This document shows, piece by piece, positions 1 to 64,000 of a stretch of DNA of 64,000 nt. This DNA comes from Dentipellis sp. KUC8613. Its lineage: Eukaryota; Basidiomycota; Agaricomycetes; Russulales; Hericiaceae. The notes under the pieces were generated by a model. That model saw only the letters and a program-made list of their open reading frames with translations. It made no database searches and was not told the DNA's origin. Each line of letters starts with the position of its first letter. The stretch's first letter is position 1. Position numbers and translations under genes: made by a program. The stretch is from contig NSJX01000065.1 in assembly GCA_002286715.1 (NCBI GenBank), positions 65,415-129,414 of the forward strand, read 5' to 3'.

Positions 1-1005
1 TTGCAGTTCGTTCTACTGGTGTAGTTGGCAAAGTGCGTCTTCCCACCTGCGCCTCCTCGGCTTCACGCACCGAAAAACTGTCCCAGACATCTAAATCTCC
101 ACGAGTTCACCCTCTCCACCAGATACGTATCCTGCACGCTAGTAGCGTACGAACGCTCACCAGCGACGTGTACCCCGAATCGTACGACAGTTATTTCGGA
201 ACCCAGGCGCAGGCAGGCCGAGACAGCGCGAGTCCGGGTCTGCCTCGAACGGCGTCGTCCCTCGAGGGCCAGTCGGACCTATTGTGTCCATGGGGTCGAT
301 TTTTTCCTTTTTTTTTGCGATTGATCCAGGCTCAAGTTGACAATATCAATACGCGACGCGGACGCGGAATCGAGAACTGCACACCCTGCTGTTCATAATT
401 CAACCACACCCACACCGCACAAACTCGAACGCAAGCCCGGAGCGCAAGTATAAGCTTCCGCGTCTCTCATCAGGGCTCCACGTCCACTCCCGTGCCGCTT
501 GGACTACTTACTTCGGAGGCACGTACAAGATACTGCCTCGCTACCCGCCGGATCCGGAGTCCATTACCTGCAATATGTGAAGTTGTTCCTCCGGTCCGCG
601 TACATCCGCGCGCCGAATCTAAGCTTCGGACGGTTCGATTGTCTGTTGTTCCATCTGAGCCCTCGGACTGCTCTGAACTTGACTGATGCTCTGTGGTGAC
701 GGTGGCCGAAGGTTGGGTCGACGTCTTGAGTGGAGGGTGCACTATATCACATTGTGGGTCCCTTATTTTATGTATGTTTTCCGCACCAACACTTGCCACT
801 GATCATGACTCGGGAAAATACATCTCGTATGCATGCTATTCAGCTACACTGGTACACGTGCTCTACTCGTACATGGCGACAAATCAACCGTTCACACTCG
901 CGCGCCAACATCCTCTCGAACAAAAACTCCACCATCATCCTACAGTCTTCAGAAATTCACCGACACTCAACCGCAGGACAACAATCCGACCCTTCAATTC
1001 AGGAC
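1..1005. other. Left-edge intergenic region
   Basis: No convincing gene is visible on either strand. Short open frames occur on both strands but overlap each other, lack recognisable motifs and show no consistent codon preference. There is a pyrimidine run near 299-317. The stretch lies downstream of the first large gene, which ends at 1006 on the minus strand, so it may hold its 3' UTR and the flank of a gene outside the window. Confidence 0.5.
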
Positions 1006-4000
1006 TCAACGCAACAGCGACCCGCGCGGCTTCCTCAACGTCTCCGCGATCGCCAAGAACGTCTCAGCAAGGTTGACCTGTCCACGAAAAGGAAACAAAG
1101 CACCACCACCGTCAGTTCCCGCTTCCCCAGTCCACGTTTCAACGAAAGAACCCACAGTGCTAAGGGCCTGGTGGAACGCTGACGGCGTATACGTCCTGCC
1201 ACTCTGGTCCACCGGCGCCTCGTTCTGCACCGCCAACGCGACCTGCGCCATCCTGCGCAACGAGCCCGACGCGCCGTCCGGGCCGAACGAGATGGTCTGC
1301 AGCGACAGCGGCTTCCTGCAGCGCAAACACGGACGTAGCTCCGTCAGCGCTCATCAAGAATGGCCGCACATTCATTGAAAAAACCGAGATCCACTGACCC
1401 GCGTCGCAGGGCAGCCCGGCAGAGCCCTTCCACAGCTGTGTCCCGGAGGGCGCACTGGCCGTCGGACAAGAAGATGACGATTGGGTTGCTAGCAGGGGTG
1501 GGGGGAATTGACATCCAACTTAGACACCGGGTACACGAGCGGACAACGATGCCTCTCACCGGTCGGCGTTCCAGTGGCCCTCCATGACGACGCGCGCGGC
1601 GTGCAGCGCCACAGCGAAATTGGTGCGCCCATACGCCCGCGTGTTCAGAATCGCGCTCAGGAGATCGTCCGGCGAACTCGTGGTGTCGTCCACGACGGGG
1701 ACGGTCGTGTTCTCGTCGAAGAACACGATGCTGTAGGCGTCCTGGCGGGCAGCAGGAGCGGCAGCGGGAGCGCCCTGCGTCGCGGCGGCGTTGCGGGCGG
1801 TCCAGAAGCTGTAGAGCGCCGAGAACACTGCGCCGAGTCGGTTGTTGCACGTCCGTCTTATGCGATCCGTGGCCGGCGCGTCTCGCAAAGGACGTCGGTC
1901 CTGGGAGGTCATAGATCCGGACCTGGTGAATGGACACGATTTTAGTTATCCACGCGCAAGCACGAAGCACCCACCTGTCAATGACAAAGATACTGCGAAA
2001 GCGGGTCTCATGAGCAGGAGCAACAGCATGCCTGGGTGAAGGTACATACACGTGCAGGGGGGCCGGCAGAAGGGCAGCCGGATTCTGGCAGGTAAAGTGG
2101 TGTCCGCCAATTGGTGAAACATACCCCACGTCAGGATGCCCATTTGCCTGAGCCGGATGGAACAGGGGAAGAGTGCAGTAAGACGGCTGAGTCGGGTTTG
2201 TCGCGTTGGCAGCGTGTTCGGAACCTATGCTCGAGCGTGACAGCAAGAGTTGAGCCTTCGCTCGTTCTATCTGTAGCAGAAGATTACCTGGACACATTGA
2301 GTCGCTGCCGCAGATCTCGAGTGTTAGCGTCGGGAGAGGGGGTAATGCCACAGGGAACACTCACCACTTCGCGAAATTCGTTTGCTCTTCTCGAGAGTAT
2401 GGATCTAGGGTGAATTCGCACTCAAGATCCACTCAATGGCTACTTGCAGATACCAAGTCCACAAACCTTTGAAGCCTAGAAAGTACGTGTCAGTATTGCG
2501 CTTGATGCATCATCAAAGGACAACCTCACCTGTCCGTCGCCAATACAACCCATGTGTGATGTAATCCTTCGACCTGTTTGGCTCCGGGAGAAATTGTTCA
2601 GAAATATGTTCCACCTCTGCACCCCCGCAGATTTCATCGGGTTCCGTGCGACACCAGTCAATGTGGACGTGTCTGCCCATCGAAGTGCATACCAGGTTGC
2701 ACATCATGGGGGCGCCATCGTCGTTTGTCGAGAACTTCCGCCCTTCATGTTCAACAGTGCCATCAGGGCTGTCAATTGCCCACCGAGCGTGGGCCATTGA
2801 GCCATGCGAGGTCTCGTGTTCTCGTTGGGTGTGGCCTAACGAAAATGAATTGGGAAATTGAGGAGGAATATAGACGCTCTACAGACCTAAGCGCAGCGTG
2901 CAGTAATAACCGCAGTGGTCACAGCTACTCGACAGTCAGTGTCGACCCTCGCCTTAGTCAAGACCATCGTGTCGACACGCACCGAGATTCGCAGAAATGA
3001 AAAGGGCTTTCTTCGGAACTGTGGCAATGAGATCCATCGTGCTCCGTTTGGTCTGGAGGTATCCGCTTGATACAGTCAAGGCGCTTTGCAGCTAGGAGAA
3101 TCTAGGTAAGGCAGTGTACAGAGCCGCGCAACGTGTTATTGGCTGACCTTGTGTGTACTTCGCAAACGCGTTTTTGTTAGTACATACTAGACGATTGAAA
3201 ACCACGAAGACTGAAATCCCTCACCTTCGTATATTGGAACGTCTCGTGTTTCCCGGTGAAAGTGGCCTCGATAGAATGAGGGTGCGTCTCAATTTGGCAT
3301 ATACCCGGGTCTGCACACAAGGCGTTGCACGAGTGTTCTTGGCTGCAATACTGGTCAGAACTCTCATTTCCATGTACGGACTAGAAACAACACACGGACC
3401 CGCATAAATGCTTGGCTCCCACCCCGAGCCCGTGCAAATGCTCCTCTTTGCAGAGCTGTTTGCAAAGCTGGCAAGTGACGGGACACAAGCGATCCTCGCA
3501 CTTGTGGATTGTGTGTTCTTCGTGACTGAAGGCATGTCGGTATACCCATAAAAAGTGACCAGAATGAGCAAAAACTTTACCTAGGGGTGCAGCAAAATCC
3601 AGGACACGACCATTTCTTCCCGTCGGGTAAGATGATTTCCGCAAGATCGCAAGGCTATACATGGGGTCCAAGATATCGTTCAAAGGAGGCAGGTGTGGGG
3701 ATAACGAAGGTTCTCTTACCTGGCCGCACATGTGGAGAGGCGCTGAACACATATGTATGTCGTCCTCATGGTTGAGAGCCTATAAGGAGCGGCCTTAGCA
3801 TTACACTCCAAACTGCGGAAAGCGAATCTTTCACCTTCGTACACACTTCCAAGCATCCCCGCTTGTCGCCCATTTTGCAAGATTCTCCACAGAGATGCGA
3901 CATAACTGTGCATCTTTGATGGTGAACGGGTTAAAAGCACGTAAAGGGTGACGCTGAGTGGAATACGTACACGTGCTTTCCGGGATGTCCAGCACTGTTG

Positions 4001-7000
4001 CGGCATTAGAATCATGAACGATAATTCAACTTCCAAACTTACGCCATGCCACAAGGTTTTTCGCCGCTGTCCTTGGCGCAGAAGCCGCAATCGTGGATAC
4101 ACTTGTGATTGGTCTTGCAGTTGTGTGCACCCTCATGAAGTCGCCCCTGGATACAGAGCAACTGGCACGAAGAGCACTGCGCTTTGCACAGTTGAACGCC
4201 GGCCTTTAGCTCGACGCAAGCATTATTGAACGCCCTTCGCAGGTCCTCGATGCTGGCATGACTTGCTTGAAATCTGGAAACGTTGACGGAGATCCATTCG
4301 CGAACGTGGTCGATGCGCATATCGACCAGAGTATTCAAGTGCGATGCAAAGTCTTGAAGCCAGTCGCTATCCGGTCGATATTGGCGAAGAGAAGTGCCTT
4401 CCCAACTTTCTTGCAACGCGACCAGCGTGGCCTCACGATTTGCCTCGTCGATTGTCCCTGGTACAAGTCCCATGATATTGAAGAGAGCGTCAGAATCAGA
4501 CTTCTCTATGAGGAGGTCTGTATCTAGATTCTAAGCCAAGACGTCAGGCGGCATGTCGCGAAGGATACGATAGAGGTAAAGTTACTTTCAAAGGCTCTGC
4601 ATCTGGCTGCATTTCAAACAGCCCGGCTTGCAAGGCATTCGGAAGGTGAGCAAGTAACGTCTGCGCTCGGTGCGCCGCCATTGTTTCTAAATCGCTTTGA
4701 GAGACGAGACATCCAGGTCAGGCTCTAGGGGACTTACGGGAAAGAGCGCCCCAATCATTCGCCTATGGGTCAGGTCAGCGAACTTCCGTGGTACATGGCT
4801 ATACATTCATACCTTGAGTTTAGCCATTAGCGTCTTCATCGTATGCAAGAATTCCCCTGCTGTGCGGTGTGTCGTCGGTTGATCGTCCAGAAGACTTCTG
4901 ACTTTCGAGAAGAAGAGATAAAACTTGGCAGATTCAATCACAGGCCAGGGAATAATCTTTAGATTTCCGTGGTGAAGACGTGTGATGAAGTTGGATTTTT
5001 GTTCTTCTTGTACAATTCTTTGGATCTTCAACGAAAACCTATATTTTTTGGTAGGCTGATTAACAACATACTTACAAGCCAAAAAGCCGAGCTTACTCTC
5101 GCGTGATATCCGATTTGTCCGTATCAACGACGTCCTTTTCATTGCCTGAGCACACAGTAGAGGCATAATGTAGTCCAGCGTACCTTAATAATAATGAGGA
5201 GTGTTGATTGGAACAATGTCGGGTTTGCCGCCGGATCGAGGATACTTGCGCTAGACTGGAAAGACTGGAAGAGGCCCGTGATGTCGCGGCTCAGGGCGAA
5301 ATTGTTACGGAACAGAACCTAGATCGCACTCAGTACTCCAAGAATCCGAGCGTGAGGCCACATACAAGATTTGATATCGCCGTGTTAAAGAGTACCAGGA
5401 ACGTGTCTTCTTGAGCGGATCGTTCAATGCTGTGAACACCTGCATTCTCTTCAAAATCGACTCGCCCAAATATTTCACAGTATCGCGAACCTTCGAAATC
5501 CAGTGCGACGATCAGATTTTTGGCAGTTGGCGTGACAGACAGCCAGACACCCTCTGCATAGTTACTTAAGTTCATTTTTCTCAATTCGCGAAGCAGATAC
5601 TGACCCGTAGTCCTCATGGCACTGCCAGCAAAAGACGTATCTGCAAGATGATTGAGCGCGAAGCTCTTCCCAACAGATTGCTCTCCCATCGAAGAAACGA
5701 CCTTAACGGGCTACAGAGGTAGCTCAGGATTGGAGTCACATATGTGGGTAGAATTTTCGCACCTTTGAAGCCAAATACGACTGGAAAATTGACTCGTACC
5801 AGCCGAAGGACAGTTTGTCCACGATCCTGCCAACGTCGGCCCCCAGCAGACTCCGCTCGAGGTCTCCAGACTTTACGCCGTCTTTCAGTGGTATAAATCT
5901 ATTTTCGCGGCATACGGCGATGTGAATTGGGATAAGACATAGGAGGCCTACGAGCCATTCTCCAACGCGTAGAGTGGAGGCGTTGATGAGGCCATCGAGG
6001 TCTGTTGGAAGTGATTCAGGAAGGGCGGAAATGATCTTCAGGTCGCTCAGCTCATTGCCGGTGGGCTTCCGTGTTTGCTTCTCGAAAGACTCGATCATGT
6101 GTTGAAAATAGGCAGGGAAAGGATAATCGTCGCGATCACTGACGAAGAGAAGGGCCTTCCGATGACGCAGAGGAGTTGTGGAGCTGAATCCATGTCCAAT
6201 TGCGGGCTGGACAGGAAAGCGTGTCCACATTTCCGCATGACAATCGATAAGGCAATTATGGACGGTAAGACGACTACCATGACGTCCTTTCTTATCGTTG
6301 CCTTTGGACTCTGTAAATGCGAATTCCGTGACGTTGCTTGTGATGTCCAAGACCGCAGACCTGCAACTGCTGGAGGCTATGTCGAGACCTAGTACGTGAA
6401 CGGTAGATCGGTTGACGAACGACGTTAGAACGACATCGTCGACAGGAAGATCGGGTAGGTCGAGGGTGATGCCGGCAGAAGAACCAAAGGTACTTGTGTG
6501 GTAGCCAGTCAAGGTCGATGCATTATCTTGAATGCTGAGCACGAGCAAGCAAGAACCATCCGGTGAGGACCAAACTTTTGCAGGGGAATTGTTGAGAAGT
6601 ACCGAAGCGGGTCTAGTAAATAGGTCACAACATGTGCTAGTTTCATTCAAGAGTATCGAAGGCAACATACCGAAACTGCCGCGTTACGAAGGAGTAGATT
6701 CGTGTGCGATGGTGATTGTCGACAAGCGCTATCTCATCGGTGCCTGACACGAAGCAAGCGTGTTGAATCTTGACTTGATCGCGAGAGCTGTACTCCGTAT
6801 ACCATTGAGTAAGATCGCCTTGGGTGGCAACAGCTTGTAATGTTCTGAAGGACTCGTCGAATGTATACAAGTGGAGTTGGAGCTGCATTATTGCTTTGTT
6901 AGTTGGTGACGCGACTCCATTCGAGAAATAGATCACCTTTGAAGTTCCACAGACGGCCAGGATACGCTTTGTTTCGTTGAATGCGAAGATAACACCATCG

Positions 7001-10000
7001 CCTATCTTCGACACATGAAATTTCTTCTTGTGTCTTCTCCTGTCGATTGAATGTTTGATGGTGGCCGTGTCCTCTAGGTAAATCTCAATTTCTTCATCAC
7101 TACCACGGCCAATAAGAATGACTAGCACGCGATTGCTTTCGAGAAGTTGTGTATGCCTAGAGGACAATGTCAAAATGACGCGAAAGGAAGAAAGCGGGAC
7201 TGACATGTTGGTGCATTGAGTAGGCACGTCAAATACAATTGCTTGCTTTGTATCTGCGATCGGTTTGGGGACAAAGTTAGAATTCAATTGCAATTCCTCT
7301 TTCTCGCCTGAAGGGAGGCTGAATGGGTAGATGGTACAGCGAAGTACGGGATCGTGGAGGTGATATTTTTTTCCAGTGAGCCAGTATACATCTGTGTGCC
7401 CTATGTCAGCTCGAGTAGACTAGATTTATGAAATATAAGTATGTAATACACCTCGACTTCGATGATAGGCATTGCCAATTTCGAGACGATCGATAGTAAC
7501 TTGCCTATTGTATGGATCAATAACCTGAATCTCCGGATCAACGCGCGGACTTACTGTCGAGCATGCACTGTAGACTCTTGGTTGACCTCTTTGATAAACG
7601 TTGAGCGCACCAAGGCCTTCGCTTGATCTTCCTCGTCCGCAATCTTCGACTGGAGTTGGCTTTGGCAATGGCCTAGCTGTATTGTGACGAGGCGATGGGG
7701 CAGTGAACGGAGCAGGAGAGAAATCTTGTCTTGAAGAACAGTTTCCGTAATCGTCTTGACCTTATTGACAAGAGCCTGCGAGGCAGTAGGATCTTTTGCA
7801 TGAAACTTGTTGAGGTCCCGAATGAATTTGGTGTCCTCGGTCGCACGTGCCAGTTTTTGAGCTTCCTCGACTATATGATCGCTTTCGGTGAGTAATCCAT
7901 CACCGAACTGCCATACCTTGCCAATGACCCGCTTTCCATATTTGCCCACCTTCTCCCACACGCCTGCGTTTTCTGTTGAGTCCTGATCGTCCTCCCCAGG
8001 AAGACTCTGAGCAAGAGCTGCTCTGATAAGGAATACATCTTTTGCTGCCAGGACGTTCTCTATCAATTCCAGGACTGCAGGGGCATCTAGGTCCCTAATT
8101 TGTACGAGGGCCAGTTCTATGACGAGAAATCGTAGTTTCACAGCCCGGAACTCTGGAGCGATGAGGTGATCGAACCCAGCATTGGTGAATGCCTCGACGA
8201 ATGATTGTTCCATGTCCTTATATCGCGAGAAAAGGCTCGTAAGGTAGTCTGTGTCATGAGAATTTATTCAGTGGCCGAAATAACTAGCATAGAAAAAACT
8301 GTTCACTTGATTCGTGAGGGTTTGTACCGTCAGCCTGAATGGAGCCTGGGGTTCCGAGAGAAAGACTCCTGTTCCAAGATACTGCATGAGACTCTTTATT
8401 GCGATCGAATGAAGAGGGGGCATGCGTACGGATACATCTGAGCGACACGAGCAATCATGGCTTCTCGTAGACTATCAGTGAGTTGAGGCACGGACTTCGA
8501 GACCTCGTCGTTCATGATTTTTCCCTCTGCATCCCGCTTTGCTTGAGAATCTGCTTCTATGCGCCGCATACCTTCTTTCCATGCTTTGGACTGTTCGTGC
8601 CATCGGCGACTTGGTCTCAACTTTATTATGGTGTCCAATGCGATGTCGTCCAATTTCTCGGAAAGTACAACGGATTCCACAGACCTATGTAACAAGCGAA
8701 ATTTATCAGCGTGAAACCGATCGAAAAGATTTTACATACAAGAGATTGCTCAGGTGGGTTTTATTGCATTCGGTGCCAGCGCTGAACGTTTCGACCGCGT
8801 ATGTGGATGGTGAGAATTCTACTGTCATGAAACCCTGTGAAGTTTCGCCTAACACCAGCTTTGGCTTGAACATGTCAACGGGAAAGGCTTGCTGTGCTGG
8901 CGGCTCTTTGCTTTTGATCCTGTTTGAGGTCAACTGATATAGAGATTGGTATCACACGATGCAACTGTACGAAACTCCTCTTACTATAAAACCAGGACGA
9001 GTAGTGACATTTTCCTCCTGTTCATTCGTCTCTGCGACCGTGAAGGTGAAGATTCTGTCATTGTCGGTGAAGTCTGATATATTGTCGATTGGTTCGTCAT
9101 CCTCTTCGAGCCACACGATGTCGCGAACACATTCAGCAGAGATAAGTGCAATATTCTGATCACATATCTTCGTGAGGTATCTGATCACCCCATAAGTATG
9201 TGTCCGCGCCCATAAACCAGCTACTTACCGAATGAATGTCACTCTGTTGCGTGCCACGGCCGAAACAGCAGCATCATCCCAGGTCGTGGGCTCGGGCCAG
9301 TAAACGACGTAGATCTTGTTTTCCGTATCAGAGAACTCCGGCGGCTTCACGAAATATAGCCCTGAGCTCAAAGTCGGCTCGGATACGCCGGATAGGTCAT
9401 CTTCTGGTCGGCATAGCTTGCTTTTTCTAGTTGCTTCAAGTAAGTCATTGGGATCCTCAGCCAATCAGGTGTAAAGCTTACATAGCGTTGTCGATAGCTC
9501 CGATTGATACAAGAAACTTTGCGATTTCCTCCCTGATGCCATAAACTCCGACGGGTCGTACACTCAGCTTGTCAAGCGCCTTGAAGTTAACTTTTGTCAA
9601 GGACGTATAAGCGCCGGGATGCAGGGTCTCGACGAAATCTCGAAGGGAATCCTGGCAAATGACGATCTTCGCCACTGGTTTCCCATAAAGTAAGGCTATA
9701 CCTAACTCGCTAATGAAAAAGGCTGCCCACCTTGGCCACCACTTCCCTGATCGCTGATAAGATCCAGGACTCGGTATATCCCAGGCATCTTCTTCACCAA
9801 GTCCATATCGTCTGCATAGGAGATCTGTGTGGGCGTAGATATTTCTTGTGTTGCTTGGCTGTCAGGTATGTTGAGTTCTTCGAGACGTTGTGTGAGTGAA
9901 TCGTGAAACTGCTGATCGATTTCCGTTTTTGCATCACTCTGCATACGAGAACTGGTCAATACAACGAAGATCATCTATATGATGGATGCTACCTGAATGT

Positions 10001-10449
10001 TGGGGACTACTTCGATACCGGGAGCCATTTGTGTACTAGTTACATCGACTTCGCGTCTGGAAGGCGGCATGGAGACATAAGCATCTGAGTCAGAGTCGGT
10101 ATCAGAAGGGGTGTGTTTCTCCTTTGAGCCAAGTGATTCATTATATCCCTGTGCTTCCTTGAGGACCAGCCTGGGTAGCACAGAAATACGCGAACGGCGT
10201 ACCACGGGAGCTCGATCGGAGGTATCGACGCCATGTTCGAGATCGGGTACTATACAGGGCAACACAATTGAGACTGCCTTCTTATCCCAGATGATTGTAC
10301 GCACCATCAACAGATATTGAGACAGTTTCTTCATCTTGATGCCCACCGCCTCCGGTATCTGGACCTAGTATCATTAGCCGTGATAACTACTTACGTCTGA
10401 TACTGATAGATTGTAAGGAATTACCTCCAGCATGGTCATCCGCGTTCAT
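1006..10449 (-). CDS. Giant VLIG/GBP-like GTPase with Cys/His-rich region and VWA domain, copy A (many introns)
   Basis: The start is a 25-nt first coding exon (10425-10449) followed by an exon encoding an acidic segment ending near ISVDG; the same layout in copies B and C supports it. Order from the N terminus: Ser/Asp-rich linker with the motif MPPSR (about 10100-9700), conserved region GVYGIREEIAKFL (9675-9225), Glu-rich and helical regions (9188-7560), a beta-rich section (7500-5740), then a GTPase with P-loop GEQSVGKS (5663-5686) and G3 motif DFEG (5489-5500). A helical stretch with HVREWISVNVSRFQ (4473-4160) leads into many Cys/His clusters (about 4160-2513). The C-terminal VWA domain has a MIDAS DRSGSM split by an intron, and FLSDG near 1450-1475; the protein ends KPRGSLLR. 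I found no frame break that an intron does not explain. The G domain resembles the animal very large inducible GTPases and GBPs; function is unknown, and an immune-like or membrane-remodelling role is inference only. Confidence 0.85.
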
Positions 10450-11474
10450 CCTGAATGTCGACTGTCTTTGATGGTGGGCCAGTGTGGGTAGGGGAGTGCA
10501 ACTGGGAGACCCTGATGCAGATCGTCGTGGTCAGAAAGATAAGGGGGTTAAGGGTTGACGGAAAGGGTAGAGGAGACAGCCTGGGCGCCAGACGGCGACT
10601 GACCTTCATCGCGTGTCGCTCTCTTCTCGAACGGCACACTTCACACTTCCAGATGCGGTGAGGTTCCCTGGTGATCTACCGTCATGGCCGAACCAGAATC
10701 CGCAGCACTACCCTAATGGCCCTTTCGGCCCCTTGTTCCCATCCTACCAATTCGAGCCTCTGCGCGCTTCAATGATGAAGTTGCCATCCAGCGTCTCGGG
10801 ATTTTGTCCAGGGCGGCCAGTTGCTCATTTGAAGTTGATCTACGGTGACTAGTCCTTCTGGACGACAGTCCAGTCACGAGTATATCAAAGCGGGTCCGAA
10901 CGCTGAGAAGCACACGGTGAGTAGACTATCTCATATTAGCAGGTGCCCTGATGTTCGCTTCGATTGTCGATGGTACGAACGGCATCGACGCCTCTTGAGG
11001 ACATTGCGATAATGCAGAGCATTTCGAATGTTCTGATCGGCTTCAGAGTCCAGTCGATGCAGCCATGATGATGGTCATTTGAATGGAGTCGGTGACAAAG
11101 TCATAGGTTTGCTCGGCTGGCGGGCTTCGCTGAGCGCATCGACATGCAGCGGCGGCGCGGCGGGTCCTAGCGGCGTTTGCCGCTCCCTCCGATGCGGCAC
11201 AAGTACTTCTCACTGGCGGACTTGGAGCTTAACTAAAGTTCTTGCCTCCTCCCTGCCTCTGACGCTATCCTAAATGATGCTGCCTATAATGCTTGTCCAT
11301 TGCGATAGAATACCCAATGTATTGGACACTTCGTAGACCGAGTCTAATTACGCCACTACACAAATACAACGCGAGCACATATTGAACATGTCCCTTCCCG
11401 CCAAGATCATACAAAAATCCACCTATCATCGATAACCATGTGAAGCAGGAAAACCACCAAGACGAACTCTTCTC
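10450..11474. other. Spacer between large-gene copies A and B
   Basis: About 1 kb holding the promoter of copy A (reading left) and the 3' flank of copy B. A short open frame on the plus strand (10613-10852) has no recognisable domain and is probably chance. The 9-bp word shared by the three promoters lies at 10609-10617. Nothing else is recognised. Confidence 0.5.
10609..10617 (-). promoter_or_regulatory. Shared promoter word GACACGCGA, copy A
   Basis: The plus strand reads TCGCGTGTC, giving GACACGCGA on the gene strand, 160 bp upstream of the copy A start codon. The identical 9-mer occurs 178 and 161 bp upstream of copies B and C. It contains an ACGCG core like that of fungal MBF-type sites; that link is inference. 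Confidence 0.4.
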
Positions 11475-14400
11475 TCAGCGAAGTAACGAGCCGCGCGGTT
11501 TCCTCATTGTCTCTGCAATTGCCAGGAATGTCTCCGCCAGACGAACCTTTCGAGCAAAAAGGTGAACGACAGCAACGAGAAGGACATGCTGGGGCACACT
11601 TACGGTATCAATGGCCTCGTGGAAAGAAGACGGGGTAGATCGATGACCATTTGGGTCTGGCAACGCTTGGTTTTGTACATCCAGAGCGAGTTCTGCCATA
11701 CTCCGTAGAGTATCTGTCGCCGTTTGCTGACCAAACGAGATTGTTTGGATAGAAAGCGGTTTTCTGACGGGAATATTCGTGAGCACATACGAATATTTTC
11801 GGCTCAAATTTGAACAACTGACCCTCTTTGCGCAGCATCCTGGCACATCGCATCAACCGTGTTACTGAGGGTGTCATCATTGAACCAACTTTCGCCATCG
11901 GACAGAAATATAACAATGGTATCGCTGATGGAGTTTCTGTCAGAGAACGAAAGTTCACCCTCGGGGCTTACTTACCGATCATCACGCCAATTATTTACCA
12001 TAACGGCTTGAGCACACTGTATCGCCGCAGAGAAACTTGTCGCCCCAGAAGGCTCCGTGTCCAAAACCATGCCGAGTAGTTCATCGGGGGAACTAGTGAC
12101 ATCGTCTGCGAGCGACGTATATGCGTTATGATCGAAAAAGATGACACTATAAGCATCGCGGCGAGCTGGTGCATGAGTGATTCCTTGGCGCGCGGCGTTG
12201 AGAGTCACAGCTGCCTGGCGAGCTGTCCAAAAGCTATAGAGTGCGGAAAAGACTGCCCCGAGTCTGTTGTCACACCTTCTGGCGATGCGATTTGTGGCTG
12301 GAGCATCCGGTAGCGGGCGCCGATCCTGTTCGGTCATAGATCCCGATCTAAGGAAATGATATTCAATCTGAAGGATGAGCGAAGTGATCAATCAAGCATA
12401 CTTATCGACAACAAAAATCCTAGAGAATGATATGGGGGTAAGGCCCAGGTTCCTTCGAGACAAAGGAACACATACACATGGAACGGCGGCGGGAGTGCGA
12501 AAGCTGGGTTTTGACAAGTGAAATGATGCCCGCCAATCGCCGAGACGTATCCTGGGCCGTTGGCGGCGAGCACCATGTGTTGGTTAGCATGAGCAGAGTG
12601 GAACAGCGGCAGGGTACAGAAGGAAGGTTGCGCAGGATTTGTCGCGGTCGCGGAGTGCTCGGGACCTAGTTGCACAGCAAGCATGTTATATCAGTATTCT
12701 CTAATCGTTTATTTAATCGTTCGTGTCACCTGCACACATTGTATCGCTGCCGGTCGTCGAACATGAGCACCAGGAAAATCTAGAGTGAAAAGAGCTCACC
12801 AGCTTGCAAAGTTCGTTTGTTCTTCTCTGGAGTATGGATCTGCAACAGACGGAATTTAAATCGAGATGCATCAGTAAATGGTATCACGCATCGACCCACC
12901 TTTGAAACCTGCACGGGCTGTTTAGTTGTTCAATCTACTCGTCAAGAAAAATCGTGCTCACCCGTTCGCCGCCAATATAACCCATGCGTGATATAGTCCT
13001 TGGGTCTCCCAGGCTCCGGCAAGAATGGCTGGAATATGTGCTCCATCTCGGCACCTTCACAATTTTCATCAGCCTCCGTACGGCACCAGTCAATATGCAC
13101 ATGTCTGCCAAGCGAAGTGCAGACAAGGTTACACATCATGGGTGCGCCATCGTCATTTGTCGAAAACTTGCGGCCTTCATGCTCGATACTCGTACCGTCG
13201 GGCCCATCTATCGCCCACCGCGCCCGCGACATGGATCCGTGTGAAGTCTCATGTTCTCGTTGCGTGTGACCTAGTGTAAGATGAGACTCAGCGCACGAGC
13301 ACGAAGATCAAACACTAACCGAGCGGTAGCGTGCAATAATATCCGCAATGGTCGCATCTATATTTTCTGTAAGCGGTCAATGTTCGACAGTGGGAGATGC
13401 CACGGACGCACCGTGACTCGCAAAAATGGAATGGCCGCGGTTCTGAACTGTGACAATGAGGACCTCGATGCTCTGTTTGATCAGGAGGAATACGCTTGAT
13501 GCAATCGAGACGTCTTGCGGCTGGTAAATGGTGGATGAGACAAGGGAACATGACCATTTCACACACGATGACCGACCTTGTGTGTACTAAAAAGTCTTGT
13601 GAACAAGTTTCAGGATATTCAATTAGATAAAGCACACACCTTCGTGTACTGGAAAGTCTCGTGTTTGCCAGTAAAGGTAGCCTCAATGGAGTGAGGGTGT
13701 GTCTCAATTTGACATATGCCTGCGTCTGCACACAGAGCGTTACACGAATGCTCTTGGCTACATCATTCGTTAGCAGGATCCTTTGTAGGATTGATTCAGT
13801 AAGACGGACCCGCAAAGATGATTTTGCCCTTCTTCAAGCCCGTGCAAGTGCTCGTGTCTGCAAAGTTGTTTGCAGAGTTGACAAGCAACCGGACACAGCC
13901 GGTCATCGCATTTGTGGATTGTGTGTTCTTCGTGGCTATAATGTCATGAATAAGTATTTCACATGGCGATAACGCAATGAAAGCGGACCTGGGAACACAG
14001 CAAGTTCCAGCACATGACCATCTCTTTCCACTGGGGAGCAGAATATCTGCAAGATCACAGGGCTGTATACATGTTCCGGGTTGAGATCAAGCATCCAGAC
14101 GGAGATCGATTTTGTTACCTTTCCGCACATATGGAGAGGTGCCGAGCACATATGAACACCGTCGACATGACCCAATGCCTGAGAGTTATCGTGTCAGTAT
14201 CGACCGTTCTCTGCAACAACTCTGTTACTGACCTTTGTGCACTCCCCCATGCAGCCTTGCTTGTCTCGAAGCTTACAGGGATCGCCGCAGAGATGCGACG
14301 TTATATTACATCTGGGACGGTGAAACATGAACGAGGAAGAACGACGCCTTAAGAGAGGTTTTGCAAACACTTACACGTGTTTTCCTGGATGTCCAGCGCT

Positions 14401-17400
14401 ACTGCCTAGTCAGAATGGCGAATTATCGTCATCAAAAGCAAGACTTACGCCATTCCGCACGGCTTTTCAACATTAGCCTTAGCACAGAAACCACAGTCGT
14501 GGATGCACTTATGGGCAGTCTTGCAATTATGTGCACCTTCGTGAAGACGACCTTGTATGCACAACAGCTGACATGTTGAGCACTGTGCCTTGCAGAGTTG
14601 GACGCTGGCCTTCAGTTCTACGCTTGCATTGTTGAAAGTCCGACGTAGATCTTCGACACTGGCATGATTCGCTTGAAATCTGGAGACATTCACCGATATC
14701 CATTCGCGGACATGGTCGATACGCATGTCTGCTAAAGCATTTAGGTGAGTTGCGAGCTCTTGAACCCACTCATTGTCAGACTGGTGCTGGCGAAGAGATG
14801 CCCTATCCCAATTATCTTGCAACGTGGCAAGCACATCTTCGCGGTTCATCCCGTCACTTGAACCCAACAGCTCCGTAACACTGAAGAGTGCACCGGAATC
14901 AGGTTTATCGATCGGCAAATCTGTATCCAGGTTCTAAAGCCAGCAGTCAGCGCATCCATTACAATAATAAGTATGATATGGGGTGCTTGCCTTAAGAGGT
15001 TCCGCATCCGGCTGTATGTCGAAGAGCCCCGCGTGTAGTGCAATTGAAAGGTGTGAAAGTAGCGTCTGCGCACGATGGGTGGCCATTGTCTCTAATGAAA
15101 TTTTCAGCAGACTCGATGTGAGGGAGTATTTTGGAGGACTCACGTGAAAGTGCACCCCAGTCGTTTGCCTATGATTGATGGTAAGTCAAACATTCCGAAC
15201 AATATGTCTGCCCCAGCTACGCGCCTTTAGCTTCGCCATCAAGGTTTTCATTGTGTGAAGGAACTCCCCGGCTGCACGGTGGGTCGTAGGCTGATCCTCC
15301 AAAATGACTCGAACAGTATGGAATAACTGGTAGAACTCGTTGGATTCAATCACCGGCCACGGGATAATGTTCAGCTTTCCGGCATGAAGACGGGATATGA
15401 AGTTGGCATCACGTTCTTCATGGACGATTTTCTGGAACTTCAACGAGAATCTATGTTTCATAGGGTTAGAATCCCCGCCAGTAGGGAGAAATATAAAATA
15501 TTCTCGGACATACTCTCGTGTGATATCAAATTTGTCCGTATCGACAACATCCTTCACGGGAGTTCGGTCAAATGACGAAGCCGATAACCTATACATTCAA
15601 CATACCTTGATGATGATGAGGAGTCTTGACTGGAATAAAGATGGATTTGCTGCCGGGTCTAGGATATTTGCGCTTGATTGGAAGGATTGAAATAGGCCCG
15701 TGATGTCACGACTGAGAGCGAAATTGTTCCGGAAGAGAACCTGCTCTATGGCTCAGCACCCGTGCACGTTCGCGAAAGAAAATTCGTACAAGGTTTGATA
15801 TTGCGGTATTGAATAGCACCAGAAAGGTGTCTTCTTGTGCGGACCGCTCGATGCTGTGAACGCCTACATGTTCTTGAGGATAAGTTTTCTACGAACTAAA
15901 TGAAATCACTAACCTTCAAAATCCAATGCGACGATCAAATTGTTAGCAGTCGGCGTGACGGACAGCCAAACGCCCTCTAAATGATGCTACGATCAGTTCT
16001 GATTCTGGGTCGCAGAGTGGGCACCGACCTGTAGTCCGCATAGCACTCCCGGCGAACGAAGTATCCGCCAAATGGTTGAGTGCGAAGCTCTTGCCGACAG
16101 ACTGCTCTCCCATTGAGGAGACAACTTTCACCGGCTGCGAAAGTCATTAAATAAGAAATGTATTGTATTAGAAATTCGAGTTCCCTACCTTCGAGGCCAG
16201 ATATGACTGGAAAATGGATTCGTACCAGCCAAAAGACATGTTGTCCACGATGCGGCTGACATCGGCCCCGAGCAGATTTTTCTCCAGGTCTGCGGAGTAT
16301 ACGCCATCCTTCAGTGGTATGAACCTATTTTCACGGCAAACAGCAATATGGATTGGAATCAGGCAAAGTAGCCCAACAAGCCATTCTCCCACCCGCAAAA
16401 CTGAGATGTCGAGAACAGTGTCGGTTTCCGCCAAAAGCCGTTCAGGAAGCGTTGAGAGTATTGACAATTTGCTCAGCTCGTCCCCAGTCGGCTTTCGAGT
16501 CTGCTTCTCGAAAGATTCGATCATATGTTGGAAGTAGGTAGGGAAAGGATAGTCGTCGCGATCGCAAACGAAAACAAGTGCTTTCTCACGACGCCAATTG
16601 GTGGATGAAATGGTACTATGCCCGATGGCGGACTGCACGGGGAAGCGTGTCCACATTTCCGAGTGACAGTCAATGAGGCAATTGTGAGCCGTGGAATGAT
16701 CGCCATGATGACCTTTCTTCCCCTTGCCTCCGTATTCTGTGAACATGAATTCCGTCACGTTGCTCGTGATATCTAGTGCAACAGATTTGCAGGTATGAGA
16801 AGACGCGTCGAGTGCCAGTAAGTGGACCGTCGATTTGTTGACGAATGACGTCAAGGTAACATCGTCGATTGGAAGGTCAGGCAAATCAAGCGAAAGCCCT
16901 GTAGACGAGCCAAAGGTGCTCGTGTGGTAGCCTGTCAAAGTGGGAACAGAATCTTGATGAGTGAGCGCCAGTAAACAAGATCCATCTGGCGAGGACCAAA
17001 CTTTCGAAGGACGGCTTTGGAGTGTGACAGAGGCAGGGCTATTGCAGGTTAAGACATGGCCTAGTGATGCACCATTATTTGAACAACTTACCGAAATTGT
17101 AACGTCACGAAAGAATAGATTCGTGCACGAAGGTGACTATCGATCAGCAGGATCTCTTCGGTTCCCGAGATGAAACAAGCATGGCAGATCGCGACCTCAG
17201 AACTGTACTCCTTGAACCACGGTGCAAGGTCTACTTTGGCGACTGCCTGTAGTGTTCTCAGGGACTCGTCGAATGCATACAAATGGAGTTGCAGCTGAGA
17301 ATTGCAACATTAGCGCGAACAATCACCCAAGCATAAGGTTTGAAGCACCTTGGATGACCCGCATACAGCCAAATTACGCTTACTTTCATCAAATGCAAAG

Positions 17401-20400
17401 AGAATCCCATCGCCAATTTTCTCCGTATGAAACTTCTTTTTGGCCTTTCCCTTGCTAATAGCGCTGTTGATGGAAGCCGGATCCTCCAGGTATATCTCAA
17501 CCTCTCCCATACCATCACGAGTGATGAGTATTACAAGCACTCGGTTGTTCTCGAGGAACTGTACATGTCTGAGAATCCAAAGACGTAAGAAACGATATGA
17601 TAGGGAACGCGGGATGCATGACTCACCTGACGACGCAATGAGTGCGTATCTCGAATTCAATAGCTTGTTTCGCATCTGCGATTGGCTTCGGAACAAACTT
17701 GCGGTCCAGTTGTAACTCATGTCTTTCCTCCGTCGACAAGCTAAACGGGAATATATTGCAACGAATCACGGGCTCGTGGAGGAAGTACTGGCAGCCAGAG
17801 ATTCGGTAAGTATCTATAAGCCACGGATGAGTTGGGATGATGACGCAGCAACAGTTGTAGTTACCCAGATGGTAGATGCGTCTGACCTCGAGATGCTCGA
17901 AATGGATCCGTCTGAGCGAAAGATCAGAACGATAGTGGCTCTTCAAATTAGAGACTTACACTGGAGCTGAAGGCGGAGCCTCGCTGTTCACCCCGTTGAT
18001 GAAAGCAGTACGCAAAAGTGACTTGGCACGCGCTTTCTCGCCGGCAAGTTCGAGCTTCAGCTGCTTCTTGCAAGTCACGTCCTGTATTGCCAGGATGCGA
18101 TGAGGCAGCCGTTTAAGAATAGAGGATATTCTTGATCGAAGAACATCCGCTGCAACGCTCTTGATTTTTGCAACGAAGGATTGCAATGTTCTATTGTCGG
18201 CAGGGAATGTCTCGAGATCGATGAGGAACTTAGCGTCGACAGTGTCTTGCACAAGGGTCTTTGCGTCCTGAACTAGATCGCGATTGCGGGCTGATTGAGG
18301 TTCGTTAGACCCCGCTAGATAACCCCAGACCTTCTGTTGAACTTTAGTCAACAAACCGGCATTCTCCTCCGCACTTGGAGTGCGACTAGCTGAAGGTTTC
18401 GAAGAGATCGCTTCACGTATCTTGTCTTCTGTACTTGCGCGAAGAATCCTTCTAAGGAGCTCGTCGACACCAGAGGAGGCCAGAGCTTCGTCTTTGAGGG
18501 CGAGCTGTATAACGGCGAATTGCAGCTTTAGACGCCGGAACTCCGCGTTGTTCAGCTTCTCGAAATCAGCTTTGTTCAACTCGTCATTGTAAAGCTGCTG
18601 CATGCCGCTGTACATTGTGAAAAGGTTCGTGATGTACTCTGCAAGACATTGTGTCAACGCCAGGACGAAATAGCTCGAAGGATGCCGTTACCTTGTGCAC
18701 CATGGGTCGGAGTATCTGCAGGCATAGGGCCAAGTGAAGAAGGAGAAAGAGTGCTACAGAAAAGCGACTCATTAATACAAGGATCCCATTCACATTACGA
18801 AGATACTCGTACGTACGGGTAAATGCGAGCAACATGCTTGATTACGGCTTCTCGCAAACTTTCTTCTAGCTGACGCAGGCTGCCATCGAGTTGTTCTTTC
18901 AGATTTCGCTGCCTGTCTTCCGACTGCATTTGAAACCTTTTCTCCAAGTCCGAGTTTCCTGTCGCCCTCTCGACACATTGCGGGAGCCAGCGACCTTTGG
19001 GCTTTAGCTTCGTGATGATGTCCAACGCCTCATCGTCCAACGACTCGGAAAGAGTTACACACTCGACGCTCCTTCAGTCGTGAGGGTGATGAGCCGCAGG
19101 GAACAGAAGTATTGCAAAGATAGGACTGACAGTAGGTCACGAAGGTGGGTCACATAAAATTCGCGTCTTATATCAAACACCTCGGTTGTTGTTTCGGGAG
19201 GTGAGAACTTCATCACCATGAACCCTTGCGAGGTTTCACCCTGTATCAACTTCGGCTTGAACATATCAATGTCAAGCGAGTCGGATCCCTCGGGCAATCT
19301 ATGGGCTCTTATGTACTTCGAAGTCAACTGTCACAAACATGTGTCAGTGCTTCATAAAGAAAGCGATTGAATGATAATCTGCTACCGTAAAACCAGGATG
19401 AACAGTGATGTTTTCCTCTTGTTCGTTCATTGTTTCGACTTCAAAGGTGAAGACCCTGTCGGTGCTCGTGACGTTGGGCATTGCCACAGTTGATGTATCA
19501 CCTTGGCCGTGCCATACAATGGTGCGAGCGCATTCAGCAGATATAAGCGCGACATTTTGGTCGCACAACTTTGTCAGGTACCTACCCGCCTTATGAGTAT
19601 ACATTAACCACTCGCAGTACAATCACCTACCTCATGAACGTCACTCGATTACGCGCCACCGCGGATACAGCAGAATCGTCCCATGTCGTTGACTCAGGCC
19701 AATAGACAACATAGATCTTGTTTTCCGTGGCGGAGAACTCGGGAGGCTTGACGAAATACAACCCTGATCTAAGGACGGGCTCGGAAACGGACGACAAGTC
19801 ATCTTCGGGCCGGCACATCCTGCTCATGCTAAGAAACAGAATAAACATTGACATGCGGCTCGGAATAGAAACTTGGCAGAACTCACATGTTCTCGTCAAT
19901 GGCACCAATCGACACCAGAAACCCTGCTATCTCCTCTCTGATCCCATATATCCCAACGGGCCGTACGTTCAACTTATCAAGAGCCTTGAAATCGACCTTG
20001 GTTAGCGATGTATAAGCTCCGGGGTACATGGATTCGACGAAGTCTCGTAAAGAGTCTTGGGAAATGACGATCTTGGCGACTACTTTCCGGGTCAGGTGAT
20101 ATCCAGCATTCTTGATACTAGAGAATGCCTACCAAGGCCTCCACTGCCTTGATCGCTGATGAGATCGAGGATACGATAAACACCTGGCATCATTTTCACG
20201 AGATCCATGTCGCTCGTATATGATATCTGAGTAGGCGTGGCTGCCAAGTCGCGGGCTTCTTGCATGTCCATGTCCTGATTCGCGGGCGTTTCTAAAGCCC
20301 TGAGACGTTGTGCGAGCGACTCGGGCAGACTCTGCACGTTGCTCGTCTCCGTAGTCATCTCTATATCAGGTAGCATTTCGGGGCCAGATGCCGTGGGGAT

Positions 20401-20784
20401 GCTCTGGCCATCCGCCTCACCTCGAGACGGTGGCAATGACATGAAGACATCAGAGTCGGTGTCAGAGTCAATGCTGCTCTGATTCTGAACAGCACGGTTC
20501 ATCTCACAGTCCAGGAAGAGGAGAAAGTAGCTAGAACTCACTGTGGAATCCTGGTTGTGGGTATCGACTTCAGTATCGGGTTCTGGCATTGAAATGACTT
20601 CGTTAAGAAGGTTCACGACGCACGACGTGAGACAACTGCTCGCACCATCAATGCTTATCATCGCAGTGTCTTCATCGTGATAGCCTTCAAGTCGGCCGCC
20701 TATTCCTGTCGCCGTCAGCTCAAGTCGCAGCTACAACGGCTCAGGCTGGAACAAAGGCACACCTGGATCGGCGGAACTTGTCAT
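11475..20784 (-). CDS. Giant VLIG/GBP-like GTPase with Cys/His-rich region and VWA domain, copy B (many introns)
   Basis: The start is a 22-nt first coding exon (20763-20784, MTSSADP) spliced to an exon encoding GYHDEDTAMISIDG. Domain order matches copy A: Ser/Asp-rich segment with SDVFMSLPPSRGE and ISYTSDMDLVKMMPGVYR (20661-20100), conserved region with YVVYWPESTTWDDSAVSAVA (about 19627-19780), Glu-rich and helical regions (19622-17956), beta-rich section (17946-16168), GTPase with P-loop GEQSVGKS (16087-16110), helical stretch (15155-14600), Cys/His-rich region including CKAQCSTCQLLC and HKCIHDCGFC (14590-12942), and a VWA domain with MIDAS DKSGSM assembled across an intron (about 12335-12410) and FLSDGES. 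It ends KPRGSLLR like copy A. Splicing leaves no premature stop that I can see. It lies head-to-tail with copies A and C, so the array grew by tandem duplication. Molecular role unknown. Confidence 0.85.
16087..16110 (-). other. GTPase P-loop (G1) of copy B
   Basis: Encodes GEQSVGKS, a Walker A of the form GxxxxGKS. The eight residues are identical in copy A (5663-5686) and copy C (26165-26188), and the downstream FALNHLADTSFAGSAMRTT is also invariant. This fits a dynamin/GBP/VLIG-like G domain and argues that all copies still bind nucleotide. Confidence 0.85.
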
Positions 20785-21550
20785 TGCAGAGAAAGGGAAC
20801 TCTGGGGCGGAATGATGGGGAAGCGAGAGATATAGAGGAGATACGGGGCACCTTTTGATAGAAGAGAAACCTTGTGGTAGAGGTTAGGGATGGGAGATAG
20901 GGTCGAGGGCTGACAAGACCAAGACGGCGACCCAACGGCGACCTGCCATACACGCGTCGCGTCGCGTGTCTCCAAAGTGGCTCACCGTGACCACGCCGGC
21001 GCGTGCACGAACAAAGGGACGTCCTGTTAAGTAGCCTGTCACCGAGTCCTTACTGTTATTCATCGAATTAGTCCTAGTACCCATCAGGTCTCTGGAGTCT
21101 GAGGTGATGCCATGGGTCATCAAGGATGCCCCGGGCCTCCTACTAGTAGTCATGGAATCCGATGCTGCTTGGTACCGATGCCAGACAGTTTTCGCCTATT
21201 CCGAACGAGTGAGTTCCGCTACTGGTTTACGCTGTGTCAAAAGGCTGCACCGCTGGGCGTTCGAGCGCAGAGTGATTTGGATGGCTCGATGGTGGTGACG
21301 TGTGACTAGCAGGCTCGATGCTTGGGCCGAAACGGGCCGACTCAACGCGACGACTGATCAATGCAACAATGTATCAACTGTTCAACCCTACGTGATGACT
21401 GAACTTCTTCATTGAATCAGTCAAGTATTGGCCGCAATAGTCACTGGTACACCACGGTACGTGCGTCATAAATTTACACTATTCCTGCAAGGTTCCACGC
21501 TGAACCTCCATGCATCAACACATCGCCTCGAATAAGATCATGACTAGTTT
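20785..21550. other. Spacer between large-gene copies B and C
   Basis: About 0.77 kb holding the promoter of copy B and the 3' flank of copy C. Apart from the shared promoter word at 20962-20970 I recognise nothing in it. Confidence 0.5.
20962..20970 (-). promoter_or_regulatory. Shared promoter word GACACGCGA, copy B
   Basis: TCGCGTGTC on the plus strand, 178 bp upstream of the copy B start codon and preceded by a second CGCGTCG repeat. It is identical to the word upstream of copies A and C. Confidence 0.4.
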
Positions 21551-24500
21551 TCATAGAACAGCGACGGGAAGCAACGAGCCTCGTGGCTTCCTCAATGTCT
21601 CTGCGATTGCTAAGAATGTCTCTGCAAGATTGACCTTTGAAAGTATGAGTATGACTACCATTCACCCTGTATACAGGGCAGACTCCAGCGCTGGGGACTC
21701 ACGGTACTGAGGGCCTCGTGAAAAGCCGAGGGAGTAGACGGACGGCCATTCGGGTCAGGCGGAACCTCGTTCTGGATCTCTAAAGCGACTTGCGCCATTC
21801 TCTGCAGCGTTCCAGAGGACATGCGAGGCCCAAATGAGATTGTCTGCAGGGACATTGGTTTCCTGCGACATTCACGCTCAGATTGAATTTCCGTCCAAAG
21901 AAGTGTCAATTTGGCGCCAACCTTCGTTGCAGAGCAAACCGGCACAAGGCTTCAACGGTGCGATTGTTGACTCTGCATTCGCCATCAGACAAGAAGATCA
22001 CGATAGGATCCCTAGAAAAGACGCCATTCTCAAAAACTGCTCATAATGGTGTTGTACAGACCTGCTTACCGCTCGTCGTTCCAGTTCCTCTCCACAACAG
22101 CCTGAGCCCCCTGCAGTGCCGCAGTGAAATTAGTACCTCTAGAACTCCTCGTTTGTAAAAGTATATCCAGAAGCTCCGCAGGAGAGCTAGTAACGTCGTC
22201 CTCGATGGGAATGGTCGTGTTACTATCGAAAAACACGACGCTGTATGCATCTCGGCGAGCAGGGGGAGGTGCGCCTCTTGCTCGTGCTCCGCCCTGGGCT
22301 GTGGCAGCGGCACGAGCGGTCCAGAAGCTATAAAGTGCGGAATATACCGCGCCGAGCCGGTTATTGCAGTATCGAGCAATGCGATTCGTGGCTGGTGCAT
22401 CTGGCAAGGGCCGACGATCTCGATAAGTCATTGAACTGGACCTGTTGTACGAAATTGAGAAACAAAGTTCGGCTGGTATCCGGCAGCAAACGTACCTATC
22501 AATAACAAAGACCCTATAGCGACCACAGAGTAAGCAAGTAGAGCCGTTCACATGCATATATGTACCTACACATGGAATGGCGCTGGTAGCATGACGGCCG
22601 GATTCTGGCAAGAGAAATGGTGCCCGTCGGTTGCTGAGAAATATCCTAGACCGCCAACCAGAGCGTCTGCTTCGGGGACATGGAGTGGATGGAATAGCGG
22701 AAGGGTGCAGTATGAAGGCTGTGCAGGGTTCGTCTCGGTTGCAGAGTGTTCAGGACCTGGTTAGAAATTAAAAAGTTCACACATGTCGATAAGAAGGAAG
22801 AAATAGTTTTGAAAACACCAGTCACTTACCTGGGCACATAGTATCACTTTTGGAACCCAGAATTAGCGATGAGTGATGTTGTTGATCGAGCATACTCACC
22901 ATTTTGCGAAATTTGTACGTTCCTCTCGAGAGTAAGGATCTATAGTGAAAGTCGTGTCAAAATCGTAGAACTTTACCAGTATGATTCAACCGACCTTTGA
23001 AGCCTGGAAGTGATGGTCGAATCCTGCGTAAGTTTACGTCTTTCGGTAAGATTCTGCTCACCCTTTCGTCGCCAATACAGTTCATGTGTAATGAAATCCT
23101 TCGCCCGGTCAGGGTCCGGCTGCATCCTCCGAGAGATGTGTTCTACATCTGTGCCTTCGCAAGGTTGCCCGGCCTCCGTGCGGCACCAGTCAATATGAAC
23201 GTGTCTTCCAAGTGAAGCGCACACGAGATTGCACATCATAGGTGCGCCGTCATCATTGGTCGAGAACCTGCGTCCTTCATGTTCGATAATTGTATCATCT
23301 GTGCCATCTATCGCCCAACGAGCGCGTGACATCGAGCCATGAGATGTCTCATGCTCTGGCTGTGCATGGCCTGACGCGGACTGTTCAGCAGCACTTATAC
23401 TATTCAAATTACAACACTGACCTAGGGGCAGCGTGCAGTAATACCCACAGTGGTCGCAGCTACCCATTCGTCAATACCTATTACTGTGAAAGAAGGGATA
23501 TACGCGTACCGGATCTCACAGAAATGGAATCGGTGTGCTTCTGAGCTATGTGAATGAGAGCCGTCGTGTTCTGTTTGATCAGGAGGGATACTTTTGACGC
23601 AGTCGAGCCGTCTTGCGACTAGTACACCATGAGTGAGTGAAGTTTGTACTCTTGTGGCGCGCATCGGCTAACCTTGTGTGTACTTCAAAAACGGTCAGTC
23701 AGAGCGTCACTAGTCGTTTCCACAAAAAGCTCACCTTTGTGTATTGAAATGTCTCATGATTGCCTGTAAAAGTGGCCTCAATGGAATGAGGGTGTGTCTC
23801 AATTTGACATACGCCTGGGTCAGCACACAATGCACTACACGAGTGCTCTTGACTATGACCCTTGTCAAAGAAACACGTAACAAAAAGAAACAGATGAACG
23901 GACCCGCAGAGATGCTTTGCCCCTGCTTCAAGCCCGTGTAAATGATCTTCTTTGCATAGCTGCTGGCAAAGTTGACACGTTATGGGGCACAGTCGGTCCT
24001 CACACTTGTGAATTGTATGTTCCTCGTGACTAAGTATACGGATAAGCGACCACCCAGAGAGGGTATGTACAGAAGGTTTACCTGGGAACACAGCACAGGC
24101 CGGGGCATGACCATCTCTTTCCGTCAGGTAATATGATCCCCGCAAGATCGCAGGGCTATACACAATTTTCGGATTGTCAAGAAGAATACCCGCAAAAAAA
24201 AACGGCATTGTTACCTCGCCGCACATGTGGAGGGGTGCGGAACACATATGCGTGCCATCTTCATGGTTTAACGGCTGCAGTAGACCAACTTAGTATCGCA
24301 TTTGACTAGAAGAGTCATTAATGTTACCTTTATACATTCTTCCATACATCCTTCCTTGTCGCGAAGCTCACAAGGTTCCCCGCAGAGGTGCCAAGTAACT
24401 GCACATCTTTTATCATATGATCTCAGCCGGAGAGCAGTATGTGTAGAAGAATCACTTACACATGCTTCCCCGGGTGTCCGGCACTGTAGCGTCGTCAGGA

Positions 24501-27500
24501 TACATGACTAACGTTGTACGAGCTCAAGCAAAACATACACCATGCCGCAGGGCTTTTCTATACCATCCTTGGCACAGAAGCCACAGTCGTGTATGCACTT
24601 GTGAGTCGTTTTGCAATCATGCGGGCCTTCGTGAAGGCGACCTTGAACGCAGAAAAGCTGGCATGTGGCGCACTGGGCTTTACACAATTTCACGCTAGCT
24701 TTTAACTCTACGCAGGCATTGTTGAAGGTCCTTCGTAGGTCCTCGATACTAGCATGACCCGTTTGAAATCGAGCCACATTGACAGAAATCCACTCGCGAA
24801 CGCGATCAATTCGGAGATCAACCAGAGAATCTAGATGCAATATCAGCTCATGAAGCCATTCACCATCGGGTTTGTGCTGGCGGAGAGAAGCGCCATGCCA
24901 TTCCGTTCGAAGCGTGACCAGGGCAACATCACGATCACTGAGTGAGCCTAGTGACCCTTCGACGAAGAACATAGCGTCTGAATCCGGCTTCTCCGTAGGG
25001 AGGTCTGTATCCAGATTCTAATGGAGATATTACTACCCGTCTTGGCAGGAGGTTAAATGATAAGACTCGCCTTCAAATGCTCTGCATCCGGGTGTATTTC
25101 AAATAGTCCGGCTTGCAGGGCATTGGGCAGATGAGCTAGTAACGTCTGAGCCCGGTGCGCTGCCATTGTTTCTACACACATTGACTTAACGGCAGACTCC
25201 AGAGTAGACTCAGACGGGCTTACGAGATAGGGCGCCCCAGTCATTTGCCTATACAAATGCACGATAAGTGACGACGATTCTTGCATGTAAGTTCATGCAT
25301 ACTTTAAGCTTAGCCATTAGGGTCTTCATCATGTGAAGAAACTCTCCCGCCGCATGATGCGTTGTGGGCTGCTTGTCCAAGAGTGTTCTTACCGTGTGGA
25401 ATAAACGGTAAAACTCGGCAGACTCGATCACAGGCCACGGGATGATATTTAGTTTTCCAGCATGAAGACGAGATATGAAATTTGCGTCTCGCTCTTCATG
25501 AACAATCTTCTGGAATTTCAAGGAAAATCTGTGTGAATCCTCGATCAGCTACCAAATTACACTCAAGACATGCGGATACTCACTCTCGCGTGATGTCTGA
25601 TTTATCCGTGTCGACAACGTCCTTTTTGAAGGTGAATCAGAGTGATACAGAAACGGGATATTGCTCCAACTCACCTTGATAATAATGAGGAGCGTAGATT
25701 GGAACAAAGATGGATTTGCCGCAGGATCAAGGATGTTCGCGCTGGATTGAAACGACTGAAAAAGGCCCGTGATGTCACGGCTCAGAGCAAAGTTATTGCG
25801 GAACAGGACCTGGTCGACAATGTTCAAGACTCCAAAAACCTGAGCACAAAGCCACATACAAGATTCGAAATCGCCGTGTTGAAGAGTACCAGGAACGTGT
25901 CTTCTTGAGCAGATCGTTCTATGCTGTGGACACCTGCATTACTTTCAGGCTCCGGTTCATCTGAGATTCTGTATACCCCGTTCTATAACGAACCTTCAAA
26001 ATCCAGTGCGACGATCAGATTTTTGGCAGTTGGCGTGACAGACAGCCAGACTCCCTCTAACAAGTTGCTTCAGGTCAGCCGCTCGATGAGCAAAGAAAAT
26101 ACTGACCAGTAGTCCTCATGGCACTTCCGGCGAAGGAGGTATCTGCGAGATGATTAAGCGCGAAGCTCTTCCCAACAGACTGCTCCCCCATCGAGGAAAC
26201 GACCTTGACGGGCTATATAGATAGCTCAACATTGAGGTTACATGAATAGACGGAATTCTCTCACCTTCGAGGCCAAATACGACTGGAAGATTGATTCGTA
26301 CCAGCCGAAAGATAGATGATCTACGATTCGGGTAACATCAGCCCCTAGCAGGCTTCGCTCAAGGTCTCCAGAGTATCTCCCATCCTTCAGTGGTATAAAC
26401 CTGTTCTCCCGACAGACAGCGATGTGGATGGGTATAAGGCAGAGGAGGCCCACAAGCCATTCACCCATTGGGAAGATGGATACGTCCAGATTACCGTCAA
26501 GGCTCGCAGCGAGTGCTTCCGGTAGTGTTGAGACGATTTTCAAGTTACTGAGTTCACTCCCTGTGGGTTTTCGCGTCCGCTTCTGGAAGAATTCGACCAT
26601 ACGCTGGAAATAGGGGGCGAGTGGGTAATCTTCCCGATCACAGACGAAGACAAGGGCTTTCTGACGGCGTGAGGTACTAGGAGAGAGGATGCTGTGCCCG
26701 ATTGCGGACTGCACTGGAAACCGAGTCCACATTTCGGCGTGGCAGTCAATAAGGCAGTTGTGCGCCGTTTGACAATCTTCGTGGCCTCCGTCGGCACCCT
26801 TGCCTCCATACTCTGTAAACATAAACTCCGTGATATTACTTGTTATGTCCAGCGCCACAGACTTGCACGTATGCGAAGATGCATCAAGGCCTAGCACGTG
26901 GACTGAGGACCGGTTGACGAAAGCTGTGAGAGCAAAATCGTCACTGGGAAGGTCGGAGATGTCGAGCTTGATGCCAGCGGATGAACCAAAGGTACTTGTA
27001 TGATAGCCTGTTAGGGTCAAAATCGATCCTTCCTTGGTGAGCAGCATAAGGCAAGAGCCATCTGGTGACGACCAAACTTTCACAGGAAGGCGCTGTAACT
27101 GTACGGAGGCGGGCCTAGAATAGAGTTATTGTGTGCACTTACGAAAGTGAAATGTGGTAACTGACCGAAACTGAAGCGTTACAAATGAGTATACCCGAGC
27201 CCGAAGATGACCATCGACAAGCAGTATCTCTTCGGTTCCAGAAACGAAGCACGCATTGGTGATCGTGGCCTTATCTGGGTACTCGGCGTACCATGGCTCA
27301 AGATCCGCTTGAGTTGCAACCTTCTGCAACACTTGAAAGGATTCGTCGAAAGCATATAGATGGAGTTTGAGCTGTATGAGAGAAATTTTGTCAAACATAC
27401 GAGGCCGATAAGACTGGTCGAAGTCACCTTGATAGACCCGCAGACGGCAAGGATACGCTTGGACTCATCAAAGGCGAAGAGAGGATCTTCCCCGATCTTT

Positions 27501-30500
27501 GAAACATGGAACATTTTCTTGTACCTCCTATTCGCAATGGCGCCGCTGACGGTCGCCGAACTTTCAAGATATATCTCGACCTCTCCGGTGCCATCTTCGG
27601 TAACAAGTATGAGCAACAGCCGATCGCTCTCAAGAAGTTGTACATGCCTAAGAAACAAAAATATCCTGAGCACACGCGATGATCCACAAAAGTTACAACG
27701 TACGCGATCATACGCTGGGTAGGCATCTCAAAGCGAATGGCTTGGTTCTTATCAACGACTGGTTTCGGGATAAACTTGGGATTAAGTTGCAATTCATGTT
27801 TATCTCCAGCGGATAAACCAAATGGATAGATAGTGCAAAGGATGACGGGATCATGAAAGATACGCAGGCATCCATCGAGTCGATACCGAACTGTGAAAGT
27901 CTCTGTGAGATCCAGAGCGACAAGTGTTTGCTTCAACTGGCACTATCTACAAACCTGGGCCATACTTCGACTGAATACACTCGAGATGATTGATCCCAGC
28001 TTGTCTATAAAAATGTTAGTGGGCAATGAGGTCTTTTGTCTCGAAAACGTACGTCCGAGCACCAGCCACTTCAGCAGATTCTCGATTTAACTCCTTGATG
28101 ACCCGAGAGCGTAGGTCCTCCATGGCTGCTCTCTGTGCATTCATCACCTCTGCGAACTTTTGGGACTTGCAGTGCATTTGCTGAATGTCCAAGAGACGGT
28201 GAGGCAGTGTCTTGAGGATGTTCCGGATCTTCGTTCGAAGATTATCTGCTGCAGCAGTCTTAACTTTTGCAACAAGAACTTGCAGGATTTCATCATCCAA
28301 GTGAAAATTTTCAAGGTCAGAGATGAATTTGGCATCCTTGGTCTCGTGTACTAGAGTCTTGGCCTCCCGTAATGGGTCATAATCTTGGGAACTCGATCTT
28401 TCGCCAGACCCTGTCAAGGAATTCCAAAATTTCCTGGCGGCAGCCTTGAAAACACCTGACTCCTCGTCTGTGTTAGCAGGTAGTCCCATGTGAATAATAT
28501 GTCGAATTTCGTTTTCATCCTTCGCCGAAATTATCCTCTCCAGTAGCCCATGTATGTCACCGGAGTCATCCAAGCCTTTGTGCCTGAGTATGAGATGCAC
28601 AACAACAAACTGTAGCTTCGAGTGACGAAACGCAGGATTTTTCAAGACTTCAAAATTGACCTTCTTGATCTCTTCATCATATAGTTCCTGCAGGCCGCTA
28701 TACAGAAGGCATAAATTTCTGACGAGCTCTGCAGATCTAGTCAGTTGCTGGCTGAAAGTACGGTACGCTGGATGGCGCGAATACCTGGGCCACTGTCAAC
28801 CGTCATATTTGAAGATGGGTCCGATGGAAAAGGAAGCGTCCTAGGTGATAGATGAGTATGTACCGTTCCAAAGTACTATGGTTACACACGGATAGAGACT
28901 TCGGATACGCTCAATGGCATCCTCTTGTAAGCTGTGCTGTAACTGAGGCAGGGTAGCATTGAGTTGCTCTGCGATGCGCGCTTGCTCTTCGTCCGCATGT
29001 AGTCGATACTTCTTCTCGATGTCCGAACGACCTGAGACCCACACCTTGACTGCATCGTCCCATCGACCGGGAGGTTTTAGATTCGAAATGATGTCCAATG
29101 CGCCATTGTCTAGTGCGTTGGAGAGGAACACGGATTGACATTTTCTAAATTACAAGACAATCAGTATAGCCAAACAGACAATGAACGGGACAGATGCACT
29201 GACAATAGGTCAGCAAGGTGAGTTGGATAAAATTCATGGCTTCCGTTAAAATCCTCGACTGTTGCCTTGATGGGTGAGAATCGCGCGGTCAAAAAGCCTT
29301 GCGAAGTTTCTCCTCGTACCAAATTCGGCAAAAATACTCCTGGATTCCGAGCGGACCTCTCAAGCGGTTCAGCCACCCTGAAGTATTTGCTGGGAAGCTA
29401 GTATACAAAATATAAGTGTCAGAGAAGACGATGTCAAGTAAAACTCTCCTCCTTACCACGAAACCGGGGCGAGCTGTGATGTTTTCCTCCTGTTCGTTCA
29501 TCTTCGCAACCTCGAAAGTGAAGAGCCTATCGGTGTCTGCGACCTCGGATGTCTCGAGCACCGAATCGGCATCTTCTCCTTGCCACACAATAGCGCGGGC
29601 GCACTCAGAAGACATAAACGCAATTGTTTGATCACACAGTTTCGTCAAGTATCTGAAAATCCAGTAAGTATATTGCGGCCAGTCACAAGAGCCACTTACC
29701 GAATAAACGTTACTCGGTTGCGCGCCACAGCCGAGACAGCAGAATCATCCCAAGTTGTTGGCTCAGGCCAGTGGACGACGTAAATTGTATTGTCCACGCC
29801 AGAGAACCCAGGCGGCTTGATGAAATATAGGCCAGAACTTAGCGTCGGTTCAGAGACACCAGAGAGGTCATCCTCCGGCCGGCATAGCTTCCTTTTTCTA
29901 ATCGCAATCAGTCAGTCACTGCGCTGCATCACTAGTTAGCTCAGGATAAGCTTACATTGCCTCATCGACGACCCCGATCGACAAAAGAAACTTTGCGATT
30001 TCTTCTCTTATTCCATAGACCCCGACAGGGCGACAGTTCAACTTGTCGAGTGCCTTGAAGTCTACCTTGGTTAATGAAGTATAGGCCCCCGGGTGCAGAG
30101 CCTCGACGAAATCTCGGAGAGATTCTTGTGAGATGACGATCTTCGCCACTAGTTCCGCATTTAGCTACCATTCGCTCTGGGTGGCACGATAGAGACTACC
30201 TACCTAGTCCACCACTTCCTTGATCACTGATCAGATCTAAGATGCGGTACGTCCCTGCCATCCGGTTGACTAGATCCATGTCGTTTGTATACGATATCCA
30301 TGTAGGCGTGGATGCTGGATCGCGAGTTTCTTGTATCTCCGCATCCTGATTGACAGGTATTCTGAGATCCTTGAGACGATCGGCAAGGCTTTCGGAAAGC
30401 CGATGTTCGTCGTTCCCGTCGTTGTTCGTTTTTGTGTCAGGTTCAGCCTGTTCACCGGACGTCGATTGCATGTTGGACGTATCCAACTCGCCCCTAGACG

Positions 30501-30852
30501 GTGGGAGGGACATATAGAGCTCCGAATCCGAATCCGAATCTGATCGGTCCAGATGGCTATTTCCCTGCTGATGACGACGGTCAATTATAGGGAGAGAAGC
30601 GAAAAAGACAGTGCTTACCATAGATGCCTCATCACATGCATCTTTCGCTCCTTCATGCTCTAGTGCTGCAACGACCAGTCAGAGCCACGTCATATATCGG
30701 ACGAAGTTTTGTACCGTCAATGCTTATCATGATCGTGTCCTCGTCGTGGTAGCCCCCGTCACCTGGATCCATAGCCATCAGTCACCATGATAACCACTGG
30801 GCCGAGCGAGATCAGACGATGACCCACCTGAAGTAGCATAACTTGAATCCAT
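21551..30852 (-). CDS. Giant VLIG/GBP-like GTPase with Cys/His-rich region and VWA domain, copy C (many introns)
   Basis: The start is a 25-nt first coding exon (30828-30852, MDSSYATS) spliced to an exon encoding GYHDEDTIMISIDG. The layout repeats that of copies A and B: SDSELYMSLPPSRGELD segment (30621-30196), GVYGIREEIAKFL region (30149-29700), Glu-rich and helical regions (29648-28016), beta-rich section (27936-26238), GTPase with P-loop GEQSVGKS (26165-26188), helical stretch with DRVREWISVNVARFQ (24972-24700), Cys/His-rich region (24700-22973) and a VWA domain with MIDAS DRSSSM (exons either side of about 22440-22500). The C terminus differs: after KPRGSLL it runs on to PVAVL instead of ending at R, because the stop codon has shifted. 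Reading frames appear intact. Role unknown; the family relationship is clear from the two neighbouring copies. Confidence 0.85.
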
Positions 30853-31847
30853 CGCAGAAGGCAAAGCTTCTGGACGATGTCGAATTGTATAGGCTAGATT
30901 TCCTGACGATGTGGAGGGATCCGTGGGGAGCTTCGGGAGAGGGAAAAAAGTTGTGTTGAAGAGGCCGAAGAGGCCGTCATCCGATCTGATTGTATGGCCG
31001 CCTGTCCTTGAGTCGCGTGTCATGTCAGTGTCACTTCTGTGTTCGATAGGCCCCCTGCCAGCGCCCTTATCGATATACCTCGGAAAGAGTGGTTCTATGG
31101 GTGGGTGATACCAACCACATCGGACCGCAGTCTACATTTGCCCAGCTTCCTGAGAGCAACTCAAGAGCAACTGACTGAACATTCTCTGCTTTGAGATTGC
31201 TGGGTCGCATCTCCACGAAGAGTCATTGTTGCCTTCGCTTAGATTCGGTACATCGTCTCTCTGGTTGACAATCAAAGCGCTAGCATATCCTCCGCAACCA
31301 CGGAAGCAGATGCGCCGTCAGAAGTGGTGAGTCCCAGAGTGAACATACCGGGTGTGTATGTTGATGCAGCGACGACGGCAGGCGCAGCGGCTGGTACTTG
31401 CGCCGGAAGAGGGTACAGGCACATTGCAGACTAGAAGGAAGAGACGATTCGACGATTGTGATAGTTCTGGACGTCACGGTGGCAAGACATAGATCATGCT
31501 CCCGGAGCCATCCATTATTGGTTCCGACAAAAGTGCCAACTCACCAATGTTGCAATGCATCATCCGCGCGGTGCGTACCTGATGCATGATGCAGCGGGAA
31601 CCTCGTCGTGAAATTCGCCATCATAAGCGAAGTATAAAGGGGGGTGTCGTATTAAGTATAGGATATTAAGTATATAGGTACAATGGTAGATAGTAGATGA
31701 TGGTGATACAACCAAATCTATACACATATCACAACTAAGGTATACAACATCCAAGCAAACCGCAACTTTGTCAATCCAATAGGTCCTGAAAAACGAGCGA
31801 CGTAAAATAGCATAACGATAATCATCACGGCAGACCCGAGATCCTAC
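30853..31847. other. Intergenic region downstream of the SPX-RING gene and upstream of copy C
   Basis: Holds the copy C promoter, with the shared word at 31013-31021, and the 3' flank of the SPX-RING gene. Around 31645-31680 is an AT-rich stretch with short imperfect direct repeats of the type attaagtata. No gene is recognised. Confidence 0.5.
31013..31021 (-). promoter_or_regulatory. Shared promoter word GACACGCGA, copy C
   Basis: TCGCGTGTC on the plus strand, 161 bp upstream of the copy C start codon, almost the same distance as in copy A (160 bp). Confidence 0.4.
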
Positions 31848-33817
31848 TCAGCAGATGATGCAGCCCTGCGAGTCGAGGCCAAGCTCCTCCAGCTCCTCTT
31901 TCGCTGCCTCGCGCTCATTCTGCTTTAACTTCTCCCGCGACTCGTCCGGAAACCAGTCCTGCATGAAGTTGAGCAGTGCCCAGTCGACATTGGCTAATTC
32001 ACGGGTCAGAATGAGATAGGGGAGGGAGAAACGCCATGGAAGGACGTACATCGATCGGCCTGCAATACAGTGGGCGCGCGACACATGGGGCAATTGCCCT
32101 TGCCCCGCTTCTGCATCTTCACAAGACATCTGGGAAAGATTTAGCATCAGCCCGGCGCTCTCCTAATCAGGCGACTGATCCAACTCACCGGACACAGAAT
32201 AGGTGGCCACAGAAAAGACGAATGGGTTTAAACGCGATGCTAGTGCAGATGAGACAGGCGTAATCGTCAACATGTGGAATGATAGGTATCAGCGTCTCGC
32301 CAATAGCCTGCACGAGCATACGAGGGAGCATGGCGACCGTGTGAGGGACAACGAGCGTAAGAGAGTCGGAGTGGGTAGTCGGGGACAGGGAGAAAGGCGG
32401 TGGAGAGTGAAGAGCTATTGCCATCGACGAGTCGGAGACACCAGCCCCCGGAGCGACTGACAGGATGGGTAAAGGAAGTGCAGTACGCTTAGCGTGCTTC
32501 TTCAGTATCTTGCGTGTCGCCTCCGCATTCGCTTTCTGGAACTGAATTGGAAAACATAAGCTCAATCAGACACGCAGAGCGATGCTCACCGACCTTCTTC
32601 AGATCAAGAAGGAAGACATTCAGGTGTAGGAACGTTTCAAGAGCCTTCCTGCTCTCTGCCAACTTCAGCGTCCTACGGTCGCCCAGTCCACGATACGTAA
32701 CTCGCTCCGCAAATGCCTTCAGTCGCGCCTCAGAGTCCTCGATGCTGCGCTCTCCTCGTGCCCGCTCACTCATGTTGTCGAACACCTCAGACTCCACATA
32801 CAGCTGGAACACCTCCCGCCACGCGGACAGGTCGGATTGCGTGCGGATAGTAGGCCAGCTGATCAATGGCGAAGTGACGGTAGCGGGATCAGACGTCTGC
32901 GAGTGTGGCTGGAATTTAGACGTTGCAGAGAGTGGTCGCGCGACGGATGAAATGCGAAGCGCAAGCGCTCGGAGCGTTGACACGAAGTCAGCATGGACAA
33001 CATCTAGGTGCTTCGAGATCGTCTGCAAAGCATCGGATAATAGGTGGTAAAATGCGCTGTCGTAGACGAGCGGGATGATGACCTCTTTTGCGTTGTCCTG
33101 GCTGGCATCGATGGTGCTGCAAGATACGAGAACTGTCAGCGCATATGTCGTTAGAGCAGTGATGGGAACGCACATGATCTCGTGGGGAGGACGAAGCGCC
33201 GAAGGGGCAGTACCATCTTGCCACGGAAGCGGCGGCATCCACGCACGTTCGTCGTTTTCGTCGTCGTGATTGGCCGCCAGCCCCGCACCCTTCTGCAAGC
33301 CGTACAACAGACTGAGCCCGGAATTCCGCTGCCCGTCCGCAGCACCATCTTCTTCATCTCCTTCTGTCCCATCGACCTTCGTCTCTGCCTCATCCGCCTC
33401 CTCCACAGACCCAGACGTTGGCGTCTCGGTGCGCTCCTGTATCCATATGTGTAGCCGAGGCTCGATGCCTTCTTCTGAATTGCCGAGCTCGTATACCACC
33501 TTTGGCAAGTGTGGATCATTCGTGTCGAAGGCCGCCTGGGACGCTTTGCCCTTGCCCTTGTCATTCGCGTGCTTCAATGACGCCTTCTGCTCCTGCAGCA
33601 GTGTTTGAAGAAGCTCTGGCGTGAGCCCGATGGATTGCAGCTCCTCAACGATATCGTGAATGAGTTTTTTGAGCTAGATAACATGGTCTCTTCAGTCTCT
33701 GTTTGATGACATCACAGCTTGCAGAAAGGGCGATACCTTGCGGTACTCTATAGCATTATCACGCAGTTCCGGGGGTAGTGTTGACAGTAATTCTGAGTAA
33801 GTCTTCGAGTAGTGCAT
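31848..33817 (-). CDS. SPX-RING E3 ubiquitin ligase (Pqr1-like)
   Basis: The N terminus MHYSKTYSELL (exon 33737-33817) is spliced to LKKLIHDIVEEL, the first SPX helices. The SPX core resumes after a long acidic insert and ends with RKILKKHAKRT, the Lys/His-rich surface that in SPX domains binds inositol pyrophosphates. A C3HC4 RING follows (CLICTSIAFKP, CGHLFCVRC, then CPMCRAP). This order is that of fungal SPX-RING ligases such as fission yeast Pqr1, which restrain phosphate uptake by ubiquitinating transporters; that role is inferred here. The protein ends in GCIIC, a CaaX-like box that could be prenylated. At least five introns. The start codon is well placed because SPX domains begin at residue 1. 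Confidence 0.85.
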
Positions 33818-34493
33818 AGTCTGAATGGAGGCGGATTGAAGAAACACGACTCAGCTCGTCACTTTCGTCTTGTCTCTCAATTGGTCAATTCACCTTATTA
33901 CGTAAGCGATCTTAGTAGCTGCAGCATTTTACTTGTCTGGCTCATCGGGCTTATATACTCTTGGAGTTGGAACTTACGAAGGAAGTATGCCAGAGTTCAA
34001 GGTCGAGTTTGCGCGTACCCAGACCATACACACGAACATATTTCTGACGGTGCAGAGAGCAAAGGCACGGCGAGCGCGCACGTGATGCAGTCTATGGAGC
34101 ACATGATACGCGTCATGTTAGTTCCGACACGCGCCGCTGCAGCGACACAAGCATGACACTAATTACAAGGAGAAGATAGCGACTACAGAACTAATCGTTG
34201 AATACAGACCACATGTCCGTGACATTAGCGGGGCCGACCAAAGATTTCGTGTCCACCAACGCAGGGTACTGGTATCAAGGCAAAGGTGTCTGTGTCTGCT
34301 CGACTGTCCTTCGCCAACAAGTGTTCTCGGATTATCATTGCACAAGCATGTCAAGTGATACCAATACAGCTACTAACGCCATCCAATAAAGATAGGGGAA
34401 AACCTACAAGTAAGATACACCATAAATCCGTCCGTGATCTAGCAAGAACTGTCGCACGCCTAGCGATATAAAAGCACGCTTCTCTCCCCGACA
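33818..34493. other. Intergenic region upstream of the SPX-RING gene
   Basis: Promoter side of the SPX-RING gene and 3' flank of the WDR59-like gene. No further gene or clear motif is seen. Confidence 0.5.
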
Positions 34494-37400
34494 TTAGATG
34501 AGAAGTCTCGGCGGACCAGTAGCTGGAGACAACATATAGTGGTACGAACTGTCCGGCAGGATTTGGTCCGGATGGGGTTTACATACGCAGCCGCATCCAG
34601 TCGCGCACGCGTCCAGATCTGCCGACTTCCAGCACGCGATGTGGCTAACGTGGTGGCAGAGCAAACAGCTATAGGAGAGACCTTGATAATCATTGTTAGT
34701 CGAGCTATAAAAATTATCAGCGCCAGACGCACCTTTCACGGGTAAACGACAGATAGAGCACATAGGCATCGTCATGCGCGCCGCACAGGACTTGCATGAG
34801 CGCTGCCCGCGCGGCGTTTCGTCATTCCCACAGGTCATACACAATACAGTGACCCCTAAAATTCTATAAGTTTATGCCCTTGCGAATAACAAGGAACCAT
34901 CTCACCAAACTTACTAGCCTCCACCTCAGTCGGCGGATCAAGGGTAGCCAGGAACTCGCGATCCACAGCCTTCAACAGCTCGATCCTTTTGTGCAACAAT
35001 TCCCAGCGGAACAAAATCTCAGCATACACCCTAATATGCATCACGAGTTGGTCGAGGAACTTCGGCTCGAACAGATCCATCTCCTTTGCCCTGTAACCCC
35101 AACCCCAACCCAACCCATCTGCATGAGCCAGCCGAACCACATACCAAAAAGAGACTCACCGCTCCTGCTGTACACTGTCCCTGAAATCATACACCACCAT
35201 CGTCTTCTCCATCACCGACGGGCGCGCGCTCACGATCTGCGAGAACGTCGGCCGGCGCACATTAGCGTTCGACGGGACCACCGGAATGCGCAGCGCGCCC
35301 GCGCCAACGCCCTCGGGCCACGACTTCATCTGTGCCTGCGCGTGTGCGGGCGGCTGCGGGGAGGGCGTCGCGCGATTCTGCGAGCGCGGCGATGCGTCCT
35401 TCTTCCGCGGCGACTCGGAGCCCAGCTGGTAGTGGTGCTGGTGTCTTCGCCCGCCACCACCGGGGACTGGAATCCCCGGTGTGTTCTCATCGGAGCGATC
35501 CTCTGGGGTCCGTTCCTTTGCCTCCTGCATACCAGCCATGAACTGCCGCATGCCCCCAGTATTGAAAAGGCTCGACCACGATCCACGCGAAGACATTGAC
35601 GAGATGGATGTGGAGATGTTGTTTGTGGTGGGCGAGGGCGTCCCACGGTGCCACCCGACGGGCGAGAGCGGCGTGCTGCGGTTTTCCTTCCGCCGCCGAA
35701 GCGTGAAATAGTCGCCTGACGGCGCTCGCTGCATCCCAGGCGTCGATGGCGAGACTACGCGTACAGCGGCTGACCTATCGCCTGAAAAGACCGGGTTAGC
35801 TTTTCTATGTTACCGATAGGCGGAGTGAAAACATACTAGGCGTTGGAGTGTGTTTATACATTTTCAGCAGAAGAACAGCCAGCATGGCCAACATCTGAAT
35901 GTCCTTCTCTTGAGCAAACCCTTTGTACCTGCAACGCCCTGTCAGCCTCGCCTACAGCGCCCAGTTGAGGCCACTCACATTTCCAGAACAAGATTGTACG
36001 CGAGCGGGTTCGCGCCCCACGGCAGGCCATTAGCCTCCCGCAGGGCTGCATCAGGGAGCAAGATAGCCATCGTATTGAAGAACCGTTCATGATCATACCT
36101 TGAATGCTTCTTCGCCACTGCCGCATTTTTCCTGCAGATCCGGCCTGGCAAATCACCGTCGAAGACATACTCTCCAGCCAGCGCGCGGCCTGCACCGACG
36201 ATGTACGATACGTCCTTGATGTAAACCATGATGATCCGCGTCGGCAGCAGTGCGTAACTCGCGGGGATCTCATCAAGCGCACGGCTCTGTTCTGAGGCGC
36301 GACGTTGTTTGAGCCGCGAGGCCAGCAGCAGGTTCGTCATGATGTGGAGGATATTGTCGCCTTCGTCCGGATTCCGGGAGTGCGGCGCCGACACGCGTCG
36401 GTCCTGCGATGCGACGGCAAGACGGCGCACGGCGTCAGAGAGAAGTGCGGGAGACTGGAACAACCGAGGTATGGATGCGGAACGAGCGCCGCCGGAGGGA
36501 GAGGTTGAAGCGGAAAACTCGTGCATTGGGTTGCGCACGATGCGAGGCGGAGCACGGTTGAAGCACACAAGTTCACCTATCCCCATGATCAGGGTATTAT
36601 ACTACTATCTTGCAGGACAAGGCTCACCATTTGGTCCAAACACGCCCTGCGACGTCCTCGGTTCTGCAATGTTCTTGTCGTTATGTAGTATGACAACGTC
36701 CGTGCTCCGGCCCTTGCGAACTACCGAATCATCGTCCTCTTCAGATGAACTTTCAAAGCCCATGCGCACGGGCATGCGCTCGTGCTCATCTTCGTTCCCG
36801 AAGATAAGAAAACGCAAACATGCCTCTAGGCACGGTCTGCGATTCTCACGGATGGCGCGGAGCCGGCGCAGAATGAATGCGCGGTTGCGCATTGAAATGA
36901 GCGACGTGTGCTCGAGATCGATTATCGGTGTACCTCCAGGATGCATCGCTTGGGGGTAATCCTTGGGGAATGTGAAGGTAATGCGGATGAAGACTGAGGA
37001 AGATTCGCCCCAAGGACCATGCAAACCCAGAGTAAATGTCCGTTTCTTCGTCAGATCGTGCTATAGAGAATTCTATCAGAAAACCTCCGAGTCTCATCAT
37101 GACGCACGCACCTTTTCGAGCTTGATCTTGGATGTGCTCAATTTGTGCAGCACCGAAGTGATTCTGAATCCGTTGTCAGCCATCATCTCAATTGAAAAGA
37201 ATATCACGCACTCGTCCTTCAAGCTCTGCCCCTCTCCCTCATCATCCCAACGTGTGCGACTGTCACTTCTTCGACCCGCACCCAACGACCCTGGAATGGT
37301 CGACAGTCCAGGCTCCCTCGATGTCGCACGGCTCCTACTCCCCATCCTACTCACATTCCCGCTCTCCTGCCCACTTCCCGTGCCCGAGCTGCCGTCCCTC

Positions 37401-39399
37401 GCTTTATCGTTCACCTTTACATTGGAAATCCACGTGAACATATCCATCTGCGCCGGGCGCCCCGCGACGTTCCCGCGGGACATCGTGCCACCCTTGCGCG
37501 CGCTTGCCATAGGCGCACTCGTCACGGTCGGCGTGAGCTCCTGCTCCGACTGTGCGCGGCGCGAGATATGCTGTGTGGTAGGGGCCGCAGCGCGGACTTC
37601 AGCGAGAATGCCGCGATGCCCGACGGGGGCGGAGAGCGCGGGCCGCGCTTCGCGCTCCTCGGGAGGAGTGTGGAAGGAGAACTTTTGGTCGCCGTAGCCT
37701 TGCGCACGTGGGGGAACTCGGGTCCCTGGCGGCTGTCCCGCCCTCTAGAATCGCTCCGCGTGAGAGATCATGCTTCTCGAAGAGTAAGTCCACTTACGGC
37801 CATGGCATCCGGGTCCATTGGCCAGAACCGCAAGGTCTTGTCCTTCGACCAAGTGATGAGCTGGAATTCGCTCCAGTCTGCTACAAGCTGAATGATGTAA
37901 ATGTGATGAACACAATAGAAACTGACCTTCTCCGCCCCTTCTCCATACAAATTCCTTTACCGTATCAGTATGACCCTCGAACACCTCCACCGGGACCAAC
38001 GGCGCAGGCTGATTCGGTCCATGTGTCCACAGCTCCAGTGCGTTCTCCCCTCGTTGCGGTAGACTGAGGACACCTTTACCAAAGGGCAAATCCCGAGCAC
38101 GCCATACTGGATATGTCGTATTGATGACTGTGCGCGGCTCGTATGTGCACTTCTGGGGAGCCAAGGACGACGCGTCGAGCGGATGGCGGAACGAATCCGT
38201 GGCATTCCCGCCTGAGATGCCCTGGACGTCCCAGACTTTGATTGTCTTGTCTAGCGAGCAGGTGACAATCTCGCGCGAGCTGTTGTGGGCCCAGTCAATG
38301 CCATAGATCTTCGCGGTGTGCGCTTCGATGCGCTGCACGGGCACGGAGCCTTTCTGCGACCCAGATATCGATGCCGTTGTCGGAAGCTAAATGGACAACG
38401 ACTTACTCGGCGGTCCCAGATAAGCACCTCATTCATATGGGAGGATGCTAGCACATTGCCGTCCTGTCGATTCCACTTCACTTGGGTCCCCCCGGCTTAC
38501 GTAGCCTGTGAATTTGCCCAGTCCACCAAATACATGGACAGACTTACCATTGAAAGCACAGAAACCTGTTAGATGAAATGGTTGAATTCCACCGCATTCT
38601 CCATGTCACTCAACACTCACCCATCACCGGTTTGTTCGTCGTTCGTAGATCCCAAGCCCACAACCACGAGTCGATCCCCGTACTGACAACGATATCTGGG
38701 TCCTTCGTGTGCCAATTGATATCGGTGATCGCGCGATAGTGTGAATGGAGGACATGCTGTATAGACGTCTGCCCTGCGAGAAGCAGGTTCCAAATGAGAC
38801 TGTGTGTGCCGTCAATAACGGCATGGACGAGAATGTCGGCGAGGTGCATACAGTTTCTCACTGGATGTCGAGACAACATATTCTGAGCGAGCTGGGTGAG
38901 GGTTCCATTGGACGTCTGCAACGTCCCATGTTCCACCTTGGGGGAGGAAGCGCGGGACCTCGAGGGGCGCTTCGAGGTCAATGATGAACAGCCCTTTCCT
39001 CCTGCAGACAACATGAAGAGATGCAAGGAAGGGCACAATTCGACTCACGCAGCTAATACTACATCACGATAAGATGGACTGATGCTCATCTGGACATTCT
39101 TGAGGTCTGCTCACAAGCCACAGAACGGGGACACTCACATTCCCCACCGCATCCCCGACCAGGTCCTTCATGTCGATCTGAAACCTATGCTTCACTCCAT
39201 CATCCGAGGGCGATATCGTCTGAATGTTGTTCGCGTTGTCGCTACTGTCGGTGCTGCTGCGTCTGTACGTTGCCGAGGGGTGCTGGAGGGGCGTTTCAAA
39301 TGACATGTGCAGCGGAACGGGGGACCTATGGACCGGGTAGTAGCCCTGGGACGAATGGGGAACGAATGTGGAAGAGAGGTCGTCGGTGTCGGGCGTCAT
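34494..39399 (-). CDS. WDR59/Sea3 (Mtc5) homologue, GATOR2/SEACAT subunit
   Basis: Starts MTPDTDDLSSTF (39399). WD40 repeats follow: DINWHTKDPDIVVSTGID..WAWDLR, VLIWDRR, IYGIDWAHNSSREIVTCSLDKTIKVWD and SKDKTLRFWPMD (about 39200-37770). An RWD domain comes next (GPWGESSSVFIRITFTFPKDYPQ, about 37025-36850), then a conserved helical middle containing NPLAYNLVLEM (36586-35975), a Ser/Pro-rich linker (35734-35156), FRWELLHKRIELLKAVDRE, and a C-terminal RING/zinc ribbon with CMTCGN, CSICRLPV, CLLCHHVSHIACW and GCGCVC (34844-34494). Domain order and the RWELL segment fit WDR59, a GATOR2/SEACAT component that acts at the vacuole to pass amino-acid signals to TORC1. Many short introns. Exact exon ends are not resolved throughout. 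Confidence 0.9.
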
Positions 39400-39867
39400 G
39401 GTGCATTGTATAACGCAAGTTGTACGTAGCAGAACACGTACTACCGCCTCAAGGAGCTGCTGCATCTCCTCCTCATTCAGGCACGTGATCGCTTCGGTAA
39501 TTCAAATCATTTCACTGCTTGAAGCTTCGCGCGCCATCCCCGGTTCTCTACATATACTTGCGACTACATGCAGGTAGCACAAGTGCATTGCGATCACGTA
39601 TTGCAGTGGCACTATGTTATACAAACCGCGTGCGCCCGAACCCTTGCAACGACTTTCCTCTCGTAGAAGTACATTTTTGCCATGTTTTCTGCAAATGGCT
39701 GTAACACATACCTCAATGATGAACACCTTGAATATACTACGTATTGTACGCCCATAACATATGGAAAACCAAAGCGTTGACTGAGGTACAATGATATACA
39801 GAGGTGAGATAAGAATCATCCGTCCATCCGACGCATTAAGCGTGTGTTTAAATGGTGCTCGGCCGCT
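39400..39867. other. Intergenic region between WDR59-like and isomerase genes
   Basis: WDR59-like promoter and isomerase 3' flank; about 470 bp with no gene recognised. Confidence 0.5.
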
Positions 39868-41182
39868 TTACAGCTTCGCATCAGTCTTCCCAAGCGGAGC
39901 AAAAGCAACCTTCTCCCTCTTGAGTGCTGCACGAGCCGCATCGCCCATGTCCTGACGTGCATGACAAGATGAACAGTAGCCGGGGGAAAGAGAGAGAAGA
40001 AACGCACAGGCGCTTGGGTCATGGAGCCATTCCAGATAGCTGTATACTCCAGATTCTCTTGTATGCTGGAGCGTCACACACATGAGTACAGAGACCTGCC
40101 ACCGAGAGGAGACGCGTACGTATGATCCCGGGCATGCGCAATCAAGTGCTTGGTGCCAGCAACAGCGATAGGGCTCTTTGCCGCGATGCCCTTCGCAAAC
40201 TCCAGAGCTGCACTGACCACTTCATCGTGACTTCCCGGAACAACCTGTGTGAAGAAAGATTGGTTCCTCGTTTACAAGCACGAAGTCAGAAGATCCGAAC
40301 CTTCGAGACCATTCCGACCTGTACCGCCTCCTCTGGGCCAAAGTTGCGCGCTGTGAGGGCAAGCTCAAGCAGAAGAGAAGCATTTCCTGTCAATTTGGGG
40401 AGACGAGCGAGTGTGCCGATGTCCGCCGCGAGTCCTACGTCGACTTCCTAGACATATAAGAATTCGCTGATGAGAATCGACACGCCTCCCAAAACAGCGA
40501 AGTAAAGGAGCTAGCATGGTGATGGCGCACGCGTACCTTGATGCTGAAAACAGCGTCCGTCGCTGCCCATCTAATATCGCAAGCCGAGAGGATGTCAACT
40601 CCAAGACCGATTGCGAGGCCATGAACGGCAGCAATCACTGGCTGTGGGCAGAGTTGCGGGGTGCCAATCGCTTTCTGGAACTCGAGGACGGTGGAGCGGA
40701 TTAAGAGAGCTCGACGGCCGGGGTCTGACGCGTCAGGGAGCGACTGGAGAAAGCTCACTGGAGCATTCAAGTGAGTCAAAAGGGGGCCGAGTGCCGGAAA
40801 GCGACTCACAGTCGACCCCAGCCGAGAATGCCTTCTTTACTGCAGAAGACAAGACGACGACACGAACGTCGGTATCTCGAGCTATCGTTGAGAACGCCAC
40901 GCCGTACTCTCTCCAGAACCTGCGTGACGTAAGTATATAAGAGAAGAGATCGCGTCACAACGTACTCATTTGAGAAAGCGTTGACGGGCTTGCTTCATAG
41001 AGGGACGCGTGCAAGAAGTGCAAGGTTACTACTTCGACACTCGTGTCGCCTCGCTGATTGTCAACATACCGGTTCAACTCGACATGCAAGACGTGCGGGT
41101 ACGGAAAGCTCAATTTGAGGAACTGAAACCGAGAGGCATACTCTGGTGGCGATAGCTTCTGGTGCGAATCGTTTCCAGACAT
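39868..41182 (-). CDS. Peroxisomal delta(3,5)-delta(2,4)-dienoyl-CoA isomerase (ECH1-like)
   Basis: Crotonase-fold enzyme of about 280 residues starting MSGNDSHQKLSPPEY. Conserved blocks are HVELNRKPVNAFS, KKAFSAGVDL, HGLAIGLGVDILSACDIR, EVDVGLAADIGTLARLPK and TKHLIAHARDHTV followed by AIWNGSM. The three acidic residues used by rat ECH1 are all present: Asp in GLGVD, Glu in KEVDVG and Asp in AADIG, which separates it from ordinary enoyl-CoA hydratases. The enzyme moves the double bonds of 3,5-dienoyl-CoA during beta-oxidation of odd-position unsaturated fatty acids. The last three residues are AKL, a peroxisomal targeting signal of the PTS1 type. Several short introns; the first two split codons in LNR and NEF. 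Confidence 0.9.
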
Positions 41183-41260
41183 GACAGAGACAACGGGAAG
41201 CAAATGGCAGGAGCAGGTAAAAGGACGTGGCAGAGAAGTCAACTGGAAGGTTGGTTCGTT

Positions 41261-41266
41261 ATATAC
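41261..41266 (-). promoter_or_regulatory. Possible TATA box of the isomerase gene
   Basis: TATATA about 80 bp upstream of the isomerase start codon. Position and sequence are plausible for a core promoter; no other evidence. Confidence 0.3.
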
Positions 41267-41859
41267 CCGGCCTGGATAAGCCGAGTCGGACGGGATATGT
41301 GAGGAGGGATACTGTACAGACCGAGTCGTAGTAAACACATGTGAGGGTTTTGGCGCTTACTGTATGATCGGCAAATCCCGAAACATCATTGAAATTAAGC
41401 GCCGAAATATACCACGTGGATCAGAGCGCAACACGCGCTCATGAATTTGCACCTCGGGACGCTTTTGCGAAGGATATATTGCTCGCCACCAGATTGACAA
41501 CTCGTGCAGTGGAATCCTGATCAGCTCAAGTCAAGAAACAGGGGTGACAGAGTGAGGTGGAATCGCGATCACGTGCTGTACCACTGCCGCGGAGTTGCAA
41601 ATATCAGGTCGACGGAATTTGAATTGACTGCAACTCGAAAGTACACAACACTTGACTCGACCAATCTTGCTCTATCTCTGTCAACAGTTCCACCGCTGTC
41701 GTTCATGATTCAGGACACTATCTCTTCGTGTGTAAACTGTCCTCATTCTCCCTGATTGCAAGTCCATCTCCTACAAAAGGCAGACACCATGAAATAGTTC
41801 CATTCTGAAGCAGATGCCTACTCCTTGCAAGTTCACACTACGCTGAATTCGCAAAAATC

Positions 41860-42069
41860 ATGGCTCGTTCGTTTCTCGGGGTCATAACCCTCCAGGACTT
41901 CTTCGATGCCTTTCGTCCCAGCGCTCGCCCAATCGGCATCAAGCCTTTCAAATGCACCTTCGACAAGACATACGAGTCCGAAGTTAGCTCGAGTACATGG
42001 AAGCTCGATTGGTCCTCGGACATACCCTTGCGCTTACTCGCACGTGCGGAGGGAATGCATCGAAGATGA
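41860..42069 (+). CDS. Possible small hypothetical protein
   Basis: A 69-codon frame beginning MARSFLGVITLQDFFDAF in the gap between two minus-strand genes. Third codon positions are often C, as in real genes nearby, which is the only support. No domain is recognised, and a downstream splice into another frame is possible. It would converge on the end of the Puf6-like gene. Confidence 0.2.
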   Translation: MARSFLGVITLQDFFDAFRPSARPIGIKPFKCTFDKTYESEVSSSTWKLDWSSDIPLRLLARAEGMHRR

Positions 42070-42158
42070 AGAGCTATCAACTTCACCGACTGCATATCCT
42101 AGTCAATCTCCGAATATCAACACCATACCGCCAAATGTAACTGCCAATTCATTCAAAG

Positions 42159-44518
42159 CTAAGCCCTGAGCGCCTCCACCTTCTCCATCAACACATTCCA
42201 CCCCTTGACGCCCTCTCCCTCCGCCTTGTCCTTGCCCAGCTCCTTCACCCACTTCTTCACCTCCGCCTTCGTCTGCCCAGACCCCTGCTCCTTCACCCGT
42301 TCCAGCAGCTCCGCCACCACAAATGCACCACCACCCCGCGCAATCTGCAATGTCCGTTCACGCCCTACGATGCGCACGAACGCTGCCGCAAACGCAGCCG
42401 CGTCGAAGCGCGGTGCACTCTCAACCTTGCGCGACGCCTGTGAGAAGTGGCCGCCCTGCAGCAGCGTCTTGTACATCCGCGCTGTATGCGGGAGGTCGAT
42501 CGAATGCGGCTTCGTCGGGTCCGAGGAGGGGTACGGCTCGGCCAGTGGCGCGAGCAGTGCATCCATTGCCTCCGTTTTATCTATTTCACCCCCATCCATA
42601 CATCAGCTGTATCCTTCTGCCAAACGGCTTTAAAAAGACGTACCACCGTCCGCCTCCAGCATGACCTCCGTCACGACCAGACTCCCGCCCGTGTCTCTGC
42701 TGACGGCTGCGCCCTCGCGCGCGATCCATGATACAAGGTCCGGGCTCGCTGCCGCGCGGACCTCCTGCGCACGCGCCTCTGGGTCTTTTTTGCTCGTCTT
42801 CTCGCGTAGCGCGTCTGTCTCTGCAAGCGAATTGAGAATGGCGGGAGTGAAATGACGCCTGTCGCGCTGGATTATGGGGTACAGGAGCGTGCGGCGCCCT
42901 GCGGAGGTGCTGTACAGCTTTGACGCGTGGGATGTGATGGAAGGCAGGAGGGATTTGGCTAAAAGCTTCGTGTCGCTGCGGGGAGGTGAGGACGAGAGCA
43001 AAGGGTCATAGAGATATACACGTACTCGATAACGTCGAGAGCGGTGAAAAGGACGAGCTGGGCTTCGTCATCGTTCGCCATTGTCTCGATATATGGCTTG
43101 ATAGCCTTGATGATTTGTTTTCGGTCCTTCAGACATTGTGAGTATGGCCCGACTGACAACCCTCAGAGAACGTACTTTAGCTGTGCCCTGCACGAGGAAT
43201 TCCCGCACGACACGACTACCTTCTTTTGTGTGGACCATCTCCGCGAGCACATCCTGACATCTAAACGAGGATCATTGTCAGTCATCGCCACAGCGAAGTC
43301 TATAGTGCAACCTACGTCTCAAACATCTCGCGACGGAGCTTCTCCGCCTCAGCTTCATCGTCTGACTCGTTAGCCTCGGTGAGGTACTCCCAAAGCGCGC
43401 GGTGCACAATTGCGTGTCGGATCGAGCCCTTGTCCGGATTGTTAAAGCTGCCGGGTTCAATAAGTCCAGAAGAGACCGGAAACGATGAATGCCCTCACAC
43501 TGTCACCAGATTTTCTCGCAAAGCATTGAGTACACGTTTTCGTGTCTCGGCATTAGCGCCCTCCAACACACCCTTCAGCCCTTTCCGCGCCTTCTCCTTA
43601 TCTTCACTGCTCCCCGAAGTCATCGAGAACAAGGCAGTCTCCTTCCCATAGAAATCGCGAAGAAGCATCGCACGCTCATATGCATTTGCATATAGCTCGT
43701 ATGTGTCGGCTATAGCACGAGACGCTTCTCGGTGGAGCAGCAGACGGAGGACCTGTCCGCGGAATTCAAGAATGATCGAAAGGCGGTGGGCTGGACAGAG
43801 TCGGATGAGTTTCGTGACAAGGAACTGGGTGAAGTCAGTTATACGAATAGATTAAAGAGTATGCAGCGATCGACGCACCTTAGAATACTTATTCTGCGCA
43901 AGCTCCTTGTATCTCCCCTTCAGCTCCACCGCAACCGCGTCCCTCTGCTTCTGATTTCCATGCTTGACAACCGTCTGCACAATCCTGCTCGCATCGTGCT
44001 TGAACACGATATCCTGCACCTTGCCCGAGATCACCTTCATGAGCTCCGCAACGTACTTCTGCCGCTCCTCCTTCGTGATGTTTTTCTGGCGCGCAAACGC
44101 CCATGATTGCTTCGCCTCCGTGAGGAGCGTCGAGTGCGGTTTCGCCGCGCGGCGCTGCTCGTGCAGCGCCTTTTGTACCTTGTGTGACTCCCGAGCGGCT
44201 GTAGGTGGAGAGCAATTAGACACCACGAGCAGGATTTCTATAAAACATACCATTGGGATCCTTCTCCTTCGCCGGCTTATCCACGTTCATATCATCGTCT
44301 GCATCCTCCCCATCCTCAGGTGCCTCATACAGCTCCGCCTCCTCGTCCATGAGCTTCTCCTCCTCTTCCGACTCGTCCTCATCGCTCTCCTCTGCCTCCA
44401 CGACGGGTCGCGCTCGCTTCTTGTGCGCTGACTTGGTCTCAAGGTGAACCTTTTTTGCTGCGGGACCTGACTGAGTAGATGCCGGCCTTTTCTTCTGGAA
44501 TTTTGATGCAGCAGCCAT
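42159..44518 (-). CDS. Puf6/PUM3-like pumilio protein with CPL domain
   Basis: Starts MAAASKFQKKRP and has a basic then strongly acidic N terminus (SDEDESEEEEK, nuclear/nucleolar style). The pumilio-type helical repeats follow: KYVAELMKVISGKVQDIVFK, HDASRIVQTVVKHGNQKQRD, YKELAQNKYSKF, then LVTKLIRLCP and later repeats (44106-43000). The C-terminal part, with FTPAILNSLAE and DLVSWIAREGAAV, fits the CPL region of the Puf6/PUM3 family. Yeast Puf6 binds RNA, assists 60S ribosome assembly and represses ASH1 mRNA; a ribosome-biogenesis role is the safest inference. Six or more introns; ends MEKVEALRA. Confidence 0.85.
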
Positions 44519-44894
44519 GGCTGAAACGGTGGAGGGCGGAATGGGCAGAACCGTGGACCGTTTGCCCTTACGCGATGATTTTTGGAAAGAGAGCGCTTGT
44601 CACAGATCGAGCTGTGACATCACATCACGCTAACGGCGTGATCACCTGCCGGCCCGGGAACCCGCGAACGACGTTCGAAGTCATGATTCATCCGACCCGA
44701 CAACTCGACACTCAACTCTCCGGGGCGCGGGCACAAGAAAAGAGTCCATTCAAAGCACGATGATTGTCACTACAGTGATCACTATACTAGACATCCGTTG
44801 ATCCACATAATATCGCAAACACACATACAAAAACATATTAGGACAATATCATGCTACAAAGATAACAAACCAAGATCCACATATCGTTCCACGC
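44519..44894. other. Short intergenic region
   Basis: Promoter of the Puf6-like gene and 3' flank of the first oxygenase gene. Nothing further is seen. Confidence 0.5.
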
Positions 44895-45870
44895 TCAATC
44901 ATAGAACACCAAAGCCCTGAGCTCAATCGATTCGCGCAGCGGCGCGTCCTCAGGCGTGCTCGGGTCGATGAACGCGGTGTGCGGCGTGAGCACCGCGACG
45001 CTGCCATCCTGCACCGAGTCGAAGCTAGCACAACCCAACCCAATCAGCTTCTGCGCCAAAATCCGAATCCGCACAAGAAGCCAGCTGGACTCACCACTTA
45101 ATCAGCACGCCCTCCTCGGGCGTCATGCCCCTCACATACTTCCAGCGATGCTCCTCGCTGAACCGCACGCCAAACGTCTCCCCGTCGCGATCGGGGTACT
45201 TGAGCGTCATGGGCACGAGATCGCGCGCGGGGTCGACGGTGCTGTAGTCGCAGAGCGCGAGCGGGAAGTCGTACGCGGGGTGGTGGATCGGGCGCCAGAG
45301 GTTGATGATCTGGAAGCGCTTCTGCAGCAGCGCGGGCGCGTCCTCCGCGGGGAGGTGCCGGTGCACGCGCGCGACGGCGGAGGCCGTCGTCTGGTCGACG
45401 TGCACGCCCTGCACGGGCTGCCGCTTCTCCGGCGTGTCCTCCTTCTCCTCGGGGCGGCGGCGGCGGATCGCTGTAACCCCACCGTACATGAGTAAACTTT
45501 TACTAGCGTAGGAGAACAGATGCTACGCACTGTGATCAAAGATGACGACGCGGCTCGCGCCGGTGAGCTGCTTGAGGAGCTCGATGCTCTCGGGGTAATA
45601 CTCGCCCTCGATCGCCTGCGTGCTGTCGAACGCGGTGTGCTGCGCGGGCTTGCGGAAGAACTGGAAGCCGTTCCTGTCGAGCGTCGGCGCCGCCTCGCGC
45701 CCGCGCAGGTTCTCGATCTGCACCGCGTGGAACGCGCGGCTCGTGTTCGTGAAGCGCTTGCCCGAGACGGGGTCTGCGTTGATGTTCTGCCACGGCTTCG
45801 ACCCGTCCGCGGGCGGGACGAAGTACGAGAGCGAGGTCGAGACGGTCGCGGGCTCGGGCGTGGTGGACAT
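44895..45870 (-). CDS. CmcJ/NvfI-like Fe(II)/2-oxoglutarate oxygenase, copy 1
   Basis: About 280 residues in three exons, starting MSTTPEPATVSTSLSYFVPP. Family blocks are FQFFRKPAQHTAF, EGEYYPESIELLKQLTGASR, the HVDQT motif (HxD of the iron site), FQIINLWRPIHHPAYDFPLALCD and a C-terminal HTAFIDP with RESIELRALVFYD, which supplies the distal His and the 2-oxoglutarate-binding Arg. The family includes 7alpha-cephem-methoxylase subunit CmcJ, AsaB and NvfI, usually tailoring enzymes of secondary metabolism. It is notably GC-rich with C/G-ending codons. A close paralogue lies at 51327-52302. Substrate unknown. Confidence 0.85.
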
Positions 45871-46775
45871 GTTACTCGATGTTGGTTCTAGTGGTGGTGT
45901 GTGAAGCGGGAGTGCTGGTGCTGGTGCGGGGCGGGTTGTGAGTATGGAAGGAGGAGCGGGAAGGGCGGGCTATATAAGTATGGCAAGACATGTGACGGAT
46001 GGCGTGCTCGCTGCCGTCTCCAAAACATACCGCGTCCATGAGAAATGCAGGCAGCACTCAGTAATATGCCCAACAGACGCCGGCTCAGTCAGCACCCGCG
46101 CACGCCAGGCCTGACAAACCGTGGCCACTGTCGAAGAGGTGGATGTGCGTTGTGGGTCCCTATAAGGTGGATCTGACTCGCGCGAGAGTGTTGTAGCCGC
46201 GGTGTCTTGCTTATGCCCGGCTCAACGCCCGCGCTGATCCTCTTTGTCGCTGTCGAGGGCAGTCAGTGCTAGCAATCAATGGTCTTACCAATGTCAGCCG
46301 TAGTGCCGCCCGTGAATCATGAGTGTCAGGCGTAGGCGATTGCGCCTGTATGAGCATCTCGCCGCGAGTTGCTGACAACGCCAGGCGTCGGAGATTGATC
46401 ACCGTATACGTACCTGCTCAGCTTGCGCCCAACCGTACGCGTGTCATCTGTATTCGGTTTACGAGGTGAGTCTTGACGTTATGTCGGGCTTTTGTTCAAG
46501 TAGTTGTTGCAGATCTAGAATGCCGGTGCTGTGAATCGGCGCTCGTCTGCGATGAACAACTTGAAAGCGAACCTGAGCGAGGTGATGGTGACCCCATGAG
46601 CATCAATGCAGCCAGCTGAAGGGGTTCCTGAGGTCCTGCCATCGCAGCCTCGTTGCATAGAACCACAAGGAGCACATGTACAGTAGGGCCTTCAGTTCCA
46701 CTGACCAGGTACCATCCGCAGCCAAATCATTTCTAGACCAGATCTGAGAACCACCACGTTCCACGACCTACGAAG
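45871..46775. other. Divergent promoter region
   Basis: Lies between the first oxygenase (minus) and the small protein at 46776 (plus), so it probably serves both. A TATA-like site for the oxygenase is listed separately. No gene is recognised in it. Confidence 0.5.
45971..45976 (-). promoter_or_regulatory. TATA box of oxygenase copy 1
   Basis: TATATA about 101 bp upstream of the start codon. The paralogous oxygenase has TATAAAAG at nearly the same distance, which supports both. Confidence 0.45.
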
Positions 46776-47336
46776 ATGTCATCTCAGTCGTCAACGATAT
46801 ACACCAAGCAATTCGATTCCACCGACAACGACCGGCCCGTCTCGCAGATCCTCGTGTATGCATCCGGGAACATCAGCACGGCGCAAGATCTACCGGACAT
46901 TTGGCACTGGCAGCTCCATCTCCTACCGTCCGCCGATCCTCGAGCCCAAGATTCGGACAACCCGCCCACGCGTACGATCGTGCTCGACATGATCCCAGCC
47001 GTCTCGCCCACCGGCACGCTCTGCATCCTCAGCAAGGCCCCCACCGAACTGCCCCTACACTTACCTACCAGCGCCTCACTCGCCTTCGCGCCCCTTACCG
47101 CCATCACCGTGCGCCACATCGTCGACCTCTTCCTCTCAAAAGGCATGGACCGCTACACCTACAACGAACGGTACACCGGGTGCGTGTTCTGGGTGCGCAC
47201 CGCGGTTGAACGTCTGCAAGATGCCGGGTGGGTTGAGGGTGGCGCGGCGGAGAAGTTTGATGCATTTTATAAAGAGCAGGCCGCGCTGAGGCCGGGAAAC
47301 TTTGAGGAGCCGTTTGGGAGGGGAGAGTTCTACTAG
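46776..47336 (+). CDS. Small fungal protein of unknown function (DUF7770-like, tentative)
   Basis: An uninterrupted 186-residue protein starting MSSQSSTIYTKQF. It contains DIWHWQLHLLP near residue 45 and, towards the end, GCVFWVRTAVERLQDAGWVEGG. A central W.WQLHLL strand followed by a late C..W helix is typical of small Agaricomycete proteins that I associate, from memory and without a search, with DUF7770. No signal peptide or membrane segment. The two small proteins at 49415 and 50640 share the broad layout. Function unknown. Confidence 0.75.
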   Translation: MSSQSSTIYTKQFDSTDNDRPVSQILVYASGNISTAQDLPDIWHWQLHLLPSADPRAQDSDNPPTRTIVLDMIPAVSPTGTLCILSKAPTELPLHLPTSASLAFAPLTAITVRHIVDLFLSKGMDRYTYNERYTGCVFWVRTAVERLQDAGWVEGGAAEKFDAFYKEQAALRPGNFEEPFGRGEFY

Positions 47337-47817
47337 TTGCAGTGAGTATTGTTGGCAGGGCGTGTCTCTGCTTCGCTGATTATTTTCTGCTTGCTTGTTT
47401 GTAGAACCATATACCCCAAGTCTTGAACTAAAGCATCTCCGAACTAGCGCGGAGACCAGCGCGTACTCCAAACGGTGTTTCTCTTGGTCAAAAATAGAAG
47501 GCCAGGTTTTCACTCTCTACGACTTGTCTGCATACAGGCAAATTGTTTTCTGGCTTCTTGCAACGAAATCGAAATTTGCGTTGTGCAATTGCCAGGGATC
47601 TGTGTCATGTATATAATTCTGCTTGCAATCTTGCCAGATTATCGATTGTCTTGCATGGGGAGAGGATGACCGCCTATCAATTCGATCAAACAATTGGGCA
47701 GGCTAGACAACCACGTCCAGCATTTCTCGAAACTTTAGCTTTCGTGGCCCCAGAGTCATTCAAACATCGCAAGTCCAAAAATAAAATATATACAACACAA
47801 CGTTAACACGAATCAAA
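47337..47817. other. Convergent intergenic region
   Basis: 3' flanks of the small protein gene (plus) and the kinase-like gene (minus). AT-rich towards 47780-47817. No gene is recognised. Confidence 0.5.
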
Positions 47818-48690
47818 TCAAATAATAGTAACGCCTGACTTCGACCGCCACAGCCAATCCGCCTCCAAATCCGCCTCCTCTTCCGCAAAGACCTCCTTCA
47901 TAAGCGCATACCACTCATCCTCCTCCGGATCAATGACCAGCCAAGTCGCCTTCAGCGCCTCCCACGGCTGCGGAGCCCACCCTGCAAACTCCCAGTCGAT
48001 AAGACACAGCGGCGCGGATCCCGAGCGCCATTTTTCCAGTCCGCCCGGCAGGAGGATGTTCTTTGGCAGCGTGTCGCCGTGGCAGAACACGATGGGCACG
48101 TCTTCGCGCTCGATGAGTGGGCGCAGGGCAGGTAGGAGAGTGTCCGAATGTCGACACCACTCGAGACCAGGCCACACTTGCTCAAAGAATTCGCGGGTGG
48201 AGTGAATGACCCGTGCTTCCGAGTCTTCGCGCAGCCAGGGAACGCGTGGATCAGATATGGGCGCGCCCGACGCGGCACATATTGCTCGGCGGCGGTTGAT
48301 AGTCTGGTTTCGCAGGCATCGGAACTGTGTGCGCAGTTCGGCGACGATGCGACTTTTGTCGGCGGAGGTGAGGGTATCCCAGATGTCGGAGCAGCAGTCG
48401 CCCTCGACCCAGGTCATGATGATATATGCTTTCGCGGCATTGGAGGCATAGGCGACTAGGCGCGGCGCATGGACCCCTTGGATGGACTCGATGAAGCGGA
48501 GGGCATGTGCTTCGCTGGCATTCGTGTCAGATGTAGTCTTCATGACAAGGCCGAAAGGGAGGCGATAGATATTGTGGTATAGCTGAAAGCCACAGCGAGC
48601 ACTAATCCTGATAATCAAGTTGAACAGAGCAGCCTTGAAACGTGTGGGCAACCACTCTAGGATGAAGCGGATAATTTGCCACGATGACAT
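47818..48690 (-). CDS. APH-family (aminoglycoside phosphotransferase-like) kinase
   Basis: About 290 residues in one long exon. It has the kinase-like core: a candidate ATP lysine in LVMKTT, a following Glu-rich helix with EAHALRFIE, AYIIMTWVEGD in the hinge, the catalytic loop FCHGDTLPKNILL (Brenner-type HGDxxxxN) and the metal-binding LIDWEFAGW. This is the fungal APH/choline-kinase-like fold, whose substrates are usually unknown small molecules; it need not confer drug resistance. I chose the Met of MSSWQIIRF at 48690 because the sequence just upstream (ctttgcag/GTCAC) looks like an intron acceptor, so an additional 5' exon is possible. Confidence 0.8.
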   Translation of the reverse strand: MSSWQIIRFILEWLPTRFKAALFNLIIRISARCGFQLYHNIYRLPFGLVMKTTSDTNASEAHALRFIESIQGVHAPRLVAYASNAAKAYIIMTWVEGDCCSDIWDTLTSADKSRIVAELRTQFRCLRNQTINRRRAICAASGAPISDPRVPWLREDSEARVIHSTREFFEQVWPGLEWCRHSDTLLPALRPLIEREDVPIVFCHGDTLPKNILLPGGLEKWRSGSAPLCLIDWEFAGWAPQPWEALKATWLVIDPEEDEWYALMKEVFAEEEADLEADWLWRSKSGVTII

Positions 48691-49414
48691 GATAGTGACC
48701 TGCAAAGTGGTAATCAGAAGTTGAAATGTCAACTCAATCCGGACAGGAAAAACTCACTTGTACGTATGATGGTGGTTTCTCAACATCAAAGCCTACTGCT
48801 ATTGAATGCCACAAGTGTTACAGTGCTTTGCATAATAAACTGCAGGTCGCGTCTTTCTATGCTTTGTTTGCAGAAGCCAAACATTTCCGAAAAGGGCACC
48901 TTTACTTCCGTACCAGCCAATCAGGGCGCTCCAGAGTCCCCTTTAAGGTAATGTTTGGCCAGAACAAACAGCGCGCAAAATGATGCGCCCTGCAGTTTAT
49001 TATGCAAAGCACTGTACTTCCGAGCAAATACCACTCCAACGCTTAGTCAACGAATCTCACCGCCGGGGTGGGCCGACCGGCAGAATGGACCACATATAAC
49101 ATTCGTATGATATGCCGTGGCGAGGTCCTTCAGTCCGGCGGCGGGCTAGGGCGCTACGAGCTAACGAGCTAGCCGACTTTCATTGTTTGTCAGGCATTGA
49201 GGAAAAACAGCAGGAAAATTTTATTTTATTTTGCTCAAGTAAGGTACTGAATTTCAACTCTCATATGCGACGACCCGGATGTAGGCCCCTCCTCTACTTG
49301 GAGGTCTTGACTCGAGGGAAATCGGGGGACCATCGTGAACGGAGACGATGTTACGTGACTTGAGCCTGAGTGTGATATGTCACAGAAACGTAGAGAAGGA
49401 AGATGCCACTTACC
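48691..49414. other. Intergenic region with MITE
   Basis: Upstream of the kinase-like gene. It holds the TA-flanked inverted-repeat element at 48821-49014 and, beyond it, a T-rich stretch near 49220-49235. No gene is recognised. Confidence 0.5.
48821..49014. mobile_element. Tc1/mariner-type MITE with 24-bp perfect terminal inverted repeats
   Basis: A 194-bp element. The left end CAGTGCTTTGCATAATAAAC (48821-48840) continues with TGCA, and the right end (48991-49014) is its exact reverse complement over 24 bp, with further partial matching inward. Both ends are flanked by TA, the target duplicated by Tc1/mariner transposases, and CAGTG ends are common in that superfamily. It has no transposase gene, so it must have moved in trans. 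It lies about 130 bp upstream of the kinase-like start codon. Confidence 0.85.
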
Positions 49415-49876
49415 TTAGGAACAGAACTCAGAGACCTTGACGTTAGGGTACTTCGACGACGACGCGCGCGACCTATTGGCGGCACAGAACGTGCTGAACT
49501 CATCTCTGAGGCTCGTTGCAGATACCAGCGCCACGATGTTCTTCTCGGCGAGCAACTCGACTGCTCGAATCATCCAGTTGAGGCACTCGCCCTCCTCGTT
49601 TCCGGGAGGTACAGTCACTTGAACAAGTAAGCCGTTGAGCTCATTAGATGTGAGTGGGCCACTCGAGGTGTCACGAATTTTGATCAAGGACGTGAGACTG
49701 AGTGAGTTTGAGATATTTTGGGCTTGAAATTTGTATGCCCAAACACCAGTCTTGGCGACAATATGGCCCATATGCCCGCTATCACTGGACGAGGCGAGCA
49801 CAATCGCAGCGTGCGGCTGGCCTACTTGTGCGAATCCAGCGAGATAGAGGGATCCCGATACGGCAGACCTGTCCAC
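49415..49876 (-). CDS. Small fungal protein of unknown function, paralogue 1
   Basis: A 153-residue frame starting MDRSAVSGSLYLAGFAQVG and ending VKVSEFCS. It is clearly homologous to the plus-strand protein at 50640: both have SLYxAGFxQ near the start, a central SLxKIxD block, C..W followed by a helix, and end FPNVxVSxFC or YPNVxVSxFC. It is intracellular by appearance, with no signal or membrane segment. I considered fungal DUF6914-type proteins but cannot confirm this. Extra 5' exons are possible. Confidence 0.65.
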   Translation of the reverse strand: MDRSAVSGSLYLAGFAQVGQPHAAIVLASSSDSGHMGHIVAKTGVWAYKFQAQNISNSLSLTSLIKIRDTSSGPLTSNELNGLLVQVTVPPGNEEGECLNWMIRAVELLAEKNIVALVSATSLRDEFSTFCAANRSRASSSKYPNVKVSEFCS

Positions 49877-50639
49877 GCATGGTCAGCACGTCTGTTGAGC
49901 GTGTTCAAGCTCGGCGACGTACATGATATACTGACAGGCGAAGAGGAAGGTGGGACTTGGAGGTAAAATGGGAGAGGCATCCTCCTGAGGTTCCTTATAC
50001 TTGTGGCATCGCGCAAAATGCCTATCGACGGCTTCCGCGCACATGCAGTCCTCATGTCCACCGGATGCGGCATGCGTTCCTCATATCATCTGCCAATCTG
50101 TATCCGTTAGCCTCGAATTGGACATGCCGCTGTCCCCTTCTTAGCTGTGTGCGAAATCGATGGTGGAAGACACTACACATCCGGAGAACAATTGGGTATC
50201 GTGAACAGCCTTGGTGTATTTTGTCGCCTCGAGCCTCGGTCTTCGGAGTCGCACGCGGTTTCGCCTTCCAACATCCGTGGACCGGAATTCGCAGAAACAT
50301 GAGGGAAGTTGGCAGGTGAGCAAGAAGAGAGCAAGACTTGTCTGTACTGCAATCTGGTTCCGAGTACTAGTGGTGATGAGCATTTGAGAAACGACCATGA
50401 AGGCGCCGACATGGTGGCCACGAGTCATGCTAATCGGATCTGAGATCTGACCTTGTATGGTAGTACTTAAATAAGTACCTATCAGCAATTGCAAGAGATG
50501 CGCGAGCGCTGGTCAACACTCACACCCACGGGCCGCTGCGCTTGCCAGTGAAACTTGAACCAGTTGCGACTTTCACTGTAAGCTGTCCGTCATTCTAGCT
50601 GAAGCGTCATAGCCTCTAGAGAACTTACATCCTCTTCAG
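49877..50639. other. Divergent spacer between the two small paralogues
   Basis: A shared promoter region about 760 bp long. I see no recognisable gene; the 3' end (just before 50640) resembles an intron acceptor (cctcttcag/ATG), so the plus-strand gene may have a 5' UTR exon here. Confidence 0.45.
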
Positions 50640-51125
50640 ATGGTGACAGTTCCACCCTCCTTCACGCCGATGTCGTTGTACATCGCAGGCTTCACGCAAG
50701 CTCGGTCACCTCATATAGCCTTAATCATACCAAAGAACATCCATCTCGGAGACCTAGTCCATATCCGCATCGACCGCGCCAAGTCTCCTACCTGGGAATA
50801 CCAACATCGTATCCAGAAGATAGACAGCGACATGTTCTTGTCGTCTCTGTTGAAGATTCACGACGTCTCTGGCCCTGCGGGGGAAATAACGCTGGAGCAA
50901 CTTCAGGACACCGCTTCTGCCATCCCCGTACCAGACAACGATCACTTTGGTGAATGCGGGCCCTGGGTATTTAAAGTCGTGCAGGAATTGCATGCCAGAG
51001 GTCTCGTCGTGCTGACGGACATCGGGGCGTTAGAAGAAGAGTTTAATACTCTCGCTGATGGCAGTCGTGCATTCGCAAGACGGGATAAGTTCCCGAATGT
51101 GGCGGTCTCAAAGTTCTGTATCTAA
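50640..51125 (+). CDS. Small fungal protein of unknown function, paralogue 2
   Basis: A 161-residue frame starting MVTVPPSFTPMSLYIAGFTQ and ending FPNVAVSKFCI. Its homology to the divergently oriented protein at 49415-49876 runs over the whole length, so the two arose by an inverted duplication. Conserved features are PHIALII, the LLKIHDVSGP block, GECGPWVFKVVQELHARGLVV and the C-terminal VAVSKFC. Function unknown; no catalytic motif can be named with confidence. Confidence 0.7.
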   Translation: MVTVPPSFTPMSLYIAGFTQARSPHIALIIPKNIHLGDLVHIRIDRAKSPTWEYQHRIQKIDSDMFLSSLLKIHDVSGPAGEITLEQLQDTASAIPVPDNDHFGECGPWVFKVVQELHARGLVVLTDIGALEEEFNTLADGSRAFARRDKFPNVAVSKFCI

Positions 51126-51326
51126 TCATATTTTTTCTTGGCTGCATATTTCGACGATCATAGCGTGCTTGATGGGGTGTCTGACAGAAGTCTATAGGTA
51201 TTGGTCTCCAGTAATGATAATGCGCCCTAGAGTGCAGAGAGTTCCCCAGATACATCGCAAACCGCAGCACTAGAGCCTACATGCTCCAGCTGATACTTAT
51301 CGGCCTACTCCAACCCAACCCAACCC
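51126..51326. other. Short convergent intergenic region
   Basis: 3' flanks of the small protein gene and oxygenase copy 2. Contains the short run caacccaacccaaccc near 51311-51326. Confidence 0.5.
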
Positions 51327-52302
51327 TTAGTCATAAAACACTAGCGCTCTGAGCTCAATCGACTCGCGTTTGGGTGCGTCCTCCGAAGTGGTCGGATCGA
51401 TGAACGCCGTATGCGGGGTGAGCACTGCAACACTCTCATCGTCCACGGAGTCGAAGCTGTCACAGGAGAGCAGTTCAGAATCACGACAAGCCGCAAATCA
51501 CTGAGCTGGACTCACCACTTAATCAACACCCCCTCCTCTGGCATCATCCCCCTCACATACTTCCACCTCTGCGCCTCACTGTACTTCACCCCGAACGTCT
51601 CGCCCTCGCGATCGGGATAGATGAGCGCCATGGGCACGAGATCGCGCGTGCGGTCGACGCTTGCGTAATCGCACAGCGCGAGCGGGAAATCGTACGCGGG
51701 GTGGTGGATGGGCCGCCAGAGGTTGATGATCTGGAAGCGTTTTTGCAGCAGCGCAGGCACGTCGGATGCAGGGAGGTGCCGGTGCACGCGCGCGATGGAG
51801 GAGGCGGCGGTCTGGTCGACGTGCACGCGCTGCACAGGCTGTCTTTTGTCTGGCGTGTCTTCAATTTCCCCGGGGCGGCGCCGGCGGATGGCTGAAAGAT
51901 TCGCATCAGCAGCATGCATTTTTGCATTTGCGCAAGCCTGCGACTCGAACGGCAATGCGTACTATGGTCAAAGATGACAACCCGGCTCGCGCCCGTGAGC
52001 TGCTTCAGAAGCTCAATGCTCTCGGGGTAATACTCCCTCTCGATCTCCTCCGCGCTCGCAAAGCTTGTATGTTTAGCTGGCCTGCGGAAGTACTGGAACC
52101 CATTCCGATCGAGCGTCGGCTCGGACTCGCGCCCGCGCAGGTTCTCCACCGTCACGCTGCGCGCCTCCGTGCCGATGTTCGTCGCGCGCTTGCCGGTGAC
52201 GGGATCCACGTTTATGTATTCCCATGCCTTCGAGCCGTCGGCGGGAGGAGTGAAGTAGAACAGAGTCGTAGATACGGAGGGCGGTTCTGCTGGGTGTGAC
52301 AT
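51327..52302 (-). CDS. CmcJ/NvfI-like Fe(II)/2-oxoglutarate oxygenase, copy 2
   Basis: A close paralogue of the enzyme at 44895-45870 with the same three-exon structure. Starts MSHPAEPPSVSTTLFYFTPP and has FQYFRRPAKHTSFASAEE, EREYYPESIELLKQLTGASR, HVDQTAASSIARVHRHLP and FQIINLWRPIHHPAYDFPLALCDY. The ending HTAFIDP..ELRALVFYD is also kept, so the iron and 2-oxoglutarate ligands look intact. An in-frame Met 16 codons upstream is possible, but the chosen start aligns with copy 1. Its codon use is less GC-biased than copy 1. Probably a tailoring oxygenase; substrate unknown. Confidence 0.85.
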
Positions 52303-52983
52303 GATGGGCCGTGTGTTGATATCGATGATTTTCAACGCCCCGAGGCGCAAAGCGAATTTATTGGGATGGAGAATGCTGTGGGTCCGAGGGCAGGCGTGCC
52401 TGTCTTTTATACGTTGTGGGTCAGATCACATGATTTCCGGCAGTGTGGGGGATCTCTGGGAACCCAGTTCACGGCAATGTTCCTGCAGTGCATCGAGGCC
52501 TGGTATGAAAGCAAATAGTGTCAGTACTTAACGCATACGAACACTATGATCAGCACACGCCATCCAACTCATTTGCCTCGCTAGGGTACCCAACCGCTAT
52601 CCTTGGCGTCCTCGTGCCCCGCGCTGGTCGACGCGTGGCAATGTCGCGCTGGAAAAGTCAGTTTTCTGCCAGAAAGAGGAAAAGAGCTCGCGGCACTGCT
52701 AATTTGGACAAGCTGCCGGCAGTGAGAAGGCTATTGGCCATTTGGAATTCTCGAACGAATTGTTCCGCGATGAAGAATGTCACGCTACGCCACCGTTTTC
52801 GGGACAAGCCACCACTAAATTCGCTGTATATACGGCCTAGGGATACATTCCTGATATATAGCTGACATGCTTCGAAAACTGCGTGTAAGTGTCAGTGCTT
52901 TTGCTCTACAAGGACATATTCAAGGGCCATCCATCACCGTGTAATGACTCACCACACACCAATCACTATTATACACCCACTGC
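52303..52983. other. Intergenic region upstream of oxygenase copy 2
   Basis: Promoter of the second oxygenase and 3' flank of the RBR ligase gene. A short plus-strand open frame (52518-52865) has no recognisable feature. Confidence 0.5.
52404..52411 (-). promoter_or_regulatory. TATA box of oxygenase copy 2
   Basis: TATAAAAG on the gene strand, 102 bp upstream of the start codon, matching the placement of the TATA-like site of copy 1. Confidence 0.5.
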
Positions 52984-55225
52984 TCAAGGCGGGACTTCGA
53001 ATAAGTTGCATCGGCGGTAATGCGCGGTGACCCCCCGTTCGATCTCCCTGCGTAGGGCCGACCGGACTATTTGTTCGCCACAAACATAGCAGAAATGCCT
53101 AGGACAAGGTCAGAAGTGCTCGATTTACAGCAGCACTGATGAGCGAACACTGACGTGTTGCATCCCGGAGACATGCACTGCACATAAACATTCGTCAATC
53201 TCAGTGTGAGTTGGTGTTGAGACGTTACTGACCGTCATATGGTTGCACCCTGATATCTTCTGTATCGGTGTCTTGCAGTCTGTCATATGTAGATCATGAG
53301 CGACGAGATACGCTGAAGATCTATTACTTCACTTACTGGGACAGTATTTCCAGCCCCTCTCCCTCATGAGATGATCAAGTTCCGACGATCCGTCGCACGA
53401 GTGCTTTGGACCTCCAATATCAATCGCCTGCTGGCAGCTTTTGCACCATGCAAACTGGCATGAGAGCATCGGGCATACCAACGTATCGGTCTCCGATACG
53501 TCATCTTTATCCACGAACATGGACTTCTTGCATCTAGCGGGGATGAGTCAGATAAAGAGGGTGAGAGTAAAGGAATACACACTGTCGGCAGTGTATCAGA
53601 ACGGAAAACGCGCTGAGCTCCATTTCCTCCCATATCGCATACTCCTTGTCCGTAATCCCAATCTCCAACACCAAGTGCTGGCTGATCACTATCATCCACA
53701 CGACTATGACTTCATGACCATGATACGAACACCAATGCAAACATACCTCCTGGGTCGGCCTTGTCTCTGTCAACAGAACATACCGGGCAGAGCACGGGGA
53801 ATCTGTGCTCGTTCAGCTTGGTTATGACCAGGCGACGAATACAGTCTCTGCAGAAAGAATGGCTACAGCGGTCAGGGCGAGCCACGAAGTCTTCGGGGTG
53901 TTCCTCGAAGCAGATGCCACATTCGAAGCGGCGTTGGTCAGTTTTGGCGAGCTCCGCCCTCTGCGCCTGGAGGTGCTCGTTCTCCTCATTGAATAGTTTC
54001 TGCTGCTGCAAAGCCTGGTTGAATGTGTCGTTCTCCTTCTCCCATTCCGATTGCAACTGCGCCGCCAGTCGGAAGTCTTCGGTCAAGGGAGAAGGCGTCG
54101 GCGACTTGCGGTCCGGGAGCCGGGAGGATGATGCTACTGCATTTATATGTGGTGTATGAATCCAGGGTGATGCTGTTGATGGAGATGAGCCGAATGGCCT
54201 GCTGTATTGCTCTACAGGAGGTCGGGTTTGAGAAGATAAGCGTAAACGCTCCAGCTCGCGACGATGACGCTCCTCGTTTTCCTCCAGCTCCGACCTCAGC
54301 CTCAAATTCTCACTCGTCAGATGATTGTTCTGCGTGGTCAACTGGGTGATATCGCTGCGCAAAGCCAGAAGAGTGAGGCTTGTGTCCATGACCATGTGCG
54401 TCAAGTTCATCAGATTCGGCACGATGCCTCTGGGGACAAAAACATGCCCAGAGTAGTTCGAGAGGAGTTGGGCCTGCCAGTGGAGATCCTTGTCGGAGAA
54501 GTCTACGACAGGGAGCAGTTCAGCTAGCCGTCCTGCAATTGCGGGGACGGAGGTGTGGATTATGAACCCTGCGCCATCTGGATAACGCGGGCGGGAGTGG
54601 GAGTCGAAGACGATGAAGACGTCAGTGCCAGAGACTTTGATTTTGAGACAGGCCAAGATTTCAGGAGGTCGAGTGATGATAACCACCGCAGAGGTGTCGA
54701 TGGCTTTGAGATCCCTGCAATATGAGCGTCAACCAGGCGTCCATGAATCGAGATAAAGATTACTTACTCCAAGAGGCGCTCGAACTGCTCAAGACCAGGA
54801 TGCCCATATTTCGTCCCCCTGAGCTTAAGCGAACTCTCAAACAAAGGGATCTTCCATATCTCCTCGACTTCTAAGTGAGCGTTGCTGGACCAAGCAGCGC
54901 AAATTGCGGTGATTTCCTTTGACACGTAAGAAGCAAGCACACGAAAGAGGATAACAAAACAAGCGCCCACCTCGGCGGTTTCTTTCGAGATCGCAATACG
55001 CAGCAAGCTCTCGTCTCGCTCGCCTTCTTGCTCCTTCGCGAAGATGACCCGCGCAAAGTTCAGAGCTGCCAGGCCGCAAGCCGAAATACCCAATCCTCGT
55101 GCGCCGTATTGACTGGTCCCCGCGAACGACACGATGCCCTCTTTCTTCTTGACCAGCACATCGCGGACCAGTTCGTTTGTCGCTCGATTCTCTGTTCCTG
55201 CCGTCGTGGGTTGGGTGGCGACCAT
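52984..55225 (-). CDS. RBR-type E3 ubiquitin ligase with N-terminal cysteine-protease-like domain
   Basis: Starts MVATQPTTAGTENRATNELV. The N-terminal 220 or so residues contain SACGLAALNFAR and later VFIVFDSHSRPRYPDGAGF, a Cys...Asp-Ser-His pattern like that of papain-fold deubiquitinases. A coiled coil follows (ELEENEERHRRELERL), then RING1 (CGICFEEHPEDFV, CSHSFCRDCI, CPVC), an in-between-RING zinc domain (CRRCKKSMFV, CPMLSCQFAWCKSC) and RING2 (KYCPNCKTPIQKISGCNHM, CYVCGE), ending CNLFEVPP. RBR ligases carry ubiquitin on a RING2 cysteine; the Cys after GCNHMT is the candidate. The last exons, down to 52984, were joined using clear GT/AG sites. Ligase identity is firm; the protease-like reading is inference. 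Confidence 0.85.
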
Positions 55226-56294
55226 AGTCGACGGAGGACAAGGGAATCGAGTGATCCGTCGTCAGGTGCGCTGGACCTGATTCTCTTGGTTCCAAGTTCG
55301 CCGTTCGAGACGGGCGCGATAAGGTTTGATAAACGAGGATAAGGACAAAGGACACTCGAAATGAGTATACAGATGCGCAGCTCTTCCTTCCTTTCCTCTC
55401 TGGGCCTCACCCATGCGTGTAGATCCGCCCTAGGCTCTGTCGCATTTCGGCGACCCTGCACTAGTGGCCAAGCAAACCACCATGTCGTTGAAGTAGGCGT
55501 CATGTGAGATACAGAAATTTCCCTTGTGGTCTACGGTACACGCTTCATCCTCTATAATCTGACATACAGTGCCAGTTGCAATTTTGGATTATGAGCCCTC
55601 TTGTTGCGTTGGAAGTCATTCAAGAGGGCAATTATAGCGGCAGCGGTCATCCGACCATTGCAACAATGCCACACACTGTGGGCAAAAGGCCATTAAATTG
55701 ATGATTATATGCCGATAAATCGTTGATTTCCTAGCTAAATAAATCCACAAACACCTGCATACAAAATAATGGCTTTAGTTGATATATTGTCCACATTATT
55801 ACCTTAGCAAACGCCCTGCAATAATGAAGATCTCATTCCTACGTCGAGCGACGATAAGTTCACTATAGAACCGGCTTCTACACCGGGATTGCACAAGAAG
55901 AAGCTCCTTCAGCCATTTTTTGGAGCTCATTTGAGATGCATATCAAGTAAAACACTGGGGCATATTCAAGAGGAGTTTTCATATAGAATTTCAATACACT
56001 CATGAGCCGTACGCCGATTGTTCCCTGTATTAGATCCCGATATACTCAAAAGTATAACCGTGGCTAATTTTGTGGCCTCATTTTAAACATATTCCAGAAT
56101 AAATCCATCGTGTGTTCCAGGAGTAAATCCGCAATCTCATCTGAAATTGAATCTGCGTGTCATTCCCGGTAAATTCCATGCCGGATTTCTAAGTATACAG
56201 GCAGAATATATAATTGACGGCATGGCAATCTTAGTTGAAGTATCGCTTCAGTAAGATGCTGGATCCCATCTTGGATTATATTTGATACGACACG

Positions 56295-56394
56295 CGATGT
56301 CGGGACGTCGGGACACTTGTGTCCAGACGTCATGGCATCGTGACGCAAGACGTCCCGGTGACACGATATCATGTCACAAGCTACCCCGACATCG
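56295..56394. repeat. Nested inverted repeats
   Basis: An outer pair cgatgtcggg (56295-56304) and cccgacatcg (56385-56394) encloses GGACACttGTGTCC (56311-56324), direct copies of gacgtc, and GTGACA...TGTCAC (56358-56377). The unit could fold into hairpins on a single strand. It sits at the border of the G-rich tract. Confidence 0.6.
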
Positions 56395-56399
56395 AGACA

Positions 56400-57590
56400 C
56401 AAGGCCCACGATGCCGCCAGTGCGGGGGCGAGAGAGAGCGGCGGCAGCGCCAGACAGCGGCCAGAGCACGAGAGAGGATACAATGAGGCACGCGGCGGCG
56501 TAGTGCGGCGCAAGACTGGGTGACAAGACGCGAGACAGCACAGACAGCGGAGCGCTGCATGAAGACGGCGAAGAGCGGCACAAAGACGGCGAGGCGCGAC
56601 ACGAAGGTACGAAGCGGAGTCGATGGGGCGCCAGAGGGTGCGGGCCTCCTCGTTGGGACGCAGGGCGGAGGTGCGCACGATCACCTGTCGCGCAGTTGCT
56701 GAGGTGTGCGAAGTGGTGAGAGGGCGAGCGGCGCGGCATGAAGGCGTGCAGGGCGACGCAAAAGTATGTGAGGCGGCGCGAAAGCATGCGGGGAGACGCG
56801 AAGGCATGCGGAGCAGCGTGACAGCGCAGGGGGCGCGCAACGGGACCGTCTGTCGCGCGCTACTAGGGCACGCAGCGTCCCGTTGCTGGGGCGCTCCGGC
56901 CGGCAAGAGCGCGAATGGCGCGGCGATAAGCGAAGGGGGCGGCACGAAGGCGTGCGGGGGCGGCGCGACGGGACCGTCTGTCGTGCCGTTCGTGTCGAGA
57001 CGCGCCTACTGCGTCGTTGCTGAGGTGCGGGGCCGTGAGAGCGCGAATGGCGCAGCGTGAGGGAGAGCGGGGCGACACGAAGGCATGCAGGGCAGCGTGA
57101 CAGCGCAGGAGACGGCGCGGCGCGGCATGAGGGCGAGCAGGGCGGTACAAAAAGGAGCAGGAGCGGCGCAACGCGCGGGCGGGACGAGGACGGCGCGGAT
57201 AGGGCATACAGGGTGAGGATGGCACGTACAGCCGCGAGGACAGCGCGTACAGCGCGAAGGGGGCGTGGACGCGGGGCGCCAGGGCGCGGGCGCGGCTGGC
57301 CCGTCTCAGCAGAGACGTGGGCGGGGCTCGAGGGCGCGAACCAGGGTGGTACAGGCAAACGAGGGCGGCGGTGGACGAGCGAGGGCGGTGGTGCGACGCG
57401 CGGACGGCGCGCGGACGGCGCGCGGAGGCGGCGGACGGCGTGCGGAAGCGGCGGTCAGTGCACGGAGGGCGAGGACGGCGCGGACGGGACGAGGACGGCG
57501 ACGGGCGAATGAGGGTGGCGAGGCGGGCGGTGGGACGAGAGAGGGCGGCGGTGGGATGAGAGAGGGCTTGCAGTACAATCGTGCTTGCTG
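56400..57590. repeat. Degenerate G-rich minisatellite-like tract
   Basis: About 1.2 kb built from variants of gacggcg, gcgcgg and gaggcg on the plus strand, with strong G over C and purine over pyrimidine bias. Any frame read through it gives Arg/Gly/Ala-rich or Ser/Pro/Arg-rich nonsense without domains, so I treat it as non-coding repeat sequence. Confidence 0.7.
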
Positions 57591-57921
57591 AAATATACTA
57601 GTGCACTCTAAGGCGAGACGCCGGACCACCCTCATTAATGTAGTAGAGAAAGCGAAGAAAGAACAGTCTTACGGTTGTCTTGGCCACAATGATGCTCACA
57701 CATGTGCGAAATTTCATAATTTGGGCTTCGAACTATGAAGTGAAGGCTTCAGACGGTGCAAGAAAAGGATTATTACAGGCTGTACGCTAGCTTGACGAAC
57801 CTAGAAGAATAAAAGTGTCAGCGGATGCTACGAGGAGAAGTTTTCGAAATATTACGCACCCTCCGATCCGAGAAACGCCTTTGAAAGATCAATGCAAAAA
57901 CAGTACAGACTACTCGCGCCA

Positions 57922-58333
57922 TTATAGTCCTCCAAGAATCTTTTCTAGTTCCCCGATGAAGTCCTCCTGCCCCATGTTAATCTTAACGTCCATCTTGATG
58001 CTCCCCAAGACCGCGTGCGAATTCTTCTGCGCGAGACGCCTCAAGGTGTTTTGTTCGGCGCCCTTGTTAGCCTGTACATGGACCCATCGGAATTGCTTGC
58101 CCTTCTCTTCAAACAATTTTCCGTAGTCGCACCGAATGCCGATGCGCACATCAGTACGTCCGAGCCTCACCGGCCAAGCACGCTCTCCGACAGAGGCATG
58201 TTCGAGACCGGCGAGGATCTTGGTGATCCCATTGGACTTGTGCGCCGTCAAATCGAGGATCGTATCAAAGGAATGCACTCACCTCTCGAAAATATGGCGC
58301 AATGACTTTCCTCAAATGTTTGTTGAGGCTCAT
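57922..58333 (-). CDS. Small orphan protein (two exons)
   Basis: Exon 1 (58283-58333) encodes MSLNKHLRKVIAPYFRE; a 46-nt intron gtgagt..acaag (58237-58282) joins it in frame to exon 2 (57922-58236), with RAWPVRLGRTDVRIGIRCDY and ending FIGELEKILGGL. Total 121 residues, basic, no signal peptide or membrane segment. I do not recognise a family. The region upstream is pyrimidine-rich and open for 73 codons, more likely 5' UTR than coding. Confidence 0.45.
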
Positions 58334-60891
58334 CGTAGCTTGAAGGCACAGAAGGCAGATTAAACGAACCAAAGAGTCAGCGGCGCGCAAGCGCAGAACA
58401 GAATAAAGAAGCAGCGAACCTGTAGCTTTTGAAGTGATGAAATGGGCGAGTGGTTGAAGAAGTCGAACAATGAAGGCAGGGTGATGAGTCGGGGTTGGCG
58501 CAGTGCAAATGCCTGAAGCGGATAGTCGAGCAAGATCTACGTCTGCTCTCACAATAGACTTTCAGTAGACGTCGTTGTTGCGGGACGATCGACACCGTGG
58601 GGCGAGTTTGGTCTTGAAAACGTCCGGTGTAATGGCTCCATCGGGGACTTCAGCCTCTCCCTGTATCTTTGAGACTTACCTTCAGATGGCAAGGTCTCCA
58701 TGTTACGATGGAATCTGCGTGCGAGCGATGCCATCACGCCGCTTCCGCTTTGGCAACTGCAACTTCTAGCACTCGAGAATGCAAATTTTAAGTTTCAGGC
58801 TGCATAGTTTAAACCATTAATATATGACATGAATGACTCTTCAAGCAAGGCCAGAAGTGAGTGAAGCGACAGAACTTGATGTAATATATAATACTCACAA
58901 TCTAAGCATATCTTCATGTACATTCGAGCTTTTCTCGTAGATGGTATACTATGGCTCGAACTTGAGACAACGAGCGATGCTGCATACTGCGTTGTCAGGA
59001 GATGGCGTGCTGAGAGAAAACAGCTATACATACTTCCGGCCAAAACGAGTCCTCTGCGCTGACATACGAATGGAAACACAGAGACGACAACACTGAGACC
59101 GTTCACTGCGACTGTGTGCCGCGTTGAAAACGTGTCAGGACGACAAGAAAGAAAGGAAGATGTCTTTGGCTTTTTTTGGGAGGAACGCGAAAGTACCGCT
59201 CAAGGAGAACGGGAATGCAATCAGCCATGAGCGACTGTCGCGGAACTAGCGTCAGTTGAGCTTGTAGACGTCTCGACGCCACCTCCAGACTCGCGCATCC
59301 GGGCCAGGTGCTTCTTGTCCAGGTCGTACTCCACCCGCGACAGAGCGCTCAGCGCATCATCACCGACCAGGAGACCTGCATGTGGAACGTGAGCGGGAGG
59401 ACATCCGATGTGAGTGCCATAGCACGCGCCCGTTTTAGCGCGCCGCAAGCGCAACTGTCGACGTTCGGCACGCCCGACATGCCTAGCATCTCGATCACTG
59501 CGGTCATCAGGAGGTGCAGGCTCACCGTCGTGATCCGTAGTGAGACATGCAGCACGTCAAGGAACTACCTCTGCGCAGGCCCGCCTGACAGCACGGGAAT
59601 CGTTGACCATCAGTAAAACAGTCGACGTCCTTGGAGTCCTTGCGAGCAGTCCCAAGCGCTTGCAAGAGCTCTCAAGGACACCAAGGACCCGACTGTTCTC
59701 CTGATGACGGCCTTGTGAGCAGGAGCGAGTTTGTCTACATAGAGCTATTGAAAGCAATATGCTTGGAGTATCTCAAGTTCGCTGTGAGCCCGTGGAGTTC
59801 CAGGAGCTACGTACCTGCCGCCGCGATCCTCCTCGACATGCACAATGCTTCCACAGATCCACTAGGGTAGCATGTCGGTTACCTAAGGGACAACTTCCTG
59901 CGGGCTGCCGACCGAAGAATTATCAGCAAACGTATACATGAGGCCGTGACCACGGCTGCAGCGTATGTGCCCGTTGCTCAGCGCACGCATAAGATACGTC
60001 ATCAGCCGAACAGATGGCGTCTGCCTCGTACGCGCCCCTACCAAGCAACATACAGTTGAACGACACCGACTATAGCCATGAGTTCCGTCATAAATTAGCG
60101 AAGGTGGTAACGGAAGATGGATTGGACGAACCGCTCACTGGGAAGGTGCGACAGCCGAAACAGATCTAAGGACAATGTCACGATCGCCAGTCCACTCTCA
60201 CCATCTGTGAGCTTTGCGCGCAGTATGTCCATTTGTCCGTCATGGTTGCCCGACACACCGAGCCTCGAAGTAAGCGCAGAGGCGGGCGGGTGAGCGTCGC
60301 TTGTGATGATGAGCGAGTGGAGGGTAGAAAACGCCACCGATGCTCTGCATGGGCAGTCGCAACGCGGATGCGCAACGTCCTTATAATTATAAGAGAAAAA
60401 AGCTGGCTCCTACTGACTCGGATTAAGCGCTTATCTCACGATCGTGATCTGGCAGCCTGTACCCCGAAATGGAACGCGGTGGGCTATAAGTGGAACATGG
60501 CTTCACTACTAGTAGCTCGTTTTATGCCATAACAAAAGCCCTGTGCGATACATATAGCCATTTTCAGCATGTTTCCTTCTTATGTATGTTTGGTTGCTGC
60601 CTCATAGTCAGTCCTGAACTGCAAAATGTAAATCTCGTAATCGTCAGCGTATCCTTAGCTTGGGATTCCTCAAGATGTACAGTACATGTATTACTAGACA
60701 TGGGTTTTCCATGCCCATCTCTTCGCCCTCGTTCTCTTCTCGGTTGTTCAAGAGCGGCGCGTGGATACATCATAGATGCGCTCAAGTATGAGCTCTTGAT
60801 CTCGGCGGGATCGCTCATGTGACTTATTGTTTAGGTGCTACGTGCGGATCCGAGATCAGCCTGTGCTCGAATTTGACGGCCGTGCGTTGCC
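58334..60891. other. Gene-poor region with possible relics
   Basis: Apart from the fragment at 59221-59616 no gene is recognised. A minus-strand stretch at 58681-58737 starts MMASLARRFHRNME and ends at a good donor (GAAG/gtaagt), so it may be an unplaced first exon. The minus frame at 60095-60337 has no recognisable domain. Confidence 0.4.
59221..59616 (-). pseudogene. Possible gene relic or short gene
   Basis: Coding-like GC-rich composition on the minus strand, with segments SLHLLMTAVIEMLGMSG and then, in a different frame, DALSALSRVEYDLDKKHLAR. The frame change has no convincing splice pair (atgcag/gtctcc only), which suggests a decayed gene. I do not recognise the family. Confidence 0.2.
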
Positions 60892-63267
60892 TCAAATATC
60901 ACCTACTTTGAGGCGAGCGCTTTCTGCCGCCATCGTCTTGATCTGTGAGATATATATCTCATCGCCGTACGCGACCTAGTACATTCGGTGAGTCATCCCA
61001 GCATTCGCGCAACACTGCCGCATGTCGTTGCTTACTGGTATTATCGACTGATTTAACTTCGCCTTCTGCCGTTTAAGTGACTGTTCTGGCTAAGCCAACA
61101 GATGATTTTGGTGAAGGGAGAGACAAACTCACGGCTTGAACTGTCAGTAGACTCTTCCTGAAGAATTTGACCTGCTCTTTCAAGACGAGGTAGTCCTTAT
61201 GCTGCTCTTGATACGACAGCCTATGAGTGACGTGCTTGTGTACGCCTTTAAATACATGTAGCCTGCTGCCCGGCCCCTCCAGCTGGTAACGACGCTGGTA
61301 TATGAGCTTAGTCTTTCCGAATAATCAACAATATATTTTACCTGTTGACGGGCGACAATTGCGCCCTCGCTTCGTCCTGTCAGTTTTATTTCCGCAATGC
61401 ATTGACAAAGTAACTCACGCTTTGGCCCTTTCGACCTACGTAGCCTTATGTAATATCCAATCTGCTCTAAGAAGGAAACCCACGCACCTCGGTCTTCAGA
61501 TCTGTCCCCGCAATGCCTATGAGTCCGCCACCTACGTCGTGCTCCAAATCCTGATAGAAACGATTTTTGTTACCAGGTTTGTCAGCCTGTGTTCGTTCGA
61601 AAACCTGCTCTTTGCATTGATCTTTCATGACCTCGGGAAGCGCGAGCGGATCCGACATCAGCTCAAACTCGCGTAGCCGCTCTTGGCACAGCTCCAAGGC
61701 GTCAGACGCCTTGGCAGACTTAGCCTTGACATGGCACAACTCGGCGGACATCTTCTCAAGTTCGAAATTCAGCCTGTCCATGGCCTGTTTATGCGTAGCA
61801 GCTTCACTGCTCAGATCAGAAATTTGTTTCCTACTGGCGTCTACCAGGGAGGTGAGGGTGATGTTTTTGCGGCGCTCCTCTTCGAAGGCGAGACTCTGGC
61901 TAGTAAGGCTAGCGTTCTGCTTCTCAAGCAACTGTACGAGGTTAATTTTGTTATTCTGTGTTGTGTGCACACGCACGCACCTTCAATCGTTGCCGGAGGT
62001 CAGCATCTTCTTGCATCCTCTCCCTGCATTTATCCAAGGCGACCTTCATTTTATTCCGCTCCTTTTCTGCGTGCCGAAGCCTGTCAGGAAATAGTCATGA
62101 CTTCTTTGCATATAGATTGCAGTCGCGAAATGCTTACGCATCTAATTCATCCTCCAAACCGTCATTCTTGTCCGCTTTTTTTCGAAGCTCAGCCGTCTCC
62201 TGAGCCAGTTCGGACACTCGCTTGTGGTACTTTTTGATCTCAAGTTCCGCGTTTGTGAGAATCTCTTCGCCGTCGTGCCTGATACAGTAGTGTTCGTCAG
62301 CAGGCGAAATATGCAGAAAGCCAAGGTAGGACTTACAGCCTCTTCTGAAGAATTTCCACCTCGTCGTTTACCCTGTAAAGCTCCTTGTCCAACCTGTCGA
62401 TCACCTCCTGATTCCCTTTCTCCCGCGCGAGCGCCCCTTCTTTCTGATCCATGACGCTGGCGTATTTGATCTCCAATGTCTGATATTTGAGCAGCAATGA
62501 TTGATAGGAGCCGTCTAGAGAGTTCTCTTGGACGGCCGTGGCGCCTTGCTCCGGTTGGATCTGATGGATGTGGTCGTCCCTATAGCAGGGAATAGCAAAA
62601 TAAGCTTCAACACCCAAGCTGCGATACTCACCTCGACGTAGAAGCCTTCCTAGAGGAGTCATCCGTGACAACAGAATCACCCTCGGCCACCGGAATCACA
62701 CCAGCCTACAGGCTTGAGTTTTCCTCCCTGGCTCGCAGCAATAAACCTCTTACCTGCTCAATGGCGTGCCTTAAACTCTTCATATCTGCTTCGCCCAAGT
62801 TCCGGAGCCTTTCGATGGTGTCTTTGTTCTCCTTACATCGCACGGCAATGGCGACGAGCAAGCGGCACACGAGGAGAGTGGAAGCAAGATCACCTTCTTT
62901 CGCGATCGCAGCCATGTCTGGAACCTCAGGTCCAGCCCTCCGATGCTGAAGGGCATCAGAAAGGTACTTTAGCATGAGCTGGTATACGTGCTCCAGAGAG
63001 TGGAGACGGGAGACCCAGGATGCGGGAGGCTGGAGACTGTCGCAACGTCGAGCTTTGGGGATGAAATATTCTGGATCACTGAGAGGATACGCGTGAGCTA
63101 CGTGACATAGCTTGGAAGCATGGTGGAAAGTACATTATAGACATTATCTCAAAGAAAACTTCTCCATCGCTCAAATCAGAGACAGTGGCAACAGAACGCG
63201 CGAGGCCGAAGCTGGCGAAAAACGAGAGAAAGGCATGCAGTTCTTGCCGTTGCGAGTCTGAAGCCAT
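60892..63267 (-). CDS. Hook-family dynein adaptor
   Basis: Starts MASDSQRQELHAFLSFFASF at 63267. The N-terminal HOOK domain has DLSDGEVFFEIMS, DPEYF, LEHVYQLMLKYLSDALQ, PDMAAIAKEGD and AVRCKENKDTIERLRNLGE (63267-62706). Long coiled coils follow (62680-61467), for example LDKELYRVNDEVEILQKRL, NAELEIKKYHKRVSELAQE and ERRKNITLTSLVDASRKQI. Fungal Hook proteins (HookA, Hok1) link early endosomes to dynein and kinesin-3 through the FTS/FHIP complex. The C-terminal exons are uncertain: YQEQHKDYLVLKEQVKFF is clear near 61150-61225, and a plausible chain ends at the TGA at 60892-60894. The exon or exons between 61231 and 61480 are not resolved. A start further upstream (63348) is possible but less like the family. 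Confidence 0.8.
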
Positions 63268-63751
63268 CTCTGCCCTGGCTGAACGCAAATTAAGCAATCC
63301 CGAGTGCCGCCAGTAGAAGATGCGCGGGGCAGACGATTGCCAGGACAAGACAAGTGAATAGGTACCACGGGCCCTTACGGGAGTCTGGCGTCAGTGTGGC
63401 TCAACGGTGGAGGCGCAGCCGCGTATCCTGGACGCGAGACTCTTGCCAACAGCAATAGAAATCACTGGTACGTGATGTCGGCCGCACGAGACGATCCACG
63501 CTCAGCAAAAGACAATAGCCCGCGTCACCGTGAGACAATATACGTCGAGTAAGTTGCTAAGTGCCAGCCTGACCTTCCCTGACACAATTTCCTCTTTCTC
63601 ATAAAATATATGTTTTCGAAGAAACAGAGTGCATCAGAGTGCCGCAGAGCATATGATATGTAAGATATAACTAGCGCCTTTCAGATTCATAACGGAGGCA
63701 GAATATAGGTGGCATGTATGCGTGTGTACAAGACGTCATTATGTATCCGAA
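63268..63751. other. Intergenic region upstream of the Hook gene
   Basis: Promoter of the Hook gene and 3' flank of the partial membrane-protein gene. No gene is recognised. Confidence 0.5.
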
Positions 63752-64000
63752 TCACGGAAACCCGAAAATGAGAAGCCTCCGAAATCCGAATCCAAGGCGA
63801 GGGAGGAGTACCAGAGTCCAGAAGTTGAATGACGTCTGGAAGGGAGGCCCGAGGTAGGGCAGTAATACAATGAGAAGCTGGAGGACTAGAGCCCATCCCG
63901 CATGCAAGCCAATCTGCATCCATGGTGAGAAGTTGACAGTTAGACAAAACACTTAATCGGACCTGTACCAAAAATGACTGCTTTGAATGAGTAAAAGACT
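63752..64000 (-). CDS. C-terminal end of a membrane protein (partial, runs off right edge)
   Basis: Two exons read towards the stop at 63752-63754. The upstream exon ends SKQSFLVQ at a cag/gtccga donor; after an intron of about 50 nt the last exon gives IGLHAGWALVLQLLIVLLPY, a hydrophobic transmembrane-like segment, then LGPPFQTSFNFWTLVLLPRLGFG and the end GFP. The N-terminal part lies outside the window. I cannot name the family. Confidence 0.4.

Follow-up and report, generated by a model that had tools for sequence, protein, structure and literature searches.

Tandem giant GTPase genes and their models

The window, that is the whole stretch of 64,000 nucleotides analysed here, is part of one contig of an assembly of 34.1 Mb in 171 contigs. 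Its proteins publicly carry the name Dentipellis sp. KUC8613, which we take to be a mushroom-forming fungus of the Russulales. Self-comparison of the first 34 kb of the window reveals three collinear copies. They correspond to three giant genes, g1, g2 and g3, arranged head-to-tail on the minus strand within the first 31 kb; by subtraction, 766 bp separate g1 from g2 and 1025 bp separate g2 from g3. The initial annotation had described three full-length tandem paralogues of 9.3-9.4 kb on one strand with spacers of 0.8-1.0 kb, and the spliced models of 9302, 9310 and 9444 bp bear this out (Table 1).

Table 1 Genes and domains of the array, with positions in the window.
Feature	Position	Strand	Size or residues	Basis and motifs
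g1 giant GTPase gene	30852-21551	-	9302 bp, 43 exons, 2334 aa	spliced model
g1 N-domain	29585..30279	-	aa 156-334	alpha/beta; conservation and AF2 model of homologue P0247
g1 propeller first strands, probably	29232-29546	-	aa 347-432	
g1 helical insert	27985..29143	-	aa 442-777	AF2 model of P0247, mapped
g1 beta-propeller main part	26798..27888	-	aa 792-1101	AF2 models of homologues and fold matches
g1 G domain	25236..26465	-	aa 1212-1497	GEQSVGKS, RTTEGVW, DFEG, IIKDV
g1 helical domain after G	24696..25227	-	aa 1500-1642	GBP/atlastin-like
g1 Cys/His-rich region	22610..24684	-	aa 1646-2081	
g1 VWA domain with MIDAS	21828..22577	-	aa 2092-2266	Pfam VWA_2, E 1.8e-10
g2 giant GTPase gene	20784-11475	-	9310 bp, 43 exons, 2327 aa	spliced model
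g2 N-domain	19514..20208	-		mapped
g2 helical insert	17892..19070	-		mapped
g2 beta-propeller main part	16722..17811	-		mapped
g2 G domain	15156..16389	-		mapped
g2 helical domain after G	14606..15147	-		mapped
g2 Cys/His-rich region	12516..14594	-		mapped
g2 VWA domain	11729..12483	-		mapped
g3 giant GTPase gene	10449-1006	-	9444 bp, 44 exons, 2338 aa	spliced model
g3 N-domain	9113..9806	-		mapped
g3 helical insert	7485..8683	-		mapped
g3 beta-propeller main part	6296..7389	-		mapped
g3 G domain	4750..5963	-		mapped
g3 helical domain after G	4200..4741	-		mapped
g3 Cys/His-rich region	2090..4188	-		mapped
g3 VWA domain	1281..2057	-		mapped

Splicing was modelled from codon use and cross-support between the copies, then by protein-to-genome alignment with g3 as template. 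All three spliced models are open from start to stop, and the copies are 65-67% identical to each other. Their introns are GT-AG throughout, bar three GC-AG, and 39 of them have a position and phase common to the three genes, g1 and g2 having been fitted to g3. Micro-exons of 9, 10, 17, 18 and 25 nt, which gene callers miss easily, occur in all three models; in g1 they lie at 22995-23003, 23673-23682, 22830-22846, 22496-22513 and 25224-25248, respectively.

The public counterpart of g1, DENSPDRAFT_933970, starts 171 bp further upstream than our model; that of g2, DENSPDRAFT_625472, terminates short of the VWA end modelled here; and that of g3, DENSPDRAFT_787266, is without the first exons of our model, departs from it at a few internal places as well and lacks the residues of the 10-nt micro-exon. 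Some internal exon ends also differ between public and present models, chiefly in the N-terminal tail, from which DENSPDRAFT_933970 and DENSPDRAFT_625472 remove as intron a stretch that we retain.

No further copy was detected in the assembly: the 68 exon matches to DENSPDRAFT_933970 all fall at contig positions 66423-96437, which is the array itself (20 of 27 candidates scored). A PF02263 search of the genome gave no match, and its control likewise matched nowhere. A blastn comparison of the three upstream regions detected no common sequence and no shared promoter element.

Four single-ORF Pfam matches on the minus strand look like unrelated neighbours of the array: SPX (32489-33673, 8.1e-5, below cut-off), WD40 (37745-38386, 9.5e-10), APH/choline-kinase-like (47818-48753, 1.7e-9) and RING (53712-54728; zf-C3HC4 exceeds its cut-off, and zf-RING_2 at 5.8e-6 narrowly misses its own). 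The window also holds a DUF7770 ORF (46737-47336, plus strand, 5.9e-23) as well as a pair of DUF6540-like ORFs, one on each strand and some 0.7 kb from each other (49415-49882, minus, and 50613-51125, plus; 1.8e-5 and 3.1e-4, both below cut-off). Positions 56001-58000 are GC-rich (60.5%), with GC skew and AT skew each of about +0.2.

Domain architecture

A Pfam scan of g1, run on a 2331-aa version of the model, placed GBP above its cut-off (E 8.1e-5, 22.4 bits against 21.1), with RHD3_GTPase (E 2.3e-8, 34.2 bits against 42.4) and URGCP_GTPase (E 0.0082, 15.3 bits against 55) below theirs. Over 23 broad members of the family, at E<=0.5, URGCP_GTPase (best 1.1e-11), RHD3_GTPase and GBP are each found in 21. 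Precomputed PF25683 assignments exist for 11 of the 120 matches listed in the shorter-protein search described below. Motifs were counted in the 113 homologues of at least 1900 aa among the 120 listed. Their G motifs are invariant with two exceptions: a single protein departs at one G2 residue, and one G1 position has E in 95 and Q in 18. G4 reads IIKD in 113 of 113.

In a structure search with AF2 models of homologues, the G domain and the helical domain that follows it match the fold of GBP1. For several GBP and atlastin entries, an alignment covering both domains is obtained only with an rmsd of 17-19, and the models have pTM values of 0.53 and 0.40, so the domain arrangement in them is uncertain. 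As modelled, the G domain, whose nucleotide-binding motifs are intact, forms with the helical domain a GBP/atlastin fold. The initial annotation had named a dynamin/GBP/VLIG-like GTPase here; the GBP profile and the GBP1-type G and helical fold of the homologues agree with this, and its interpretation as a whole is partly supported. Hydropathy reveals a single hydrophobic stretch in g1-g3, where the G domain begins; it finds no transmembrane hairpin, and a CaaX-type end is also absent.

Ahead of the G domain, AF2 models of homologues and their fold matches indicate a WD40-like beta-propeller; the WD40 repeat family is not among the Pfam families listed for g1 or for the 23 members. Structure searches with the P0247 model returned mostly propellers, plus some phage fibre entries. 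No Pfam family matches the N-domain in more than one of 20 members, the best scores apart from VWA being Regnase_1_C at 0.0047 and VWA_3 at 0.0015; its profile retrieved nothing notable among PDB sequences (best E 0.13, at positions apparently beyond the N-domain). Between g1, g2 and g3, no ordered part is less conserved than the helical insert, and weak constraint may be the sole cause of the insert's fast change.

The Cys/His-rich region matches no Pfam family: RING, NFX1 and other zinc families are missing from the 16 families matched in the 23 members at E<=0.5, and one exon ORF gives Phage_zn_bind_8 at 0.042, below cut-off. The region is probably zinc-binding. Behind it, VWA_2 scores 41.9 bits in g1 against a cut-off of 27 and is found in 18 of the 23 members; judging from their match ends, the other five (P0134, P0170, P0186, P0195, P0200) probably stop short of the VWA. 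The MIDAS (DxSxS, T, D) is complete in the alignment of g1, g2 and g3, as expected of the MIDAS-containing VWA domain noted initially, and its residues are kept among the 113 homologues in 98 (D), 110 (S), 110 (S), 98 (T) and 109 (D) cases. A single-sequence search of PDB sequences with the VWA piece returned no VWA entry, and one with a profile including the VWA returned one (E 0.0047). Altogether, the order GTPase, Cys/His-rich region, VWA given by the initial annotation is real and far beyond chance, because Pfam GBP and VWA_2 both exceed their cut-offs and the G motifs and MIDAS are conserved in the 113 homologues, the former near-invariantly.

Relatives, distribution and history

With the GBPs (GBP1, 2 and 5) the fungal proteins share a Pfam GBP domain, which in g1 scores above cut-off, and the fold of the G and helical domains. 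They are, however, about four times longer (GBP1 chains have about 590 residues), carry the N-domain, propeller and helical insert ahead of the G domain, lack a CaaX-type end, and continue after the helical domain into the Cys/His region and VWA instead of the C-terminal helical middle and effector domains of GBPs. Their G4 motif is KD, from IIKD, whereas that of GBPs and atlastins is RD. The VLIG/GVIN and URGCP proteins are of the same size class (above 2000 aa; 2327-2338 aa in g1-g3), and some homologues bear the UniRef name 'VLIG-type G domain-containing'. The URGCP_GTPase profile is matched by most members, yet g1 falls below its cut-off, and the 43-44 exons of the fungal genes contrast with the vertebrate VLIG coding region, which is one giant exon. 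To our knowledge, the propeller, Cys/His region and VWA are absent from VLIGs. Atlastin, Sey1 and RHD3 have two membrane-spanning segments after the helical bundle, which g1-g3 lack by hydropathy, and RHD3_GTPase misses its cut-off in g1. RNF112, a RING plus GTPase protein, and SMG8/SMG9 are much smaller, and no RING is matched in the 23 fungal members.

Accordingly, we do not file g1-g3 as GBPs, because they have KD at G4 and other domains in place of the C-terminal helical ones of GBPs; nor as VLIGs, because g1 lies below the URGCP cut-off (most members match) and exons are many; nor as atlastins, because the membrane segments are missing. Agaricomycete hypothetical proteins named 'VWFA domain-containing' belong to the same family, the Dentipellis array being one lineage's copy set. 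Within the fungi, g1-g3 represent an uncharacterised family of giant GTPases of the GBP class, and we know of no other proteins with their domain set. The family was not found in the literature searched (titles and abstract starts), a coverage that is incomplete, so that we do not claim it to be unpublished.

A protein search with 951 residues of g1 gave 640 matches at E<=1e-3 among 4168 candidates, and the figures that follow rest on the best 120 of these. Organism names are attached to 115, under 65 labels, presumably all Agaricomycetes. The matches listed are mostly full-length and 57-80% identical over the 951 residues, g1's own entry excluded; g2 and g3 are 80 and 77% identical to g1 over the same residues. 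Among them Imleria badia has at least seven, Lactarius quietus at least five and four labels at least four each: the family has several copies in many species. Three of the Lactarius quietus matches listed each lie on a contig of 288,815 bases, and comparable same-species sets occur elsewhere, which suggests that same-species homologues may be clustered in some fungi.

A search limited to shorter proteins gave 221 matches, the best 120 of which add Rhizoctonia, Tulasnella, Ceratobasidium and Serendipita, as well as Rhizophagus, Funneliformis, Cetraspora and Dentiscutata, which we take to be Glomeromycotina, and Rhizoclosmatium hyalinum, presumably a chytrid. The protein of the latter combines the N-domain with the rear of the G domain plus the Cys/His region. 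A search with the N-terminal half gave 19 matches. No ascomycete occurs among the matches listed in these three length-filtered searches. A viral or prokaryotic origin was considered and set aside: at the sensitivity used, neither viral_contigs (235 pattern matches) nor genome_contigs (129) yielded a confirmed relative.

A FastTree phylogeny of 130 sequences and 878 columns broadly matches fungal groups, with some weak nodes and exceptions (Coniophora beside Sparassis, 0.74). All five Dentipellis proteins group together with support 1.0; within this clade g1 lies outside, g3 pairs with D. fragilis EVG20_g2356 and g2 with EVG20_g2357; the triplication therefore happened before the two species separated. 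The two D. fragilis partners are numbered consecutively, in keeping with the adjacency of g3 and g2, and no D. fragilis partner of g1 is among the matches listed (loss, assembly gap or listing effect). Nine of the 28 labels with at least two tips contain a clade of that label only, the largest with five Imleria badia tips; part of the copy number thus arose recently, and much of it predates the species.

The copies are old, agreeing at 36-41% of their four-fold degenerate sites. The G domain, by contrast, is 88-95% identical, which implies purifying selection on it. Gene conversion was rejected as the general cause of the near-identical G domains, since in two of the three pairs four-fold sites there have diverged as much as elsewhere (g1-g2 33/97, g2-g3 33/91). 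For g1-g3 the count is 54/97. A local excess in this pair at g1 aa 1285-1355 (29 of 40 four-fold sites identical; permutation P 0.0036, uncorrected for three pairs), at about 25870-26200 in g1 and 5380-5700 in g3, around the P-loop exons, is perhaps a small old conversion tract. Across species, the G domain reaches 0.99 (g3/P0003) and 1.00 (g2/P0005). In g3/P0003 no part is lower than the helical insert (0.65), which stands at 0.77 in g2/P0005; there the Cys/His region has 0.76, and its 51 gap columns may reflect a gene-model fault. As g2 and g3 are each one-to-one with a D. fragilis protein, stable specialised functions fit as well as an arms race.

Possible function

We tentatively propose that each gene encodes a GTP-switched giant scaffold, probably soluble, of the GBP/atlastin structural class, with intracellular surveillance as its likeliest role. 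A soluble surveillance scaffold is favoured because the GBP-type motor has recognition-type parts ahead of it (N-domain, propeller, variable insert) and the Cys/His region and VWA behind it. GBPs have been described as scaffolds within the dynamin superfamily, and atlastin dimerisation is induced by GTP binding, with disassembly seemingly promoted by hydrolysis (PMC8565484). By analogy with GBPs and atlastins, GTP binding would pair the G domains and hydrolysis would move the helical domain. From the anatomy of the proteins, this movement could assemble the protein, the propeller and the fast-evolving helical insert may form the recognition surface, and the Cys/His-VWA tail may serve as a metal-dependent docking or effector module. 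What is surveyed might be non-self or damaged structures, in a GBP/VLIG-like manner, diverged copies being retained for different ligands. Counting against this reading are the age of the copies, the purifying selection on the G domain, the one-to-one D. fragilis partners of g2 and g3, the KD at G4, the low pTM values and the upstream regions, in which no common sequence was detected.

It is unlikely that the proteins act instead in membrane or organelle dynamics, as atlastin/Sey1- or dynamin-like GTPases that use propeller and VWA as adaptors in the traffic of vesicles, ER or vacuole: g1-g3 have neither transmembrane hairpin nor CaaX-type end, and many species hold several copies. We give a similarly low probability to quality control, where the Cys/His region, as a ubiquitin-ligase-like or nucleic-acid-binding module, would be switched by the G domain, as may be compared with RNF112 and SMG8/SMG9; zinc families are missing from those matched in the 23 members, and Phage_zn_bind_8 did not attain its cut-off. 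The strong divergence of the tandem copies outside the G domain, together with the several copies in many species, would suit a self/non-self or mating-compatibility protein of hyphal fusion, whose diverged copies mark an individual or lineage. Recognition alleles, however, usually vary within species, whereas g2 and g3 have one-to-one partners in D. fragilis, and we hold this explanation to be quite improbable.

The surveillance scaffold also admits a wider and more doubtful extension, namely a fungus-wide family of cell-autonomous immune GTPases, the fungal counterpart of GBPs and VLIGs. Such a family would predate the split of chytrids, Glomeromycotina and Agaricomycetes: its G domain would be a frozen motor, the insert in the propeller would read non-self, the Cys-rich and MIDAS-VWA tail would execute the response, and the genes would have multiplied independently in mushroom-formers. 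A defence role, already suggested by the initial annotation, is a reasonable hypothesis, as yet unproven.

The set g1-g3 itself is real, intact, well-defined and broadly conserved. Few protein classes are known for fungal innate immunity and non-self sensing, and a GBP-type giant GTPase family, conserved over deep fungal time and with several diverged copies, is a concrete candidate. Its conserved motor and variable insert provide handles: GTP-pocket mutants, insert swaps among paralogues, and a three-gene locus deletable as one block. If true, a surveillance role would bear on the question whether GBP/VLIG-type immunity is older than animals.
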